From Halioglobus japonicus (GTDB lineage: Bacteria > Pseudomonadota > Gammaproteobacteria > Pseudomonadales > Halieaceae): a DNA stretch of 64,000 nt. A program made the translations under genes and the position numbers. The DNA is taken from NCBI RefSeq assembly GCF_001983995.1, contig NZ_CP019450.1, forward strand, positions 2,232,001-2,296,000, written 5' to 3'. The notes beneath the pieces are model-generated. The model was not told the origin of the DNA and made no database searches. It saw only the letters and a program-made list of their open reading frames with translations. Below are positions 1 to 64,000 of the stretch, in pieces. Positions within the stretch are counted from its first letter, which is position 1. Each line of letters begins with the position of its first letter.

Positions 1-3000
1 CCTGCGCGCGACGCAGCATCGTGGCAGGAGGCTCGCTGCCTGGCTTACCCATAAACGTCATATAGTAGCCAGAACTTGCACCAAAAAATGTGATGGCGCC
101 GCCAGCTTCCAGTGCCTGGAACGAGCGGGGAAAAGCTGTTTCGCCCGCATGTGAGACTGCCTGGGTGCATAGGTCCCCTTGATTTGCCTCGCGCACCTGC
201 TCGAGAAAGCGCGTCCCTTGCCGTTCCCAATCGTGCCACTGGCTGGCGTCCCGGGGGATTCGTGTAAAACAGGATATTAGATCTGCATCACGTCGATTGA
301 TACCGGCGGCACCCAGTCCTTCCAGGTAACTGACTCTGTTCTCGGAAGATACAAGCCCGGTAACAGTTGCACCTATGGCTCGCCCCAGTTCGACTGTCCA
401 GGCGCCGGTGCCGGAGGCCGCACCTTCCACAAACAATCGGTCACACTGATGTGTGCCCAAAGCTCCAAACAGCGATCGATAAGCAGTGCCCGCCGGTAGT
501 TGATAGCTACCCATAGCCTCGATGGATAGTCCGGAGGCAGGTGCAATGAGTTGAGGCCCATCTGCCAACATGAATTGCTGGTGGGATCCGTCCGGTGACT
601 GGTAGCCTTGGATATGGAACTCAGTGTACATCGGGTCGTCCGCTGCCGTTGGATCAAGCAGGTCTGAGACACCGGAGTATACGGTGACAAGTTGGCCCAG
701 CGTGATGCGACCTTCCTGTTGCAGGGCTTCACCAAGCGAGGCAACAATGCCTACGCCGCCAGACCCTGTGACATGCAAGTCTTCGTCGTGTTCGTCGAAC
801 AGTGAAATCGGAATACCGGTAACAGCCCAGATGTCGTTGTAGTTGACTTCCGATGTGAGCATATACAGCAAAGCCTGATTGGGGCCCGGTGAAGGAACGG
901 GCTTGATGACTTCATGTTCAGCGTCGGCGGGATCACCATGCAGGGCTACCCCTGTTTTCGGGTCGCGCTGTACTGCCTGTGCCATTTGGTAGCTGGGAAT
1001 GGGCGTGATACCTGCAAAGAAAGGGGCTCCCATAGGTAGCATATCGCCTTGGCGAATCAACGTGTCTTTTAGCTTGGTTGAGACGCGTGGGCGTGCGGGG
1101 AGGGCAGGTGAGTGCTTGTCGAGGAATAGCTTGATACCGCGCTTGCCGCCATGTCGTTCGTCGAGCACATAACGGGAAAACGTTTCGGCTTCCTGAGCGA
1201 GTCCTGCCTCGAACCCGACCTTCCAACCGTGGCGGACAAGATGGACAATAGCCTTTGCAACGGGTCCTCGCCCCGCCAATTCAGAGGCATCCAGGCACTT
1301 TCGGACGTAGTCATCCCTTAGGCATTCCACTGGAAACTCCTGGGGTGTTTGCCAGCGTTTGACTGCCTCGTGACGGGCCCTCATGGCCGTCACTGCAACA
1401 CCTTTGCCATCCAGACAGGCCTCACGCGCTGCAGCCTGGGCTGCTGCGAGGACGGATTCATTGCCCCGGCAAAGGTGGTCGATAAGGCCATATCGCTCTC
1501 CCGTCATGCCGTCGATTGCTCGGCCTGACAACATCATGGCCAGCGCTCTCGTCAGCCCCTCGCTCTGTTGTTGTGCGCCGGCGGCGTCAGCCATGATCCG
1601 AGTGAGTCGCTGTGTGCCGCCGTAGCCCGGGGGAAGGAACAAATTAATCTCGGGCTGGCCAAGCTGGGTATATTGATTGCCCACGCGCCAGTGACAGGCC
1701 ATTGCCAGTTCACAACCACCGCCCAGAGCGGCGCCGTCTATGGCTGCAATAACAGGCTTGTCCATTGACTCAATCAGCGAGGTAACACTGTGTGCCTTGG
1801 ACGGCATCGACAGGGCTGTGCTCTTGTCGTGTACTTCATCCAGTAGTTGACGTACATCCGCGCCCGCGACAAAAGTTTTCCCACCGCGACCTGTGATGAC
1901 CGCTGCGCCAATGTCATCGCGTCGCCTGATATGCGTCAGGATCGTCTCCAACTCATCCAGCACGCGCTCCGAGAGAGCGTTCACCGGAGGATTATCCAGC
2001 GTAATGGTGGCGATGCACTGCGTTCTTTCACCGCTAGTGGTTACAGGTACATACTCCACCCTGAGGGTGCGGCTGGATTCAATAATGGCCTGTTGATTGG
2101 CGCGATCCTCCTGCCTGCGCCACTGCTCGACGACACGGCGTATCTTCGGGAGGCACTCTGGGTTGCGCAGGGTCGATGTATCGCCCAGCTCCTGATCTAG
2201 CACGATGGCTTTGAGAAAACGGCGTAAATATTTCCCGCTGCGTGTTTCGGGAAATGCATCGACACAGAGAAAGGCTGAGGGTACTGCCAGGCTGCCTTTC
2301 TCAGTTTGTACCAGTTCCGCCAGGTGGCGCTCGTCATCGGAGGACAGTGACTGCCGGGCGACGGGCAATATGAATGCGAGTGGCGTCAGTCCCTTGTCCT
2401 GATGGGGTGCGCCAATGACAATGCAGTTGCCCACCTTTGATTCGGGGTTGAGTTGGCGGTCTTTAAGTATGGCGCCCTCGATTTCTTCGGTACCCATACG
2501 GTGCCCCGAGACGTTGATGACATCGTCCGAACGACCGTGCAGCGAATAGCTGCCATTGGTGTACCTACGGGCAAAGTCACCTTGCACGTATGTGTATTCA
2601 GGTTCGCCTGAGTCGCTGCGATAGCGCCCGAAGTATGTGGCTTTGAATCTCTCTATATCACCCATCCACTCGTCACTGTTGACATTATCGGGGTCGCCCC
2701 AGATCGTGCGCGCCAGATAGGGGTAGGGCCGAGTGATGACGATTTCACCTTTCTCGTCTGGTCGGGCCTGACTGTAGGTAACGCGACCCGTTTCATCGGG
2801 CTCGCTGTTGCCTATCCATATGTCACCGAATATCCAGGGCAGGGGATAGGTTTGAGCGTCGGCGCGCAGAGGCATCTCTGCATTGCCATAGGGGTGCGTC
2901 CAGACGATCCCCCCATGCTCCGTTGCCCAATAGGAGTTTATGTACTGCGGTGTGACCAGATCCATGGCAAACCGTTGAACGCTGGGGCTCGTGGGCTCTG

Positions 3001-4603
3001 CACAGAACGTTGCTACTCTCACTGATGAACGACTGTAACGTTCTACATCCAACCGATTTTGTGGATTGCTGATGATGCCTTTGAGGAAGGTGACTCCTGC
3101 CTTGAAGATGGTGACGCCGTAGCGCTCGATAATGGATGCGAATCGTCCAGCGTTGGGAAATGTCGGCGGTCCCTCTGTGACGACGGAAGTGAGCCGGTTA
3201 GTGAGTGCTGCACTGATCAGGTATGACTGGCCGGTAATCCAGCCTGGGTCTGCAATGACCCAGATGATGTCCTCGCCAGCGCGAGCATCGAAACTGATTT
3301 TGGTGCTATAGCTGACTCCGGCTGTATAGCCGCCATGAACATGGACCACGCCTTTCGGCTTTCCCGTCGATCCAGAGGTGTAGATTATGAACAGTGGAAA
3401 ATCGGCGCTCACAGGGACAGGTTTTACCGAACGCCACAATGCTTGCGTGAGTTCAGTATCTCCGAGAGCCATAAGCTCCGAGCGCTTTTGCAGCCCAGCG
3501 TTGGAGAGAATGGTTGCCTCTGCCTGGATTAGAATGTCTTCTGCCCAGAGGTCGCGACCTTCGTGCCAGGATATTTCCGGTAGGTCGGCGTGACGGACAA
3601 CAATCACTTTTTGCACGCCGGAGCGAGTTCTGGATAGTGTTTCCGCCAGATCACCTCGCAGACTGGCAACTGCCTCGGGTTCGATATCAAGCTCTGCGAG
3701 AACCTGCCCGGCTTCGCGCATGACATCTGCGCGAGTGACCGAGATTTCACCGGCGAGCCCCTCGGCGACGCGACGACAGATACGTTGCCCTATGGCGGCG
3801 TTCGCAGATGCATCCGCTATGGCGGCAAGCGCCGACTTTAGGCTGATATACAGATCCAGTGCGGGGTCGCAGTAGGCCTCCTTAAAGGGTACCAGCTCCG
3901 CGTTACGTGATGCACCGTCGGCAGTTATAACGACACTGGCACCGGCGTTCTCAATGCGATCGGCAAGGGTTTTGTCGGAGAATCCACCGAATACCGGCGT
4001 ATAGATAACGCCAATACGTTTCGCCGCTTCCGTCCAGACAATCTGCTCGAGAATATTGGGCATGTTGATGGCAATGCGATCGCCTTTGACAAGGCCGAGC
4101 TCAAGCAGCGCTTGAGCGGCGATAACCGATCGAAGGAGGAGTTCCCGACGGCTGATTGCGTTGTGCTGTACTGGCCCTCCTTTGCCTGCATTGAGCGCAG
4201 GATCCCAGCGATCGCCTTCATAGTAGAATGCGATTTCATCACCGTGTCCGGCCAATACATGGCGGTCCAGCTCATTGAATGCGGCGTTAGTCATTGCGCC
4301 ACTAAACCAGCGATAAAACGGCGCGCTGCTTTCGTCCAGAGCCTGTTGCCAGGGCTGCCATGCCAAGGCATCGGCCGGCTTGGCGGTATGGGCGTGCCAG
4401 CCCTGCCAGTGGTCCTGCTGAACACGGGTGAGCCAGCTATTCGTCTGGGGGTTAAACCAGTGGATCTCCCGGGCGGCTATGTCAGCGTGGAATGCTCCCA
4501 GATCCTCTTCGCAGGCTTTGCGCATACGCTGCCAGTCTTCCAGGCTTTGAATGGGGTTCTCGCGCACATCTTCCGGGGTGGCGGGTGAATAGATATTTTG
4601 CAT
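1..4603 (-). CDS. pcs: Trifunctional propionyl-CoA synthase (3'-truncated by window edge)
   Basis: This enzyme turns 3-hydroxypropionate into propionyl-CoA in three steps: CoA ligation, dehydration to acryloyl-CoA, NADPH reduction. The frame is open for about 1534 codons from ATG 4603 (RBS AGGAG) to base 1; family members are about 1,800 residues, so about 290 C-terminal residues lie outside. Domains in order: acyl-CoA synthetase (YTSGSTGKPKG near residue 412, GRSDDVINVSGHR later, catalytic-type Lys in RSGKYLRRF near 788); enoyl-CoA hydratase (TLDNPPVNAL near 866, GAALGGGCELA near 962); MDR-type reductase (GSGGVGIVASLG near 1280, EGAASGTGAW near 1400). The order matches the ligase-dehydratase-reductase fusion of Chloroflexus and Erythrobacter. 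It starts 12 bp after the iron-dependent dehydrogenase stop, so the two are probably one operon. Known roles are the 3-hydroxypropionate bicycle or 3-HP/acrylate assimilation; assimilation is my inference here. Confidence 0.93.
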   Translation of the reverse strand, partial: MQNIYSPATPEDVRENPIQSLEDWQRMRKACEEDLGAFHADIAAREIHWFNPQTNSWLTRVQQDHWQGWHAHTAKPADALAWQPWQQALDESSAPFYRWFSGAMTNAAFNELDRHVLAGHGDEIAFYYEGDRWDPALNAGKGGPVQHNAISRRELLLRSVIAAQALLELGLVKGDRIAINMPNILEQIVWTEAAKRIGVIYTPVFGGFSDKTLADRIENAGASVVITADGASRNAELVPFKEAYCDPALDLYISLKSALAAIADASANAAIGQRICRRVAEGLAGEISVTRADVMREAGQVLAELDIEPEAVASLRGDLAETLSRTRSGVQKVIVVRHADLPEISWHEGRDLWAEDILIQAEATILSNAGLQKRSELMALGDTELTQALWRSVKPVPVSADFPLFIIYTSGSTGKPKGVVHVHGGYTAGVSYSTKISFDARAGEDIIWVIADPGWITGQSYLISAALTNRLTSVVTEGPPTFPNAGRFASIIERYGVTIFKAGVTFLKGIISNPQNRLDVERYSRSSVRVATFCAEPTSPSVQRFAMDLVTPQYINSYWATEHGGIVWTHPYGNAEMPLRADAQTYPLPWIFGDIWIGNSEPDETGRVTYSQARPDEKGEIVITRPYPYLARTIWGDPDNVNSDEWMGDIERFKATYFGRYRSDSGEPEYTYVQGDFARRYTNGSYSLHGRSDDVINVSGHRMGTEEIEGAILKDRQLNPESKVGNCIVIGAPHQDKGLTPLAFILPVARQSLSSDDERHLAELVQTEKGSLAVPSAFLCVDAFPETRSGKYLRRFLKAIVLDQELGDTSTLRNPECLPKIRRVVEQWRRQEDRANQQAIIESSRTLRVEYVPVTTSGERTQCIATITLDNPPVNALSERVLDELETILTHIRRRDDIGAAVITGRGGKTFVAGADVRQLLDEVHDKSTALSMPSKAHSVTSLIESMDKPVIAAIDGAALGGGCELAMACHWRVGNQYTQLGQPEINLFLPPGYGGTQRLTRIMADAAGAQQQSEGLTRALAMMLSGRAIDGMTGERYGLIDHLCRGNESVLAAAQAAAREACLDGKGVAVTAMRARHEAVKRWQTPQEFPVECLRDDYVRKCLDASELAGRGPVAKAIVHLVRHGWKVGFEAGLAQEAETFSRYVLDERHGGKRGIKLFLDKHSPALPARPRVSTKLKDTLIRQGDMLPMGAPFFAGITPIPSYQMAQAVQRDPKTGVALHGDPADAEHEVIKPVPSPGPNQALLYMLTSEVNYNDIWAVTGIPISLFDEHDEDLHVTGSGGVGIVASLGEALQQEGRITLGQLVTVYSGVSDLLDPTAADDPMYTEFHIQGYQSPDGSHQQFMLADGPQLIAPASGLSIEAMGSYQLPAGTAYRSLFGALGTHQCDRLFVEGAASGTGAWTVELGRAIGATVTGLVSSENRVSYLEGLGAAGINRRDADLISCFTRIPRDASQWHDWERQGTRFLEQVREANQGDLCTQAVSHAGETAFPRSFQALEAGGAITFFGASSGYYMTFMGKPGSEPPATMLRRAQ

Positions 4604-4615
4604 GACAACTTTCTC

Positions 4616-5827
4616 CTATAGCGCCTGTGCGACTCGGCTGCGAATCGGTGCGGTGACGTTCGTCGAAGAGTGAAAGACGGTCTCATAGAGCTCAATAATT
4701 TCGTCAATATCCGGAACGACGGGGTTGTTAGCGGGAGAGCCCGAGGCCAGGGCCTGCTCTGCCATAGTAGGCAGAAGTGTCGTGTAGTCGCTTTCGTGAA
4801 TGCCAAACTGTTGCGGGCTCGGTACTTTGAGATCCTCGTTAAGTCGGCGCAGTTCCTCTATCAAAATGCGCGTGGCAACTGTGTCATTAGTGCCTGCGGG
4901 TACTACACCCATCTGGCGTGCACAATCGGCGTAGCGGCGCATGGCAAACGGTACCGAGAATGCAGTGACCGCCGGGAGCAGCATGGCGTTACTGAGGCCA
5001 TGAGGTACTTGGAAATGGGCGCCCAGGGGGCGACTCATACCGTGAACCAAAGCTACTGACGCGTTGGAAAATGCCATACCTGCCTGAGTAGAGCCGAGCA
5101 TCATGGCCTCTCTCGCGCTGACGTTATCTGGTTCAAAGCAGGCTGTGCGAATATTTTCAAACAGTGATTTCATGGCCGCGAGCGCTAGCCCGTCGGAGTA
5201 TTGGCTTGCCTTGCGGCTCACGTAGGCTTCTATGGCATGAGTGAGGCTATCGATGCCTGTGTCTGCAGTCAGGCGAAATGGCATGGTTAACGTGAGCTCA
5301 TAGTCGATCAGAGCAGCGGAGGGCATGAAGGCGCGCCCCAGGCACAGTAGCTTCTCATCGTTCCTCGCGTCAGTGATGATCGATACTCGCGTGGCCTCAG
5401 AACCCGTACCGGCAGTCGTAGGTATGGCAATAATAGGCAGACCCGGGCTGGCATTGTCCTGGGGTACAGCGAAGTCGCGCACGGTACCACCGGCTGGCCC
5501 AATGAGTGAGACCATTTTTGCAGTATCCATGGGGCTGCCGCCGCCGAGTCCAATGATGCAATCGTAGTCCTGTTGTTGAAGGGCCTGGCTTGCGGCGGCG
5601 ACTGTTGCATCAGTTGGGTCGGCGGGAACATCGCTGAAAATGCCGTATGTCAATCCTGCATGATCAAGCGGCAGAGTAATACGCTCAAGATAACCATACT
5701 TAATGATCACTGGGCCGCAGATAATCAGGGGCCGCCGCAGATTGAGTTGTATCAGCACATCGGCAATCCTGCCGCTGGCCCCTCCACCTATACACATAAT
5801 TGGTGGTGTAAGAATAGTTGTACACAT
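4616..5827 (-). CDS. Iron-containing alcohol dehydrogenase, probable 3-hydroxypropionate/malonate-semialdehyde enzyme
   Basis: A 403-residue group III (Fe-ADH) oxidoreductase. The NAD-binding GGGSPMD lies at residues 95-101, and the four metal ligands of the family appear at the expected spacing: Asp193, His197, His262, His276. The start ATG at 5827 has a strong RBS (GGAGGG). It is first in a two-gene operon with propionyl-CoA synthase, 12 bp apart. That suggests a substrate linked to 3-hydroxypropionate: either reduction of malonate semialdehyde to 3-HP feeding the synthase, or 3-HP oxidation as for DddB-like Fe-ADHs of DMSP/acrylate catabolism. Family assignment is firm; the substrate is inferred from the neighbour only. 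Confidence 0.88.
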   Translation of the reverse strand: MCTTILTPPIMCIGGGASGRIADVLIQLNLRRPLIICGPVIIKYGYLERITLPLDHAGLTYGIFSDVPADPTDATVAAASQALQQQDYDCIIGLGGGSPMDTAKMVSLIGPAGGTVRDFAVPQDNASPGLPIIAIPTTAGTGSEATRVSIITDARNDEKLLCLGRAFMPSAALIDYELTLTMPFRLTADTGIDSLTHAIEAYVSRKASQYSDGLALAAMKSLFENIRTACFEPDNVSAREAMMLGSTQAGMAFSNASVALVHGMSRPLGAHFQVPHGLSNAMLLPAVTAFSVPFAMRRYADCARQMGVVPAGTNDTVATRILIEELRRLNEDLKVPSPQQFGIHESDYTTLLPTMAEQALASGSPANNPVVPDIDEIIELYETVFHSSTNVTAPIRSRVAQAL

Positions 5828-5964
5828 AGCTGTCCCTCCCGGAGCAGTTGAACCGACCTTTGTTTGGCATGCAGAACCTCGCCCAGGATCATTCCCGGGT
5901 TTGTGTGGTGTGCTGCTATTGAGTGCTTTGGTTGCGAGCGAAAGTGGTTTCGCAAGAACAGGGC

Positions 5965-6120
5965 TTAACTGCCCTGGGGAGAGAAGGAAATGCGATCAAC
6001 AATGTACAGTGAGATGGCGCCCAGTGGGCGGAGAATGGCAATGAGCGCGTTAGCGGCAAAAGCCCCGCTTAGCTTGATACAGCTTGGCATGCCGAAATTC
6101 ATCGAATTCGATAAATTCAT
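5965..6120 (-). CDS. Small hydrophobic ORF upstream of the Fe-ADH
   Basis: A 51-codon ORF from ATG 6120 to TAA 5965, preceded by a good RBS (GGGAGG, about 6 nt). The middle is hydrophobic (AFAANALIAILRPLGAISLYIV), compatible with one membrane segment. It has the same orientation as the Fe-ADH/pcs operon and ends 137 bp upstream. I do not recognise a family. A 22-bp near-palindrome overlaps its first codons, so the stretch may instead be regulatory. Confidence 0.35.
   Translation of the reverse strand: MNLSNSMNFGMPSCIKLSGAFAANALIAILRPLGAISLYIVDRISFSPQGS
6096..6117. promoter_or_regulatory. 22-bp near-perfect palindrome upstream of Fe-ADH/pcs
   Basis: A perfect 12-bp core, ATCGAATTCGAT (6101-6112), is flanked by AATTC and AAATT, giving a 22-bp dyad with one mismatched pair. 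It is about 270 bp upstream of the Fe-ADH start and 3 bp from the start of the small ORF. It could be an operator for the 3-HP operon or the small ORF. No other function-bearing sequence was seen in 6121-6340. Confidence 0.35.
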
Positions 6121-6340
6121 AATGGCCTCCCTGGATCTCTGGTCTGCACCCTTGAGTGCACTAAAATGCAGTGAACAGACTGAAGATATTCCGCAGCAGT
6201 CTGCGTCTATTGGGCGGGTAGTTGACTTGGTTTGCTAGCAATACTCCCTGCCCATGGTTAGCCACATTAGTGGAGTGAACAGGTTTTGTCGCCGTAGCCT
6301 ATAGGTTGCTAAAACTTTGAGTAATACTCGCTATTCAATA

Positions 6341-8100
6341 TTAAAACTCACCCTGTATCAGCTGGCCTCGCATAACAACCGCAGTGGGTTGCAACTGCCA
6401 GATTTCGTGAGGGTCTACGTTAAACAGGTTCTTGTTGAGAACTATGAAGTCTGCAGATTTTCCTGCGCTGATAGAGCCTGTCTCGTCTTCCAGTCGCAGC
6501 TGATATGCGCCGTTTTGGGTATAGCCGCGCAGTAATTGTTCGAGGCTGAGACGTTCGTCAGCGGGCGAACGAACGCCGTCGTCAGGGCTCTGCCACCACT
6601 CTACGGGATACTGCCGGGTGTGCCCGGTCTGCATGCCGAGATAGGGGCTGATGAATGTGGCCAGCATTTCTCCCCCCACCATTCGTCGCTCGAGTACGTC
6701 ACTCTGGCGCCTGACTCCACAACGGATCTGGCGCGGTACATGAGGGAGTAGCGCTCCTTGCCAAGTAGGCTCTCAACAACATCGTTCGTTTCCACACCGA
6801 ACCACCAGGGAGAGAAATTGGCAATGATGCCGAGTCGGTGGATGCGCGGTAGATCTGCAGGATCTATCAACGCCAGGTGGGCAATCGTGACTCGAGGATA
6901 AAAATCCTGACCGATGTTGGCCTGTGCCTGTTCAACCGCGTCCAGTACTGTCTGAGTCGCGAGGTCACCAATGCTGTGCACCATCAGATCGAGCCGCGCT
7001 TCGTGAAGCTGCATTAGTAGTTCCGTCAGTTCTGCCGTGGAGAGCAGAGGCTCGGTAGATGTGCCGCTGCCCAGATAGGGTTGGCTATAAGCAGCGGATT
7101 GGTTGGCGCTGATGCCGTCCATAAAGACCTTTACGGCGTTGAACTGTAGAAGCTCGCCTCCGTATTGCTGTTGATATCGTTGCACCTCAGCAATAGCCGT
7201 CTTTGCCCGCTCCGGGGTAAATATCTGGTACGTTCCGTAGTAGCGGAGCGGTAGTCTGCCTTCTTTCTCCAGTTCAGAAATGACGTTATACACGTGGTCG
7301 CCATAGCCTTTGTTTCCAGCGTCGAACAGTGCTGTGACGCCATGTCTTGAGAGAATCTGCAGAGTCTCAGCCACGGTTTGTTTGTGCTGTGCCAAGTGCG
7401 CCGCGTCGGTCACGGCAAAGTGCTTGGCGAAATGCTGTACGCCGGCCCCTTCCTTCACCCAGCCGGTGGGCTCACCTTGATCGTCTCTGGCGTACATGGC
7501 CAGTCCGGGTTTTGGGTCGGGTGTATTCTTGTCTACGCCCAAGGCGAGTAGCGCGTTGGAGTTGAGCCAGAAATCATGTGCAGTTTCGCTTTCAAACCAG
7601 ACCAGACGGCCTGGAGCTACGGCATCAAGAACTTCCTTCCTGGGCCCGTCGCTTCCTTGCACAAACATATTGGTGGGCCAGCAGCACAGGCGCAACCACT
7701 GCTGGTCGGGATGAGCGGCAGCGTAGGCTTGCACGGATTCGAGTAAAGCCTCTGGGGTCTCTCCCTCAACCTCACCGAATCGTTCTACATTGACGTAGCC
7801 AGGGTGAGCGTGACCGTCGATCAGGCCGGGAATAATCAGCTCGCCATTGAGTGTGAGGAGATTTGCTGCGCGGTATCTCTTGGCGCCGTCGTCGTCGCCG
7901 ACATAAATAAAACGACCGTCGCGCACAACAAGCGCCGTTGCGTGCGGGAGATACTCGGCCACTGTGTATATGGTAGCACCCATAATCGTCAGGTCAGCGG
8001 GGGGCGTGTTGGCGGTCAGTGGTGATTGCTCAGAATCACGGTGACAAGCAGACAGGATGAGCGCTAGCAGTGCGATGTACAGGGTGTGGCTGAATCGCAT
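6341..8100 (-). CDS. Lipoprotein amidohydrolase, YtcJ-like (single-base frameshift)
   Basis: Metal-dependent amidohydrolase superfamily (Amidohydro_3/YtcJ type). The N-terminus is a lipoprotein signal with lipobox LSAC (MRFSHTLYIALLALILSAC), then GLIDGHAHPG carrying the HxH metal site, and later VHSIGD and IAHLALID. I chose ATG 8100, with AAGGA upstream, because the lipoprotein signal starts there; an in-frame ATG lies at 8181. The frame breaks at a six-C run (6672-6677). One extra G on the coding strand restores ...DEWWGGEMLATFISPYLGMQTGH... through SAGKSADFIVLNKNLF to the stop at 6341. About 587 residues when repaired. Likely a sequencing error or a very recent mutation. The substrate cannot be told. 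Confidence 0.8.
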
Positions 8101-8202
8101 AGCTAGATCCTTAAGGGTTTCCTGAACGTTGTGTGCATGCTGGTTACAGTCATATGCAGTATAGGCACAGGCAAACAGCAACGGTCAAATCCGGGCCACG
8201 CG

Positions 8203-9213
8203 CTAGCGCGGTCGCAGCTTTCTCCTGTATTGCCGAGGCGAAGTGCCGCTCCATTGGTTGAAGGCGCGAATGAAGGGGCTGGCCGTGGAGTAACCCGCGG
8301 CCAGTGCCACATCCTCGATGGGTATGCTCTCGTCGGCCAGTAACTTGTAGGCCACGTTGCGGCGCAACTCATCTTTGATCTTCGAGTAACTGGAGGACTC
8401 CTCGCGCAGCCGACGTCGCAGTGTGCCACCAGAGCAACCCAACTGCGCCGCAATCTCCTCAATACTGGGAAACGTCATGACCCCGTTGTCCTCGGGTGTC
8501 AGCATGCTGACAATAGTGCCGTGGAGCATGCCCTCGGAGCCGGGAATGGAGAGCAGGTAAAATGGCGAACGTGCCAGGAAGCGATCTACCTCCCGGGAAC
8601 TACGGCTGATCGGTAGCTCCAGGTGTCGCGCATCGAAAGCTAATTGGCTGGATGTTGTGCCAAAATCCAGCACGCCGGGAAACATATAATTTAACTCGCG
8701 GCTGTGTGGCGGTTTGGCCTGGGTAAAATTGACATACTGCAGCGGAATGCGCAGCCCGGTGAGCCAGCTGGCGAGGCGATGCCAGATGACCATCCAGAAA
8801 TCTTCGAAGTAGTAGTCAGGGTCCAGCTCGGGATGCTGGAAACGGATGTCGATGACTGCGTGATCACCGTGTTCGATGATCTCCGTTTCGATATCGTCAG
8901 TGACCAGGCTGTAAAAAGTAGATCCGGTCATCAGCGCATCTCGCAATGTTCGCTCTTTGCTCATTGCCTTGACGCAAAAAGCGAACGTGCCCGGTTTGCT
9001 CTGTGTGCGCGTAAACCCCATGAATTCATCGTCGAGCACCCGCCATATCGTTCGGGTGAGCCGGGTCATTTGATCAATCGAGAAGCGCTGTTCGCCGGCG
9101 TAATCGAAGTTATCCTTCATCCCCGCTTCTGCGAGCAGCGATTGGCGCGACCAGCCTTTCAGTTGAGCGCCGCGCATTGCGGCGAGGAAGTGGTGGGTTG
9201 AAACGCTGGGCAT
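8203..9213 (-). CDS. AraC-family transcriptional regulator (arabinose-binding-type N-terminus)
   Basis: 336 residues. The N-terminal ~220 residues resemble the Arabinose_bd domain of OruR/ArgR-like AraC proteins. The C-terminal part is a double helix-turn-helix: IEEIAAQLGCSGGTLRRRLREE, then PIEDVALAAGYSTASPFIRAF, ending with the typical W-x-G-TSPRQYR motif. ATG 9213 has an AGGA RBS. It precedes the amidohydrolase by about 100 bp on the same strand, so it may control that gene; the ligand is unknown. Confidence 0.9.
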   Translation of the reverse strand: MPSVSTHHFLAAMRGAQLKGWSRQSLLAEAGMKDNFDYAGEQRFSIDQMTRLTRTIWRVLDDEFMGFTRTQSKPGTFAFCVKAMSKERTLRDALMTGSTFYSLVTDDIETEIIEHGDHAVIDIRFQHPELDPDYYFEDFWMVIWHRLASWLTGLRIPLQYVNFTQAKPPHSRELNYMFPGVLDFGTTSSQLAFDARHLELPISRSSREVDRFLARSPFYLLSIPGSEGMLHGTIVSMLTPEDNGVMTFPSIEEIAAQLGCSGGTLRRRLREESSSYSKIKDELRRNVAYKLLADESIPIEDVALAAGYSTASPFIRAFNQWSGTSPRQYRRKLRPR

Positions 9214-9296
9214 GAATTCCTGTTAAATGGCGATGTCGTCGGTGTCCTGATGATATCGGAATACCTACCGTCACGCCCAGCGCCCGACAGATTTAC

Positions 9297-10517
9297 TTAC
9301 ATGCCGACGGAATCAAGCGCAGCCTCCAGTTGGCTCCAGCGTTGCTCCAGGGTGCCGGTATATCCCACAGCCAGGCGAACAAGGCCGGGGCTGATGCCAG
9401 CCGCCTGAATGTCCTCGTCTTCCATTTCGCTGGATGTGCTCGATGCTGAACAGGACATGAGCGTATCGAAGTAGCCAAGACTTACCGCCATAAAGCCAAA
9501 CTGCTGCTCATTTTGCAGGGCACCCATGAGTTCCAGCGCTTTCTCTTTGCTGCCCGCGTCAATCGTTAGCACCCCGCCGGCGCCAAACTCAGCATTGCCC
9601 AGTTCTGCGAGTAACGCATTGTCAGGATGTGTCGCAAGCCCCGGGTAACTCACCTGCGTGCCTCGCTGTTGAAGACGTTCTGCCAGCGCCAGGGCACGAG
9701 CACCATGGGCGCTCATGCGCAGCGGTAAGTGGGGAAGGCGCAGGGCAATGTTGGCAGCGACGTTGGGATCCATGGTGGGTCCAAGAATCATCAGCGGCCC
9801 TGTATGCAGATCCATGAGTTGCCCGATAAACGCCTGGCTGGCACATACCGCACCGGCGATCAGGTCTGAGGCACCGCCAATAAATTTGGTCATGCTGTGC
9901 ACCACGATGTCGGCGCCAAGGTGAGCGGGACTGATGAGCAGCGGACTGAAAGTGTTGTCGACGACCAGCGGGATGCCTGCGCTATGAGCAATGTCAGCCA
10001 GAGCAGGGATGTTGGCTACTCGCAGGGTAGGATTGGAAACGCTCTCTACATAGAGCACGCGGGTTTTGTCTGTAATGGCCGAGCGCACCGCGTCCAAGTC
10101 AGAACTGTCGACGAAGCTGGTTGTCATTCCGCACTTCAGCGGCAAAAAGTCATGCATGAGTGCATAGGTTCCACCATAGATTGTATTGGACGACACAATG
10201 TGATCGCCGGCCTCACACAGGGCGAGTATGGCCGCGGAAATAGCACCCATGCCGCTGGCTGCACAGTAGGCGGATTCGGTGCCTTCCATAGCAGCCAGCT
10301 GTCGACTCAGGTTGTAAACAGTAGGATTGAAGTGCCGCCCATACAGGTAACAGCCGGCATTGTCTGGCCCTTTCTGGCCAGTGAAAATTTCTGGCATGGT
10401 GCCGGGGTCGATCACGGTAAAGGTAGAACTGGCTTCAATGGACATGTTGACGCCACCGTGTTCACCAAATTCGTGGCGGAGATTGGCGAGGGCTTCTACC
10501 GGGTGTTGGTGGCTCAT
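9297..10517 (-). CDS. Cys/Met-metabolism PLP enzyme, methionine gamma-lyase-like
   Basis: 406-residue fold-type I PLP enzyme. Lys211 in HSMTKFIGG is the Schiff-base lysine, and Tyr59 and Arg61 (YLYGRHFNP) match cofactor-phosphate residues of the partner subunit. Tyr114 is present, but the next key position is Gly116 (IYGGT), where canonical methionine gamma-lyases have Cys. Specificity is therefore uncertain among methionine gamma-lyase, cystathionine gamma-lyase and a related aminoacid lyase. It is divergent from an Lrp-family regulator, an arrangement like mdeA/mdeR of Pseudomonas. Its RBS (AGGATA) lies inside an inverted repeat shared with that promoter region, suggesting direct control. 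Confidence 0.88.
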   Translation of the reverse strand: MSHQHPVEALANLRHEFGEHGGVNMSIEASSTFTVIDPGTMPEIFTGQKGPDNAGCYLYGRHFNPTVYNLSRQLAAMEGTESAYCAASGMGAISAAILALCEAGDHIVSSNTIYGGTYALMHDFLPLKCGMTTSFVDSSDLDAVRSAITDKTRVLYVESVSNPTLRVANIPALADIAHSAGIPLVVDNTFSPLLISPAHLGADIVVHSMTKFIGGASDLIAGAVCASQAFIGQLMDLHTGPLMILGPTMDPNVAANIALRLPHLPLRMSAHGARALALAERLQQRGTQVSYPGLATHPDNALLAELGNAEFGAGGVLTIDAGSKEKALELMGALQNEQQFGFMAVSLGYFDTLMSCSASSTSSEMEDEDIQAAGISPGLVRLAVGYTGTLEQRWSQLEAALDSVGM

Positions 10518-10521
10518 AGTA

Positions 10522-10610
10522 AATATCCTGATAGCATGTTTGTTAGGCTGTATTCAGAGTGATTTCTATCATAAAATTCTGAATAGGATATTAATGACGA
10601 ATAAAATTCG
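10522..10610. promoter_or_regulatory. Nested inverted repeats in the gamma-lyase/Lrp intergenic region
   Basis: The 96-bp divergent promoter region holds TATTCAGA (10551-10558) matched by TCTGAATA (10578-10585), AATATCCT (10522-10529) matched by AGGATATT (10585-10592), and a small dyad CGAATAAAATTCG (10598-10610) just before the Lrp start. The stretch is AT-rich. Several spaced dyads are typical of Lrp/AsnC octamer binding; the assignment to the adjacent regulator is inferred from position. Confidence 0.5.
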
Positions 10611-10613
10611 ATT

Positions 10614-11102
10614 ATGAGTGCTTTTGACCAGTTAGACCGAACAGATTATGAGATTTTGCGGCTGCTGCGAAATAATGCACGGCTGAGCAACCGTGAGTTG
10701 GCCGAGCAGATTGGATTGGCCCCATCGACAACCCTGGTGCGAGTGCGGCGCCTGGAGCGGGAGGGGGCAATTCGTGGTTACGTTGCAGAGTTTGCCCCGG
10801 AGGCATTAGGGGTTAGCCTGCAGGCGATGATTGCCGTGAAACTTCAGCATCACTCTCTCAAGGATTTAAGCGCCTTTCGCCAGCATGTTCTGAGCCTGGA
10901 AGAAGTGGTGCAAATCTACCATATTGCCGGTGCCAGCGATTTTCTGATTCATGTCTGGGTACGGGACGCACAACACCTCCGCGATCTGGCGATGGTTTCA
11001 CTGACCACTCGACCGGAGGTGGCGCAGTTGGAAACCCACCTGATTTTCGAACATACGCGTAACGCTGAGATGCCGTTGTATGTAAACGTCGACGCCGATT
11101 AA
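10614..11102 (+). CDS. Lrp/AsnC-family transcriptional regulator
   Basis: 162 residues. N-terminal winged HTH (LDRTDYEILRLLRNNARLSNRELAEQIGLAPSTTLVRVRRLE), then the RAM/AsnC ligand-binding domain with VVQIYHIAGASDFLIHVWV. Divergent from the PLP gamma-lyase and probably its local regulator, sensing an amino acid such as methionine. No clear Shine-Dalgarno precedes ATG 10614. An intrinsic terminator follows the stop directly. Confidence 0.93.
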   Translation: MSAFDQLDRTDYEILRLLRNNARLSNRELAEQIGLAPSTTLVRVRRLEREGAIRGYVAEFAPEALGVSLQAMIAVKLQHHSLKDLSAFRQHVLSLEEVVQIYHIAGASDFLIHVWVRDAQHLRDLAMVSLTTRPEVAQLETHLIFEHTRNAEMPLYVNVDAD

Positions 11103-11104
11103 AC

Positions 11105-11130
11105 GCCGCCCCTCAAAGGGCGGCTTTTTT
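11105..11130 (+). terminator. Rho-independent terminator after the Lrp regulator
   Basis: GCCGCCC (11105-11111), a 6-nt loop, GGGCGGC (11118-11124), then six T. Begins 3 bp after the Lrp stop codon. It also separates Lrp from the converging carotenoid oxygenase gene. Confidence 0.9.
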
Positions 11131-11140
11131 GGCCTTGCTA

Positions 11141-12580
11141 TCAGCTGCTCTGGGATACAAAGCATCCGTGAAAGCCCAGTGGCAGTACCCGGTCCATGGT
11201 CATAGTGGCTACTGGGCCTTCCTCGATTGCTGCGGTCCTGAGCACCGCCACGCCGGTGCGGCGCTTATTGAAATCCAGAAAGCTGTGCACCAGGTAGCCC
11301 GATGGCAGGTACTGCGGCTCTTCGACAATCACATGCTCACCATAGTTATAACGTGTCATCGAGCCTGAGCGCGGGTCGACGCTGACGATCGAAGAGGGCA
11401 GGCCGCTTAGTGTGCCCTGGCCACCGCTCACACCGTATAGACGCTGGGGCGAGAAGGGCTGGCGCCGGTCAAACACCGGAAACTCCAAGTCAGTCTCCAG
11501 CGAACTGATATGCGCTTTGCCGCTAGTGAGATCAAGCTTGTAGTGTACGAGTGTTGGGTCGTCGTGATAAGGCCCGGCCTGCTGCTGCGCCAGCTGATGC
11601 ATGCCCTGTTGCATAAAACGCGAATCGGCGTAGGCAGCGGCGGTGAACTCAATGGTGTTGCCTGATTCCCAGGCGTTGCCGAAGTGGAACACAAAACTGG
11701 CCGGCACTTCGATTGTCTTGACCAGAGAGAAATCCTCTCGATCAAACACCAGCAACTGGCTGGCGATGTCCGGGCGCCACTGGATGCCCTGGATAAATGT
11801 GGGTGCTTTTTCATGAACCGCGGAGCTATTCAGGGCAATCAGATAGCGCGGGGTTAACACGAAGTCGTGCGTATATCCTGAGAAATCCAGGGTGTGGGCA
11901 TGGTACTTGACCATGTTCCCGGTGGCGTTCACGTGGTACAGCACTAGTGTCGGCGTCCCTGCGAACGGTACCGAGCCGATATTCCACATATCCCCGCGCT
12001 CATCAAATCGCGGGTGTGCGGAGAAGGGCACGCCCTCAAGCTCATCGTGCCACGCCTGTATGCCTCGCGTGTCCAGTGTCTCCGGATCGATACGGTAGGC
12101 AGAGCCTGCTTCCCATAGTGCCAGGAGTTCACCGTTATGGGGCTGTATGTTGATATTGGCGACATTGAAGTCCTGGTTACTGCGCGGCGGTGCCGGGTTG
12201 GCCACCTGGGTGCCGGCGCCGTTGAACAGGAAGCGGCCTTCGGCCTGTTCCCGCTCATATTTTCGGGTGCGCACGAAGCGGCCTTCATGGCTTGCGCCAT
12301 CCGGGCCCAGCCTGAATGCCTGAATCATGCCGTCCGGGTCGAACCAGTGTTGATATCGCTCCCCGGCACGCTCGTAAAGTGTGGGGCCGTTTCGGTACAA
12401 GGTGCCAAAGCACGCCTGGGGTATCGTTCCCTCTACGGTCATAGGTAGCCGTGGCTGGTCAGAAGTCAGACCATCGAAGCCGACAGACCAGGCCGGCGCT
12501 GATTCGCCAAGCGCCAGGCTGGGCAGGGCATGCAAGCTGGCCATAGCTGCCAGGCCCTTGAGAAATTCACGTCGTTCCAT
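11141..12580 (-). CDS. Carotenoid oxygenase (RPE65/CCO family), Tat-type signal
   Basis: 479 residues. Carotenoid cleavage oxygenases split or modify polyene or stilbene double bonds with a four-His Fe(II) centre. Candidate ligands are the His in FSAHPRFD, GYTHDFV, FVFHFGNAWE and the C-terminal GFHGCF. The N-terminus, RREFLKGLAAMASLHALPSLA, looks like a twin-arginine export signal, unusual for a bacterial CCO and implying a periplasmic enzyme. GAGGTGA RBS before ATG 12580. It starts 4 bp after the stop of the DUF2141 gene, forming an operon. The substrate is unknown; apocarotenoids or lignin-type stilbenes are possible. Confidence 0.9.
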   Translation of the reverse strand: MERREFLKGLAAMASLHALPSLALGESAPAWSVGFDGLTSDQPRLPMTVEGTIPQACFGTLYRNGPTLYERAGERYQHWFDPDGMIQAFRLGPDGASHEGRFVRTRKYEREQAEGRFLFNGAGTQVANPAPPRSNQDFNVANINIQPHNGELLALWEAGSAYRIDPETLDTRGIQAWHDELEGVPFSAHPRFDERGDMWNIGSVPFAGTPTLVLYHVNATGNMVKYHAHTLDFSGYTHDFVLTPRYLIALNSSAVHEKAPTFIQGIQWRPDIASQLLVFDREDFSLVKTIEVPASFVFHFGNAWESGNTIEFTAAAYADSRFMQQGMHQLAQQQAGPYHDDPTLVHYKLDLTSGKAHISSLETDLEFPVFDRRQPFSPQRLYGVSGGQGTLSGLPSSIVSVDPRSGSMTRYNYGEHVIVEEPQYLPSGYLVHSFLDFNKRRTGVAVLRTAAIEEGPVATMTMDRVLPLGFHGCFVSQSS

Positions 12581-12583
12581 GGG

Positions 12584-12997
12584 TCACCTCAAATTGATCT
12601 GAATCTGGGTATCTTGATTGACAGTCACTTTGGCCTCGTCAAAGCTGGGCGGGCCAAACTGGCCGGCATTATTGCTAAAGCCGTAGCCTTCGCGTGGTAG
12701 GCCGACCAGGTTGGTGTCCAGCTTCCCGTTACTGTTTTCATCGTGGTACAGCTTGACGACATATTCGCCGCTATCAACCCCCCGCAGAGTGACTTGAACC
12801 GTGTCGCCGGACACACGACTGATGGCTGCGATCACCGGGTTGCTGTCGGCCTGATAGTCCGCCGCGGTATCAAAAACGGTCCAGTACAGTTGCCCGGTGT
12901 GCTCCCGAATACCCTCTACGAGAATGTCGATATCGGCGGCTTGAACCGGTTGTGCCAGTTCGAGTGCCATAATGGCTGCGTTCCAGAACTTCTTCAT
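12584..12997 (-). CDS. DUF2141 family secreted protein
   Basis: 137 residues. A leader ending in VQAA is followed by a small beta-sandwich-like domain with the DUF2141 features GEYVVKLYHDENSNGKLDTN and GLPREGYGFSNNA. First gene of the minus-strand operon with the carotenoid oxygenase (4 bp apart). In other genomes this family is often found with carotenoid or lipid genes; its biochemical role is not established. Confidence 0.85.
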   Translation of the reverse strand: MKKFWNAAIMALELAQPVQAADIDILVEGIREHTGQLYWTVFDTAADYQADSNPVIAAISRVSGDTVQVTLRGVDSGEYVVKLYHDENSNGKLDTNLVGLPREGYGFSNNAGQFGPPSFDEAKVTVNQDTQIQINLR

Positions 12998-13127
12998 GTT
13001 GCTTCCCTTGTGTAAGTGACGAGTTCAGTCTCGCGCAGCCCGGGTTGATGGCAGGTGCGGGAAGTCACTGGCACTGCGAGTTCAAACCGTGACTTTTGGC
13101 ACGGTACGCCAAGGGCTCAATTCCGGT

Positions 13128-14252
13128 ATGCTGCAGTACATGGCTAAATCATCCCCATCCTTGGAAAATCATCTGCTCATCGCCAGTGGCGTTGTGGCCA
13201 CCGGTTTAGTTGCGGTCGTGAACTGTTTGAATTTTCAGGTCTGGCCTGACTTCCTGGTGTACCTGCTGTTCGGCGTGATTTTCGCTGTAAAGGCCTACGA
13301 CGAGGAACTGGGGCTGTCTCGCCGGGTTACCGTATCCGGTACCGTAGCGATGTTTGTGCTCAGCGTGATCGCCCTCATTATGCATACCAACACCCTGACG
13401 CCTGTGCTGGCCGCTGTACTCATGGCCAGCGCACCTTATCACTTGAGCGCGCGCCAGAGCTGGCTATTGTTTTTGGTGGCTAATGCTACTTATTTTCTGG
13501 TGTTTGAGCTGACCTGGGAGACCAATAATTACCAGATCTCATTTGTCTCGATGATCGCATTGCAGGCTTTTGCTATTACCTCAAGCCTGACCAAACAGCG
13601 TGAGGTGGCGGCCCAGGAAATGCTCAGTCGTCAGAACAGCGAGTTGCTCGCTGCACGCGCCGTATTGGCTCAGCAGAGTCAGGCGGAAGAGCGCCTGCGT
13701 ATTGCCGGGCATTTGCACGATACCGTGGGACACCAGTTAACAGCGCTCGGTTTGCAGCTGGAGGCATTGGCACACCAGGCGCCGGACGCACTGCGCCCGC
13801 GCATTGAAGACAGCCAGGCCCTGGCCCGAGAATTATTGGAGGGCATCCGGAGTACGGTCAGACAAATGACCGAGGAACGCCGCGATGATCTCGCCTCAGC
13901 GATTCGCAGACTGGCCAGCGTCACGCCAGGGGTGACGATTGAGGTTGACCGCGAATTGCCCGCATTACCCGCCGAGCTGACTCAGCAACTGGTGTTCTGC
14001 TTGCAAGAGGGTATTCACAACGCGATTCGCCACGGAGGTGCAGATCACCTCGATATCCATTACGCCGAGGGTGTGCTCAGTATTGCGGATAACGGCAGAG
14101 GCCTGCGCGGTACGATTGTACCCGGGTTTGGTCTCGAGAATATTCGCACCCGCCTGGCGCCATTTGGTGGCGAAATGGCGCTGACGCGGCGTCCGGATGG
14201 CGGTTGCGTCCTCGCCTTGACGTTACCCCAGCTAGAGAGGATGCCCGCGTGA
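13128..14252 (+). CDS. Sensor histidine kinase, DesK/NarX type (HisKA_3)
   Basis: About five hydrophobic segments (residues ~15-150) are followed by a coiled stretch and the HisKA_3 box AERLRIAGHLHDTVGHQL, whose first HDTVGHQ histidine is the phosphoacceptor, then the ATPase N-box (CLQEGIHNAIRHG) and G-boxes (IADNGRGLRG, GFGLENIRTRL). ATG 13128 is preceded by AAGGGC; an in-frame GTG at 13089 and ATG 13140 are alternatives. Overlaps the response regulator by 4 bp (GTGA), so the pair is translationally coupled. Divergent from DUF2141/carotenoid oxygenase with a 130-bp gap, so it may control that operon. A membrane-state or lipid signal is possible by analogy with DesK. Confidence 0.9.
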   Translation: MLQYMAKSSPSLENHLLIASGVVATGLVAVVNCLNFQVWPDFLVYLLFGVIFAVKAYDEELGLSRRVTVSGTVAMFVLSVIALIMHTNTLTPVLAAVLMASAPYHLSARQSWLLFLVANATYFLVFELTWETNNYQISFVSMIALQAFAITSSLTKQREVAAQEMLSRQNSELLAARAVLAQQSQAEERLRIAGHLHDTVGHQLTALGLQLEALAHQAPDALRPRIEDSQALARELLEGIRSTVRQMTEERRDDLASAIRRLASVTPGVTIEVDRELPALPAELTQQLVFCLQEGIHNAIRHGGADHLDIHYAEGVLSIADNGRGLRGTIVPGFGLENIRTRLAPFGGEMALTRRPDGGCVLALTLPQLERMPA

Positions 14253-14875
14253 TTCGTGTAGGACTGGTGGACGACCAGGCATTGATACGAGAAGGCATTG
14301 CCCAGTTGATAGCGCTGTCTGGTAAAGCTGTTACCGCCTGGCAATGTGATAATGGCGAAGCAGCGCTGGCGACGTTGCGCAAGGAGCCTATCGACGTAAT
14401 GGTGTGCGATATCCGCATGCCGGGCATGGATGGCATCACCATGGTTAAACGCTTGCGCGCCAATGGTGAACGTCAGCCGGTACTTATGCTGACGACCTTC
14501 GATGATCACCAGCTGTTTCTGGATGCACTCGCTGCCGGCGCAAATGGCTTTCTACTCAAAGATGTCTCTCTAGATAAACTGATCGAGGCGATCGAGACTG
14601 TGGCTGGCGGCGGCTTTATTGCCGAGCCGCGCCTTGTCTCTCAGGCCAGTACCACTGTGAAAGATGCGCCACCGGCAGATCCTGATCTGCTCAGTGACAA
14701 GGAGCGCGAAGTGTTACGGCTAGTGGCGGGTGGATTGTCAAATCGCGAGATCGCCAGCGTCATCCACCTCGCCGAAGGTACGGTGAAGAACCATGTCTCC
14801 CATATTCTCACCAAGCTCAACTGCCGTGACCGCACCCAGGCTGTCTTGTATGCCATTCACTGGCAGTTGATCTGA
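14249..14875 (+). CDS. NarL/LuxR-family response regulator
   Basis: 208 residues from GTG 14249. Receiver domain with phosphoacceptor Asp in DVMVCDIRMPGMDG, acidic pair in GLVDDQ and the Lys in GFLLKDVS. C-terminal LuxR-type HTH: LSDKEREVLRLVAGGLSNREIA, then EGTVKNHVSHILTKL. The GTG start lies in the last codons of the kinase gene, and the receiver fold begins exactly here (VIRVGLVDDQ), so the longer upstream reading from 14204 is unlikely. Confidence 0.93.
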   Translation: MIRVGLVDDQALIREGIAQLIALSGKAVTAWQCDNGEAALATLRKEPIDVMVCDIRMPGMDGITMVKRLRANGERQPVLMLTTFDDHQLFLDALAAGANGFLLKDVSLDKLIEAIETVAGGGFIAEPRLVSQASTTVKDAPPADPDLLSDKEREVLRLVAGGLSNREIASVIHLAEGTVKNHVSHILTKLNCRDRTQAVLYAIHWQLI

Positions 14876-14924
14876 TCGCAAGCGATTTAGGTAGCGCAGC
14901 CACGAGGCGCAAGTGCGCGTCCCT

Positions 14925-15285
14925 CTACTTCAAGGTCCAACTGAGTAGCAGCGAGTAACTATCAACGTCGCTGGCGAAATTGGCGTGGGCACCCACGCTA
15001 AACGATTCGAAATAGCGGTTGCTCTCGGTCACATTGACGCCGACCGAGTAGCCGGCCATACAGAAGTGACTGAAACCGAGTACCTTGCGGTTGGGACCCG
15101 TGAAGCCGCTGGCACCCAAGTGGACTGTGCCAATGAGAGGCAGTGTCCCCAGATGGGTATGCTATGGGTGTTCTAGGTCTGCTTTGAGAGATATGACGCC
15201 TGTGTCCTCACTGAACTAGGCCAGGTCACGGGATTCCGAGTAGCTGTCGATCTGGCTGTAGGTGTATCTGGCCGCCAATTGAGCA
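14925..15285 (-). pseudogene. Decayed outer-membrane protein C-terminus
   Basis: One reading frame gives alternating beta-barrel-like sequence: QLAARYTYSQIDSYSESRDLA, stop, FSEDTGVISLKADLEHP, stop, then a stretch ending SYSLLLSWTLK and a natural stop at 14925. Two internal stops and no start. The composition and C-terminal end suggest the tail of an outer-membrane barrel. It abuts the sulfatase remnant, which fits a deletion that joined a sulfatase start to the end of a neighbouring OMP gene. Confidence 0.5.
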
Positions 15286-15631
15286 TCTGGCCGTAGCCAG
15301 CGCCGCGCATCATGTCGCCCAGGGTTTTCAGCTCGGGGCGCAGATAGCCTACGCACCCGGGTTGCCCCTGTTGATTGGGCGCAGTGAGGATGTAAAATGC
15401 TCCACCGCCTAAGACATGATGATCTACGCCACTCATCAGAGTGACCTGCGTAGGCGCGCACATAGGATTGGTGTAGAAGTTAGTGAAGCGCACACCATCA
15501 GCGGCAATGCTGTTGATACTGGGCGTCTTGATTTCACTGTCAAAGGCGCCTGAATCTGCCCAGCCCATGTCGTCTGCCAGCACAATAAGAATGTCGGGGC
15601 GCTGATCTTCCGCATTTGCCGCGGCGATCAT
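15286..15631 (-). pseudogene. Decayed sulfatase N-terminal fragment
   Basis: About 115 residues of sulfatase sequence: RPDILIVLADDMGWADSG with the metal Asp pair, TPSINSIAADGVRFTNFYT, then CAPTQVTLMSG. The modification motif C-x-P-S/T-R reads CAPTQ, so the essential Arg is lost. Similarity stops after TLGDMMRGAGYGQ, where the frame runs into OMP-like sequence. No catalytic second half remains. A clear pseudogene, unlike the nearly intact sulfatase at 24 kb. Confidence 0.75.
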
Positions 15632-15934
15632 GCCAATGACAAGATTCAGTACGCCATAATGGATATTGACTGCGGACGGGGCCTATCTACAGGGTTCGGT
15701 CATAACAATCTGAAATATCTGCTTGTCTATCTGGATGGGTTCCACCACGTCATGACGTGTTTTCCTCTTCAGTGAAAGTGCCTCCAGAGCCGATGAGTGC
15801 TCCACTTATGCCATATGTATCACTCCTCTTGCTGAGTCTTACCGCGAAGAAGCGCGCAAGAACGTGCTGTTTTTTGCGTTTTGCAACAAGTGCCGGTGCA
15901 GTACGTTAGCCTTGACGGGAACCGGGATTTGGTA
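15632..15934. other. Intergenic stretch, nothing recognised
   Basis: About 300 bp between the sulfatase remnant and the membrane-protein genes. I saw no ORF with a family signature, no terminator-like hairpin with a T-tract and no obvious repeat. Confidence 0.5.
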
Positions 15935-16021
15935 ATGCACACGACGATTATTGCTTTTTCGTTCGCTTATATAGGTACCTTCTGGTTGATTACGCGCCTC
16001 ATCGCCCAGGAGGAGGACTAG
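15935..16021 (+). CDS. 28-residue single-span membrane peptide
   Basis: ATG 15935 to TAG 16021 encodes MHTTIIAFSFAYIGTFWLIT followed by RLIAQEED: one hydrophobic helix with a charged tail. It ends 2 bp before the next start, and the RBS of the next gene (AGGAGGAG) lies within its last codons, as in coupled genes. Its own RBS is weak. No family recognised. Confidence 0.35.
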   Translation: MHTTIIAFSFAYIGTFWLITRLIAQEED

Positions 16022-16023
16022 TC

Positions 16024-16632
16024 ATGCTAATGGGCCACTATACAACGGCGTTGGTGCCCTGGGCGTACAACAGCAATCGCAGTCTCGCGCCATTCTGGTT
16101 TTTCCTGATGGCGACCCAGACACTTGTTTTTCTTATGGTGAGCTTCGCGTTGGTGGGGGTGGAGACGATTGAGCCTAGCGGGTTCTTTGATGCGTCTTTC
16201 AGGCATATGACCGTCGATATGACCTACAGTCATGATATAGCCCCCGTGATCGTTTGGGCGCTGGTGTTTTCCCTGGCCGCGGGATTGATTTTTAAGAGCC
16301 TGCAACTGGCGTTGATTGTCGCTGCGCTCAACGTCGCGCATGAGCTGATGGATTTGCTGGTCAGTTTTAAACACTACTGGTTTGGTGCGCCCGAGAATAA
16401 GGATTTCCCGGTATTCGGCTGGGGTTTGTATAACTCTGCTCCGGCGGTGGGGCTGCTGATAGAGATTGCAATCTGTGTAGGGTTTATTGTCTGGTATGTG
16501 CGTACGCGTCGGCGCCAGGGTTACGACGTCTCGCGCAAGACCCAGGTTGGACTCTATGCGGTTCTGGTCGGATTCACAGTGTTTCTGCTGCCGATGGTGA
16601 CTCAGTCCCTATTGTCGCTGGTCGGAGGCTAG
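16024..16632 (+). CDS. Uncharacterised polytopic membrane protein
   Basis: 202 residues with about five hydrophobic segments (near 25-45, 75-95, 95-115, 140-160, 180-200). No domain recognised. Strong RBS (AGGAGGAG) before ATG 16024. Preceded by the 28-residue membrane peptide and followed 84 bp later by fadL. No enzymatic motif is visible; transport or membrane-assembly roles are equally possible. Confidence 0.75.
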   Translation: MLMGHYTTALVPWAYNSNRSLAPFWFFLMATQTLVFLMVSFALVGVETIEPSGFFDASFRHMTVDMTYSHDIAPVIVWALVFSLAAGLIFKSLQLALIVAALNVAHELMDLLVSFKHYWFGAPENKDFPVFGWGLYNSAPAVGLLIEIAICVGFIVWYVRTRRRQGYDVSRKTQVGLYAVLVGFTVFLLPMVTQSLLSLVGG

Positions 16633-16715
16633 GGGCAGTGCATCGTCACCCAGAAACAAGCTCAGTGTGCCTGAACTATACTTCGGACTGATAGGACCTA
16701 CGGCGAGAACTGAAT

Positions 16716-17924
16716 ATGAAGCATATTTCGATAGCTCTACTCCTGATGATGTTGGGAGCAGGGTCTGTGCAGGCCGGTGGCCTGTGGCTGAACCAGTACG
16801 GTGATTTCGCCTCTGGACGTTCCAGTGCAGGCACCGCAGCGGGCACTGACGATGCAGCTGCGATTATTCATAATCCGGCCGCAGGCACGCGTCTGGCGGG
16901 CAGTCACGTGTTCGGCAGTGCCGGCGCGATTATTCCGGAAGTTGAGTTTGATCTTGATTACACGTCGCCGGTGAATGGCGACGACAACGGCGGGCAGGCC
17001 GGTTTGAATGCACCGGTAGCTAGCTTTGCCTATATTAACGATCTTGGTTCCGATAAATGGAGCGTAGGTATTTCCAGTGCGGGGCTGGCGGGCGCAGGAC
17101 TGGAGTATAATCAGAACTGGGCGGGGCGCTTCCAGAACACTTATGTAGAGCTGCTTGTCCTGGCGATATCGCCGACGGTGGGATACAAGGTCACCGACAA
17201 GCTGTCGCTGGGTCTTGCACTGCAGTACTACTATACGACGCTGGATTTCGAGATAGCGCTGCCAACCATACCCGGGCGCGATGCCGGTAAGGGCACGCTG
17301 GATGGCAAGGACAACGGTTTCTCGTATGCGCTCGGAGCGATGTACGAATTTAGTGACAATACCCGACTGGGTATTCGCTATCAGGGCGAGATCGACGCGG
17401 ACTTTGATGGCAACGTAAAGGTCCAGGGCAGTATTCTCGATCGCAGTATCGATTCTGACACTAACCTGACAATGGCGGCACTTCTGCGTCTGGGTCTCTA
17501 TCACCAGTTGAACGAGCGATGGGGGCTGGGCGTGACCATCGGCTGGGATGACTGGAGTGCTCTGGATAACGTGTTTGTCTCGTTGCCAGAGGAGGGTGCT
17601 GCGCTGGTAAAAAACTGGGATGACACGTATCACTATGCCTTGGGCCTCGAGTACGCAGCATCCAGGCACTGGGATCTCACCGGCGGTATCGCCTATGACT
17701 CCAACCCGGTCAGTGCACACGACCGCACGGCTGACCTGCCCGTAGACAGGCAGGTCCGATACACCGGCGGCGCGCGCTACCAATTGCGCGACAATATCAG
17801 TATCGGTGGATATTTGAACTATACTGATCTCGGTAGCGCTCGCATAAGTTCGGAGCGGTGGGGCGGCAAATACGCCGACAACCATGTGCTCGAGTTTTCA
17901 TTTTCCTTAAGTTGGGCGTTATAA
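16716..17924 (+). CDS. FadL/OmpP1/TodX-family outer-membrane hydrophobic-compound porin
   Basis: 402 residues: signal peptide (MKHISIALLLMMLGAGSVQAGG), then the FadL N-terminal hatch signature with Gly/Ala-rich GRSSAGTAAGTDDAAAIIHNPAA, then a beta barrel with many alternating strands ending FSFSLSWAL. It passes long-chain fatty acids or aromatic hydrocarbons across the outer membrane. The opposite strand is open for 382 codons, but that reading has no family features. Confidence 0.92.
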   Translation: MKHISIALLLMMLGAGSVQAGGLWLNQYGDFASGRSSAGTAAGTDDAAAIIHNPAAGTRLAGSHVFGSAGAIIPEVEFDLDYTSPVNGDDNGGQAGLNAPVASFAYINDLGSDKWSVGISSAGLAGAGLEYNQNWAGRFQNTYVELLVLAISPTVGYKVTDKLSLGLALQYYYTTLDFEIALPTIPGRDAGKGTLDGKDNGFSYALGAMYEFSDNTRLGIRYQGEIDADFDGNVKVQGSILDRSIDSDTNLTMAALLRLGLYHQLNERWGLGVTIGWDDWSALDNVFVSLPEEGAALVKNWDDTYHYALGLEYAASRHWDLTGGIAYDSNPVSAHDRTADLPVDRQVRYTGGARYQLRDNISIGGYLNYTDLGSARISSERWGGKYADNHVLEFSFSLSWAL

Positions 17925-17956
17925 ACTGATACCCCTGTCACGCGAGGCGATATCGT

Positions 17957-18499
17957 ATGAGAGTATCCACACCTATCCATTTACACGTCTTGAGTGCTCT
18001 AGTTCTTTTCGGCTGCGCTGAGAGCGAGAATGCGGTCGATGCAAACTTGGCCAGGATCATCAGCGTTGAGGCGATTGAGGAAAAAGTACAGACGCCCCGA
18101 ACGGTCTGTGAGAATGTCACTGTGACCCGCCAGGCCGAGGTAAAGGATGACCAGCAGATAGCCGGCACGGCAAGCGGTGCTGTTATTGGCGGTGCAATGG
18201 GCAACCAGATCGGCGGGGGCAGTGGCAGGGCGATCGCCACAGCAGCGGGCGCGGTCATTGGCGGCGCGGTGGGCAAGAAGGCGCAGAAAAATTATCAGGC
18301 CGGTAATACTCAGACGGGAACCGAGCAGCAGTGCACCACAGTGATGGATGAGACTGTCAATATTCGCGGCTACAACGTTTCATATGAGATCGATGGTAAG
18401 TCGGGCAGCGTGCGGATGGATGAGCCGCCAAAGGGCGACACGATTCCGGTCGTCAATGGCCAGTTGGTATTACACAGCGTGGGTGTCGAGCAGCCCTAG
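17957..18499 (+). CDS. Glycine-zipper 2TM lipoprotein (17-kDa surface antigen type)
   Basis: 180 residues. Lipoprotein-like leader with lipobox LFGC, then a glycine-zipper block GTASGAVIGGAMGNQIGGGSG and ATAAGAVIGGAVGKK (residues ~72-110), and a C-terminal soluble domain with two Cys. It resembles Rickettsia 17-kDa/SlyB-like envelope lipoproteins. 32 bp after fadL on the same strand, so possibly cotranscribed. Role in envelope stability is inferred from the family. Confidence 0.82.
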   Translation: MRVSTPIHLHVLSALVLFGCAESENAVDANLARIISVEAIEEKVQTPRTVCENVTVTRQAEVKDDQQIAGTASGAVIGGAMGNQIGGGSGRAIATAAGAVIGGAVGKKAQKNYQAGNTQTGTEQQCTTVMDETVNIRGYNVSYEIDGKSGSVRMDEPPKGDTIPVVNGQLVLHSVGVEQP

Positions 18500-18939
18500 T
18501 GACCAGGAATTCAAGCGTCACATTCAATCGCGATTGGTACATTCAATAGTCCCGATGACAGTTTATTTTCCAAGCCCGGTGCACATAGATTTTCTTTGGC
18601 TGGAGTGCCTAATTTCCTTTCGCTAGCGTGCCGCGAATGTGCTGACTCTGAGCAATTACCATGCTCCATAACCAGTTCAGCTCACACTGTCGCAACTAAT
18701 AGTTATTCAACCTGTTTTTGACCTATACCCTAAATTTTCTCGACCGGCAGTTGATGAACATTCTGCTCGAGCCGATTAATCAGGCGTTTGGTAACAGGGA
18801 CACTCATGGGCTTTACATTGGGTTTTCGTTTACATTGGTTACGACAGCCCGGGAAGTCTGTAGCGTGCCTGACAGACCGCTGTTTCTGGTCCAATGATCT
18901 CTATCTACATCACCCAGTGGAGTGGCGTGACGGCATTGT
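18500..18939. other. Intergenic stretch, possibly eroded 5' part of the TPP-enzyme gene
   Basis: 440 bp with no supported gene. Part of the frame preceding the TPP-enzyme remnant is open from 18808 (MGFTLGFRLHWLRQPG...), but I see no domain similarity before about 18940. It may be the eroded upstream part of that gene. Confidence 0.4.
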
Positions 18940-19215
18940 GCGGTGCCGAGGTCAGTTTTCGATAGCTGGCCCTGGTGCTGCGGGTACAGTTATCGCCTGT
19001 CCGGAGCGCAACGTGGGTTGCCTGGAAGGTGACGGCAGTGCGATGTATACGATGCAGGCACTATGTCCGATGGCACGAGAGGCGCTCGATGACACGGTGG
19101 TGATATTCAAGAATCGCGAAGTACAGCATCTTGGAACTAGCGCTCGACCGCACAGGTGCCATCCTTGCTGGGTTGAGCCCTGGGTGGTGCGGTCGATAGG
19201 CGAGTTGATTGATGC
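18940..19215 (+). pseudogene. Remnant of a ThDP-dependent enzyme (acetolactate synthase/benzoylformate decarboxylase type)
   Basis: The fragment VIACPERNVGCLEGDGSAMYTMQALCPMAREALDDTVVIFKNRE matches the ThDP-binding motif of this family (GDGSxxYxxQxL...NN). After a frameshift the +1 frame continues with the family-like ILELALDRTGAILAGLSPG (around 19125-19185). The second Asn of the motif is Lys, and both ends are lost. A true relic with several lesions; it runs into the 3' end of the SDR gene on the other strand. Confidence 0.7.
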
Positions 19216-20220
19216 CTACCGTGTACCGGTTGCGCGTATGTCTGCAACGGCTTCAGTTAAAGCCTCTCGCAGTGGCGTGTATTCCATGGCTAGCGACTGT
19301 TTACTCAGCTCTGCAGAGAACAGCAGCGATCCCGCGGCGGTCGTCTTGATGACATCCAGTGGAATTGCGGGCCGTTTTCCGGTGCGCCGTGAAACCCACT
19401 CCATGACACGCGCTGTCGGCATCAACCAGCGCTCGGGGATATTGATGTCGGGCGTGCGAACCCCTGCGATATCGCCGATTAGCTGAAAATATTCACGTGT
19501 TGTGGCGCGCTCGTCACCGATCAGAAAGCGACGGCCAACGGTGTCGGGTGATAGCAGTGCGCGGGCAATGGCTTCAGCGGCGTCCTGCAGGTAGACGTAA
19601 GTGTAGGTGGTGTCCGCGCCCACCAGTGCCGGTAGCTGTTGCTCAACCGCACGGCGTACTTCCATGGTGGACTTGTCGTCGCCGGCGCCGATAACGGCTG
19701 CGAGGTGCACTACTGTCAGGGGAAGATCACGCTCGCGGTGCATTGCCCAGCCCGCCGCATCGCCGAGATACTTTGAACGGGCATAATCGCTGGGATGTGC
19801 CCCGGGGGCGCTCTCCTCGTTAAACGGCAGGTTCTTAGGTACGCCAAAGGCGAGCGGCGTACTGACTTGCACCACCTTTTCAGCGCCGACAGCCAGGCAT
19901 GCTTCGAAGACGTTTTCGGCACCGTGTTGGTTAATGGCATAGAACTGCTCCCGGTCGCGCGCCCAGAACTCCCGATAGCCCGCCAGGTTCACCACGCCCC
20001 AGCTGTCTTTCATCGCTGGCACCAGGCTATCCGGCTGGGTGATATCCCCTTCGCAAAAAGTGAGCCGGTCTGAGATGGATTGGAGTTGCTCCCGATCTGA
20101 GCCGGCGCGCAGCATACAGCGCACTTGCAGTGAGGGCTCCTTCAGTAATCTTGTGACCAGGGCGCGGCCGACGAAGCCGGCGGCGCCCGTGACAGTGACG
20201 ATGCGCTTTGGTTTGGGCAT
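19216..20220 (-). CDS. Extended SDR, NAD(P)-dependent epimerase/dehydratase or 3-beta-HSD-like
   Basis: 334 residues. N-terminal GAAGFVGRALVTRLL (GxxGxxG) dinucleotide motif; catalytic-type YARSKYLGD near residue 146; strand/helix pattern typical of extended SDRs acting on dihydroflavonol, steroid or sugar-like substrates. GGAG upstream of ATG 20220. 40 bp before the next gene (outer-membrane protein) on the same strand in the upstream direction, so the pair may be cotranscribed. Exact substrate unknown. Confidence 0.88.
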   Translation of the reverse strand: MPKPKRIVTVTGAAGFVGRALVTRLLKEPSLQVRCMLRAGSDREQLQSISDRLTFCEGDITQPDSLVPAMKDSWGVVNLAGYREFWARDREQFYAINQHGAENVFEACLAVGAEKVVQVSTPLAFGVPKNLPFNEESAPGAHPSDYARSKYLGDAAGWAMHRERDLPLTVVHLAAVIGAGDDKSTMEVRRAVEQQLPALVGADTTYTYVYLQDAAEAIARALLSPDTVGRRFLIGDERATTREYFQLIGDIAGVRTPDINIPERWLMPTARVMEWVSRRTGKRPAIPLDVIKTTAAGSLLFSAELSKQSLAMEYTPLREALTEAVADIRATGTR

Positions 20221-20259
20221 GGGGTCTCCGAAATTCAGCGAGGCATTGGGATGAGCTGA

Positions 20260-21018
20260 CTAAAAGCGATACGCAACCGACGTGAAGGCGGTATTGAACC
20301 AGGCAAAGTTGTATACATCGTCGCCGTCGACGCCGCCCTCCAGCCCGCGATAGCCTAACCCGACCGTCCATTTATCGTCCGGGCGATAGGCAATCCTTGC
20401 GCTGATATCGAACGCGCGGCCAGGCCCGCCGGCCAGTCCGTCGAAGTCGGCCTGCACCAGCCACTCTGGGTTAATCTGGTATTCAGCTGCGAAGTAGAGC
20501 AGGGGGACAACACCCAGATCGTCGTCTTTGCTGCTTACGCCTTGCTGGCTCAGTTTGATCTCCGCGTCGCGTATTTTGAGCGTGCCACCCACCCAGAGGC
20601 GCCAGTCTTCTCGGTCCATAAAGTTGTAACGGTAACCCACGCGCCAGGAGTTGAAGCGGTAGCTGGCTTTAATGCGTTCATCCGGTGCGTATTCCTCACC
20701 GGCGAATCTCACCGGTTCATCCAGCGAACCGGACTCCGAGTAGGAGAACGGGGACAACACGAAGCGCATGCCGTGCTTCTCGTCAATATTCCAGTTGATG
20801 TCTGCGCGGGCGGTGGCCCAGGGGCCGCTGCCAGAGATCTCATCCAGCGCGAACTTGGTGCCCTCGTTGTCGTTGGGGATTTGCACATCGTTTTTTTGTT
20901 GGAAGGTCGCGCCCAGCTCCAACTGGAGGTCCCAGCCCGGTTCTGCGGCCGAGGCGACGCCTGCGTTCAAGCACATGAAAGTGGCGAAGATGTGGCGTTT
21001 GAAAAGATTTGAAATCAC
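20260..21018 (-). CDS. Outer-membrane beta-barrel protein
   Basis: 252 residues from GTG 21018. Signal peptide ending AGVASAAEPG, then about eight to ten alternating beta strands (WATARADINWNI, WRVGYRYNF, LLYFAAEYQI, WTVGLGYRG) and the C-terminal OMP signature TSVAYRF with a terminal Phe. No specific family named. GGA-type weak RBS; no ATG is placed to keep the signal peptide, so GTG is preferred. 40 bp upstream of the extended SDR, probably the same transcript. Confidence 0.8.
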   Translation of the reverse strand: MISNLFKRHIFATFMCLNAGVASAAEPGWDLQLELGATFQQKNDVQIPNDNEGTKFALDEISGSGPWATARADINWNIDEKHGMRFVLSPFSYSESGSLDEPVRFAGEEYAPDERIKASYRFNSWRVGYRYNFMDREDWRLWVGGTLKIRDAEIKLSQQGVSSKDDDLGVVPLLYFAAEYQINPEWLVQADFDGLAGGPGRAFDISARIAYRPDDKWTVGLGYRGLEGGVDGDDVYNFAWFNTAFTSVAYRF

Positions 21019-21212
21019 TGCTTGTCCAAAAAACGTCTATAAGTTGATTTTAGGTACGCAGAGGAATTGAAGTGGATCAGCCGAGACAACAATTTTTGGC
21101 CCAATCGGTTGCCGTAATCAGACTTCTCCAGGTCGCAGTTTCGGGGTGCGTAAAGCGTCTTCTCTGTCTTCGAAGCTACATATGCATGCCCGTGCCGAAA
21201 TAATCCCGGACC

Positions 21213-21725
21213 CCTTAGGCCGACGCCAGTCTGCTACTGGTTAGTACCGGTGCCATTAGTGGCATCATTGGGGCACTGATAGACGGTGTGCTTTGTGATC
21301 AACTCAGCCAACGTGACCCGCGCTGGCAGCTCTGGTTTCCCGCGATCAGCGCACTTTTATCGGCATCTTTTATGTTTGCCTTTGTGCTGTGAGCGGAATC
21401 CCATAAGTGGAGGCTCGGCGACATCACCGTGCCGGTGGTTATGGTATTCATGATGTTTGGCGGCGTTGTTTCGGCTTTATGAATAGGTTCCAGGTACGCC
21501 GTCATCCAGAACCTCGCGCCCGAGTACGTGCGAGCACAGGCATCTGCGGTATGCCTGTGCGATCCGTATTGCAAACGATGCATTGGCCCCATGCCTGGAG
21601 AGGCATTCATTGCGCTATGCCATGGCGATTGGTCTAACTGGGGTGCTGCTCGGCGGATGCCTGTTCTGGCGCGAGGCCCCGCTGTACCGTCAGTGCATTG
21701 AGTCTCTGTATTGGCTAGCTGACGC
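21213..21725 (+). pseudogene. Decayed major facilitator superfamily transporter (C-terminal half)
   Basis: In one frame: TGAISGIIGALIDGVLCDQLSQRDPRWQLWFPAISALL, stop, then WRLGDITVPVVMVFMMFGGVV, stop, then YAVIQNLAPEYVRAQASAV. A second frame continues LRYAMAIGLTGVLLGG. The motif G-x-x-x-D-x-L-x-x-R-D-x-R and the QxxxxPxxxRAxAxAv loop are MFS-like. At least two stops and one frameshift, no start. Ends next to the SDR gene on the other strand. Confidence 0.65.
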
Positions 21726-21729
21726 GAGT

Positions 21730-22560
21730 TCAGGGCCCGTTCGCGCGAGCTCGATACTTTTCTTTGTTCTTTGCGCCTTTCTTGTACAGCGACGGGCGCA
21801 TTTTTCTGCGCAGCGATGGGAACAGGTAGCTCAGCGTGGTGAGCCGACCACTGAAAGAGGGCAGGCAAATCTCCACGCTCTCGCCATTGGCGATTGCGAC
21901 GACGGCCTCTGCCACCTGTTGAGCGGTGCTCATGGGTTGGGAGTACACGATGTCCTCCACCCGGTCGATTTCTTCCATGATAAATGCAGTATCGATCGGC
22001 CCGGGTGCGACCACGCCCACGTTGATATCGCTGTCTAACAATTCTTCCGCCAGTGAATGTGTGAATGACTTCAATCCTGCTTTGGTGGCTGCATAAGTGG
22101 CCGCACCCTGCATGGGTGTGCGGCCTGCGAGTGAACCAACCATCACCACTGCACCACTACCAGCCTTGCGAATGTGCGGCAATGCCAGCGACGTCAGGTA
22201 GATCGGTGCGCGCAAATTCACGTCTACCATCTGGGTCAGATGCGCGGCCGTCTGCCTCTCAACGTCACCCCTGTGATGGGCACCGGCGTTGTTCACCAAT
22301 ACATGAATCGCCCCATATTCGTTGACGGTTTGATCGACTAGAGCCTGGCAGGCCGCTTCGTCGGCAACGTCCATGGGGATGGCGAGCACGCTGGTTTTTT
22401 CACGCAGCGTGTCGGCGAACGTGTTGAGCGCCTCCGCGCCGCGTGCAGACAGCACTAGGCGGGCACCCAGATCCGCAAATAGCTCCGCGCAGGCTGCACC
22501 TACGCCTGCCGAGGCGCCTGTGATAATGACAGTCTTATCCTTGAAACTCGATGTACTCAT
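21730..22560 (-). CDS. Classical short-chain dehydrogenase/reductase
   Basis: 276 residues from ATG 22560 (GAGAG upstream). TGASAGVGAACAELF cofactor motif, NNAG, catalytic Ser in MVGSLAGRTP, YAATK (Tyr-x-x-x-Lys), and PGPIDT. A basic C-terminal tail (RRKMRPSLYKKGAKNKEKYRARANGP) is unusual and could be a membrane- or nucleic-acid-binding tail. An upstream in-frame ATG at 22662 adds 34 residues unlike SDR sequence, so I prefer 22560. Substrate unknown. Confidence 0.9.
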   Translation of the reverse strand: MSTSSFKDKTVIITGASAGVGAACAELFADLGARLVLSARGAEALNTFADTLREKTSVLAIPMDVADEAACQALVDQTVNEYGAIHVLVNNAGAHHRGDVERQTAAHLTQMVDVNLRAPIYLTSLALPHIRKAGSGAVVMVGSLAGRTPMQGAATYAATKAGLKSFTHSLAEELLDSDINVGVVAPGPIDTAFIMEEIDRVEDIVYSQPMSTAQQVAEAVVAIANGESVEICLPSFSGRLTTLSYLFPSLRRKMRPSLYKKGAKNKEKYRARANGP

Positions 22561-22614
22561 TAAATTCTCTCGCAAATAGTCGGACGGGCTAGCCCGCTGA
22601 TATGAGACGCTAGT

Positions 22615-23400
22615 GTAGCCTGACTTCGCCGTATTTGAGAGTAGTGCGCCATATCGATACAACTTTGTCGAGGTGATTTAATTGCTCCGGCAGTGCAGCC
22701 TCCGATAGTTTGTCTGTGATGAAGAACCGCTGTACTATCTTGGCGCTTTCTACCGTTTTAGCGACGCGTATTTGCTGTGAAAATTTCTGGCATTTTCGGC
22801 TTAAGCGCTCTATGCCATTCGGGTAGATCGCTGAGAATAGTAAAGTTTGGCGGCTCGCCGGAGTCATATCGACAATGCTGGCTATGTCATCAGCAAAGCC
22901 CATGTCCAGCATGCGGTCAGCCTCGTCGAGCACAACAGTGTTAACCCACGCCAGTGAGAGCGTTTCCTTGCGTAGATGCTCCATGATTCCGCCGGGCGTA
23001 CCCACGACAATATGGGCGCCGTGTTCGAGCGATCCGATCTGCGGTCCGATCGGTTGGCCGCCACATAATACGATGATCTTGACGTTCTGCTAATAACGCG
23101 CCAGTCGCCGAATTTCTCCCCCTATCTGAGTTGCCAGCTCGCGTGTTGGGCAAAGCACTATCGCCTGCGTAGTGAAATTACGTGGGTTCAGTTTGTTCAG
23201 CAAGGAAATTGAAAAGGCGGCTGTTTTGCCGCTGCCTGTTTTTGCCTGGGCGATCAGATCAATGCCGGCCATAGCGGGGGGAGCGCGGCCGCCTGTATAT
23301 CGGTCATCACTTTTTAGCCAAGATCGGATAGATTCCGCAACTGCTTCTGGGACAGGCTCAGGCTCTAAAAAGAGGAACTGTTCATTGTTCGCGAGCCTCA
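22615..23400 (-). pseudogene. Decayed DEAD-box RNA helicase, DbpA-like
   Basis: Helicase core sequence in two pieces: [13 protein letters not shown] (motif I), [20 protein letters not shown] then a stop, LCGGQPIGPQIGSLEHGAHIVVGTPGGIMEHL, VLDEADRMLDMGF (motif II), SRQTLLFSA (motif III, SAT changed to SAI). Homology ends soon after; the second RecA domain and the DbpA RNA-binding domain are missing. The pattern matches DbpA (GGQP, RQTLLFSA) rather than other DEAD proteins. Not functional. Confidence 0.8.
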
Positions 23401-24024
23401 GTGTCGTTTGTGCACTTCCGCCAGCACAGTCAGCATTTCATGCGTACGATGTCGGGCAAATTAGCTTCGACATGGTCTGATAGGGCTGGTTTGTATGTTC
23501 GCAGTTTCCAGCGAACAACTCCATCGAAGTCCGCCTTTGAGGGTGACAGACCTCTTGCTTCTGCCGTTGGCCCTGCCTCAATGCTAGTGTTGCGAAGCAG
23601 GATGGGCGCGAACGTCCGGAGTTCTGAATATGCAAGCGGCTCCTGTCCGTAGCGGAATGAATCTAACAAGGAATTGTAGACAGCGATCTGGACACCGATA
23701 TCCCTCCGGGCTGTTGCTCGAAGTGGATTAGACCCACCAGCAGGGCGCGAATGCAGCGGCGCTGGATTCTACTCAATTCCATCGCTAGCGCGGTACTGAA
23801 TTTGCATCTATATTCATTGGACACTATGTCGAGCACATGTCACACGATGTCAGCGTTGTGTTACGAGTCGCTCCGAAATTGACATTATTCATCAGTCCAG
23901 AGCCAAGCCGAAAAAATCGGCCGGTCAGAGCTGACTCACGTTGAGGTGCAGAACGCGGCATTGAAGTTACTCTGGTTGAACATGGTTCTTCAACCCCGTA
24001 TCGAAAGTGAGGGTCACCATTTTG
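23401..24024. other. Unassigned stretch between helicase relic and sulfatase
   Basis: Over 600 bp without a supported gene. The minus strand has an open stretch (23430-23669, ...LDSFRYGQEPLAYSELRTFAPILL...) with no family I recognise and no good RBS; it may be another relic. The last ~80 bp may hold the sulfatase promoter, but I saw no clear motif. Confidence 0.4.
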
Positions 24025-25459
24025 ATGAAAGTGAATAAGTCTTTTCTTCTCGCATTGGTGTTGTGCCTGTTCAGTCCCTTTGCGAGCGCTTCCGACAAGC
24101 CGAATATTGTGCTGGTTTTCCTCGATAACTTCGGTTGGGGAGAGCCCGGCTTCAATGGCGGCGGCATCATCAGGGGAGCTGAAACACCCCGGATGGACCA
24201 GCTGGCCGCAGAGGGTATGCGACTGACCAATTTCAATGTGGAGGTTCAGTGTACGCCGTCGCGCTCTGCAATCATGACCGGGCGCTATGCGATTCGCAGC
24301 GGTAACGGCACGGTGCCGCTGGGGGAAGGTGTCTACGGATTGGTGCAGTGGGAAGTCACCATGGCAGAGATGCTCTCTGATGCGGGTATGCCACGGGCAT
24401 GTTTGGCAAGTGGCATCTTGGCCGCACAGAGGGCCGCTTTCCGACAGACCAGGGCTTTGACGAGTGGTATGGAGTACCTAACTCCACAGATGAATCGGTC
24501 TATACCTCGGTGCATGGCTTCGCCGAGAGCGGTTTACCCGAAACCTATGTGATGGAGAGCACCCGAGGGATGGTGCCCACAAAGGTGAGGCCCTACCGTC
24601 TCGACTATCGCCCTCAGATAGACCGGGATTTGACCGACAAAGCGATCAGCTTCATGTCACGACAGGCGAAAGCCGAGAAGCCGTTCTTTGTTTACCTGCC
24701 GTATACGGCCACCCACTTTCCCGCGATGCCGCACCCGGATTTCGCCGGCAAGTCCGGCAAGGGTGTCTGGGGTGATATGCTCATGCAGGTAGATGGCTAC
24801 CTCGGAGAGTTACTTGATACCGTTGATGAACTGGGTATTCGCGACACTACCATTTTCATTTTCACTGCTGACAATGGACCCGAAGCGCTAAGCGCGGGGG
24901 AAACCTCTATGACTGTGGAGACGGGCCTGCACGGCTCGTCCGGCCCTGGCGTTCGACACTTTTCACTGGTTACGAGGGAGCTCTGCGCGTCCCGTTCGCT
25001 GTGCGCTGGCCGGACAAGATTGCTGCGGGCAGCGTCAGTGATGAGATTGTCCATGCGATGGACCTGTTCCCAACACTGGCCAAGTTCGCAGGTGGAAAAG
25101 TGCCTGATGATCGCATGATTGACGGTATCGATATGGCGGAGTTCTTTGTAGGCGAGAAAGAAGCGTCCGGGCGTGACGGCTTCGTCGTATACATGGGCAA
25201 CGACATCTTCGGTGTGAAGTGGCGAGACTGGAAACTGCATTTCAAGGAACAGACCGGCTGGAACGGCGTGCTAAGAGAGTACACCATGCCGCGGCTCTAC
25301 AACCTGATAAGCGACCCACAGGAACTTGACAATGTTCTCTTCCCCCACACTTGGGTACCCAAGGCAGCGCTACCGCAACTAGAGGAGCATGTAGTCTCGT
25401 TGAAAAATGAGCCACCAATCCCGGCGGGAGCGGCTGACCCGTATAAGCCACCGCGCTAG
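24025..25459 (+). CDS. Sulfatase (arylsulfatase family), two single-base frameshifts
   Basis: Signal peptide (MKVNKSFLLALVLCLFSPFASA), metal-site KPNIVLVFLDNFGWGEPG, and the modification motif CTPSR (in VQCTPSRSAIMTGRYA), where the Cys becomes formylglycine. Reading breaks twice: adding one G to GGG at 24384-24386 gives SDAGYATGMFGKWHLG, and adding one C to CCC at 24944-24946 gives GPWRSTLFTGYEGALRVPFAVRWPDK. Repaired, it is about 478 residues ending at 25459. ATG 24025 keeps the signal peptide. Followed at once by an outer-membrane protein. Either a real recent pseudogene or base-calling errors; I favour errors. Substrate: a sulfate ester, unknown. Confidence 0.78.
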
Positions 25460-25469
25460 GGACACAATC

Positions 25470-26420
25470 ATGGTGATGCTTCTCTTCAGAATAATGATCT
25501 GCGGCATGGTGGGACTCTGTTCCACAGCTGCTCTTGCGCAACTATCGGGCCATAACACTCGTGGGGATCTGGGAATGCTGTCCGGTACACAGGCACCTGT
25601 GGGCTTGTATGGCGTCGGCATGGTCTACGACTACTCCGCCGGTACCCTGCGCGATAAGCGGGGTAATTCTTTCCCGACGACGGCAGGAGGCGGTAGTGTC
25701 GATATCTCCGCCGTGGTCGCGGGGTTGCTGTGGACAACCGAGAAACAGCTGCTGGGTGCTAACTATGGCTTTGCCGTGTATCCGGCGTTGACTAACAATG
25801 CAGTCGAACTCCCCGCACTACAGAGTGACACTGAGACCAGTACTGGTCTGGCGGATACCTATGTTCAGCCACTGATCCTGGGATGGACCCGGGACAGGGC
25901 CGATTTCACCGCGGGACTTGGCTTCTATGCCCCTACCGGAAGGTACGATCCAGATGCCGATGACAATCGAGGCCTCGGCATGTGGAGCTACGAGGCGTTC
26001 GCGGGCACTACGGTGTATTTTGATGAGGCGCGCAGCTGGCATTTTGCTGCGACCGCATTTTATGAAACGCACGGTGAGAAAGAAGGCTCCGATGTTACGG
26101 TGGGGGACATCGTGACGATTGAGGGCGGCTTCGGGAAGTCGTTTATGGAAGGAGCCGCGAGCGCGGGCATTGCCTATTTTGCACAATGGAAAGTCAGTCG
26201 TGACGACTTCGGTGCGACACCACCATCGGGCCCGATTGTCGGAAAGCACGAGGTGTATGGTATGGGTCCCGAGGTCTCGCTGCCGCTGGCCAGCAAGTCC
26301 AAACTCTACGGATTCGCTAACCTTCGTTATTTTTGGGAGTCTGGAGCAAGGAGCACGCTTGAGGGAGAGACCTTACTGCTCACGCTCACATTCTCGATAC
26401 CGAGTATGCCCTTGCAGTAA
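25470..26420 (+). CDS. Outer-membrane protein of the meta-pathway/SphA-like transporter family
   Basis: 316 residues. Signal peptide ending TAALAQ, then a barrel with the family pattern: LGFYAPTGRYDPDADDNRGLGMWSYEAFAGTTVYFD, WHFAATAFYETHG, GKHEVYGMGPEVSLPL, ending LLLTLTFSIP. It resembles the putative MetA-pathway phenol-degradation outer-membrane family. Starts 10 bp after the sulfatase stop, so the two form a unit; it may import the sulfated or aromatic substrate. ATG 25476 is an alternative start. Confidence 0.8.
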   Translation: MVMLLFRIMICGMVGLCSTAALAQLSGHNTRGDLGMLSGTQAPVGLYGVGMVYDYSAGTLRDKRGNSFPTTAGGGSVDISAVVAGLLWTTEKQLLGANYGFAVYPALTNNAVELPALQSDTETSTGLADTYVQPLILGWTRDRADFTAGLGFYAPTGRYDPDADDNRGLGMWSYEAFAGTTVYFDEARSWHFAATAFYETHGEKEGSDVTVGDIVTIEGGFGKSFMEGAASAGIAYFAQWKVSRDDFGATPPSGPIVGKHEVYGMGPEVSLPLASKSKLYGFANLRYFWESGARSTLEGETLLLTLTFSIPSMPLQ

Positions 26421-27032
26421 ATGGGTAAGCAGACGTTGTTACTTCAGCGATCAACGAGCTAACCATCTAAGCGCGCGCCGCGGGTAGATTACCGCAACAA
26501 GAACTCGAACTTCGTAATGTGGTTCTCGCATCACCTGATATCAGCATGTACGTCCTGATTCAGCGCAGCGGGCGAGAAACGACAGTTTGGTCGTTCGAGG
26601 GCTAGACTACCGATACTTCTTCAAGGCATCAGGCAATAGCTCTGTCGGATTGGCTATTCAGTGGGGGACGTTATGGGAAGGCAGGTTCCGAAAGCATCGA
26701 TGACACCATCTAGACCTTATTCATAAAACAACAGGCCCCCAGGTTCAGTGCGCGATTCGATTATTGAGTATGTTGGGACTAATCTGGATGATTCCCGTCC
26801 GACGTTCTTCCATACGAATCGTGCCGCCAGCTCGTATCTGGTGCTGACTTCGCGCTATCGATCCTTGCCAGGGCAGCGACAGGGACGCCCTCTTGAATGC
26901 GTCGGAAGGGTCTTCTGGATGATCTATGACAATTACCTTAGAGAGCTTTGAGCGACAACGGGAATTGCTCCGATATCTCTGATCGTTTGCTACTATTATG
27001 TAATCGTCAGGGCGGCATTGGAGGAACACTCT
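26421..27032. other. Intergenic region with a possible REP-associated (Y1) transposase relic
   Basis: Plus-strand fragments around 26530-26700 read LIQRSGRETTVWSFEG, stop, DYRYFFKAS, and QWGTLWEGRFRKHR. These resemble the N-terminal ...IQRGNNRQ...DYRFYL and the central GTLWEGRYKS motifs of REP-associated tyrosine transposases, with the middle deleted. The match is short. The rest of the stretch has no recognised gene; the last 20 bp carry the GGAGGA RBS of the next gene. Confidence 0.35.
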
Positions 27033-28085
27033 GTGTCCTTGAAATTTTTCAGCGCTTGGCTGGCCACTATGTTATTCCTGGTCAGCTTGGAGGCGCATGC
27101 TACGCGTAAAACCGACGTCGTTACTCTATACAACGGAGACCAGTTGACTGGAGAGATCAAGTCTCTTTTCGGTAGCATTCTCGAATTTAGCACTAGTGCC
27201 ATGGGTACGGTGAGAATCGAATGGCCTGAGATCGCCAGTATCAGCAGTGAGTATCGCTATGAGGTGAGACTCAGTGACGGCGAACGTCTGTACGGCTCGC
27301 TAGATAAAGGTGAGAGGGAGGGGCAGGCGGTTCTAATAGATCCGTTTGAAAGGCATGAATTGGAGTGGTTGCAGGTAATTGAGTTGCGTCCCATCCAGGA
27401 TAGCTTTGCTGAGCGCCTGGATGTATATCTTGCAGCGGGGTATTCCTACACCAAAGCTAGCAGCGTCGGACAGCTCAGTTTCAATACCGAGGTGAGTTAT
27501 GAGGACGAGAGCTCGAGAAACCTTCTCAGAGCACGGACTGAAATCACTACAACCAAAGAAGATGACACGTCCGCAACGCGTGTTGATGTCTACAGAGATG
27601 TCTGGCGAGAAAATCGCGCAGATGCGTTCAGGGCCATTTTTGCGAACTATGAGGACAACGATGAACTTGAATTGGCGTACCGTCTAGGCGCGGGCGCTGG
27701 TCTGGGGCGATACTTTATCGATAACCATCGAAGACGTCTCTACGGTGTGGCAGGTATGCAAGTGATTACCGAAAAGCCGCTGGACAGTAGTGATAGTAAC
27801 GCCGACACAAGCACCAATCAGGATATCGAACTACTGCTCAATGTAAATTATGCAGTGTGGCAGTTCAGCACGCCCGAGTTAAATCTTGATCTCGGTTTTA
27901 CTCTATACCCAAGCCTGACGGATTCCGGACGTGTGAGATCCAATGCCAATTTGCGGCTTCGCTGGGAACTGATCGACGACCTGTACTGGGACTTCACTGC
28001 GTGGTCTTCTACTGATAACGCGGCAGAAAATTCCGGAAAAAGCAGGGACTACTCCTTGACCACTGGAATTGGTTGGGAGTACTAA
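27033..28085 (+). CDS. DUF481 (YdiY-like) outer-membrane protein
   Basis: About 350 residues. Signal peptide (FFSAWLATMLFLVSLEAHA), an N-terminal SHOC/YdiY-type segment (VTLYNGDQLTGEIKSLFGSILEFSTSAMGTVRIEWPEIASI), then a barrel ending LTTGIGWEY. I prefer GTG 27033 because GGAGGA lies 6 nt upstream; the TTG at 27018 would place the RBS inside the gene. DUF481 proteins are salt- or envelope-stress-linked outer-membrane proteins in enterobacteria; the role here is not known. Single gene. Confidence 0.83.
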   Translation: MSLKFFSAWLATMLFLVSLEAHATRKTDVVTLYNGDQLTGEIKSLFGSILEFSTSAMGTVRIEWPEIASISSEYRYEVRLSDGERLYGSLDKGEREGQAVLIDPFERHELEWLQVIELRPIQDSFAERLDVYLAAGYSYTKASSVGQLSFNTEVSYEDESSRNLLRARTEITTTKEDDTSATRVDVYRDVWRENRADAFRAIFANYEDNDELELAYRLGAGAGLGRYFIDNHRRRLYGVAGMQVITEKPLDSSDSNADTSTNQDIELLLNVNYAVWQFSTPELNLDLGFTLYPSLTDSGRVRSNANLRLRWELIDDLYWDFTAWSSTDNAAENSGKSRDYSLTTGIGWEY

Positions 28086-28166
28086 TTTCTCCTTAAGCAC
28101 AGAGGTCTGGTAACCATAAAGTGGTTGGGCCGCTGCACAGCTTCAAGGTGTGTTCGTGGCGGATAA

Positions 28167-28985
28167 TTAGAAGAATACCAGCAGCCTGGACTCCATGCTC
28201 TCTCGGGGTGGGGCGCCGGCGGGTGCCAGCGGATTGTCGAAGGCGGTGTGGGCAACACCGCGGGCGCGGCCGTCGGTGGCCGAATCGAAGGTTTTTATCA
28301 AGAGCGACTCGTTGAGCTTTTGCTCAGGAAAATAAAACCAGCGATGCGCCGGGTTGAAAGTCACCAACTGCAATTCACCGATGCGGTCTTTGGCGCGTCG
28401 CTCGCTTGCTACAAAGTCAGTTGGCTGTGCCGAGGCGTAGCTGCACAGTGCCAACGGGCTGTTTAGCACCTTGCCCCGGATAGAGCGCCAGACGTTAATG
28501 ATCGCGAAGCGCTGCTGTAGCCGTTGCTCTGCTTCCTGCTCCGGTAGTAGATCCCGAACCCGCTTAACCGCAGAGGCCGGGGTGTAGTCATTGTGGATCA
28601 CAGACGCGGGTTCGCGAGTGCTATGTTCACTACGCACCTGGCGCGAGTCGGACCTCAAAGTGTGGTCGAATACCAGCGCATCAGCGGCGCCAGTTGCGCT
28701 CAGCACCAGCGACATGATCTCTGCCTCGTAAGCTACTATGTTGTCATCGAGCTGATAGAAGTCTGCGATGGATGTTGGGTGGTCAATAAGGCAAAAGCCC
28801 TGGGTATCCAGTGTCGCCGCGGGCTGCAGATTGCGGGCGTTATGAATGGTTACCATATGTTCCTCGAAGTCAGCGCCGATGCTCAGTGCCGCATCTGCGC
28901 CGCCCTGTGACGCGATGTAAATCGGCCTGTGCTGCCCCGGGGCAAGGTAGCGCACTGGGGCAGTGACGTCCGGATGTTGGGTCAT
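28167..28985 (-). CDS. CmcJ/NvfI/AsaB-like family protein
   Basis: About 272 residues. Features: HNDYTPASAVKRVRDLLPEQE, FAIINVWRSIRGKVLNSPLALC, and ELQLVTFNPAHRWFYFPEQKLNESLLIKTFDS, which are shared by the CmcJ (cephamycin), GA4-desaturase-like and AsaB-like family. Some fungal members are Fe(II)/2-oxoglutarate oxygenases and others methylate or hydroxylate metabolites. ATG 28985 has AGAGGA 9 nt upstream; 29009 and 29030 are longer options. Divergent from an ABC exporter (120 bp). Confidence 0.75.
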   Translation of the reverse strand: MTQHPDVTAPVRYLAPGQHRPIYIASQGGADAALSIGADFEEHMVTIHNARNLQPAATLDTQGFCLIDHPTSIADFYQLDDNIVAYEAEIMSLVLSATGAADALVFDHTLRSDSRQVRSEHSTREPASVIHNDYTPASAVKRVRDLLPEQEAEQRLQQRFAIINVWRSIRGKVLNSPLALCSYASAQPTDFVASERRAKDRIGELQLVTFNPAHRWFYFPEQKLNESLLIKTFDSATDGRARGVAHTAFDNPLAPAGAPPRESMESRLLVFF

Positions 28986-29105
28986 GGTCTGGATAATCCT
29001 CTGCTGCATGTGCCCAAATTCTAGCAGCACCGTTGTTCATGAGTCACCATGGTAAGGGTGGCCTGCTATGCTGTGTATATTCCAAAAGTGCTGGACTTTA
29101 TCTCA

Positions 29106-30938
29106 ATGATCTTTCGTTTCTTTGAACAACTGATTGATCCCTTTCCGCCGCGGGTGGAAGGGCGTTCGCCACGCTCGGTGTTCAAGTTCTGCAGGCACTA
29201 TGCGCGTGGTCTTGAACCCTATCTGGCGCTGATGGCACTACTAAGCACCGGCATTGCCATGGTTGAGGTTGCCCTGTTTGATGTGATGGGGCAGGTGGTT
29301 GACCTACTCGCCACCCAGACGCCGGAAACGCTTCAGGCTGCCGATAACGCAGACATGCTCTGGTGGGCACTGGGGTTGCTGGCGACGTTCCCTCTACTGG
29401 TAGCTTTGCAGTCGCTGTTGCTGCACCAGACGCTGATGGGCAATTTCCCGATGATTGTGCGGTGGCTGACACATCGCTACCTGTTGCGCCAGAGTCTGTC
29501 GTTTTTCCACGATGAATTCGCCGGGCGTATCGCTACCCGGGTTATGCAGACCGCGCTGGCGGTGCGTACCACGGTCATCAAGCTGCTCGACATTATGGTG
29601 TATGTCGGCGTCTATTTCCTCTCGGTCCTCGCGTTATTCGCTGCTATTGACTGGCGTCTGATGCTGCCGCTGGCGATCTGGTTCGGCATCTATGTGCTTA
29701 TTCTTCACATATTGTTGCCCCGCCTGGAGGCCATTTCCGAAGCGCAGGCAGACGCCCGTTCAATGATGACCGGGCGCATCGCAGACAGCTACACCAACAT
29801 CACCACCGTCAAACTGTTCTCCCACGCCCGGCGCGAAGCTGCCTACGCACGCGAGGGCATGCAGGAGTTTATGGGCACCGTGCACCCGCAGATGCGCCTG
29901 GTAACCTGGATGGAAACTTGCGTCGCGGTGAACAACACCATCATGCTGTTAGCCGTCGGCAGTGTGTCGATTTACCTGTGGCAGGGTGATGCCATAACAC
30001 CCGGTGTTATCGCAGCAGCCATCGCCCTGAGCCTGCGACTGTTTGGCATCAGTGAATGGATTATGTGGGAAGTATCGGATCTGTTCGAGAACATCGGCAC
30101 TGTGCGCGATGGCACCCGAACGCTGTCTCGACCCATCGAGGTGGAAGATGCCCCTGACGCCGCCGAGCTTAACGTTAGCCACGGCGCAATTGCTTTCGAA
30201 AAGGTGAACTTTGCCTATGGCGGTTCGGTGCCGGTGTTTCAGGGCCTGGAGCTTACGATTTCGCCAGGTGAAAAGGTAGGGATTATCGGCCGCTCGGGGG
30301 CCGGGAAATCCACACTGGTCAATCTGTTACTGCGCTTCTACGACGTGGATAGTGGCGTGATACGGATCGATGACGCTGATATTCGCGAGGTTACCCAGGC
30401 TAGCCTGCGCGCCAATATTGGTATGGTGACCCAGGATACTTCGCTACTGCATCGTACGGTGCGGGAGAACATTCTCTACGGACGCGAAGATGCCAGTGAA
30501 GCGGCGCTGCTGGCCGCCGTGGAGCGGGCGAGGGCAGCGGAGTTTATCTATGCTCTGGAAGACCAGAACGGCCAGCGTGGCCTCGACGCCCGCGTGGGTG
30601 AGCGGGGCGTGAAGTTGAGCGGCGGCCAGCGGCAGCGTATTGCTATCGCCCGGGTCATGCTCAAGGACGCCCCTATTCTGGTGTTGGACGAAGCCACCTC
30701 GGCACTGGACTCGGAAGTGGAAGTCGCGATTCAGGATAGCCTGTATGAACTCATGGAAGGCAAGACCGTTATCGCGATTGCGCATCGACTGTCCACGATC
30801 GCCGCACTCGATCGCCTGATCGTGCTCGATGGCGGGCAGGTGGTTGAATCGGGTAGCCACGCTGAGCTGCTGGCCAGTGGCGGCATCTATAAGCGCCTTT
30901 GGGACTATCAGTCTGGGGGCTTTCTTGCGCCAGACTAA
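29106..30938 (+). CDS. ABC exporter, fused membrane and ATPase domains (MsbA-like half transporter)
   Basis: About 610 residues. Six transmembrane segments in residues ~35-330, then the ATPase: Walker A GRSGAGKST near 395, Q-loop VTQDT, signature LSGGQRQRIAIARV near 505, Walker B ILVLDEATSALDSE near 527, H-loop AIAHRLS. A half transporter that must dimerise; substrate could be a lipid, peptide or metabolite. ATG 29106 begins a charged cytosolic lead-in; the longer reading from 29049 adds 19 residues with no RBS. No accessory protein next to it. Confidence 0.9.
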   Translation: MIFRFFEQLIDPFPPRVEGRSPRSVFKFCRHYARGLEPYLALMALLSTGIAMVEVALFDVMGQVVDLLATQTPETLQAADNADMLWWALGLLATFPLLVALQSLLLHQTLMGNFPMIVRWLTHRYLLRQSLSFFHDEFAGRIATRVMQTALAVRTTVIKLLDIMVYVGVYFLSVLALFAAIDWRLMLPLAIWFGIYVLILHILLPRLEAISEAQADARSMMTGRIADSYTNITTVKLFSHARREAAYAREGMQEFMGTVHPQMRLVTWMETCVAVNNTIMLLAVGSVSIYLWQGDAITPGVIAAAIALSLRLFGISEWIMWEVSDLFENIGTVRDGTRTLSRPIEVEDAPDAAELNVSHGAIAFEKVNFAYGGSVPVFQGLELTISPGEKVGIIGRSGAGKSTLVNLLLRFYDVDSGVIRIDDADIREVTQASLRANIGMVTQDTSLLHRTVRENILYGREDASEAALLAAVERARAAEFIYALEDQNGQRGLDARVGERGVKLSGGQRQRIAIARVMLKDAPILVLDEATSALDSEVEVAIQDSLYELMEGKTVIAIAHRLSTIAALDRLIVLDGGQVVESGSHAELLASGGIYKRLWDYQSGGFLAPD

Positions 30939-30966
30939 TGTTCTCAGGAATCAATCGAAGCACTTG

Positions 30967-32013
30967 CTACCGGGATTGTTCAGCTAACCTGAATTCGCTG
31001 GGCGTGCATCCTGTCCAGCGTTGAAATGCTGTGCGAAAGCTACGCGCGCTTGAGTAACCCAGCGTGCCGGCAATGGCCTCCACGGTGAGCTGAGTCGATA
31101 GCAGGTAGTGCTGGGCGAGCGCAAACTGCTCCTCATCCAGCAAGGCCTGATAGGTGTAGCCGGTGGCCACTAAATTGCGGCGCAGACTGCGGGCGCTGAT
31201 GTTGAACTGGGCAGCTGCCCACTCCAGTGAGGGAGGCTTGCCCTCCGATTCTCGGATCATGTTGCGCAGATTGTCCAGCATGCCCTGGCCTTTCACCAAT
31301 TCGTTCATGCTCTCGCGGCACAGCTCACGGAATAATGCGGAGTACTCAGGCTGTGGATGAGGCAGCAGGGTTGCCGCAGTGTCTAGCGAGATCAACAGTG
31401 CATTGCGCTTGGCGCCAAAGTAGATCGGGCAGGCGAACCAATCGTTGAGCCAGTCCCAGTCGACGCCAGTACCCGGGTGCGTTAGCTGGATAGCGCTAAA
31501 GGGCAGCCTCTCTCCCGCGAGGTCGTTAAACAGGCGTTGCAGTGAGGCGAGGGTGCTGTCGATTTCGAGCACGGCCGCTTGAGGGTCATTCGCAGCAGGG
31601 TGCAGTGTCAGACAGCGGCAGCGTTTGCCGGCAAACGTGTCGGTGGTGAGCTGGTTGTGTGAGGCCCAGCTAATCAGTGGCGCGAACTCAGTCATCAGGG
31701 TCAGCGCGTCGTCAACGGTTTCTGCGCCCAGTACTGCGTAACCGAGAATGCCGTAATTGGCCGCCGATAACTGTGAGCCCACTTTGAATCCTAGCATCGG
31801 GTCCCGATTATGGGTGGCAGCCCGTGTATAAAGCCGCATCTCCTGATCCAGTGTCAGGCGTAGGCCCGGCTGCTGGAGCAGGTCGTCGGGTAGGTCAAAG
31901 CCATCCAACAGTTGGTGCAATGATACGTCTTGCTTCGACGCCAGATCACGCAGCATCAGGCGAATTTCGAAGTTGTTCAACAGCCCGCGGGCGTGGTTAA
32001 GGCGCGGTTCCAT
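30967..32013 (-). CDS. AraC-family transcriptional regulator (arabinose-binding-type N-terminus)
   Basis: 348 residues. Arabinose_bd N-terminal domain and C-terminal HTH pair: LEWAAAQFNISARSLRRNL and TVEAIAGTLGYSSARSFRTAFQRWTGCTPSEFR. Divergent, 120 bp apart, from the first FAD-FAD-GcvT operon (32133-36498), so it is the likely local regulator of that operon. This operon's promoter lacks the TRAATGNNCRTTYA sites found elsewhere in the cluster, consistent with a different regulator. Confidence 0.88.
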   Translation of the reverse strand: MEPRLNHARGLLNNFEIRLMLRDLASKQDVSLHQLLDGFDLPDDLLQQPGLRLTLDQEMRLYTRAATHNRDPMLGFKVGSQLSAANYGILGYAVLGAETVDDALTLMTEFAPLISWASHNQLTTDTFAGKRCRCLTLHPAANDPQAAVLEIDSTLASLQRLFNDLAGERLPFSAIQLTHPGTGVDWDWLNDWFACPIYFGAKRNALLISLDTAATLLPHPQPEYSALFRELCRESMNELVKGQGMLDNLRNMIRESEGKPPSLEWAAAQFNISARSLRRNLVATGYTYQALLDEEQFALAQHYLLSTQLTVEAIAGTLGYSSARSFRTAFQRWTGCTPSEFRLAEQSR

Positions 32014-32132
32014 GAGGTTAGTTAAGGCCTCGTATCTGTCCTAATATATCCCCATATTGTCCCCTATCGGCCCTGCCTATACCAGCCCTGCCTCTTTATG
32101 CTGGTCACACCAATAGCGAATGTTGGAACGCA

Positions 32133-33752
32133 ATGAACAACAAGCAATACGACGCCATTGTGATCGGTGCTGGACACAACGGTCTGACGGCCGGGGCCTA
32201 TTTGGCCAAGTCCGGTCTGAAAACTCTGGTGGTCGAGAAAAACGACTATATCGGCGGCGCTGCCGTCAGCCGCGAGCTGCACGAGGGCTGGGTTTACTCC
32301 AACTGTTCCTACGTGTGCAGCCTGCTGCGCCAGTCTATTCACCGCGACCTGGATCTTACCAAGCACGGTTTGATGATTGTGCCCTATGCAGGCACCACCA
32401 ACTTTGCGCGCAACGGCGACTATGTAGCGGAATATCCGGACCCGTACATGCAGTACCGCGAGTATGCGCGCCACTCCCTGCGCGACGCGGATGCCATGCA
32501 CCGTTACGAAGCGGATCTGATGCGTTATGCCAAGCTCATTCGCCACTTCCTGTTACGTACACCCGCCGACCCCACATCGTTCAAGCCTCGGGATATCGGC
32601 GAACTGATCTTTATGGCGAAGAAGTTCGCCGATATGGGCGAAGAGCAGGTTTACGAATTCATCCGTTTTCTGACCATGAGTGCGGGTGATTTCCTCGATG
32701 AGTATTTCGAGAACAACCTGATCAAGACCATGCTGGCGACCAGCTCAATCATCGGCACTGCCTTGGGGGTTTACTCGCCTGGTACGGCCTACGTGCTGCT
32801 GCACCATGTCATGGGTGATGTGGATGGTGCAGTCGGTGCCTGGGGGCTTGCGCGCGGTGGTATGGGGGCGATATCCAATGCCATCGCGGGGGCGCTGCAG
32901 GAGCACGGTGGCGAAATTCGCACCGAGGCACCCGTCGAGCAGATTGTGGTCAAGAACGGGAAAGTGGTCGGCGTCGCCCTGGAGAGCGGCGAACAGATCA
33001 ATGCAAAAATTGTAGTGTCCAACCTCGACCCCAAGCGCACGTTCACCAAGATTATGGACGCCGGCGATATTCCCGCTGACCTGCGCAAGAAGGCTGAGAA
33101 TTTCAAGATTCGCGGCTCTTCGGGCAAGGTCAATATTGCGCTCACCGGCATGCCTGACTTTCCCTCGCTACCCGCGGGGCATCAATTGCGCCGCGGTTCG
33201 TTCCAGTTTTTAGATTCACTGGAACGGATGGAGCGAGCCTACGACGACTGGAAACACGGTCGCTGGTCCGACGATCCCTTTATCGAAATGACGCAGTCTT
33301 CAGTTTGGGACCCGACGCTCGCGGCACCCGGTCACTATTTTGTGTCCTGCTTTATCCAGTACTGCCCGGCGGAAGTCGAAGGGGGATGGACGCCCGAAAA
33401 ACGCGATGCGTTCGGCGAAACCGTGATTGACCAGATATCTCAGTATTCCCCTAATTTCCGCGACCTGATCGCGCACATGGAAGTTCGCACACCTTTTGAG
33501 ATCGAGAACGAAGTCGGTCTGACTGAGGGTAATATCTTCCAGGGTGAACTGACTATTGACCAACTCATGTTTAACCGCCCATTCCCTGGGTACTCACAGT
33601 ATCGGGGGCCGGTATCGGGTATGTATATGTGTGGCTCGGGTACTCACCCGGGCGGCGGTGTCTCATCGGCCTGTGGCGCCAACTCTGCGCGCGAGATTCT
33701 GCGCGACCTGAAACGCCCCAACGTGGTACCGGAGGACGATGTCGATGAGTAA
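32133..33752 (+). CDS. FAD-dependent oxidoreductase, PYROXD2/phytoene-desaturase-like (paralogue A, copy 1)
   Basis: 539 residues. N-terminal FAD Rossmann [30 protein letters not shown] (GxGxxG...E) and a C-terminal FAD contact YMCGSGTHPGGGVSSACG. Closely related to copy 2 at 48995-50611, sharing SRELHEGW-YSNCSYVCSLLR, FKIRGSSGK-NIAL and EVGLTEGNIFQGELT. PYROXD2/CrtI-like folds are amine or C-C bond dehydrogenases. First gene of an operon: 8-bp overlap with paralogue B, then GcvT. Function inferred: dehydrogenation of a (methylated) amine. Confidence 0.9.
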   Translation: MNNKQYDAIVIGAGHNGLTAGAYLAKSGLKTLVVEKNDYIGGAAVSRELHEGWVYSNCSYVCSLLRQSIHRDLDLTKHGLMIVPYAGTTNFARNGDYVAEYPDPYMQYREYARHSLRDADAMHRYEADLMRYAKLIRHFLLRTPADPTSFKPRDIGELIFMAKKFADMGEEQVYEFIRFLTMSAGDFLDEYFENNLIKTMLATSSIIGTALGVYSPGTAYVLLHHVMGDVDGAVGAWGLARGGMGAISNAIAGALQEHGGEIRTEAPVEQIVVKNGKVVGVALESGEQINAKIVVSNLDPKRTFTKIMDAGDIPADLRKKAENFKIRGSSGKVNIALTGMPDFPSLPAGHQLRRGSFQFLDSLERMERAYDDWKHGRWSDDPFIEMTQSSVWDPTLAAPGHYFVSCFIQYCPAEVEGGWTPEKRDAFGETVIDQISQYSPNFRDLIAHMEVRTPFEIENEVGLTEGNIFQGELTIDQLMFNRPFPGYSQYRGPVSGMYMCGSGTHPGGGVSSACGANSAREILRDLKRPNVVPEDDVDE

Positions 33753-35276
33753 AAACGCAATCATTATTGGTGGCGGTCACAACGGCCTGGCTTGCGCCGC
33801 CTATCTGGCTAAGAGCGGTCATAAGGTCACTGTACTCGAGGCCTCTGAACATCTCGGCGGGTTGGGTGCGACACGTGAGTTTGCGCCCGGCTTTCGCGCC
33901 TCCGTCGCACATACGCTGCCACAGCTTGATCGCAAGCTGGTAGCGGACCTCGACCTGGAAAAGCACGGCTTCGCACTGGCGGTAGACGATCTGCCCACGA
34001 TTGCACTGGGTCTGAACGGTGAGCACATCACCATTACAGCCTCCGGGCTGCAGGGAGCCTGTGATGAAGACACTGCCGCTTATCCGGAATACCAGCGCTT
34101 GCTGCGGCGTTTCGCTGGGGCTATTAAACCCTTTAACAGCAAGCGTCCACCGCGCATCGAGAGCGGCAGTAAAGGAGATTTGCTGACCCTTGGCCAGTTC
34201 GGCTGGAATCTTCGTACTCTCGGGAAGAGTGATATGCGCGAGATGATGCGGATGATTGCGCTGCCCGCACGTGATCTGGTGGACGAGTTCTTTGCCAGTC
34301 CCTTGCTCAAAGGTGCGTTGTCCTGGGATGCCAACGTGGGCAGTCGTCTGGCGCCGCGCTCACCCAACAACGCCATGCTTGCTTTGTTGCTGCGCATGAG
34401 TGGTGACCTCAGCGTGGGTCTGCCGCTGCCGCGCGGTGGTGTTGGCGGACTCACCGAGGCGCTGGCTGCAGCCGCCCGGGCGATGGGAGTCGAGTTTCGC
34501 ACGAGTGCTCGTGTCGAGCAGGTACTGATTGAGGAAGGGCGGGCAACCGGTGTTCGTCTGGCAGATGGTGAGCTGATTGCGGCCGATGTCGTGGTTTCCA
34601 ATGCAGACCCCAAAACCAGTTTTATCGATCTGTTGGGCGCTCGTCATCTGGATGTGCAGTTCACCCACCGCATCAATCGACTGCGAACGGGGGTATGGTC
34701 GCCAAGTTACATCTGGCACTGGACGCACTGCCTGAATTTACCGGCCTGGCTAACCCCATAGGGCGTCTGTTACTGACCCGAGACATGGACGCGATTGAGA
34801 ATGCATTCGATGCAGCCAAGTATGGCAGCTTTGCGCCGGAACTGCCTATGGAGGTAATTATTCCTTCTCTAGCAGACGATAGTTTGGCGCCTGCTGGCAA
34901 GCATGTGCTCTCGGCGCAGGTACAGTACGCGCCCTATGACCTCAAAGGTGGCTGGGATGCCAGGCGCGACGAATTCCTGGAGGCGGCGCTCAATAGCCTC
35001 GCTGCCTATGCGCCAAATATCCGCGACTGTATCAGTTCGGTGGAATTGCTAACTCCGGCTGATCTGGAGCAGCAGTTCAATGCGCGTGGAGGCCATTGGC
35101 ACCACGCTGAATACGCGATCGACAACTGGTGGGTGCAGCGCCCGACGTATGGCGCATCGCAGTATCAGAGCCCCGTGACCGGTTTCTACCTGTGCGGCGC
35201 GGGCAGCCATCCCGGTGGTGGCATCATGGGCCTGGCCGGTGCGAATGCCGCCCGTGCGGTAATGGAGGACAACTGA
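33745..35276 (+). CDS. FAD-dependent oxidoreductase, PYROXD2-like (paralogue B, copy 1), single-base frameshift
   Basis: GxGxxG-like IIGGGHNGLACAAYLAKSGHKVTVLEA N-terminus and C-terminal YLCGAGSHPGGGIMGLAGANAAR. The reading frame breaks at a five-G run (34689-34693); adding one G gives RLRTGGMVAKLHLALD and continues to the stop at 35276, about 511 residues. ATG 33745 lies 9 nt after GGAGG and overlaps the paralogue A stop by 8 bp, exactly as in copy 2. The distinctive block GHWHHAEYAIDNWWVQRP is shared with copy 2 ([18 protein letters not shown]). Likely works with A as a heteromeric oxidase/dehydrogenase (inference). Confidence 0.85.
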
Positions 35277-35277
35277 T

Positions 35278-36498
35278 ATGCCACTCAAAGCTGAACTGCA
35301 ACCCAGTAATGCTATTGACCATGTCCACACGGGCATATTGCAGACGCCGTTTCACAGTCGCACCAGTGCGCTGAATATTAATCAGGCATGGGCAAACTGG
35401 AATGGCTATGCTTCCGCCCTGAGTTTTCACGACGAGCACATCGAGTATTTCGCCACCCGCAATACGACGGCGGTCTTCGATGTATCGCCGATGCGCAAGT
35501 ACCGGTTTACCGGTGCTGATGCAGAAGCCATGCTCAATCGGATGGTCACACGCGATGTCAGTAAGCAGAAAGTCGACACCGTCGCCTACAACGTCTGGTG
35601 CACTGATGCCGGGCGAGTCATCGATGATGGTACATTGTTCCGCCTGGCCGATGACGACTTCATGTTGTGTTGCGCCGATCCATGCCTGGACTGGTTTCTG
35701 CTTGCGGCGGTGGGTTTTAATGACGTTAGTATCAGCGACATTTCCGATGACATCGCATCCCTGGCCCTGCAGGGGCCAACCTCCTGTGCGTTACTCAAAG
35801 CACTGGGGTTCGATGGCATAGACAACTGCAAGCCCTTCCAAATTGTTCGTTTTCCCTTTGGCAGTGGCGAGTTGATGATTTCACGCACTGGCTATACGGG
35901 TGACCTGGGTTACGAACTCTGGGTAGATCCTGCCGACGCTGTAGCGCTCTGGGACGCCCTGTTCAGCACCGGGGAGCTTTACGGTATCCAACCAATGGGT
36001 GAGGACAGTCTGGATATGGCTCGTCTGGAGGCCGGTTTTATCGCCCCGGATGTGGAATTCCACGGTGCACTTGGCACCGTTAATCGCCATCATGACCACA
36101 GTCCGTTTGAGCTGGGCCTGTCCTGGATCGTGAATTTCAAGAAAGGCCACTTCACCGGTCGCGAAGCACTGCTCAAGCAGAAGGAGTCTGGCGAGCATCG
36201 TCATTTGCTGCGTCTGGATATCGAGGGCAACAAGCCCGCGGAGCACAGTATTCTTTATGCTGGTGAGAACTGTGAAAAAGAAATTGGTTACGTGACCTCG
36301 GCCATGTGGTCGCCGGTGGTTAAGGCCAACATCGCCTACGGCCTGGTGGAGGCAAAGTACGTTAAAGGGCCGATCTGGGCAGAGATCTATCACCAGAAGG
36401 AATTGCGCTGGGTGCGCAAAGTGGCAAGATGTACCGTGGTGAACAGACCCTTCTGGGCACCGGACCGGGCCAAGGCCACACCGCCGCCTGACTGTTGA
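35278..36498 (+). CDS. GcvT-like folate-dependent aminomethyltransferase/demethylase (copy 1)
   Basis: 406 residues. GCV_T fold with TTAVFDVSPMRKYRFTGADAEAMLNRMVTRDV, ISRTGYTGDLGYELW and SLDMARLEAGFI, and a C-terminal domain with HLLRLDIEGNKPAE. No FAD domain is attached, unlike sarcosine or dimethylglycine dehydrogenases where GcvT is fused to a DAO domain. Starts 1 bp after the paralogue B stop with GGAGG upstream. Copy 2 is at 46268-47449. Proposed role: take a methylene unit from an iminium product of the FAD enzymes onto tetrahydrofolate. Confidence 0.9.
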   Translation: MPLKAELQPSNAIDHVHTGILQTPFHSRTSALNINQAWANWNGYASALSFHDEHIEYFATRNTTAVFDVSPMRKYRFTGADAEAMLNRMVTRDVSKQKVDTVAYNVWCTDAGRVIDDGTLFRLADDDFMLCCADPCLDWFLLAAVGFNDVSISDISDDIASLALQGPTSCALLKALGFDGIDNCKPFQIVRFPFGSGELMISRTGYTGDLGYELWVDPADAVALWDALFSTGELYGIQPMGEDSLDMARLEAGFIAPDVEFHGALGTVNRHHDHSPFELGLSWIVNFKKGHFTGREALLKQKESGEHRHLLRLDIEGNKPAEHSILYAGENCEKEIGYVTSAMWSPVVKANIAYGLVEAKYVKGPIWAEIYHQKELRWVRKVARCTVVNRPFWAPDRAKATPPPDC

Positions 36499-36542
36499 CG
36501 CATCGCTACGCCAGTTTCATAGAACAATAAGCAGGAGATACA

Positions 36543-37418
36543 TTGGAACAAGTCAGTCCGCTTCCGCCTCAGAGTATGCGACGAGATCCGCGTCAGTACA
36601 TCAAGCTTATTGTTTACGTGCTGCTATTGGTGAACTTTGGCAATTACATTGCCGAAGACATGATGATTGCATCGCATACGGTCGGGGAGGGAGCGACGTT
36701 CCTGGCATGGACCGCCGCCTTTACCACCTCGATCGACCTGGTGGCCTGGTTCGTCCTGTTGTTTCTGTTCGAACTGGAGACGTACTTGTTGTCCGACGAG
36801 GCCTTCACCAAGGCGCGCACACGGTTGATCCACGGTGTTCGCCTAGTGTGCTATTTGTTCCTGGCCCACGGTATTTTCTCCTATGGCAATACGGTGCTCG
36901 AGTTGCGCGATGTCGAACAGGTAGCGGGGGTAGACAATCTTTGCCACTGGGCTGACAGCGATGTGTCCTGGGGCAAGAACATCTACTACGAGGAGTTGGA
37001 CCAGAACAACTGCCAAACGCTCTCACAAGAGAGTGAGTTTTACCTGATCGAGAGAGGCACGGTGGTCACCGATGGCAGCGGCTTCGAGCTTGAGCGCCAA
37101 CTTACTTTTATAGACCTGGCGGAAGCCAGCACCTGGTTGTTGATCCTGCTGTTTATTGAACTCGGTGTGCGCCTGCAGGACCGGGGCGTGGCCGGCGGCC
37201 CACTGTTGCGCACGGTGCTTGGAATCAAGTTCTTTTTCTACACGATGCTATGGGGGGCTGCTGCATTCTGGCTGTATCACGGGCACTACCTCTATGCCTG
37301 GGACGAGGCCCTCTGGATCTTCGGTTTTGTGGCAATCGAGATGAATATGTCTGACTGGCGCAAGGAAATCAGAGCAGAGGAGGCCGAGTTGGCCTCAGCC
37401 TGCCCCGGGAAACCCTAG
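36543..37418 (+). CDS. Uncharacterised membrane protein at the end of triad 1
   Basis: 291 residues from TTG 36543 (GCAGGAGATACA upstream). About six hydrophobic segments in two groups (residues ~20-130 and ~190-270), separated by an exported-looking loop that carries two Cys (DNLCHWADSD and QNNCQTL). No domain recognised. 44 bp after GcvT on the same strand, with no counterpart after copy 2. Possible roles are substrate uptake or membrane electron transfer; neither has sequence proof. Its end overlaps the convergent aminotransferase by 4 bp. Confidence 0.72.
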   Translation: MEQVSPLPPQSMRRDPRQYIKLIVYVLLLVNFGNYIAEDMMIASHTVGEGATFLAWTAAFTTSIDLVAWFVLLFLFELETYLLSDEAFTKARTRLIHGVRLVCYLFLAHGIFSYGNTVLELRDVEQVAGVDNLCHWADSDVSWGKNIYYEELDQNNCQTLSQESEFYLIERGTVVTDGSGFELERQLTFIDLAEASTWLLILLFIELGVRLQDRGVAGGPLLRTVLGIKFFFYTMLWGAAAFWLYHGHYLYAWDEALWIFGFVAIEMNMSDWRKEIRAEEAELASACPGKP

Positions 37419-38818
37419 AAGCCGACATTACCGCTGGGCATGGGGGGGTAGTCGCCGATGGTGACACCGCCACTGCGCTGTACTGCCTCTATAGCTTCCT
37501 CCATGCGCGAAAGGCCTTCCAATAGCACGTCCTCAGCCATATTCAGCGCGGGGTACATGCGTACCTGTGGTTCGTTATCGCAGATCGCCCACAGCCCCCG
37601 CTTAAGCATTTCGTCGCGCACCGAGCGGGCGATATGGAAATCTTCGATATCCTCGCGACCCGCGCGAAATGATACGCCCAGCAGCAGGCCCAGGCCGCGC
37701 ACCTGGGAGACGATTTCGTAGCGGGACTCCCAGTCGGACATGCGTTGCATGGCAACGCCTGCCAGGTGCTGGGTGTGGGTGAGCACGGCATCGCGCTCGT
37801 AGATTTCGAGGGTTTTCAGTGCGGCGGCACAGCCGCCGGGCGTGCCGGCAAACGTGCTGCCAGCGGTGGCGCGCGGATTGTCCCCCAGTATTTCATCTCG
37901 GGCGGCCACCCCGGCGCAGGGTTCGATGCCCCCCGAAAGGTTCTTGCCGGCGACCAGGATATCGGGGACTACGTCGAAGTGCTCTACCGCCCACATCGTA
38001 CCGGTGCGACCCAATCCTGTGAGTACCTCGTCGGCAATTAGCAGCCAGTCAAACTTATCGCAGATGCGGCGCAGGCCCTGCATAAAGGCTTTACTGGGTA
38101 TCCAGTTGCCGCCTTCGGCGAGGCCGGGTTCTACGAGTATGGCCGCGATATTTTCGGCGGGTACCACGTACTCAGTCAGATGGGTTTCGATATACCACAG
38201 GCAGTACTCAGTATACTGGGCCTGGTCCATGCCGGCGGGAATTTCCTCGGAGTAGGGGAAGGGGGCCTTGAGTACACCGCCGGCCCAACCCTCCATGTAT
38301 AGATTGTTGTCACTGTTATAGGCGCTCACCATCTTGGTGCCCAGGCCCTCGCCGTGGAAGCAGGAGGTGAAGCTGACAATGTAGCGCCGCTGGGTGTGGC
38401 ACAGTGCCAGGTGGATGGCGGACTCGGCCGCCTCTGTGCCGGATACCTCGAAGCTGAAGCGGGGAAGGGAGCCTGAGGGCATAATGCTGGCGAGTCTCTC
38501 CGCCAGCGGAATCCGCAGGGGGTGCTCCCACTGGAAGCCATACTGGCGCTGCGCCTCGTGCACGGCCTCCAGTATCTCCGGGTGACAATTACCCAGAGGG
38601 TTGGTGGCCCAGCCGTTCTGAAAATCGATGTATTGATTGCCGTCCAGGTCCCACACGTAGTCGCCCTCGGCGCGGCCGACGATAAACTGAGCCGGTGGCA
38701 CATAACCCTTGCTGGCGCTTTTCTGGCTCGCTCTGGTGTAGTGAATTCCATTGCGCAGATGGGGCAGGCCGCGTTGCAGTAGGGCCCTCGATGCGTCGCC
38801 CGGCAGATCGTAACTCAT
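37415..38818 (-). CDS. Class III PLP aminotransferase
   Basis: 467 residues. Class III features: GTEAAESAIHLAL, FTSCFHGEGLGTKM, LIADEVLTGLGRTG, PLP lysine in ILVAGKNLSGG, and STFAGTPGGCAAAL. Related to glutamate-1-semialdehyde aminomutase and omega-aminotransferases. Start overlaps the purU stop by 4 bp (ATGA), so the two are translationally coupled. It probably removes an amino group after the oxidase steps; substrate unknown. Confidence 0.88.
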   Translation of the reverse strand: MSYDLPGDASRALLQRGLPHLRNGIHYTRASQKSASKGYVPPAQFIVGRAEGDYVWDLDGNQYIDFQNGWATNPLGNCHPEILEAVHEAQRQYGFQWEHPLRIPLAERLASIMPSGSLPRFSFEVSGTEAAESAIHLALCHTQRRYIVSFTSCFHGEGLGTKMVSAYNSDNNLYMEGWAGGVLKAPFPYSEEIPAGMDQAQYTEYCLWYIETHLTEYVVPAENIAAILVEPGLAEGGNWIPSKAFMQGLRRICDKFDWLLIADEVLTGLGRTGTMWAVEHFDVVPDILVAGKNLSGGIEPCAGVAARDEILGDNPRATAGSTFAGTPGGCAAALKTLEIYERDAVLTHTQHLAGVAMQRMSDWESRYEIVSQVRGLGLLLGVSFRAGREDIEDFHIARSVRDEMLKRGLWAICDNEPQVRMYPALNMAEDVLLEGLSRMEEAIEAVQRSGGVTIGDYPPMPSGNVGF

Positions 38819-39684
38819 GAGAACACCACAGTCTTGTTGCCACGCACAATCACCCGGTCTTCCAGATGGTAGCGCAGTCCGCGGGAAAGTACGGATTGTT
38901 CGACGTCGCGGCCAAGGCGCACCATATCGTCTTTACTGCAGCTGTGATTCACCCGGATGACATCCTGTTCAATGATCGGCCCTTCGTCCAGGTCCTCTGT
39001 TACATAGTGACAGGTGGCGCCAATCAGTTTAACGCCGCGATCGTAGGCCTTCTGGTAAGGATTGGCGCCGATAAACGAAGGCAGAAAACTGTGATGGATG
39101 TTAATCAATCGCCCGACATACCCTTCGCACAGGGCGGGCGGGATAATCTGCATATAGCGGGCCAGCACGATGGTCTCTCCCCGATGCCGCTCGACAATTC
39201 TTTCGACCTCGGCAAATGCCGCCGCCTTGTCCTCCTTCGGTACTGGCACATGATGAAACGGAATGCCGTGCCATTCCACCATACTGCGCAAGTTTTCGTG
39301 ATTAGAGATCACGCAGGGAATATCGCAGGCCAGATCGCCACTTTGCCAGCGATGGAGAATATCTGACAGGCAGTGCGAAGCGTGGCTCGCCATAATCACC
39401 ACGCGTTCGCGGCGACTGGAGGGGCGCAACTGCCACTCCATGGCAAACTCAGTGGCCAGTGGTGCAAACTCATCAGAAAATGCCTCCTCGTTTACCGAAA
39501 GTCCGGCGGCGCTGATAACGTTGCGCATGTAAAACCAGTTCTGCTCGAGGTCGGTGTGGTGGTTGGATTCCACCAGCGAACCCCCGCGCTCGGCAAGAAA
39601 CTGGGAGACAGCCGCAACCACGCCTACCCGATCGGGGCATGAAATTACCAGGGTGTAGCTGTCGGGTCTGTTGTCAGTTGTCAT
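38815..39684 (-). CDS. purU: Formyltetrahydrofolate deformylase
   Basis: 289 residues. N-terminal ACT domain (YTLVISCPDRVGVVAAVSQFLAE), then the formyltransferase fold: RMVEWHGIPFHHVP-type region, INIHHSFLPSFIGANPYQKA, GATCHYVTEDLDEGPIIEQ with the catalytic Asn/His/Asp set of the PurU family. It hydrolyses 10-formyl-THF to formate and THF. A purU inside an amine-oxidation cluster, between an aminotransferase (4-bp overlap) and a PuuB-like oxidase (25 bp gap), fits disposal of C1 units generated by the GcvT-like proteins. TTG 39690 is two codons upstream; ATG 39684 preferred. Confidence 0.93.
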   Translation of the reverse strand: MTTDNRPDSYTLVISCPDRVGVVAAVSQFLAERGGSLVESNHHTDLEQNWFYMRNVISAAGLSVNEEAFSDEFAPLATEFAMEWQLRPSSRRERVVIMASHASHCLSDILHRWQSGDLACDIPCVISNHENLRSMVEWHGIPFHHVPVPKEDKAAAFAEVERIVERHRGETIVLARYMQIIPPALCEGYVGRLINIHHSFLPSFIGANPYQKAYDRGVKLIGATCHYVTEDLDEGPIIEQDVIRVNHSCSKDDMVRLGRDVEQSVLSRGLRYHLEDRVIVRGNKTVVFS

Positions 39685-39709
39685 AGTCAAAGTTCCGCTA
39701 GAGGGGTAG

Positions 39710-40990
39710 TCAGAGTAGATCGCGCAGGCGGTAGTAGAGCATGCCCGCTGCTACGGATTGTGCGCCCAGCCATTGGCCAAGGGGGATGGGCCAGTGGGGT
39801 ACGCTTGCAAAGAATTCCATGGTGTCGCATGAGCCCTCTACGGCATCGGCCATTGCTTCGCCGCAGGCGTGGGTCATGTTCACACCGTGCCCGCTGTACC
39901 CGACAGAGTAAAAGACATTGTCTGTAACTCTGCCGAGCAAGGGCACGCGATTGACGACAATGCCCATCATGCCGCCCCAGGCGTAATCGATACGTTTGTT
40001 GCGCAACTGGGGCCAGATACTGTGCATCCGGGGCAACATGGCGCCGGCGATATCGGCGGGTTCTCTGCCGGAGTAGTCGCAGCGGCCGCCAAACAGCATG
40101 CGTCGATCTGCAGAGAGTCGGAAATAGTCGAGCACATTGTTCATGTCGCAGACGGCTACATCAAGGGCATTAACCTCGGCTGCCTCCGCTTCGCTCAGTG
40201 GCTCGGTCGCAAGAATATAGCTGCCAGCGGGAAACACGCGGCCGCCGAGTTTTTTGCGTTCAAGGCGATGGTAGGCATTGCCAGCAATGATCACAAAGTC
40301 GGCGGTAACAGAGCCGTTTTCACATATGACCCTTGGGCGCCGACCGTGTTCAATATGCAGTACTTTAGTGTGCTCGTGGATGCTGGCTCCCAGCTGTGCC
40401 GCGGCGCGGGCCTCTCCCAGGCAAAGGTTCAGTGGGTGTAGATGGCCATTGCGGTTATTGACCAGGCCGCCCAGGTAGCGATCTGTACCCAGCGCATCGC
40501 GCACCTCCCCGCGGTCGAGCAATCGAACGTCCTCGCCCATGCCGCGCTCGCACAGTTCACGGTGCCACTCCTCGAGGTCTCTAACCTGCCGCGGTTTCAG
40601 GGCGACATCCATGTAGCCGTGCTTGAAATCACAGGCAATATCGTACTTTTCGATACGTTCCTTGATTAACTGGTGGCCGCGATAGCCAAGCTCAAACATG
40701 AAGTTGTCACGCTTGCCTTGCCATTGCTTGCTCAGGCGTTTTTCACCACTCATACCGCCAATCACCTGCCCGCCATTGCGGCCAGAGGCGCCCCAGCTGA
40801 TCAGGTTCTGTTCCAGTAGTGTTACCCGGTGACCTCTTTCTGCCAGCGTCAGCGCGGTGGACACTCCGGTAAAGCCGCCGCCGATGACGCACACATCCGT
40901 ATCCACTTCGCCCTGCAAAGCTGCGTACGGGGTGTCATCATTGCGTGTGGCTGCATAATAAGAGGTCGTGTGCGGCTCGCCTGCACTCAT
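39710..40990 (-). CDS. FAD-dependent amine oxidase, PuuB/DAO family
   Basis: 426 residues, the usual length of gamma-glutamylputrescine oxidase PuuB. FAD Rossmann VCVIGGGFTGVSTALTLAERGHRVTLLEQ, the conserved ISWGASGRNGGQVIGG covalent/FAD region, and C-terminal YSVGYSGHGVNMTHACGEAMADAVEG. Members oxidise secondary or gamma-glutamylated amines. GAGGTG RBS before ATG 40990. First gene of a minus-strand operon with purU and an aminotransferase, divergent from the TetR-GNAT gene across a region with tandem operator-like sites. Confidence 0.88.
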   Translation of the reverse strand: MSAGEPHTTSYYAATRNDDTPYAALQGEVDTDVCVIGGGFTGVSTALTLAERGHRVTLLEQNLISWGASGRNGGQVIGGMSGEKRLSKQWQGKRDNFMFELGYRGHQLIKERIEKYDIACDFKHGYMDVALKPRQVRDLEEWHRELCERGMGEDVRLLDRGEVRDALGTDRYLGGLVNNRNGHLHPLNLCLGEARAAAQLGASIHEHTKVLHIEHGRRPRVICENGSVTADFVIIAGNAYHRLERKKLGGRVFPAGSYILATEPLSEAEAAEVNALDVAVCDMNNVLDYFRLSADRRMLFGGRCDYSGREPADIAGAMLPRMHSIWPQLRNKRIDYAWGGMMGIVVNRVPLLGRVTDNVFYSVGYSGHGVNMTHACGEAMADAVEGSCDTMEFFASVPHWPIPLGQWLGAQSVAAGMLYYRLRDLL

Positions 40991-41007
40991 TGCTCACCTC
41001 TGGAACT

Positions 41008-41041
41008 TAAATGACTGTTTAATTATCTGAATGAACATATA
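41008..41041. promoter_or_regulatory. Tandem operator-like dyads between PuuB-like gene and TetR-GNAT
   Basis: TAAATGACTGTTTA (41008-41021) and TGAATGAACATATA (41028-41041), each 14 bp and start-to-start 20 bp apart, about two helical turns. Each deviates at one position from the consensus TRAATGNNCRTTYA derived from four matching sites elsewhere in the window. Located in the 89-bp divergent promoter region, so binding could control both genes. Probable binder: the adjacent TetR-GNAT protein (inference). Confidence 0.55.
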
Positions 41042-41079
41042 ATGCCACTTATCCGTACCTCAGCCAAGGACAGAGTGTC

Positions 41080-42186
41080 ATGAACAACCCCAAGCCCAGG
41101 AAAAATCAGGCGCTTCAGATGGAGCGACGGCGCCTGTTGCTAGAAGCGACCATGGATGCGATCCATGAGCATGGTCTGGGAAGTCTCACTGTCGCCAAGA
41201 TAGCCGGCAAAGCGGATCTTAGTCCCGGCACAATTAATTTTCATTTCGACAGCAAGCACGCCCTGCTGCTGGCCACGCTGACCCAGATTGCTGAAGAGTT
41301 TGAGGAGCGCATACAGGGTGCAGTGGACGAATCGGGTGACGACCCCGCTGCGCGACTGTTGGCGTTGATAGATGCCTCGGTTGATCCGGAGATTACTGAG
41401 CCGCGCAAAACCTCGGTGTGGTTTGCGTTCTCTTCAGAAGCGCGCTCCCGTGATGACTATCAGCGTATTTGTGGTGAGCGGGAGCGGAATATTTTCGCGC
41501 TTACCCAGCGTCTGTGTGCAGATGTGATTAGCGCAGGTGATAAATCTGCCGAGATGGACGCCCGGGCAATGGCTAACGCGGTGCAGGGCCTGATCGATGC
41601 TATTTGGGAAGAGATTCTCTATCAGGGCCACGACTATGATCGAGCCGAGGCGCGCCACATGTATTTGTCCTTTCTGGCGAGTGTGTTTCCATGGGCGTAC
41701 CAGCACCCGCGTCGATCGGGCAAGAAGGCTCAGGCTACGCCGGTGAAGATTTTCGAGGCCGGGCTGGCTGATGTAAAAGAGCTGGCGCGTCTGTTTGATC
41801 TATACCGCCAGTTCTATGAAGAGCCCGCCGATGAGAAACTGGCGCGCCGCTTTATGCGCCAGAACCTGGAAAAGGGTCGTTCCACTGTGTATGTGGCTCG
41901 CGATGACAGTGGCGAAATGCTGGGATTTGTGCAGCTTTACGCCAGTTGGTGCTCAGTTGCTGCTGCTCCGGTCTGTATTCTCTATGATTTGTATGTCGCC
42001 TCTGGCGGCCGTCAGGGAGGGGTGGGGCGTGCCTTGATGAAGCGAGCGGAGGTTCACGCCCGCAAAATGAAAGCCTGTCGTATCGATCTGGAAACCGCCA
42101 GTGACAATATCATCGGTCAGGCTCTATACGAAGACCTGGGCTACGAGCGCGAGACCCACTTCTACAAGTACTCGCTGGAGCTCTAG
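41080..42186 (+). CDS. TetR-family regulator fused to a GNAT acetyltransferase
   Basis: 368 residues. Residues 1-65 are a TetR/BetI-like DNA-binding domain (GLGSLTVAKIAGKADLSPGTINFHF); the all-helical regulatory part runs to ~205 and includes FSSEARSRDDYQRIC, typical of BetI-type C-domains. After a basic linker (HPRRSGKKAQATP) comes a full GNAT domain (~220-368) with the acetyl-CoA loop GGRQGGVGRALM and LETASDNIIGQALYEDLGYERE. The sequence is continuous, so the fusion is real in this assembly. It may sense or acetylate the pathway's amine while repressing the flanking operon. Overlaps nothing; converges with an aminotransferase 2 bp away. Confidence 0.9.
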   Translation: MNNPKPRKNQALQMERRRLLLEATMDAIHEHGLGSLTVAKIAGKADLSPGTINFHFDSKHALLLATLTQIAEEFEERIQGAVDESGDDPAARLLALIDASVDPEITEPRKTSVWFAFSSEARSRDDYQRICGERERNIFALTQRLCADVISAGDKSAEMDARAMANAVQGLIDAIWEEILYQGHDYDRAEARHMYLSFLASVFPWAYQHPRRSGKKAQATPVKIFEAGLADVKELARLFDLYRQFYEEPADEKLARRFMRQNLEKGRSTVYVARDDSGEMLGFVQLYASWCSVAAAPVCILYDLYVASGGRQGGVGRALMKRAEVHARKMKACRIDLETASDNIIGQALYEDLGYERETHFYKYSLEL

Positions 42187-42188
42187 AT

Positions 42189-43553
42189 TTACCCCAGTAG
42201 TTCTTCCTGTGCTTTTAGCAGAGCCTTGCGCAGCGCGCTCACCAGGTCGTCCACTTGCTCGCGGGTCAGAATGAGCGGGGGCGACATGATGCAGACGTTA
42301 ATCAGTGGGCGCACCAGTAATCCGAACTCACGACAGTGGCTGTCGATCAGGTCGCCCAGGTGGTAATCCTGCTCTAGAAGGGCTTCTCCCTCGGCGTCGC
42401 TTCCCAGGCTCATTTCTACTGCGGCCATCATGCCCATGCCCCGCACGTCGGCGACCAGAGGTAGGTCCATCAGGGTGCGGAGCTGGGCCTGGAAATACGG
42501 TCCCACATCGCGAACATGTTCCAGCAGCTGTTCCCGTTCAATGATATCCCAGCTCTCGAGTGCTGCGGCGCAGGATACCGGGTTGGCCGACCAGGTGAAG
42601 CCATTGCTATAGCAGTTGCCCTCGGCGTTGTCGCCGCTGATTTCTGCCATGAAGGCGTCGGATACGGCATAGCCGCCGAGTGGCAGGTAGCCAGAGGTGA
42701 CACCCTTGGCAAAGGTGATGATGTCGGGCACCACGTCGAATAGGGTTTCGGAGGCAAACCAGTGCCCCAGTCTGCCGAACGCGGTGACTACTTCATCGGC
42801 AATATAGGTGATCCCGTGGCGCTTCACGACTTCCCAGCAGCGCCGGTTGTACCCTTTGGGTGGTACCAGTACGCCCCCTGATCCCAGTATCGGCTCGGCG
42901 ATAAAGCACATGATGTTCTCAGGGCCCAGCTCGGCAATCTTGGCTTCCAGTTCAGCGATCAGAAAATCACAGAACGCCTCCTCGGAGGCAAATTCCTGTT
43001 CTTGATAAAAGGCGCAGGGTGCGGTGAGGAAGTGCACCAGGTCGACGGCAGTGTCCATGGCGGTCTTGTCACGCTCTTTGCCGGTGACGGATGCGGATAG
43101 ATAAGTACTGCCGTGGTAACCCTTGTCGCGACACAGGATGTGTTTGCGCTGCGGCTCGCCGCGAATGTTTCGCGCCAGTTGGCAGAGGCGCAGGGCGGAA
43201 TCCACGGCGGTAGAGCCGCCGGTGGTAAAGAACACTCGATTGAGATCGCCGGGGGTTTTCTCGGCGATGCGTTGGGCGAGTTCGGCCTCGAGGGGATTGA
43301 TGGTTGAAAACGCAGTGCTGTAGCCGAGTTCGACAATCTGGGTGGCTACTCTGTCGGCAATCTCTTGCCGGCCGTAGCCAGTCTGCATGCACCACATACC
43401 GCCCGGGCCGTCGATCATGCGCTGGCCATTGTCGTCATAAATATAGACGCCTTCGCCGCGGACGATCACCGGGGTGCTGTCGTCTTCGCCCAGATTGGGC
43501 AGGTCCGACCACGGGTGGAGCAAGTGCTTGTTAAATGTATCGCGTACAGACAT
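42189..43553 (-). CDS. Class III omega-aminotransferase
   Basis: 454 residues from ATG 43553. Motifs: FFTTGGSTAVDSALRL, RDKGYHGSTYLSAS, YIADEVVTAFGRLGHWFA, PLP lysine in ITFAKGVTSGYLPLGG, and NGFTWSANPVSCAAAL. It resembles putrescine/beta-alanine-pyruvate-type aminotransferases. The start is 5 bp after the Rieske oxygenase stop, giving a Rieske-aminotransferase operon. A second, different class III enzyme is at 37415. A longer start at 43592 would overlap the Rieske gene and is less likely. Confidence 0.9.
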   Translation of the reverse strand: MSVRDTFNKHLLHPWSDLPNLGEDDSTPVIVRGEGVYIYDDNGQRMIDGPGGMWCMQTGYGRQEIADRVATQIVELGYSTAFSTINPLEAELAQRIAEKTPGDLNRVFFTTGGSTAVDSALRLCQLARNIRGEPQRKHILCRDKGYHGSTYLSASVTGKERDKTAMDTAVDLVHFLTAPCAFYQEQEFASEEAFCDFLIAELEAKIAELGPENIMCFIAEPILGSGGVLVPPKGYNRRCWEVVKRHGITYIADEVVTAFGRLGHWFASETLFDVVPDIITFAKGVTSGYLPLGGYAVSDAFMAEISGDNAEGNCYSNGFTWSANPVSCAAALESWDIIEREQLLEHVRDVGPYFQAQLRTLMDLPLVADVRGMGMMAAVEMSLGSDAEGEALLEQDYHLGDLIDSHCREFGLLVRPLINVCIMSPPLILTREQVDDLVSALRKALLKAQEELLG

Positions 43554-43558
43554 GGTTT

Positions 43559-44814
43559 TTACGCCGCCTCGGAAAGGTTTTTGAGATACCACTCGACGAA
43601 GTGCTGAAGTGTTTCTTCGTACTCCGGGTGGTAGGGGCCGGGCTCGAAAAAGCGTGAATTGGCGCCTTCGGAGTTGCGGTTGATGATGTATTCATCTTCC
43701 ATTGTGGTGTGATGCCACAGCCACGTGACTTTGTCTCGCTCGTAGTCTGTTCCTTCTACTGCGTCTCCGCGCACGAACCAGACTACTTCCATGTCTGTTG
43801 AGGTCAGGCTGCGAGGAATGAAGCGGTATAAGACGCAGTGATCCGGGTAGTTCAGCATGAACGTGAGGGGCCCCAGCTGGAAGTCACCTGCGCCGCCGTC
43901 GTAGCCCTGGATGTTGCCCATCAGGGGTGCTACAGGTTGGCCGTCCTCGCTACCCGTCAAGTAGCCGTCGAACAGGCCGTAGCGGGATGTGTAAGCACAG
44001 CAGCCGAAGCCTTTGGCGTCATTAAAGATGGCATAGTGTTCTTTGCCCATGCCCGGTATGCCGGTGACTTCTTCGGTGCGGTCAAGCATGGCCTGCACAA
44101 CGTCTTCGACCTTGCAGTACAGATCTTTCAGAGTGTGCATGCGCGCGTAGGCGCGATGCGATGTGGCGCAGTGGTAGCACTCCAGATAGTTCTCCAGAAC
44201 AAACTTCCAGTTGGCGTCAACCTTGTAGGTCTGTTTGTGGGCGATCTTGGCGTTCTCAAGATCATAGGCCCCCAGCGGCGCCTGAAGTGGCTCTAATGCG
44301 GGCAGGAAGTCTTCGGCCTCTGGGTCGCAATTGATGAAGATCATGCCCATGTGCACCTGGACCCGGGCCTGCTTCAGTCCGTGGTTGGAGGTGTCGAAGC
44401 CCTCCAGCATTTCCATATCGCGGGCGGCTTTGAGTGAGCCGTCGGTGCGGTAAACCCAGCCGTGGTATGGGCAGACAAACGTCTTGCGTTTGCCGCTGGC
44501 CTCCTCGCAGACGCGAGCGCCGCGGTGGCGGCAGACGTTCATCAGGCAGCGCACCTGGCCATCGTCGTCGCGCACGATAATGAGTGAATCCTCGCCGATC
44601 TCGAACAGCAGATAGTCGCCGGAGTCCGGGATCTCGGAAATGTGCCCGCGTAAAGCCAGCTGCGGAAGATCAGTTGATCGAGTTCGCGCTGGTACACCAG
44701 GTGTGAGCGGTAAAAGTAGGGGTCCATGGCCCGCCCGTGGTTGGCGATTGATTCCTCGAGCTTCTGCGCCATTTTGGTGGCGGAGTCATCGACGTCGGTG
44801 GCGATGAATTTCAT
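43559..44814 (-). CDS. Rieske non-heme iron oxygenase alpha subunit, quaternary-ammonium type (single-base frameshift)
   Basis: Rieske cluster motif CRHRGARVCEEASGKRKTFVCPYHGW (C-x-H ... C-x-x-H), then ENYLECYHCATSH with the mononuclear-iron His pair and the Glu typical of quaternary-ammonium oxygenases such as CntA or GbcA. The frame breaks at CCC 44645-44647. Adding one G on the coding strand joins FRSWLYAGHISEIPDSGDYLLFEIG to the rest, giving about 418 residues from ATG 44814. Known relatives hydroxylate an N-methyl group of betaine, carnitine or choline, which releases formaldehyde. No reductase gene is adjacent. Tandem operator-like sites lie 18-51 bp upstream. Confidence 0.85.
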
Positions 44815-44831
44815 TGCGGCTTACCCTGAAT

Positions 44832-44865
44832 TAAATGTCCGTTCAGGATACTAAATGGTCATTTA
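44832..44865. promoter_or_regulatory. Tandem operator-like dyads upstream of the Rieske gene
   Basis: TAAATGTCCGTTCA (44832-44845) and TAAATGGTCATTTA (44852-44865), both matching TRAATGNNCRTTYA fully, start-to-start 20 bp, the same spacing as at 41008-41041. They fill most of the 65-bp gap between the GS-like gene and the Rieske gene, so they mark a separate promoter for the Rieske-aminotransferase operon. Confidence 0.6.
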
Positions 44866-44879
44866 AATTGAAAGCATTG

Positions 44880-46259
44880 CTACAGCGCGCGCAGATACCA
44901 CTCGTAGTCCTGTGTGGGGATTGTCGTGTGATACATCGCTTCCTCTGCGCGCCGCATACTGCTGTAGCCACGGCAGAATTGTTGCCCAAGGTAGGCGGGC
45001 ATGATTGAGGATTGGCTGAATTTTTCAATTGCGGCGAACCAGCGGGTAGGAATGTGTACTTCCCTGGCGCAGTAGTCGCTGAGTTGTTCCACCATGGGGC
45101 CTGGGTCAGCCTGCGTTTCCATACCGTGCAGCATGCCTGCCAGTACGGCAGCAACGACGAGGTAGGGGTTAGCATCCGCACCGGCGACCCGGTGCTCGAA
45201 GCGCCGGTTCTCCGGTCCTGACACTGGGATGCGCACAGCGACTTCACGGTGATTGTAGCCCCAGCGTGGCTCCAGTGGCACATAAGCCCCTTCGACAAAG
45301 CGCCGATAGGAGTTCGCATTGGGGGCGAATAGCAGGGTGTTCTCTGCCATGGTGGCTAGAACGCCGCCCATTGCGTGGCGCATCTTGTCAGATATGCCGG
45401 GTTCGGTGCTGCCTGCACCGGCGAACAGATTGTTGCCATCTTTGTCGTACAGGCTGGCATGCAGGTGCATGCCACTGCCAGGGTGTTCGGCGAAGGGCTT
45501 GGCCATAAACGTAGCTGCCAGGCCGTGGCGGTGAGCGACACCTTTGACCAGCCGACGCAGTAGCAGCGTGTCGTCACAGACTTTCATAATATCTGAGCCG
45601 TGACGGGTGTTGACCTCCCACTGGCCCGGTGAAAATTCAGAGTGCAGTGTGGTCAGGGCGATCCCCTGAAGCTCGCAGGCCGTGCGCAGGTCGTCGAGAA
45701 AGCCATCCAATTGCCATAGGTCATTGGCTTCTACGTATTGTGTGCCGTGCTGTTCGAGGCCAGTGCCTGGTATGCGGCCGAGCAGGGGGCGTGGCCTGTT
45801 GTCATCGCCAGGTGCTATCAGGTAGAACTCCAGTTCGGTGGCGACAACGGGCGACAGTCCATGCTCGCTGAACTTGTTGACAACACGCTGCAGTGCCTGC
45901 CTTGATTCTACCCAGCAGGGTGATCCATCGAGCTCGACGTGTGAGGTCAGTACCTGACCCGTGGGTGAGTCCAGCCAGTTGATCCTCGCCAGCGAGCCGG
46001 CGATAGGGCTGAGGCGGACGTCGCGTTCGCCTTCCATGTCGTCGGCGTCGATATCCACGCTGTACTCACCCATAGGGGTGATGACGGGTAGGGTAATCGG
46101 ACTTTTCTGGTTGCCCTTGAACAGGCCTTCCATTTCATCGCGATGCAGCCGCTTGCAGCGGAGAATACCGTTCAGGTCCGGCATCATGACCTCAAACATT
46201 TTCAGGTCGGGGTTTGCCGCAGTAAATGCCTGCCATTCTACAAGGGTGGCCTGTGTCAT
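44880..46259 (-). CDS. Glutamine synthetase family protein, PuuA (gamma-glutamylamine synthetase)-like
   Basis: 459 residues, similar to PuuA (about 470). GS features: ATELEFYLIAPGDD, HSEFSPGQWEVN, GSGMHLHASLYDKDGNNLF, NRRFEHRVAGADANPYL. These enzymes ATP-dependently ligate glutamate to an amine, and in puu pathways the product is oxidised by PuuB, present here at 39710. Start ATG 46259 has AGGACG, 8 bp after the GcvT copy 2 stop, so it is the last gene of the triad-2 operon. It may activate or protect the substrate's primary amine. Confidence 0.88.
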   Translation of the reverse strand: MTQATLVEWQAFTAANPDLKMFEVMMPDLNGILRCKRLHRDEMEGLFKGNQKSPITLPVITPMGEYSVDIDADDMEGERDVRLSPIAGSLARINWLDSPTGQVLTSHVELDGSPCWVESRQALQRVVNKFSEHGLSPVVATELEFYLIAPGDDNRPRPLLGRIPGTGLEQHGTQYVEANDLWQLDGFLDDLRTACELQGIALTTLHSEFSPGQWEVNTRHGSDIMKVCDDTLLLRRLVKGVAHRHGLAATFMAKPFAEHPGSGMHLHASLYDKDGNNLFAGAGSTEPGISDKMRHAMGGVLATMAENTLLFAPNANSYRRFVEGAYVPLEPRWGYNHREVAVRIPVSGPENRRFEHRVAGADANPYLVVAAVLAGMLHGMETQADPGPMVEQLSDYCAREVHIPTRWFAAIEKFSQSSIMPAYLGQQFCRGYSSMRRAEEAMYHTTIPTQDYEWYLRAL

Positions 46260-46267
46260 GGTTCGTC

Positions 46268-47449
46268 CTAAAAGGGTGCGGGAGGCGTAAGGCGCCGGCG
46301 CTCTGGGTTGAAGGGCACTTTGTCCAGTACCCGGCAAGGCGCCAGCTCACGGGTCCAATGCAGTTCACGCTGAAAATAGATCTCCGCAGTATAGCGCTCA
46401 CCGACCTGGCCAAACGGGGCTTCCAGTTGGGCGAAGGCGATGTTGGTCTTGGCGGTGGGGCACCAGGCAGCGGAGGTTACGGTACCGATCACCCGTTTGC
46501 CGTGAAAAATAAATGAGTTGTGAGCAGGTTTGTTGCCCTCGACATCGAGTACTGCGAAACGATAGCGAGAACCCGCTTGTTGTTCCTCTAGCAGTGCTCT
46601 GCGGCCGTTGAATACGGGTTTGTTGAAATCCACCAACCAACCCAGGCCGAGTTCGAAGGGGGATCGTGAGCGGCCTGCCCGTACCGCATTCAGGGCGGGC
46701 ACGAAGTCCACGCCCGCCTGAATAAATCCTGCTTCAATTCGCGCCAGGTCCAGCGCGTCGGTACCAATGGGCTTGATCAGGTTGTAGTCGGTCGATTTGA
46801 ACAGCGCGTCCCATAGCGGCTCTGCGCCCGCGGGCTCAATCCACAGTTCATAGCCGAGGTCACCTGTAAAGCCGGTTCTACTGACCATTAGGGGCAGTCC
46901 GGCAAAATCAAATGACATCATGCCAAACGGTTTTAGCTGGTCGAGCCCAGTCAGACCCATGTTGAGCAGGTTGGCGCAGGATGTCGGGCCCTGAACCGCG
47001 AGGGCTGCGACCTGGGCGGTCTCATCTTCAATGCTGACGTCAAAGCCCAGTGCTGAGCAGAGCAGCCAGTCCAGCCCACGGGCCCATGCGCATAGTCGGA
47101 AGTCGTTCTCGTCCAGCCGAAATATCGTGCCGTCGTCCAGTACCTGCCCCTGTTCATCACACCAGACTGTGTAGCCGACACGGCCCACCTTGATCTTGCT
47201 CACATCGCGTGTGACCAGCCGATTGAGATATGCCTCAGCATCCGGGCCGCTAATCCGGTACTTGTTCATGGGGGACAGGTCAAACACCCCGGTCGTGCTG
47301 CGAATCGCGAAGTACTCGAGCTCTACGTCGCTGTAGGCGTTAGGGGTGGTATATCCCTTCCAATCTCCCCAGCAGTTGATTTCACAAGCCGCAGCAACCC
47401 GGCTGTGGAACGGTGTGTGCAACATCATGGTGTCGTCGCTGCTCATCAT
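46268..47449 (-). CDS. GcvT-like folate-dependent aminomethyltransferase/demethylase (copy 2)
   Basis: 393 residues. Same architecture as copy 1: STTGVFDLSPMNKYRISGPDAEAYLNRLVTRDV, VSRTGFTGDLGYELWIEP, ALDLARIEAGFI, and C-terminal FAVLDVEGNKPAHNS. ATG 47449 overlaps the paralogue B stop by 4 bp (ATGA). The copies differ at many positions, so the duplication is old rather than an assembly artefact. Third gene of the triad-2 operon, before the PuuA-like gene. Confidence 0.9.
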   Translation of the reverse strand: MMSSDDTMMLHTPFHSRVAAACEINCWGDWKGYTTPNAYSDVELEYFAIRSTTGVFDLSPMNKYRISGPDAEAYLNRLVTRDVSKIKVGRVGYTVWCDEQGQVLDDGTIFRLDENDFRLCAWARGLDWLLCSALGFDVSIEDETAQVAALAVQGPTSCANLLNMGLTGLDQLKPFGMMSFDFAGLPLMVSRTGFTGDLGYELWIEPAGAEPLWDALFKSTDYNLIKPIGTDALDLARIEAGFIQAGVDFVPALNAVRAGRSRSPFELGLGWLVDFNKPVFNGRRALLEEQQAGSRYRFAVLDVEGNKPAHNSFIFHGKRVIGTVTSAAWCPTAKTNIAFAQLEAPFGQVGERYTAEIYFQRELHWTRELAPCRVLDKVPFNPERRRLTPPAPF

Positions 47450-49002
47450 TTCTCTCCCTGCCTGAGGACCTGCCGCGCGGCGTTGCGCCCGGCCAGGCCC
47501 ATGAGTCCGCCGCCGGGGTGAGTGCCCGCTCCACACAGGAACAGGCCGTCCACCTGGGTGGCATTCTGGCTTGCTCCGGGGAAGGGTCTGTTCATCAGTA
47601 CTTGGTCCAGGCTCATCTCGCCGTGATGCCAGTGACCGCCAGCCATGCCGAAGCGCTGTTCCAGATCCTGCGGTGTGAGCAGTTCTGTGGCGGTGACCAG
47701 ATCGCGGATGCCGGGGGCATAACGTTCCAGTAGTGCCAGCAAGCGATCGATAAAGGGCTGTCGATGTTGGTCCCAGCCGCCGTCGGGCGAGTATGGCGCG
47801 AATTGCACGATCGCTGAGAGCACATGCTGGCCAGTTGGGGCCAGCCCGGGATCATTGTGCGTGGGAATGCTTATGTCCATAACGGGTTCGGCGGAATATT
47901 CGTCGTACTTGATAGCGTTAAAGGCGCGCTCGACATAATCGAGGTTGGGGGCGATAACCAGTCGTTGACCCAGCTGCTCGCCAGTGAGGCCAGTGAAGTG
48001 GGGTTCAGCGCTCAGGGCAAGATGCAGCTTGGCGGTGCCACTGCCATGGCGAATCTGGGTTACACGTCTCGCGGTGCCCGCCTCGATACGCGGGTAGCCC
48101 ACCAGGTCGCGGAAGGTGGTAACAGGGTCGATATTGGATATGACCGTCGATGCGCGGATACTCTCGCCGGAGTCGAGGCGCACACCTACCGCTTTGTCGG
48201 CTTTCATGTCGATGGAGTCGACCCGGGAGGCAAGGCGAATGTCTACGCCGGCGGCGCGGGCACTGTTGGCCATGGCCACGCCCAGCTCCCCCATGCCGCC
48301 CTCAATCTGGGTGACACCCGTGAAACCAAACTCGGCTGAAAGTTGACGATATAGGTACGCGAAAACACTGCCAGGAGTACGCGGGCCGCTGCGTGAACCG
48401 AGAACGGCATCCATGCTAAGAAGAGCTTGCAGTGCTTCGCTGGAGAAAGTTTCCTGCATCAGGTCATACATATTCATTAGCACGATGCGCATGAACTCGC
48501 TCATATCTTCTTTGCCGAGTAGCTTGAGGCCAAGGCCCAGCTTGAGCAGCGAGAGGCGATCTATCAGGTTGGCCTCAGAGAGTCGGGGAGAGCGTTCAGC
48601 AAACAGCTTGGCAAGCAGGCGTAGGTAGCGTTTGTTGCGGGTGTTAAACACCTCGAGTGCGGCCTGGTCATCGGCGCTCGCGCCGCTGACCTGGTTCCCC
48701 GACAGCACCAGATGCGAACCGCTCTCCGAAAGCGAGATGCTCGCCAGGTCGCGAGCGGCCCATTTCAGGCCATGGGCCTCCAGGGCCATCTCTTTGGCTA
48801 CGGTGGGATGCAGTTGGTACAACCACTGTGCACAATCCGATACGGTAAAGCCAGGTGCGAACTCCCGGGTAGAGGCGCAGCCTCCTGGTTGATCGGAGGC
48901 CTCCAGTACCAGTACTTTGCGGCCTGCTTTCGCCAGGTGGGTCGCGCACACCAGGCCATTGTGCCCTGCGCCAATAACAATGGCGTCATAGTGATTAGTC
49001 AT
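47446..49002 (-). CDS. FAD-dependent oxidoreductase, PYROXD2-like (paralogue B, copy 2)
   Basis: 518 residues from ATG 49002, which overlaps the paralogue A stop by 8 bp as in copy 1. FAD motif [30 protein letters not shown], internal [15 protein letters not shown], and C-terminal [26 protein letters not shown]. Intact, unlike copy 1, and supplies the reference to repair that frame ([19 protein letters not shown] against RINRLRTGGMVAKLHLAL). An upstream in-frame start at 49071 would overlap paralogue A by 77 bp and is less likely. Confidence 0.9.
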
Positions 49003-50611
49003 CGGAATACCCCGCTGGCACAATGTTGGGTCGTCGCAGGTCGCGCAGGATTTCCCGCGCTGCGTTGGCACCTGGAGCTGCCATCACGCCACCGCCCGGG
49101 TGCGTGGCGGAGCCGCACATGTAAAGACCGCCCAGCGGGCCTCGGTATTGTCCGTAGCCGGGGAAGGGGCGATTGAACAGTAGCTGGTCAAAGGTCAGTT
49201 CTCCCTGGAATATGTTGCCTTCGGTGAGGCCGACCTCAGCCTCGATTTCTTTCGGGGTGCGAGTCTCGCAATGTAGGATGAGGTCCTTGAAGTCGGGGCT
49301 GTACTGTGCGATCTGGTCAATGACGGATTTTTCAAAGCCGGCCTTGTCTTCCGCGGTCCATTCCCTGCCTTTAATCAGCGGCGGGGCGTACTGCACGAAC
49401 ACACTCATCATGTGCTTGCCTGGCGGTGCCATGGTCGGATCGGTCTGGGTTGGAATTAGCATGTCCAGGTAAGGATCTTGAGACCAGGTGCCATCCTTCC
49501 AGTCGTCGTAGGCGCGCTCCAGTCGCTGCAGATTGTCTGTGAAGTGCATATCTCCAAGCATCAGTACGCTGTCTTTTTCGATACCGTGGAACGTGGGAAG
49601 GCCATCGAGGGCGATATTCAGTTTCCCCGACGAGCCGCGAATCTTGAAGTTCTCAGCCTTATTGACGACGTCAACCGGGAGGTCGCCGGGACGCATGATA
49701 TCCAGGTAGGTGCGCTTGGGGTCCAGGGAAGACACGATAACATCTGCATCGTATTCGTCGCCATTGCGCAGGGCGACGCCTACTGCTTTGCCGCCGCGGA
49801 CTTTGACGTGACCGACATCTGCATCGCAAATGATCTCGCCGCCGAATGATTTGAAGGCGCTTGCCAGAGCATCGGATACAGCGCCCATGCCGCCGCGGGC
49901 AAAGCCCCAGGAGCCCACATTGCCATCCACATCGCCCATATAATGGTGCAGCAAGACATAGGCGGTGCCCGGCGAAAATACGCCAAGCGCTGTGCCGATG
50001 ACGCCGGATCCTGCGTAATGCGCGCGTATCACGTCAGATTCGAAGTATTCGCTAAGGTAGTCTCCGACACTCTTGGTCCAAAAGCTGACAGTGTCGGCCA
50101 GGCCTTCTTCACCCATTTCCAAAAATGCGCCGGCGAACTCGGCCAGGTCGCGCAGGTCGCGCAGCTTGAGCGATGTTGGATCGGGCGGCCGTTTGAGCAG
50201 AAATGGCCGGATCAGACGGGTCTGCTTCTGGGTGTCGGCGGAATAACGCTCGTAGGCATTGGCATCGCGTATCGAGTGGCGCGACATTTCTCGGTAGCGA
50301 CGATTGCGGTCATAGTAGTTACCGTAGTGGTCGCCATTCTGCATGAATGTAATGCCTCCTCCGTAGGGCACAACCTGCAGCCCGTGGCGCGGTAGCTCCA
50401 GGTCGCGCACCAACTCGGGGCGCAGGAGGCTGCAGACATAGGAACAGTTGGAGTACTTCCAGCCTTCGTGCAGTTCACGGCTTACCGTAGCGCCGCCGAT
50501 GTAGGGATTGCGTTCCAGTACAGCCACCTTGAGACCGGATTTGGCAAGGTAGGCAGCATTGGCCAGGCCGTTGTGACCTGCGCCGATGATAATAGCGTCA
50601 AATTTACTCAC
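48995..50611 (-). CDS. FAD-dependent oxidoreductase, PYROXD2-like (paralogue A, copy 2)
   Basis: 538 residues from GTG 50611 with GGAGAG upstream. FAD motif [30 protein letters not shown] and C-terminal YMCGSATHPGGGVMAAPGANAARE. Nearly the same length as copy 1 (539) and collinear with it. First gene of the operon A-B-GcvT-PuuA-like. Divergent from a TetR regulator across a perfect 18-bp palindrome, so likely controlled by it. Confidence 0.9.
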   Translation of the reverse strand: MSKFDAIIIGAGHNGLANAAYLAKSGLKVAVLERNPYIGGATVSRELHEGWKYSNCSYVCSLLRPELVRDLELPRHGLQVVPYGGGITFMQNGDHYGNYYDRNRRYREMSRHSIRDANAYERYSADTQKQTRLIRPFLLKRPPDPTSLKLRDLRDLAEFAGAFLEMGEEGLADTVSFWTKSVGDYLSEYFESDVIRAHYAGSGVIGTALGVFSPGTAYVLLHHYMGDVDGNVGSWGFARGGMGAVSDALASAFKSFGGEIICDADVGHVKVRGGKAVGVALRNGDEYDADVIVSSLDPKRTYLDIMRPGDLPVDVVNKAENFKIRGSSGKLNIALDGLPTFHGIEKDSVLMLGDMHFTDNLQRLERAYDDWKDGTWSQDPYLDMLIPTQTDPTMAPPGKHMMSVFVQYAPPLIKGREWTAEDKAGFEKSVIDQIAQYSPDFKDLILHCETRTPKEIEAEVGLTEGNIFQGELTFDQLLFNRPFPGYGQYRGPLGGLYMCGSATHPGGGVMAAPGANAAREILRDLRRPNIVPAGYSDD

Positions 50612-50684
50612 ACCGCTCTCCAGCTTTTGCGGTAATCAGGGTGGAGCTGAGCATGCCATGACGCCCGCGGCATGTCCATGTGTG

Positions 50685-50702
50685 AATGAATGATCATTCA
50701 TT
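50685..50702. promoter_or_regulatory. Perfect 18-bp palindrome, TetR operator candidate
   Basis: AATGAATGATCATTCATT is self-complementary over all 18 bases and lies in the divergent region between the triad-2 operon (starts 50611) and TetR (starts 50739). Its core TGAATGATCATTCA recurs at 59052-59065. Position and symmetry are those of a TetR autoregulatory operator. Confidence 0.75.
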
Positions 50703-50738
50703 TGTGATTTTTGTTGATCCTGTCACTGCTATCATCTA

Positions 50739-51452
50739 ATGTTGACGGTAGTAGTTCTGCACAGAATAACCAGCCTAGACAACTACGGAGCGAGCGGCTT
50801 GGGCAGTGGCGAGGACAATACAGCGGGGCGGCGGCGCGCCCAACCACGCGAAGTCAGGCGTGATCAGCTGATCAAGGCGACCATGAAGTGCATCGCCGAG
50901 AACGGCCTGTCCGGTGTCACCATGGCAAAGGTAACAAAAACCGCCGGTCTCAGCCTTGGCATTGCCAACCTACATTTCAAGAGCAAGGAAAAATTGCTCC
51001 TCGCCACGCTGGACTCTGTGACCCGAGAATACAACGAGGGGCAGAGCGGGATTCTGACTGACCCCGGCTATGCCACGATTCCCGATCGGATTGACGCTTT
51101 ATTGGCGTTCGATTTCAGCACCCAAACTACGGATAAATCCAAACTGGCCGTCTGGTATGCCTTCCTCGGCGAGGCCAAGTCGCGCCCTACCTATTTGGCC
51201 AGTTGTTCGCGCCAGGACGTCAAGGCCGAGCGTCTGTTGACGAGTCTGTTTGAACAAGCTCTGGCCGACGGCGCATATCGCAATGTTGATCCGAATCTGC
51301 TCGCCGCAGGTTACATCAGCCTGGTGGATGGACTGTGGCTGAACGTTCTGCTGGCGCCGCGCCGGCTCAGTCGCAAAAAGGCCATGGCGGCCGCCCGTCA
51401 GTACCTGGCCAATGCCCTTCCTGGCCAAGTCAACCCGGGGGAGAAAGCATGA
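50739..51452 (+). CDS. TetR/BetI-like transcriptional regulator
   Basis: Up to 237 residues. HTH: GLSGVTMAKVTKTAGLSLGIANLHFKSKEKLLLAT; C-domain includes WYAFLGEAKSRPTYL, characteristic of BetI-type regulators that sense choline or betaine aldehyde. Divergent from the triad-2 operon with the palindromic operator between. The true start may be TTG 50799, which has GGAGCGAG upstream; the first 20 residues of the long reading are not TetR-like. Its stop overlaps the sulfotransferase start by 4 bp. Confidence 0.88.
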   Translation: MLTVVVLHRITSLDNYGASGLGSGEDNTAGRRRAQPREVRRDQLIKATMKCIAENGLSGVTMAKVTKTAGLSLGIANLHFKSKEKLLLATLDSVTREYNEGQSGILTDPGYATIPDRIDALLAFDFSTQTTDKSKLAVWYAFLGEAKSRPTYLASCSRQDVKAERLLTSLFEQALADGAYRNVDPNLLAAGYISLVDGLWLNVLLAPRRLSRKKAMAAARQYLANALPGQVNPGEKA

Positions 51453-52912
51453 ATGCCGCTTTAGCTGCCAGCGACAACGCCGACAAGTTCAAGGCAGTTC
51501 ACGGCCAGCTGTTGGCGGTGATCGAGCGCGACCCGAGTGTCGCTAAACCCTACTCGGATCTGGGCGAGTTACTGTTGCAGTCGGGCAGGGTGGTAGAGGC
51601 ATTATCAGTCTTGGAGAAAGCGACAGATCTGGAGCCCGGGCTTGCTGCCGCCCACTACCACACGGCACGAGCTCTGACCACGCTGGGGGCGCACAGTGAC
51701 GCGGTATTTGCCTATAGGCGCTGCCTTGACGTGGCGCCAGAGCACGCCGCGGCCTGGTTGGGCCTGGGGCATGCCTGCAATGTTCTCCGGCAGCGTCAGG
51801 ACAGCATTGCCGCCTACCACCGCTGTCTTCAACTCGATCCCGGGCATAGCGATGCCTATTACAGTCTTTCCCGGCTGGGTTCATACCGGTTCAGTGACAG
51901 CGAGATTGACGAGATGGGTCGGCAGTTGCAAGACGATGAGCTGCCGGAAGCTTCCCGTGTGAAGCTACTCTTTTCCCTTGGGCGTGAATTTGAGGCTCGA
52001 GGACGCTACCGCCGTGCCTGGCGCTTCTACCGGCAGGGCAATGCCGCCCAGCGCAAGCGGGTCAATTACGATCCGGTGAAAACCGAAGCTGTTGCGGACA
52101 GATTGGTGAATTTTTTCGGCGGTGATTACTTTAGTTCAATCGCTACAGGCGCTTGCCCGGACCGGGCGCCTGTTTTTTTGGTGGGAATACGCCGCTCTGG
52201 TGCTTCGCTTGTTGAAAAGATCATCGCCGCCCACAGTCATCTTGAGAGTGCCGGGGAATTGCCCCACCTTGCCGAGATTGCCGGGGGTTTGGCTGAGGCC
52301 GCTGACACAAATAAACCCTTTCCACATGGTCTAGCGGACCTGGATGCTCGGCAGCGCTACGACCTGGGTGAACGCTACGTGCAGATGGCCAGGCCTTATC
52401 GCCGCGAGATAACACCCTATTTCATCGATCGAGCGCCTGGAAATTTTAAGCTGATCGGTTTGATTCACAGCATTCTTCCTAACGCGAAAATTATTGATGT
52501 CAGGCGTCATCCATTGGATGCCTGCGTGCGCAACTTGACTGAGCTATTCCCCCGGGGACAGGCTTTCAGCTATGATCAGGTCGAAATGGGTGAGTACTAC
52601 CTGCAGTATTCGCGAGTTATGGATCATTGGAATGAGGTGCTCCCCGGTAAGGTTCTACGGGTCGATTTCGAAAATCTGGCCCAGGATCTCGAGGCGGAGG
52701 TTGTCAGGATTCTGGCGTACCTAGACTTGCCCTGGGAAGACAGTTGTATGAACTTTCATGAGAGTAGCCTGCTAATGCGAGCGGCTCGGAATGAAGGGGC
52801 AGATACCGGTAGCGCGGTGGGAGTCGGTAACTGGCGCCGCTACCGAAGAGGATTGATAGCGTTGACAGAAGTTCTCGCGCCGGTAATGGGCGGGGCAGCA
52901 AAAACTACATAA
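51449..52912 (+). CDS. TPR-sulfotransferase fusion protein, degenerate PAPS loop
   Basis: 487 residues. N-terminal TPR repeats (residues ~10-150, e.g. PYSDLGELLLQSGRVVEALSVLEKA), then a sulfotransferase domain. The phosphosulfate loop reads PVFLVGIRRSGASLVEKII, where the family has G-M-P-R-S-G-T/S-T; here Pro is replaced by Arg and Thr by Ala/Ser. The second, intact type is at 55467. Downstream IIDVRRHPLDACVRNLTELF and SYDQVEMGEYYLQY are conserved. Overlaps TetR by 4 bp, so it belongs to that operon. May be an inactive or regulatory partner. Confidence 0.88.
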   Translation: MNAALAASDNADKFKAVHGQLLAVIERDPSVAKPYSDLGELLLQSGRVVEALSVLEKATDLEPGLAAAHYHTARALTTLGAHSDAVFAYRRCLDVAPEHAAAWLGLGHACNVLRQRQDSIAAYHRCLQLDPGHSDAYYSLSRLGSYRFSDSEIDEMGRQLQDDELPEASRVKLLFSLGREFEARGRYRRAWRFYRQGNAAQRKRVNYDPVKTEAVADRLVNFFGGDYFSSIATGACPDRAPVFLVGIRRSGASLVEKIIAAHSHLESAGELPHLAEIAGGLAEAADTNKPFPHGLADLDARQRYDLGERYVQMARPYRREITPYFIDRAPGNFKLIGLIHSILPNAKIIDVRRHPLDACVRNLTELFPRGQAFSYDQVEMGEYYLQYSRVMDHWNEVLPGKVLRVDFENLAQDLEAEVVRILAYLDLPWEDSCMNFHESSLLMRAARNEGADTGSAVGVGNWRRYRRGLIALTEVLAPVMGGAAKTT

Positions 52913-52976
52913 ACCCTATGCGCTGCTCGCAGTGCTGCAACATTTAAAATGGCTTGGTCCACAACAGGTAAGTTAT

Positions 52977-55448
52977 ATGATTAAGAAAGTAGACGGTTAC
53001 CTCGACGAGACATCTGCGGCGGCACTGCCTCCGCGCAAAACAATGGCGTTGCTGGTGTCGGCGGCACTGGGCACGACCGCCGCTTCCCAGGCGCAGGCGC
53101 AGGCGGTGCTCGAAGAGATTATCGTTACCGCGACCAAGCGAAAATCGAACATTCAGGACTTGCCCCAGTCGATCTCAGCCTTCTCGACGGATGACATTCA
53201 GCGTCAGGGCTTTCTCGGCATGGACGACTACGCGGGCAAGATTCCCAGCCTGTCAGTCTCCACTAGGGATCCTGGCGCAACCACCGTGGTGTTTCGTGGC
53301 GTAGCTGCCTCGGGTATCCAGTTCGGAACTACGCCATCCTCAGGTGTCTACCTTGACGAGCAGCCGATCACCGCCGCTGGTACGAACCCGGATCCACGCC
53401 TTGTAGATATTGAACGTGTTGAAGCGCTGAGTGGTCCCCAGGGCACACTGTTTGGTGATGCCTCTCAATCCGGCACGTTGCGGATCATCACCAACAAACC
53501 AGACCCTACCGAATTCAACGGCTGGATAGAAGGGTCATTGGGAGTGGTCGAGGATAGCGATGATCTGGACACAGACCTATCGGCGATGGTTAACATCCCG
53601 CTGCTTGAAGACAAGCTGGCGATTCGTCTGGTGGGCTTTACCGCCGAGGAAGCGGGCTATGTCGACAACGTGCTGGGCAACAATCAGCCCGACCAGTGGG
53701 AAGAAAACCGTATTGCTGCGGGTCTTCCGGTGCGCGATCGTTTTGACAATGCCGACAGGATAGAGGATGACATCAACTCCTCAAGTATCAGCGGCGGACG
53801 CGTAGGCCTGCGCTGGTTCGTCAATGAGGACTGGACCGTCGATTTGGCGGGTATTGTTCAGCAACTCGATGTGGATGGCTTTGGCGACACCAATCTGACC
53901 GTTGGAGACCGCGAGCAGGTCCGTTTCGAAGACGAATCGATGACAGACGATTGGTATCAGGTGAGCCTGACGCTGGAGGGCAATCTGGGCTGGGCGGATA
54001 CCGTGTTGACCACCAGTTATTTCAGTCGCGATTTCACCTATGAGGCGGACGCTACTGATTACCTCCACGATTTTGACCAGAAATATGATCCTGCCTATGC
54101 GGCTCCGGGTTACTATCCTGCAACGATTTACGACTTTACCGGTGCGCCGCGCGCCAATGCATTTGAAGAATTCGAAGACGAGCGTTGGTCGGTCGAGGGA
54201 CGTCTGACAACCCCAGCAGATTCCGACAGTCGCTGGAGCGGTCTGGTTGGCTTTTTCTACGGCAAGACGGAGCGGGAGGAACTCTTTACCGCAGACATTC
54301 AGGGCTTTAGTGACACCGATTACTATGCCAACCAGGGTTATACTTACCTGAGCTACCTGGCGAATTCACCTTACTACAATCCCAACTACGATACCTTCCA
54401 CAATACCGATAGCGATAACTTCTTCTTCGGTACTTACGATCTGGAAGTGGAGCAGGTGGCGCTATTCGGCGAAGTGACCTGGCAGGCAACTGACAAGCTC
54501 AGTCTGACCGCTGGTGCCCGCTGGTTTGAATACGACGAGGATTTCTCCCTGCTGCAGGGCGCTTTGCTGGAGGGTGACGAACCTGATCTTGAGCGCGATT
54601 ACTTCAGTACCGCCGAGTCCACATCCACCAAGGATGATGACTGGGTGCCCAAATTCAATGTCACTTACAACTTCACTGACGATATCCTGGCCTACGGTAC
54701 TTACTCGGAAGGTTTCCGTCGCGGTGGTGGTAACGCTATTCGCGCCAGTTCTATCCTGCCCAGGAGCTATGGTCCGGACCTGCTGAAAAACCATGAATTA
54801 GGCTTTAAGAGCACCCTTCTGGACGGTTCGCTGCGCTTTAATGCAGTCGCTTATCATATGGTCTGGGAAGACATGCAGATCCAGGTGAACGACCCAACGG
54901 TATTTTCCCTGGGTATTGTGAATTTCTCTGAAGCAGAGGTGAATGGCTTCGAGGCAGACGTCACCTGGGCGGCCACCCAGAACCTGGAACTGTCCGCGAA
55001 TATCGGTCTGATCAACGCCGAGATCTCGGAGGACAACAACATCACCACAGATGATGGCACCCTGATTGTCTCTGTGGACGACGGCACCCAATTGCCGATT
55101 ACCCCGGAGGAGCAGGGCAGTGCTTCGGTCCAGTACACCTTTGATAACGAGTTGTGGGGCGGCGAACCCTACATCCGCCTGGACTGGATATATGTGGGCG
55201 AGTCGGTTAACTCATTGGCGGGAACGGAGTCCATCGTATTTACCCAGGGTGCGACCACCCAGCCTTCCTATGACATAGGCAACCTGCGCGCAGGGATAGA
55301 TGCCGAGCGCTGGAGTGGCACGGTGTTTGTCACCAACCTGACTGACGAAAATGCCAAGCAGTTCTACAACAACCGCTGGGGCAGTCAGCAGCGCGTTTCT
55401 ATTAGCAAGCCGCGCACCATTGGCATGACGCTGCGCTGGAAGTTCTAA
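52977..55448 (+). CDS. TonB-dependent outer-membrane receptor
   Basis: 823 residues. An extended leader with TTAASQAQAQA, then the TonB-box-like EEIIVTATKRKSNIQDLPQSIS, plug domain (VVFRGVAASG, VDIERVEALSGPQGTLFGDASQSGTLRIIT), and a 22-strand barrel ending GMTLRWKF. ATG 52977 has AGGTAAG upstream; the reading from 52932 adds a non-signal-like lead. Placed between two TPR-sulfotransferases. Possible ligands: a sulfated or amine-bearing nutrient; not determined by sequence. Confidence 0.93.
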   Translation: MIKKVDGYLDETSAAALPPRKTMALLVSAALGTTAASQAQAQAVLEEIIVTATKRKSNIQDLPQSISAFSTDDIQRQGFLGMDDYAGKIPSLSVSTRDPGATTVVFRGVAASGIQFGTTPSSGVYLDEQPITAAGTNPDPRLVDIERVEALSGPQGTLFGDASQSGTLRIITNKPDPTEFNGWIEGSLGVVEDSDDLDTDLSAMVNIPLLEDKLAIRLVGFTAEEAGYVDNVLGNNQPDQWEENRIAAGLPVRDRFDNADRIEDDINSSSISGGRVGLRWFVNEDWTVDLAGIVQQLDVDGFGDTNLTVGDREQVRFEDESMTDDWYQVSLTLEGNLGWADTVLTTSYFSRDFTYEADATDYLHDFDQKYDPAYAAPGYYPATIYDFTGAPRANAFEEFEDERWSVEGRLTTPADSDSRWSGLVGFFYGKTEREELFTADIQGFSDTDYYANQGYTYLSYLANSPYYNPNYDTFHNTDSDNFFFGTYDLEVEQVALFGEVTWQATDKLSLTAGARWFEYDEDFSLLQGALLEGDEPDLERDYFSTAESTSTKDDDWVPKFNVTYNFTDDILAYGTYSEGFRRGGGNAIRASSILPRSYGPDLLKNHELGFKSTLLDGSLRFNAVAYHMVWEDMQIQVNDPTVFSLGIVNFSEAEVNGFEADVTWAATQNLELSANIGLINAEISEDNNITTDDGTLIVSVDDGTQLPITPEEQGSASVQYTFDNELWGGEPYIRLDWIYVGESVNSLAGTESIVFTQGATTQPSYDIGNLRAGIDAERWSGTVFVTNLTDENAKQFYNNRWGSQQRVSISKPRTIGMTLRWKF

Positions 55449-55466
55449 CCACCGAAGTACTGATTT

Positions 55467-57461
55467 ATGCAACAACGGCGTGTACCGCGCAGCGTATTCG
55501 AAAACATTCTCAGCGAAATCAAGGAGGGCCGAACCGAACAAGGTTTGGCCCTCTGTGAGGCTGCGCTGGATGACTATCCCGAAGACATTAATTTACTCGG
55601 CCTGTTGGGCATGGCCCAGGGTGACCTGAGACAGTTCGACAAGGCAGAGAACACTTTGCGGCATGTCATGGAGCTCGCGCCGGGATTTGCCAAACCCTAC
55701 GAGGACCTGGGTACCCTCCTGTTGAAACAGCAACGGGCCGAGGAGGCCGTTCCCTTATTGAAGAAGGCCGTCAGGCTCGACCCGAAGCTGGAAGCCGCAC
55801 ACTTTAATCTGGGTAAGGCGCTCGCAGCGGTCGGGGAGGGGCAGCAAGCAGACGCGGCCTTTGAACGCAGCTTCGAGTTGTCACCACTACGGGGCATGAT
55901 GGCTCGCGCTGCGGAACATCATAAGGCCGGCCGTATTCGTGAGGCTGAGCAACTCTGTCGTCAGGTACTGCAAAAACAGCCACGGCATGTAGACGCGTTG
56001 CGCATGTTGGGCCTGATCGCCGCCGCAGCAGGTGATTTCGACGAGGCAGAACATCTGCTTGGCCAAGCCATGGCAGGCGCGCCGGATCATGTACCGGTGT
56101 TATTCGAGTTGGGGCGGGTGCTCAAGGAGTTGGAGCGCTATGAAGACGCGATCGAGATATATCACAAGATAACCCGGCTGCAACCCGATAATCCCAAAGG
56201 TTACTACCGTCTCGGTGGCGTGCTTGGCCCCGCCGCTCAGACCCAGGAATCCGCTGCCGCATACCGTCGTTGCCTCGACCTGTCCAGCAATCATACCGGC
56301 GCATGGCTGGGGCTGGGGCATATGCTCAAGACTCTGGGGCATCAAGAAGATGGCGTGCGAGCCTACCAGCGTTGCCTGGAACTAGAGCCAGATTTTGGCG
56401 AGGCTTATTACAGCCTGGCCAACCTCAAGACCTATCGTTTCAGCGATGCCCAGGTTGACGACATGGAGCAACGCGTCGCCGGCGATGAGCTGCGCGACAG
56501 TTCCCGGGTAAACTTTATGTTTGCGCTGGGCAAGGCGTTTGAGGATCGGGAAGATTACGACAAGGCTTGGCATTACTATGAGGGCGGCAATCAGACACAG
56601 CGTATGCTGGTCAGTTACGACCCGGTGCACACAGAGTCGATTAACGACGAGTTGGTGGCATTTTTCAATGCAGACTTCTTTCAGCAGTTGGGTGAGGTGG
56701 GTGAGCAGGACCCCGCGCCGATTTTTGTTTTGGGGATGCCGCGCTCCGGCTCTACCCTGGTTGAGCAGATTATTGCGAGTCACAGTGCCGTAGAGGGCAC
56801 CAGCGAGCTGCCCTACATCGGCAGGATGACCAAATCCCTTAATCGCAACCGCGCAGACGGTATGCGCTACCCAGGGCTGCTGGCGGAGCTGGAACCACGT
56901 CATTTTCAGCGTCTGGGTCGCGATTACCTGCACATGGCGCAAATGCATCGCACCGAGGGGACGCCTCACTTTATCGATAAGATGCCCAACAACTTTCCCT
57001 GTGTCGGCTTTATTCAAGCGATCCTGCCAAATGCGCGCATCATCGATGCCCGGCGCAATCCATTGGATGCCTGTGTTGGCAACCTGCGACAGCTCTACGC
57101 CAGGGGCCAGACCTTCAGTTACGACCAGTCGGATATTGGCGAATACTACCTGCAGTACCAGCGTATGATGGATCATTGGGATGAGGTGCTACCGGGCAAG
57201 GTATTGCATGTGCAGTACGAGGATACCGTGGCCGACCTCGATACCCAGGTCAGACGGATTCTGGACTTCCTCGAGCTGCCCTTTGAGCAGGGCTGTGTCG
57301 ATTTCCACCAGACCGATCGCGCAGTGCGCACCGCCAGTTCAGAACAGGTACGCCAGCCGATTTACAGTTCCGGTATAGGCTATTGGCGCCGCTATGAAGG
57401 GCACCTGGATGAGTTGAAGGATGTGCTTGAGCCGATCCTGGATCAATACCAGATCGGCTGA
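55467..57461 (+). CDS. TPR-sulfotransferase fusion protein
   Basis: 664 residues. About ten TPR-like repeats over residues ~10-370 (e.g. PYEDLGTLLLKQQRAEEAVPLLKKA), then a sulfotransferase domain with a proper PAPS loop PIFVLGMPRSGSTLVEQIIASH and 3'-phosphate region NARIIDARRNPLDACVGN. Similar to the 51449 protein but with more TPRs and an intact loop. Begins 18 bp after the TonB receptor stop. Presumed to sulfate a protein or small molecule; the acceptor is unknown. Confidence 0.9.
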   Translation: MQQRRVPRSVFENILSEIKEGRTEQGLALCEAALDDYPEDINLLGLLGMAQGDLRQFDKAENTLRHVMELAPGFAKPYEDLGTLLLKQQRAEEAVPLLKKAVRLDPKLEAAHFNLGKALAAVGEGQQADAAFERSFELSPLRGMMARAAEHHKAGRIREAEQLCRQVLQKQPRHVDALRMLGLIAAAAGDFDEAEHLLGQAMAGAPDHVPVLFELGRVLKELERYEDAIEIYHKITRLQPDNPKGYYRLGGVLGPAAQTQESAAAYRRCLDLSSNHTGAWLGLGHMLKTLGHQEDGVRAYQRCLELEPDFGEAYYSLANLKTYRFSDAQVDDMEQRVAGDELRDSSRVNFMFALGKAFEDREDYDKAWHYYEGGNQTQRMLVSYDPVHTESINDELVAFFNADFFQQLGEVGEQDPAPIFVLGMPRSGSTLVEQIIASHSAVEGTSELPYIGRMTKSLNRNRADGMRYPGLLAELEPRHFQRLGRDYLHMAQMHRTEGTPHFIDKMPNNFPCVGFIQAILPNARIIDARRNPLDACVGNLRQLYARGQTFSYDQSDIGEYYLQYQRMMDHWDEVLPGKVLHVQYEDTVADLDTQVRRILDFLELPFEQGCVDFHQTDRAVRTASSEQVRQPIYSSGIGYWRRYEGHLDELKDVLEPILDQYQIG

Positions 57462-57473
57462 CATGGCCGTCGA

Positions 57474-58387
57474 TCAATAGGGCCAGACTTCCAGCCCGTG
57501 AATCGCATTGCGGATATCGTAACTCAGGGTGACCAGGCTGCGAGTTTTGACCGTTTCGAGGTCATGGATGGCAATCGTCGACGGTGAACATCCAGCGGCT
57601 ATCAACCCTTCACCCAGATCACAGAGGCCGCGACCAAAACCTGCGCGGGCAATACGGGAATCATCCAGCGTCGTGTGGGTTAGTCGCGCAGGGTCAATAG
57701 CCGGTACGTCGAAGGAAAGTTCGCGATCCGGGTACACCAACCGTACCTTGTCTGATGCGGTATCGTTGAAGAGCACACCGTCGCCGTAGGGTTGGGCGTT
57801 ATGCACCCCCTGGGGCAGGCGAACACTGCGAGTCACGGTGCGACCGTTAAAGCGAATAACCCCGGCGGTTTTTAGCCCGGAAATGTGCATTCCCTGCGCA
57901 TTGCAGTGGACGTTGTTAATATGCAGCTGATTACTTTTACCTGGCCCATTGTCCCCCTCTGGATCAAACGGCGCGCCCTGGAAGCTGCTACCCACTCGAA
58001 CCAGGTGTAGTCCAAAGCAAAAGCGGTTTTCATCCAGGTCAAAGCCGAGAATGGAGTCGTGGCCCGTGGACGTGAGGTACAGGCGCCGTTGATACACGGC
58101 AATTTCATGGCAGTGCATCAAGTAGGGATTGCGATAAGAGGCCAGCAACTGGAAGTCGGGGCTGTAGACAAACAACTCATTGCTCGCCGCAATGAATACT
58201 CGCTCACCGTCGAAGGCGATGCCGCGAAGCCCCGGTCCCAGCCGCGCCCCTGCCAGTCGATGTCCGGTGCATTCCAATCGATAACCATATTCACCGACTG
58301 TTGTTCGAAATCGACAAGATAGACGCCACCGTGGCTCTCCCCCTGGTGGCTTCCCCGAACAACGGAGGTTGCAATGAGAGTCGTCAC
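57474..58387 (-). CDS. Uncharacterised beta-propeller-like protein (single-base frameshift)
   Basis: Starts at GTG 58387 (VTTLIATSVVRGSHQGESHGG), which overlaps the hydroxylase stop by 4 bp. The frame breaks at CCCC 58230-58233; adding one base gives DRGLRGIAFDGERVFIAASNELFVYSPDF and continues to the stop at 57474, about 304 residues. Repeated short strands (LYLTSTGHDSILGFDLD, MHISGLKTAGVIRF, VLFNDTASDKVRLVYPD) suggest a propeller. Similar proteins occur near TPR-sulfotransferases, but I assign no function. Converges with the sulfotransferase gene. Confidence 0.7.
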
Positions 58388-58971
58388 CTACTGGCGGCCT
58401 CGTTGGCGAGGCCGCTTGCGCCGATGTGTTGGGGAGGCACGTAGTCAAAGATGAAATTAATCCGGCCTTCCTGGCCCTTGTTCATCACGCTGTGTTGCAT
58501 CTGGTTATTGATCTCGTAGACCTTGCCGATTTCCATGCGGTAGGGACGGCCATCAATAGTGAACCTCACGCGGGGGTTGCTAACGATGGGAATGTGTATC
58601 CGGTGCCCATAGTGGAAAGAAGGGTGCTTGTCGCGATGTGGTTTGATAATGCCCCCGGGCGCCAGCCGGGCAGCCATGGCGCGGATGATGGTGCCACCTG
58701 GAGGGTAGTGGTCTTCAATCAGCTTTTGCATGAGCGGCAATGCCGTATCGGCCAGCAGCTCCCAGCCGCGTTCCCGGGTGACCTCAATTTCCGGCCAGCC
58801 AGCCCCATCGGTGAAAATCATTACCACTGATTCCGTCTGCCGATGCACATCGTACTCCTGCTGTCGATAGGTATTGTCTTTCCAGACGGGCTCATCCAGG
58901 CCCAGAATGGCCTCTCTGAGTGGCGCAATATCGTACTCGCCAAGCTCCTTCAATGGGACTTCTATATCCAT
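58384..58971 (-). CDS. Aspartyl/asparaginyl beta-hydroxylase family dioxygenase
   Basis: 195 residues, compact for the family. Fe(II)/2-oxoglutarate motif: His and Asp in IKPHRDKHPSFHYGHRIHIPI and His in NNQMQHSVMN, followed by a basic residue region for 2-OG. It hydroxylates Asp/Asn in peptides or free amino acids. First gene of the minus-strand pair with the propeller-like protein (GTGA overlap), divergent from the second Rieske gene across an operator copy. Confidence 0.87.
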   Translation of the reverse strand: MDIEVPLKELGEYDIAPLREAILGLDEPVWKDNTYRQQEYDVHRQTESVVMIFTDGAGWPEIEVTRERGWELLADTALPLMQKLIEDHYPPGGTIIRAMAARLAPGGIIKPHRDKHPSFHYGHRIHIPIVSNPRVRFTIDGRPYRMEIGKVYEINNQMQHSVMNKGQEGRINFIFDYVPPQHIGASGLANEAASR

Positions 58972-59051
58972 AGTTGCTACTGCGTTTTTATATGTTTGTA
59001 TATTCGCACAGTCGCGTAATTTTTGCGAAACTTCCCAGTGTCTCTGCTAAA

Positions 59052-59065
59052 TGAATGATCATTCA
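59052..59065. promoter_or_regulatory. Second copy of the TetR-type palindrome
   Basis: TGAATGATCATTCA is a perfect 14-bp palindrome identical to the core of the 50685-50702 site. It sits between the hydroxylase (58971, minus) and the Rieske oxygenase (59172, plus), so one regulator may control both units together with the triad-2 operon. Confidence 0.65.
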
Positions 59066-59171
59066 GTCGCTAATCCCGATTCTCCTTTATTTTCGCGTTG
59101 GAATTGGCTATATATTCACTCAAGAGTGAACGTTAGGGTCAAGTCGTTGAAGTAGGACCGGAGTTTCCCGC

Positions 59172-60347
59172 ATGTCGAATATGAGCACGTTTCAAGAGGG
59201 CTATTCAGGGCTGACCGAGGGGCGGGAATCGCTGCCCTCTAGCTGGTACCGGGATGCAGATCACTACCAGCGCGAATTGCGCGCTATATGGTATCGGCAG
59301 TGGATGTATGTCGATCGTGTCGACAGCCTGCCCGATCCTGGCGATTATCGCATTGTCCAGATCGGTGACCAGAGCATTATTGTGCTCCGGGGTAACGACA
59401 GGGTGTTCCGCGCTTTCCATAACACCTGCCGGCACCGCGGCGCTGAGTTGCTATCTGAGCCACGTGGCAATCTGGCCGGCAATATAGCCTGCCCGTACCA
59501 CGGCTGGAGCTATGATCACTGCGGCGACCTGCTGCGGGCGCCGAGTAATTTCCGTCAAACTGATTTTGAGGAAAAGGCGCTCGGCCTATATCCGGTTGCG
59601 ATTGAGGTGTTGCGTGGTTTTCTTTTTATCAATCTGCGTCCCGACGCCCAGCCGCTGACAGAGGGTATGGATTGTGGCGGCCAGGCGCTGGCCAATTGGC
59701 CCCTGGAGGGCCTGTCGGTGGGCCACGAATACCGCGAAGAGATCGCCTGTAACTGGAAGTTGTTCTGGGAAAACTTCAGCGAGTGTCTGCATTGCCCTGG
59801 CATTCATCCCGAGCTGAGTGATTTGGTACCGTTGTACAAGCGGCGGATGATGGAGGTACATGACGATCCGCTCTGGCAGCAACACCAGGCGGAAGAGAAT
59901 CCCAGGTTTCGCCCCGGGCTTCGAGAGGGCAGCGCCACATGGTCCGCGGACGGACAACCCTGCGATACCCCGTTTACTGGCCTTTCTCCGGAAGATTTGG
60001 CGCGCGGCCACACTTACGAGGTATCATGGCCGACCGCTTTTATGGTGGGGCATGTAGATTACGTGCGTATCGTCTGGCTAAGGCCGCTGTCGCCTGTCAA
60101 AACCGAGCTGTGTGCCCAGTGGCTGTTCCGGCCAGAGACCCTCGACAATGCACAATTCAATCCCGCTGAATTCGCGCATTATGCAGAAATGGTACTGGGT
60201 CAGGACGCCCGCGCGGCGGAGATGAATCAGCGCGGACTTAGTTCTATCGCGCACCAGACGGGCCGGTTAATGGCCGAGGAATACGAGGTACACGCCTTCC
60301 AGGAATGGGTGCGCGCGCAATTGGCGCAAGCTGAAGAGTCGCTATAG
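59172..60347 (+). CDS. Rieske non-heme iron oxygenase alpha subunit (second, betaine/choline-monooxygenase-like)
   Basis: 391 residues, intact. Rieske motif CRHRGAELLSEPRGNLAGNIACPYHGW and catalytic iron site ENFSECLHCPGIHPEL, with Glu in the bridging position, as in GbcA/CntA-type enzymes. GGAG RBS before ATG 59172. Stand-alone: no ferredoxin or reductase gene adjacent. Together with the 43559 gene the window has two quaternary-ammonium-type oxygenases, plausible for successive N-demethylations or two substrates. 8 bp before the convergent agmatinase gene. Confidence 0.9.
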   Translation: MSNMSTFQEGYSGLTEGRESLPSSWYRDADHYQRELRAIWYRQWMYVDRVDSLPDPGDYRIVQIGDQSIIVLRGNDRVFRAFHNTCRHRGAELLSEPRGNLAGNIACPYHGWSYDHCGDLLRAPSNFRQTDFEEKALGLYPVAIEVLRGFLFINLRPDAQPLTEGMDCGGQALANWPLEGLSVGHEYREEIACNWKLFWENFSECLHCPGIHPELSDLVPLYKRRMMEVHDDPLWQQHQAEENPRFRPGLREGSATWSADGQPCDTPFTGLSPEDLARGHTYEVSWPTAFMVGHVDYVRIVWLRPLSPVKTELCAQWLFRPETLDNAQFNPAEFAHYAEMVLGQDARAAEMNQRGLSSIAHQTGRLMAEEYEVHAFQEWVRAQLAQAEESL

Positions 60348-60354
60348 CGGATTG

Positions 60355-61292
60355 CTAGCGGCCTGGTCGGCGGGCCAGCAGGCAGAGCTGCTGCACTGCA
60401 ATCGTCGCGCCAGCCAGGGCAGTGATCTCACTGACATCGTAAGCCGGGGCAACCTCCACCATATCCATGCCCACGAGGTTAATGCCCTCCAGACCGCGCA
60501 GTATTTGCAGTGCCTGGTGAGAGGAGAGACCGCCGACCACGGGTGTTCCGGTGCCGGGAGCGAAGCTGGGGTCCAGACAATCGATGTCAAAGGTCAGGTA
60601 ACAGGGTTGGTTGCCGACAATTTCCCGTACCTGGTTTGCGATGGACTTGCAGCCCTGCTCATGTACCGCGGCCGCGCCGAAGATGTTAAAGCCATGGGTG
60701 CTGGCGTTGTGGGTGCGAATACCAATTTGCGCTGACTTTTCCGGAATGATCAAGCCTTCTCTTGCCGCGTGGTAGAACATGCTGCCGTGATCAATTCGCT
60801 CTTCTGTTTCTTCCCAGGTGTCTGAGTGGGCATCGAAGTGAATCAATGCCAAGGGCCGTGCTTGTCGTAGTGCGCCTTGAGCAGGGGGTAGCTAATGAAG
60901 TGGTCGCCGCCGAGGGTGAGCAGGGCAACGTCCTGCTCGAGAATGCCTGCCGCATATTGATAGATTTCTTCCGGCACTTTGTGTGGCTCGCCCGGGTCGA
61001 AGGGGCAGTCGCCGTAGTCAACGACAGCCAGCTCGTCAAAGGGGTTGAAATCCCAGCCGACCACCGACTCCTCCCACGCCAGGTTCGCGGAAATAGCGCG
61101 CACGGCACGAGGGCCCAGGCGTGCCCCTGATCGGTTTGAGGTGGCCAGATCATAGGGTACACCCAGTACCGCCACATCGACACCCGCAAGGTCGCGGGTG
61201 TAGCGCCGTCGCATAAAGCTGGTAATGCCTGCGTAGGTCGCTTCGTCTCCCGCGCCGTAATGGGAATCTCGGGTAATGGCCTGGTCGTTCAT
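60355..61292 (-). CDS. speB: Agmatinase/arginase-family ureohydrolase (single-base frameshift)
   Basis: Arginase fold: GVPYDLATSNRSGARLGPRAVR, TLGGDHFISYP, IHFDAHSDTWE, TFDIDCLDPSFAPGTGTPVVGGLS, the metal His/Asp ligands all present. The frame breaks at GGG 60853-60855; adding one base on the coding strand gives KHGPLALIHFDAH and a product of about 312 residues. GGGAGC RBS before ATG 61292. It may cleave agmatine, guanidinobutyrate or another guanidino compound, giving a primary amine that would enter the puu-like steps. The symbol is given for family, not for proven substrate. Confidence 0.82.
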
Positions 61293-61407
61293 TGCAGCTC
61301 CCTTGCTCTGCTTGATAGAGCGTTTAGGCTAGGGAGCTTCACACAGTTACTTCCTTAAAGCAAAGCCTGTTGTGTGTATTGCTGGGAGGGCTGCGTTGAT
61401 GGCAACG

Positions 61408-62202
61408 TCAGAACAATGAGTGGTGCTGCCCACCGTCGATGACGATATTCTGCCCCACGATAAAACGCGATAGTGGGCTGCACAGCAGGGCAGCCATCGG
61501 TGCCATGTCATCCGCGTCGGCCATGAAGCCTGCGGGAATTTTATTGTTCTCGATAAAGTGATTCATGATGACTTCATCGTTATGCTCCAGGCCAAAGGCA
61601 TCGGCATAAATGGGCATGAGCTCGTTCGCACCTTCCGTGGCGAACATGCCGGGCAGTATGTTGTTGATGTTCACACCGTACTGCGCGATCTCTCTCGATA
61701 CGCTGGCGGTATAGTTGATCAGCGCAGAGCGTGCCGGGCCCGACATCAAGCGCCAGATCATAGGATTCTTGGCGGAGAAGGTGGCGATATTCACAATGCG
61801 GCCAAAGCCGCGATCCTTCATCCCCGGGATGTAGTTGCGCATGATTTCAATCGGGCCGATCAGCGCTGTTTCCACCGACTCGCGCCACATCTCCGGCGTG
61901 ACCTTGAGGAAGTCGCCATTGGGCGCGGGCGGTTTGATGGTGATCGCGAGAATATCCGGATCAGGACAGGCCTCAAGCAGGGCTTGCCTGCCTTCTTCCT
62001 TAGAGGAATCGGCGACAATGGGAGTGACCTTGGTGCCGTACTTCTCTGCAATCTCTTCGGCTGCTTTGCGCAGGCGTTCTTCACGGCGGGCAGTGATCAC
62101 AAGCTCAGCGCCGGCTTCAGCAAGGCGCTCTGCGGTGGCGCGGCCCATACCCGCACTGCCGCCGGCCATTATGGCTTTTTTGCCCTTGATGAGTAAATCC
62201 AT
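61408..62202 (-). CDS. Atypical short-chain dehydrogenase/reductase
   Basis: 264 residues. Glycine motif GGSAGMGRATAERL at the start and a C-terminal SRFIVGQNIVIDGG typical of FabG-like SDRs. Two hallmarks are missing: NNAG is replaced by ITIKPPAP, and the catalytic YxxxK reads SGPAR (Ser/Arg). A strong GGAGGAG RBS precedes ATG 62202, so the gene is intact and expressed by signal. Function may be non-oxidoreductive or use a different catalysis. No operon partner. Confidence 0.85.
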   Translation of the reverse strand: MDLLIKGKKAIMAGGSAGMGRATAERLAEAGAELVITARREERLRKAAEEIAEKYGTKVTPIVADSSKEEGRQALLEACPDPDILAITIKPPAPNGDFLKVTPEMWRESVETALIGPIEIMRNYIPGMKDRGFGRIVNIATFSAKNPMIWRLMSGPARSALINYTASVSREIAQYGVNINNILPGMFATEGANELMPIYADAFGLEHNDEVIMNHFIENNKIPAGFMADADDMAPMAALLCSPLSRFIVGQNIVIDGGQHHSLF

Positions 62203-62313
62203 GCGTCGTCTCCTCCGTTAGTCCTTGTTATTTCCCATGTCCGTGTTCGCATGGTAGCGCACGGTGATGGGAAGCCCCCTTAGCGCTCCCTAAATACCGT
62301 AGACTGCTCTTTT

Positions 62314-63831
62314 TTAGATGCCAGGGTCAGAGTTAACCTGCTCTCGCCATTGCTCAGGCGCCCAGGCAATGATGGCATCAGCGTCTGCCTGGAGTAAGAA
62401 GCCGGACGCAACCGCCGCATTGGTAGCCTCAGTAACAGCAGCGACATAGCCTGCCTCGTCGATGTACAGGCTTGCCATCTGGGCGGCGTCAAACAGGGAT
62501 GTTGTGCCAAACAGGAAGCAGAATCTGTCACCGGGGTTCTCGTTGCCCAAGAGAATTGCGGAGGGGGCATCAACGTAAGGCGTGCGAATCCCGCCGAGCA
62601 CATTACCCAGCGCATCGTAGCGATAGTCAGATTCATCGTCGTTCAACGTAAGCCGTGGCGATGTCGGCGGTAGTATGCTATCCGATATCCACTCGTTCAG
62701 AGCGTGCACCGCCGTGTTGAAAACGTAGTGATGGGGGCCGTTGTTGATCGGCAGCTCACAAGTAATGAATCCGAGTACAGTGTTTTCTTCGCGGACTGAG
62801 GCAAACTCCGGTGCCCCGATATCGTCGTTGCGGCCGGTGACAAAAGTATACAGGTCGCCGTGCGCGGTGCCGGTGACTTCCCAGGTTCTGATGAGGTCTG
62901 TATCGGGTTGGCGTGCGCGTGCGTGGCCGAGGAGTAGTACATCGGTCTCGGTTTTGAACTGCAGCACGGGTACGTTGACGTCAGTTCGAATCAAGGCCAC
63001 GTCTGGTGTTGGTATGGAGGTGAGCGGCTCCTGCGCCAGTGGAGCGCCACTGTCGCCCCGCGAGTGCACCATGAACCCATCGAAAATCTGATACAGAGGA
63101 TGTATCGCATTGATATAGGTGGTCAGTCTGCCCGCCGATTGCGACTCGCCGTATGCGATGAGGTTCTCTGCCACCAGGCCTTCTAATGGGTCGATGCCCT
63201 GAGGGGAGCGGATCGCCTGGGCTACCTGCTGATAGATATCGAACGAAAAACTATCACCCGGATGCAATAGCGACCCATAGCGCTCTGGATTGGCCGCCTT
63301 CAGGTGCAGTGGCAGTAGCGAGCTCTCACTGCCTTCAATGCCGATGAATTGAGCAGAAACGCCGACCCAGACGGAACCGCCGCGGCGCATTTCCAGGTGC
63401 CCCGTGCCCCAGCTGGGAGGGGTTTCGAATCCGGCTGTTACGTTAAGCCATTCGATTAACACGTTGCCGTCAAAGTTGGCGGGGTCAATCGGTCGATAAA
63501 CGACAATGCGCACGCGGTACTCCGCCGTCTCGGCGGGCTCCGCTGACCAGAAGCCGTCCTCACCTAACTCACTGGTGTTCCTGAAGGCGCTCGCGGAGCC
63601 TTCCAGGAAAAACTCAGATTGCTGGTAACCTACCTCATTCAGATCGATATTGAGTGCCAGCAGGTTGATGTTGCCGACATCCGGAGGCAGCGACACTACC
63701 GGGTTGGAAACCGGTAGCAGGGTGTCGCCGCCAGCATCGCGGTCTCTACTGTTGTCTGAGCAGGCGGCCAGAGTGATGGCGAGAGCAGCTGAGCATAGCA
63801 GTGTGGAAAGGCGCAGTGTGTTTACGAACAT
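62314..63831 (-). CDS. Lipoprotein alpha/beta-hydrolase (Abhydrolase_10-like)
   Basis: 505 residues. Lipoprotein signal with lipobox LAAC (Cys after ITLAA), a linker, then a hydrolase domain with nucleophile elbow GESQSAGRLTTYINAIHPLY and His region TGTAHGDLYTF. It resembles the alpha/beta-hydrolase domain-containing family of marine gammaproteobacteria. Ester or lactone substrate unknown. Start ATG 63831; no operon partner visible. The remaining 169 bp to the window end hold nothing recognised. Confidence 0.85.
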   Translation of the reverse strand: MFVNTLRLSTLLCSAALAITLAACSDNSRDRDAGGDTLLPVSNPVVSLPPDVGNINLLALNIDLNEVGYQQSEFFLEGSASAFRNTSELGEDGFWSAEPAETAEYRVRIVVYRPIDPANFDGNVLIEWLNVTAGFETPPSWGTGHLEMRRGGSVWVGVSAQFIGIEGSESSLLPLHLKAANPERYGSLLHPGDSFSFDIYQQVAQAIRSPQGIDPLEGLVAENLIAYGESQSAGRLTTYINAIHPLYQIFDGFMVHSRGDSGAPLAQEPLTSIPTPDVALIRTDVNVPVLQFKTETDVLLLGHARARQPDTDLIRTWEVTGTAHGDLYTFVTGRNDDIGAPEFASVREENTVLGFITCELPINNGPHHYVFNTAVHALNEWISDSILPPTSPRLTLNDDESDYRYDALGNVLGGIRTPYVDAPSAILLGNENPGDRFCFLFGTTSLFDAAQMASLYIDEAGYVAAVTEATNAAVASGFLLQADADAIIAWAPEQWREQVNSDPGI

Positions 63832-64000
63832 GGAGGAGCCTCTAGTCTGACCTCATTGGTCTTGATTTATTATGAGTAGCACTGACTAGCAAACATCAGT
63901 TGTTCGTTGATAGTCAAACGGTAGTTGAAACTTAGTCGAAACTTAGTCGTACAGGAGCAGTACAGTCGTGCCGAAGAGCAAGAGCAGCAACAGTTGCACA

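Follow-up and report, generated by a model that had tools for sequence, protein, structure and literature searches.

Conserved triads of two FAD proteins and a free-standing GcvT as a candidate N-demethylation system in alpha- and gammaproteobacteria

Introduction

The dimethylglycine and sarcosine dehydrogenases, dimethylglycine oxidase and heterotetrameric sarcosine oxidase all combine a flavoprotein with a GcvT unit, and in the fused forms the flavin domain is of the DAO type. TMAO demethylase (Tdm) likewise carries a GcvT part, at its C-terminal end. Two further points of reference are the quaternary ammonium Rieske enzymes GbcA, Stc2 and CntA, and putrescine utilisation by PotFGHI, PuuA/PuuB and polyamine:pyruvate transaminase. 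Here we analyse a 64,000-nucleotide stretch of the Halioglobus japonicus genome (the window), for which an earlier note had proposed a new N-demethylation system built from two mirrored triads of FAD protein A, FAD protein B and stand-alone GcvT.

Results

Two convergent triads in the window

The ORF list of the window bears out the two oppositely oriented operons of identical A-B-GcvT order that the earlier note described, with triad 1 (A1-B1-GcvT1) at 32133-36498 (+) and triad 2 (A2-B2-GcvT2) convergent to it at 50611-46268 (-). The 8-bp overlap between A and B, also claimed there, is kept in both copies, given that A1 ends at 33752 and the B1 ATG lies at 33745, and that A2 ends at 48995 and the B2 ATG lies at 49002. 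The copies have evolved apart as suggested, with identities of 60% for A, 50% for GcvT and, using the first ORF of B1 only, 39% for B.

32133..33752, +, A1, CrtI/CrtO-like FAD protein (ORF with FAD motif; NCBIfam CrtO 256 bits, cut-off 1000; 60% identity to A2)
33739..35276, +, B1, second FAD protein, frameshift-split near 34689-34693 (two ORFs, both matching B3)
35278..36498, +, GcvT1, free-standing (PF01571 192 bits; DD motif kept)
46268..47449, -, GcvT2, free-standing (PF01571 197 bits; ORF listed to 47536, probable start by eye)
47446..49002, -, B2, FAD protein (ORF listed to 49071)
48995..50611, -, A2, FAD protein (ORF; predicted fold)

The label "PYROXD2-like" for A1 is that of the earlier note. 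A third triad, in the order B-A-GcvT, is found in the same genome at C1:3505600-3509960, 1.2 Mb from the window triads; PurU is adjacent in this third cluster as well, and an FDH-like protein is encoded there. B1 consists of two overlapping ORFs in different frames (33739-34761 and 34695-35276), with the frame break near a G run at 34689-34693, and a frame change likewise splits the Rieske gene x7, putting the N-terminal piece (44641-44814) in a different frame from the rest. Both genes are unsplit in relatives, B1 specifically in HTCC2148 (G007) and in a Haliea MAG contig (G022).

Profile searches recovered the genes reported between the triads, namely two aminotransferases, a Rieske oxygenase, PurU, a DAO/PuuB-like protein and a glutamine-synthetase-like ligase, which are listed here with other genes of the window:

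36543..37418, +, x1, membrane protein-like by eye (without Pfam match; relatives adjoin triad 3 in several genomes)
37415..38818, -, AT-x2, class III aminotransferase (PF00202)
38815..39690, -, PurU, formyl-THF deformylase (TIGR00655 352.6 bits, above the cut-off of 285.95)
39710..40990, -, DAO-fold oxidase (PF01266 257 bits; best NCBIfam match L-pipecolate oxidase AmaA, 188.6, cut-off 600)
41080..42186, +, x5, BetI-type TetR fused to GNAT (PF13977 and PF00583)
42189..43592, -, AT-x6, class III aminotransferase near polyamine:pyruvate transaminases (NF005447 630.8 bits, above the cut-off of 618)
43559..44814, -, x7, Rieske oxygenase, frameshift-split near 44641-44653 (profile and PDB matches)
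44880..46259, -, glutamine-synthetase-like ligase (PF00120 308 bits; best NCBIfam match gamma-glutamylputrescine synthetase, 199 bits, cut-off 650; ORF listed 44880-46337, probable start by eye)
50739..51452, +, r1, BetI-type TetR regulator, divergent from A2 (PF13977 70.4 bits)
59172..60347, +, r6, Rieske oxygenase downstream of the second operator site (GbcA-like, 191 bits, cut-off 670)

In the PDB, AT-x6 matched the unnamed aminotransferase 3i5t best, followed by several others that include putrescine and polyamine:pyruvate transaminases.

Folds of A and B and identity of GcvT

We know of no enzyme with known activity in the A/B family. The predicted models of A2 and B2 both had their best match in the carotenoid desaturase 4rep and not in an amine oxidase; the fold comparison was repeated with VIA for A2 only. 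A DAO-type FAD domain was not recovered, as PF01266 matched A1 only at residues 7-59 and the first ORF of B1 best at residues 7-56, and FAD and GcvT parts did not occur in one chain, being encoded by separate ORFs in the window. These results agree with the suggestion that a FAD family other than DAO is paired here with free GcvT. Scores of GcvT1 and GcvT2 fell below the NCBIfam GcvT cut-offs (219.2/216 against 300, and 161.4 and 163.6 against 235.85), and the TMAO demethylase profile matched the two window proteins through its C-terminal part only (264.4 and 261.8 bits, cut-off 1100). Among solved structures, the one closest in sequence to GcvT2 is the GcvT part of TMAO demethylase. The DD motif, which is catalytic in T proteins, aligned with theirs and was invariant in 19 aligned GcvTs (D134, D135).

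Conservation of the triad

Of 79 loci from alpha- and gammaproteobacteria, 72 carried a complete triad and 77 had A next to B; in six of the seven loci without a complete triad, a contig end interrupts the set. These counts are based on tblastn because the gene caller missed genes, such as GcvT1 in G022 and A in L093; ORFs of stand-alone length in the 79 loci numbered 68 for A, 61 for B and 54 for GcvT. Two complete convergent triads were also recovered in G022 and in HTCC2148, the latter having three triads on one contig. The A/B overlap, measured at 75 of 77 junctions, was 8 bp in 29 and 14 bp in 17, with the rest scattered and some values depending on alternative starts. Over 51 triads, pairwise identities were correlated between A and B (0.87) and A and GcvT (0.92; Mantel p 0.001 each), and between B and GcvT (0.91). 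In the A tree, for which the B rows L067_10 and L094_6 were included beside the outgroup WIN_B2 and L106_9 was left out, these three B sequences grouped together outside the A rows.

We then compared 54 full-length triad loci with 40 random 20-kb regions. GcvT accompanied A-B in 54/54 loci and in 0/40 random regions, which places the triad far from chance, and we conclude that A-B-GcvT is a conserved unit. Rieske genes (33/54 against 0/40), polyamine-type binding proteins (SBPs; 36/54 against 0/40), the aminotransferase AT6 (35/54 against 1/40) and TetR regulators (44/54 against 0/40) were also frequent, and genes of the transporter, ligase, oxidase and transaminase types are found repeatedly near triads. 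The earlier note would have given up its reading had most triads lacked Rieske, PurU and amine genes alike; instead, 53 of 54 loci had a gene for a Rieske protein, aminotransferase, SBP, glutamine-synthetase-like ligase, DAO or PurU, or several of these, compared to 3 of 40 controls. The association it drew with Rieske and amine genes thus stands, whereas PurU (2/54 against 1/40) is ruled out as a conserved partner. Aldehyde dehydrogenase reached 10/54 against 2/40 (p 0.065), and neither the TonB receptor (7/54 against 1/40) nor the TPR-sulfotransferase (6/54 against 2/40) was significant as a general partner, both recurring in close relatives.

Distant A-like proteins (36-41% identity) were rejected as members of the same system, with B or GcvT in 0 of 19 within about 1.5 kb on each side. 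Rieske genes were seen near three of these 19 proteins (L214, L221 and L222).

Rieske and transporter proteins

The best PDB matches of the Rieske x7 fragment were 3n0q, 3vca (stachydrine demethylase), 4qup and carnitine monooxygenase, with biphenyl dioxygenase behind. GbcA was the best NCBIfam match of x7, r6 and three relatives' Rieske proteins, all below its cut-off of 670 (x7 fragment 220, r6 191, relatives 286, 177.8 and 125.1). The reductase domain FAD_binding_6 had no match in the window and two elsewhere in the genome. Relatives' SBPs scored below the PotF cut-off of 636, at 328.6 and 404.1 for two of PotF type and 51.3 for one of the other type. At the binding-site positions, the three diamine acids are kept in 14/14 PotF-type SBPs and absent in 30/30 of the rhizobial/roseobacter type, in which an aromatic box is kept. 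The two SBP types point to different ligands, so that one substrate for all systems is unlikely.

A shared operator

An operator with the core TGAATGNNCATTCA, beside a BetI-like regulator, is new in this analysis and adds evidence for a regulon beyond the earlier note.

50685..50702, unstranded, operator AATGAATGATCATTCATT (exact 18-mer)
59050..59067, unstranded, second operator site (one mismatch to the 18-mer, core exact)

The 18-mer had two matches at up to three mismatches in the window against 0.02 expected, and the core occurs exactly only twice in the genome, before A2 and before the second Rieske gene; at two mismatches the core was not enriched in the window (6 against 2.86 expected). 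Allowing at most one mismatch, we found 59 sites in 44 of 79 loci and none in the other 35, compared to one site in 40 control regions. Twelve shuffled palindromes gave 0-17 sites each in the same loci, none of them exact, against 18 exact sites for the real operator. Sites of the real operator preceded A in 25 loci, AT6 in 16, the permease in 14 and Rieske in 7. The BetI-type C-terminal domain PF13977 was found in r1 (70.4 bits) and x5 (59.6 bits; cut-off 27), and x5, when scanned, fell below the BetI equivalog cut-offs (100.4 against 201.3 and 96.2 against 118). Placement of one operator before triad, Rieske, aminotransferase and transporter genes points to a single regulon, predicted from sequence, for an N-methylated cationic amine.

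Discussion

We consider it probable that these genes are regulated together and serve to break down an N-methylated cationic amine, the Rieske oxygenase being the enzyme that would act first. A PotF-type ABC system, which adjoins triads in relatives and not in the window, may import the amine, and the Rieske enzyme would then remove the first methyl group from the quaternary nitrogen. A and B, with their carotenoid-desaturase/amine-oxidase fold and overlapping genes, would form a complex that acts on the tertiary or secondary amine, oxidising an N-methyl group to give an iminium; free GcvT would then load this carbon onto tetrahydrofolate, yielding 5,10-methylene-THF. Paralogous triads might serve successive methylation states or related substrates. 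The freed amine could be handled by an aminotransferase, or by the glutamine-synthetase-like ligase with the DAO-type oxidase, and C1 units disposed of by PurU, together with the FDH-like protein at triad 3. A BetI-type repressor binding TGAATGNNCATTCA would control the set.

It is also conceivable that GcvT serves the Rieske enzyme, catching formaldehyde released by Rieske demethylation, and that A and B oxidise some other bond, for example in the carbon backbone of the amine. The operon or operator that Rieske shares with the triad suits this, as does the closeness of GcvT2 to the corresponding part of TMAO demethylase, whose reaction releases formaldehyde. However, GcvT stays with A-B in all 54 loci, whereas Rieske is absent from the examined stretch in 21 of them (though possibly elsewhere in the genome), and a Shinella plasmid carries A-like and GcvT genes, accompanied by carnitine-dehydrogenase-like and BKACE-type proteins, with neither B nor a recognisable Rieske gene in the part examined; we regard this explanation as unlikely. 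A distinctly unlikely one is that the system offers a second route, beside that of the DAO-GcvT dehydrogenases, for breaking down known small betaines (glycine betaine, dimethylglycine, sarcosine). The regulators of BetI type and the resemblance of the Rieske proteins to GbcA speak for it, but such a route would have no need of polyamine-type transporters or aminotransferases, the best of five scanned Rieske proteins reached 286 bits against the GbcA cut-off of 670, and the genome already encodes, near triad 3, an 820-aa protein in whose sequence a FAD motif is seen at the N-terminal end and a GcvT part at the C-terminal end. Finally, strict gene pairing, co-divergence, the shared operator and retention of the DD motif in GcvT all argue against a desaturase-like A+B in an amine cluster with GcvT as a scavenging paralogue and no demethylation, which we hold to be very improbable even though the closest predicted fold is a carotenoid desaturase and PurU is not enriched.

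Beyond the N-methyl amine regulon that we favour, we put forward tentatively, as possible rather than probable, that the triad forms a THF-coupled N-demethylase of a new class. In it, a heteromeric flavoenzyme of carotenoid-desaturase/amine-oxidase fold would pass methylene groups to free GcvT and, with a Rieske oxygenase and with paralogous triads serving successive methyl groups, would make up an unrecognised N-methylated (poly)amine pathway in rhizobia, roseobacters, SAR11 and marine gammaproteobacteria. If true, a family of flavoproteins known from carotenoid chemistry would have been recruited to N-demethylation, with C1 units passing directly to folate. Bacteria of soils, of plant-associated habitats and of the open ocean carry the set, which would then indicate an overlooked turnover route for methylated nitrogen compounds, and the operator and gene set make the proposal testable.

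Of the described systems, putrescine utilisation uses the same types of transporter, ligase, oxidase and transaminase as are found near the triads, but the SBPs and the ligase here fall below equivalog cut-offs and SBP sites are changed; to our knowledge the triad, Rieske and GcvT have no part in putrescine use. The Rieske enzymes GbcA, Stc2 and CntA are approached by x7 through its matches to the carnitine enzyme and 3vca and its best NCBIfam match to GbcA, although all the Rieske proteins scanned, those of relatives included, lie far below the GbcA cut-off and the window has no FAD_binding_6 match. The GcvT part of Tdm is nearest to GcvT2, but GcvT2 matches only residues 392-754 of its 793, lacks the N-terminal part of Tdm and neighbours flavoproteins. 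The dimethylglycine and sarcosine enzymes, which are among the solved relatives of GcvT2, likewise join a flavoprotein to a GcvT unit; whereas their DAO-GcvT fusions carry a DAO-type flavin domain, here two CrtI/amine-oxidase-fold proteins stand in its place and GcvT has a gene of its own.

Two triads and their surroundings

The earlier note had described two sets of an FAD protein (A), a second FAD protein (B) and a free-standing GcvT in opposite orientation; open reading frames and family matches bear out this arrangement, and the 8 bp overlap at the A/B junction holds for triad 1 and triad 2 alike.

Triad genes in the window (coordinates, strand, description)
32133-33752, +, A1, FAD protein
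33739-35276, +, B1, FAD protein, two ORFs
35278-36498, +, GcvT1, free-standing GcvT
48995-50611, -, A2, FAD protein
to 49002, -, B2, FAD protein
to 47449, -, GcvT2, free-standing GcvT

The triads are separated by the aminotransferase AT-x2, PurU, a DAO-type oxidase, a BetI-type TetR-GNAT, the aminotransferase AT-x6, a Rieske protein and a glutamine-synthetase-like ligase. Frameshifts interrupt B1 (34689-34693) and Rieske x7 (44641-44653), and an arginase-family gene (60355-61292, at 60843-60852; N-terminal piece judged by eye) and a sulfatase-like gene (24007-25459) are apparently split. With several breaks inside 64 kb, errors in the assembly are as plausible a cause as decay. Positions 51335-58971 hold a TonB receptor, TPR-sulfotransferases, a protein without a Pfam match and an Asp/Asn-hydroxylase-like protein, a set that also adjoins the triads of several relatives and the third cluster.

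Predicted models of A2 and B2 (mean pLDDT 87.5 and 87.3) best match the carotenoid desaturase 4rep, followed by superfamily members including NicA2, monoamine oxidases and putrescine oxidase; the modelled fold would thus allow amine oxidation, which it does not prove. GcvT keeps the DD motif when aligned with T proteins. The best solved matches of the Rieske fragment are 3n0q, 3vca (which we take to be stachydrine demethylase), 4qup and carnitine monooxygenase, and AT-x6 is closest to an unnamed aminotransferase, then to a group including putrescine and polyamine:pyruvate transaminases.

Conservation of the triad and its neighbours

A matched at E ≤ 1e-120 in 18 of 58 near genomes, own included. 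A scan of an 84,980-species collection confirmed at least 572 relatives, the best 80 of which gave 79 loci, a set biased to the closest; in these, A lies next to B at 77 and all three genes are present at 72; of the seven incomplete loci, six are truncated by contig ends and one (L091) is a true miss. Evenly sampling 398 Pseudomonadota genomes, with the own genome among them and three candidates scored in each, gave an A of ≥59% identity in 11, own included; B adjoined it in all ten others. Near distant A relatives (36-41% identity), neither B nor GcvT was found within ~1.5 kb on each side (0/19).

Neighbour genes in 54 of the 79 loci (each at least 19.5 kb) versus 40 random 20-kb control regions from seven contigs of six genomes; three pairs of controls overlap, so that they are not fully independent, and controls are gammaproteobacterial whereas many triad loci are alphaproteobacterial
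A: 54/54, 1/40
B: 54/54, 0/40
GcvT: 54/54, 0/40
Rieske: 33/54, 0/40
Transporter binding protein (SBP): 36/54, 0/40
Permease: 36/54, 0/40
ABC ATPase: 39/54, 3/40
AT-x6 relatives (AT6): 35/54, 1/40
AT-x2 relatives (AT2): 14/54, 0/40
TetR: 44/54, 0/40
GS-like ligase: 11/54, 1/40
DAO: 10/54, 0/40
ACS: 12/54, 0/40
Methyltransferase: 14/54, 0/40
ALDH: 10/54, 2/40
PurU: 2/54, 1/40
TonB receptor (TBDT): 7/54, 1/40
TPR-sulfotransferase: 6/54, 2/40

Since 21 of the 54 loci have GcvT without a Rieske gene in the stretch covered, gene content argues that GcvT goes with A and B. In rhizobial triads a small conserved protein (77-99 aa), possibly a small subunit, directly follows GcvT (L112:14438-14686 and 13 other loci). 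Many alphaproteobacterial loci carry a SAM methyltransferase between TetR and A (for example L132:19714-20496), odd for a catabolic cluster, with weak likeness to arsenite and sarcosine/dimethylglycine methyltransferases.

Both convergent triads are also complete in a Haliea MAG contig and in HTCC2148, which has a third triad on the same contig, and L094 and L139 likewise hold two triads within one locus. Triad 3 of the own genome (C1:3505600-3509960, order B-A-GcvT) neighbours an FDH-like molybdoprotein, PurU, a GS-like ligase and a DAO; in other genomes its relatives retain that order, with many of the same neighbours. Two distant A-like proteins and an FAD-GcvT fusion also lie near triad 3 (C1:3470000-3526000). 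In the A tree, A1 groups with A3 and A2 stands apart, with a fourth class visible. A1 shares 82-88% identity with its orthologues in three other genomes and 60% with A2, so that, judged by divergence, the paralogues are old. For 51 triads, the pairwise identities of the three proteins A, B and GcvT track one another, with correlations of 0.87-0.92. Aminotransferase and transporter genes also accompany complete triads in a genome labelled Candidatus Pelagibacterales (SAR11) and in another marine alphaproteobacterium (L134, L140).

A shared operator

Upstream of A2, beside the divergent BetI-type TetR, lies the perfect palindrome AATGAATGATCATTCATT, which at up to 3 mismatches occurs twice in the window versus 0.02 expected. 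Exact copies of its core TGAATGNNCATTCA number only two in the genome, at window positions 50687-50700 and 59052-59065, the latter upstream of the oxygenase gene Rieske r6. One mismatch adds two places outside the window, versus one for a reversed control pattern, and two mismatches gave no excess within the window.

Among the 79 loci (best 80 of at least 572 relatives), 44 carry the site when up to one mismatch is allowed, 59 sites in all, versus one site in the 40 controls; 18 sites, in 17 loci, are exact. When these loci were scanned with twelve palindromes whose half-sites had been shuffled, each gave between 0 and 17 sites, none exact. With four plasmid loci included, 63 of 65 sites lie at most 350 bp upstream of a panel-gene match, and in six rhizobial loci (L102, L118, L124, L126, L144, L147) sites mark three promoters, those of the triad, of the aminotransferase/transporter genes and of the Rieske gene. 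Shared operator sites at these promoters thus tie the genes into one predicted regulon better than proximity could, and we infer that the BetI-type TetR binds the operator. An operator-like site also precedes a TonB receptor in L065.

Candidate ligands and proposed scheme

Fourteen PotF-type SBPs beside triads keep acids at positions 39, 247 and 278 and lack Glu at 185, with Asp in seven and Ser/Thr in seven; we take 39, 185, 247 and 278 to be the binding-site numbers. Thirty rhizobial/roseobacter-type SBPs, after two short ones were dropped, lack these three acids and keep Trp37, Tyr40, Trp244 and Trp276, an aromatic box of the kind that a methylated ammonium ligand would call for. Because the two types differ in site residues, the transported ligand probably differs between lineages.

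A Shinella plasmid encodes an A-like protein (40%) and GcvT beside a BKACE-type protein, an acetate-CoA ligase family protein and a carnitine 3-dehydrogenase-like protein (468 bits versus a cut-off of 592), by gene context an independent link of A-type flavoprotein and GcvT to a quaternary amine. This S. sumterensis locus (L148), with a single A-like protein and no B in a carnitine-type gene group, may be related to the triad but simpler.

TMAO demethylase yields formaldehyde. The betaine route begins with removal of one methyl group by a Rieske oxygenase and continues with flavoenzymes, some carrying GcvT, that take off the next. The overall scheme proposed here is modelled on that route: for quaternary substrates the Rieske step would come first, because flavin amine dehydrogenases require a free lone pair on nitrogen, and the flavoenzyme step would follow. 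We know of no earlier description of a system of A, B and free GcvT, and call it new only in that sense; in contrast to the betaine route, the flavin part here belongs to a different family and is paired, as A and B.
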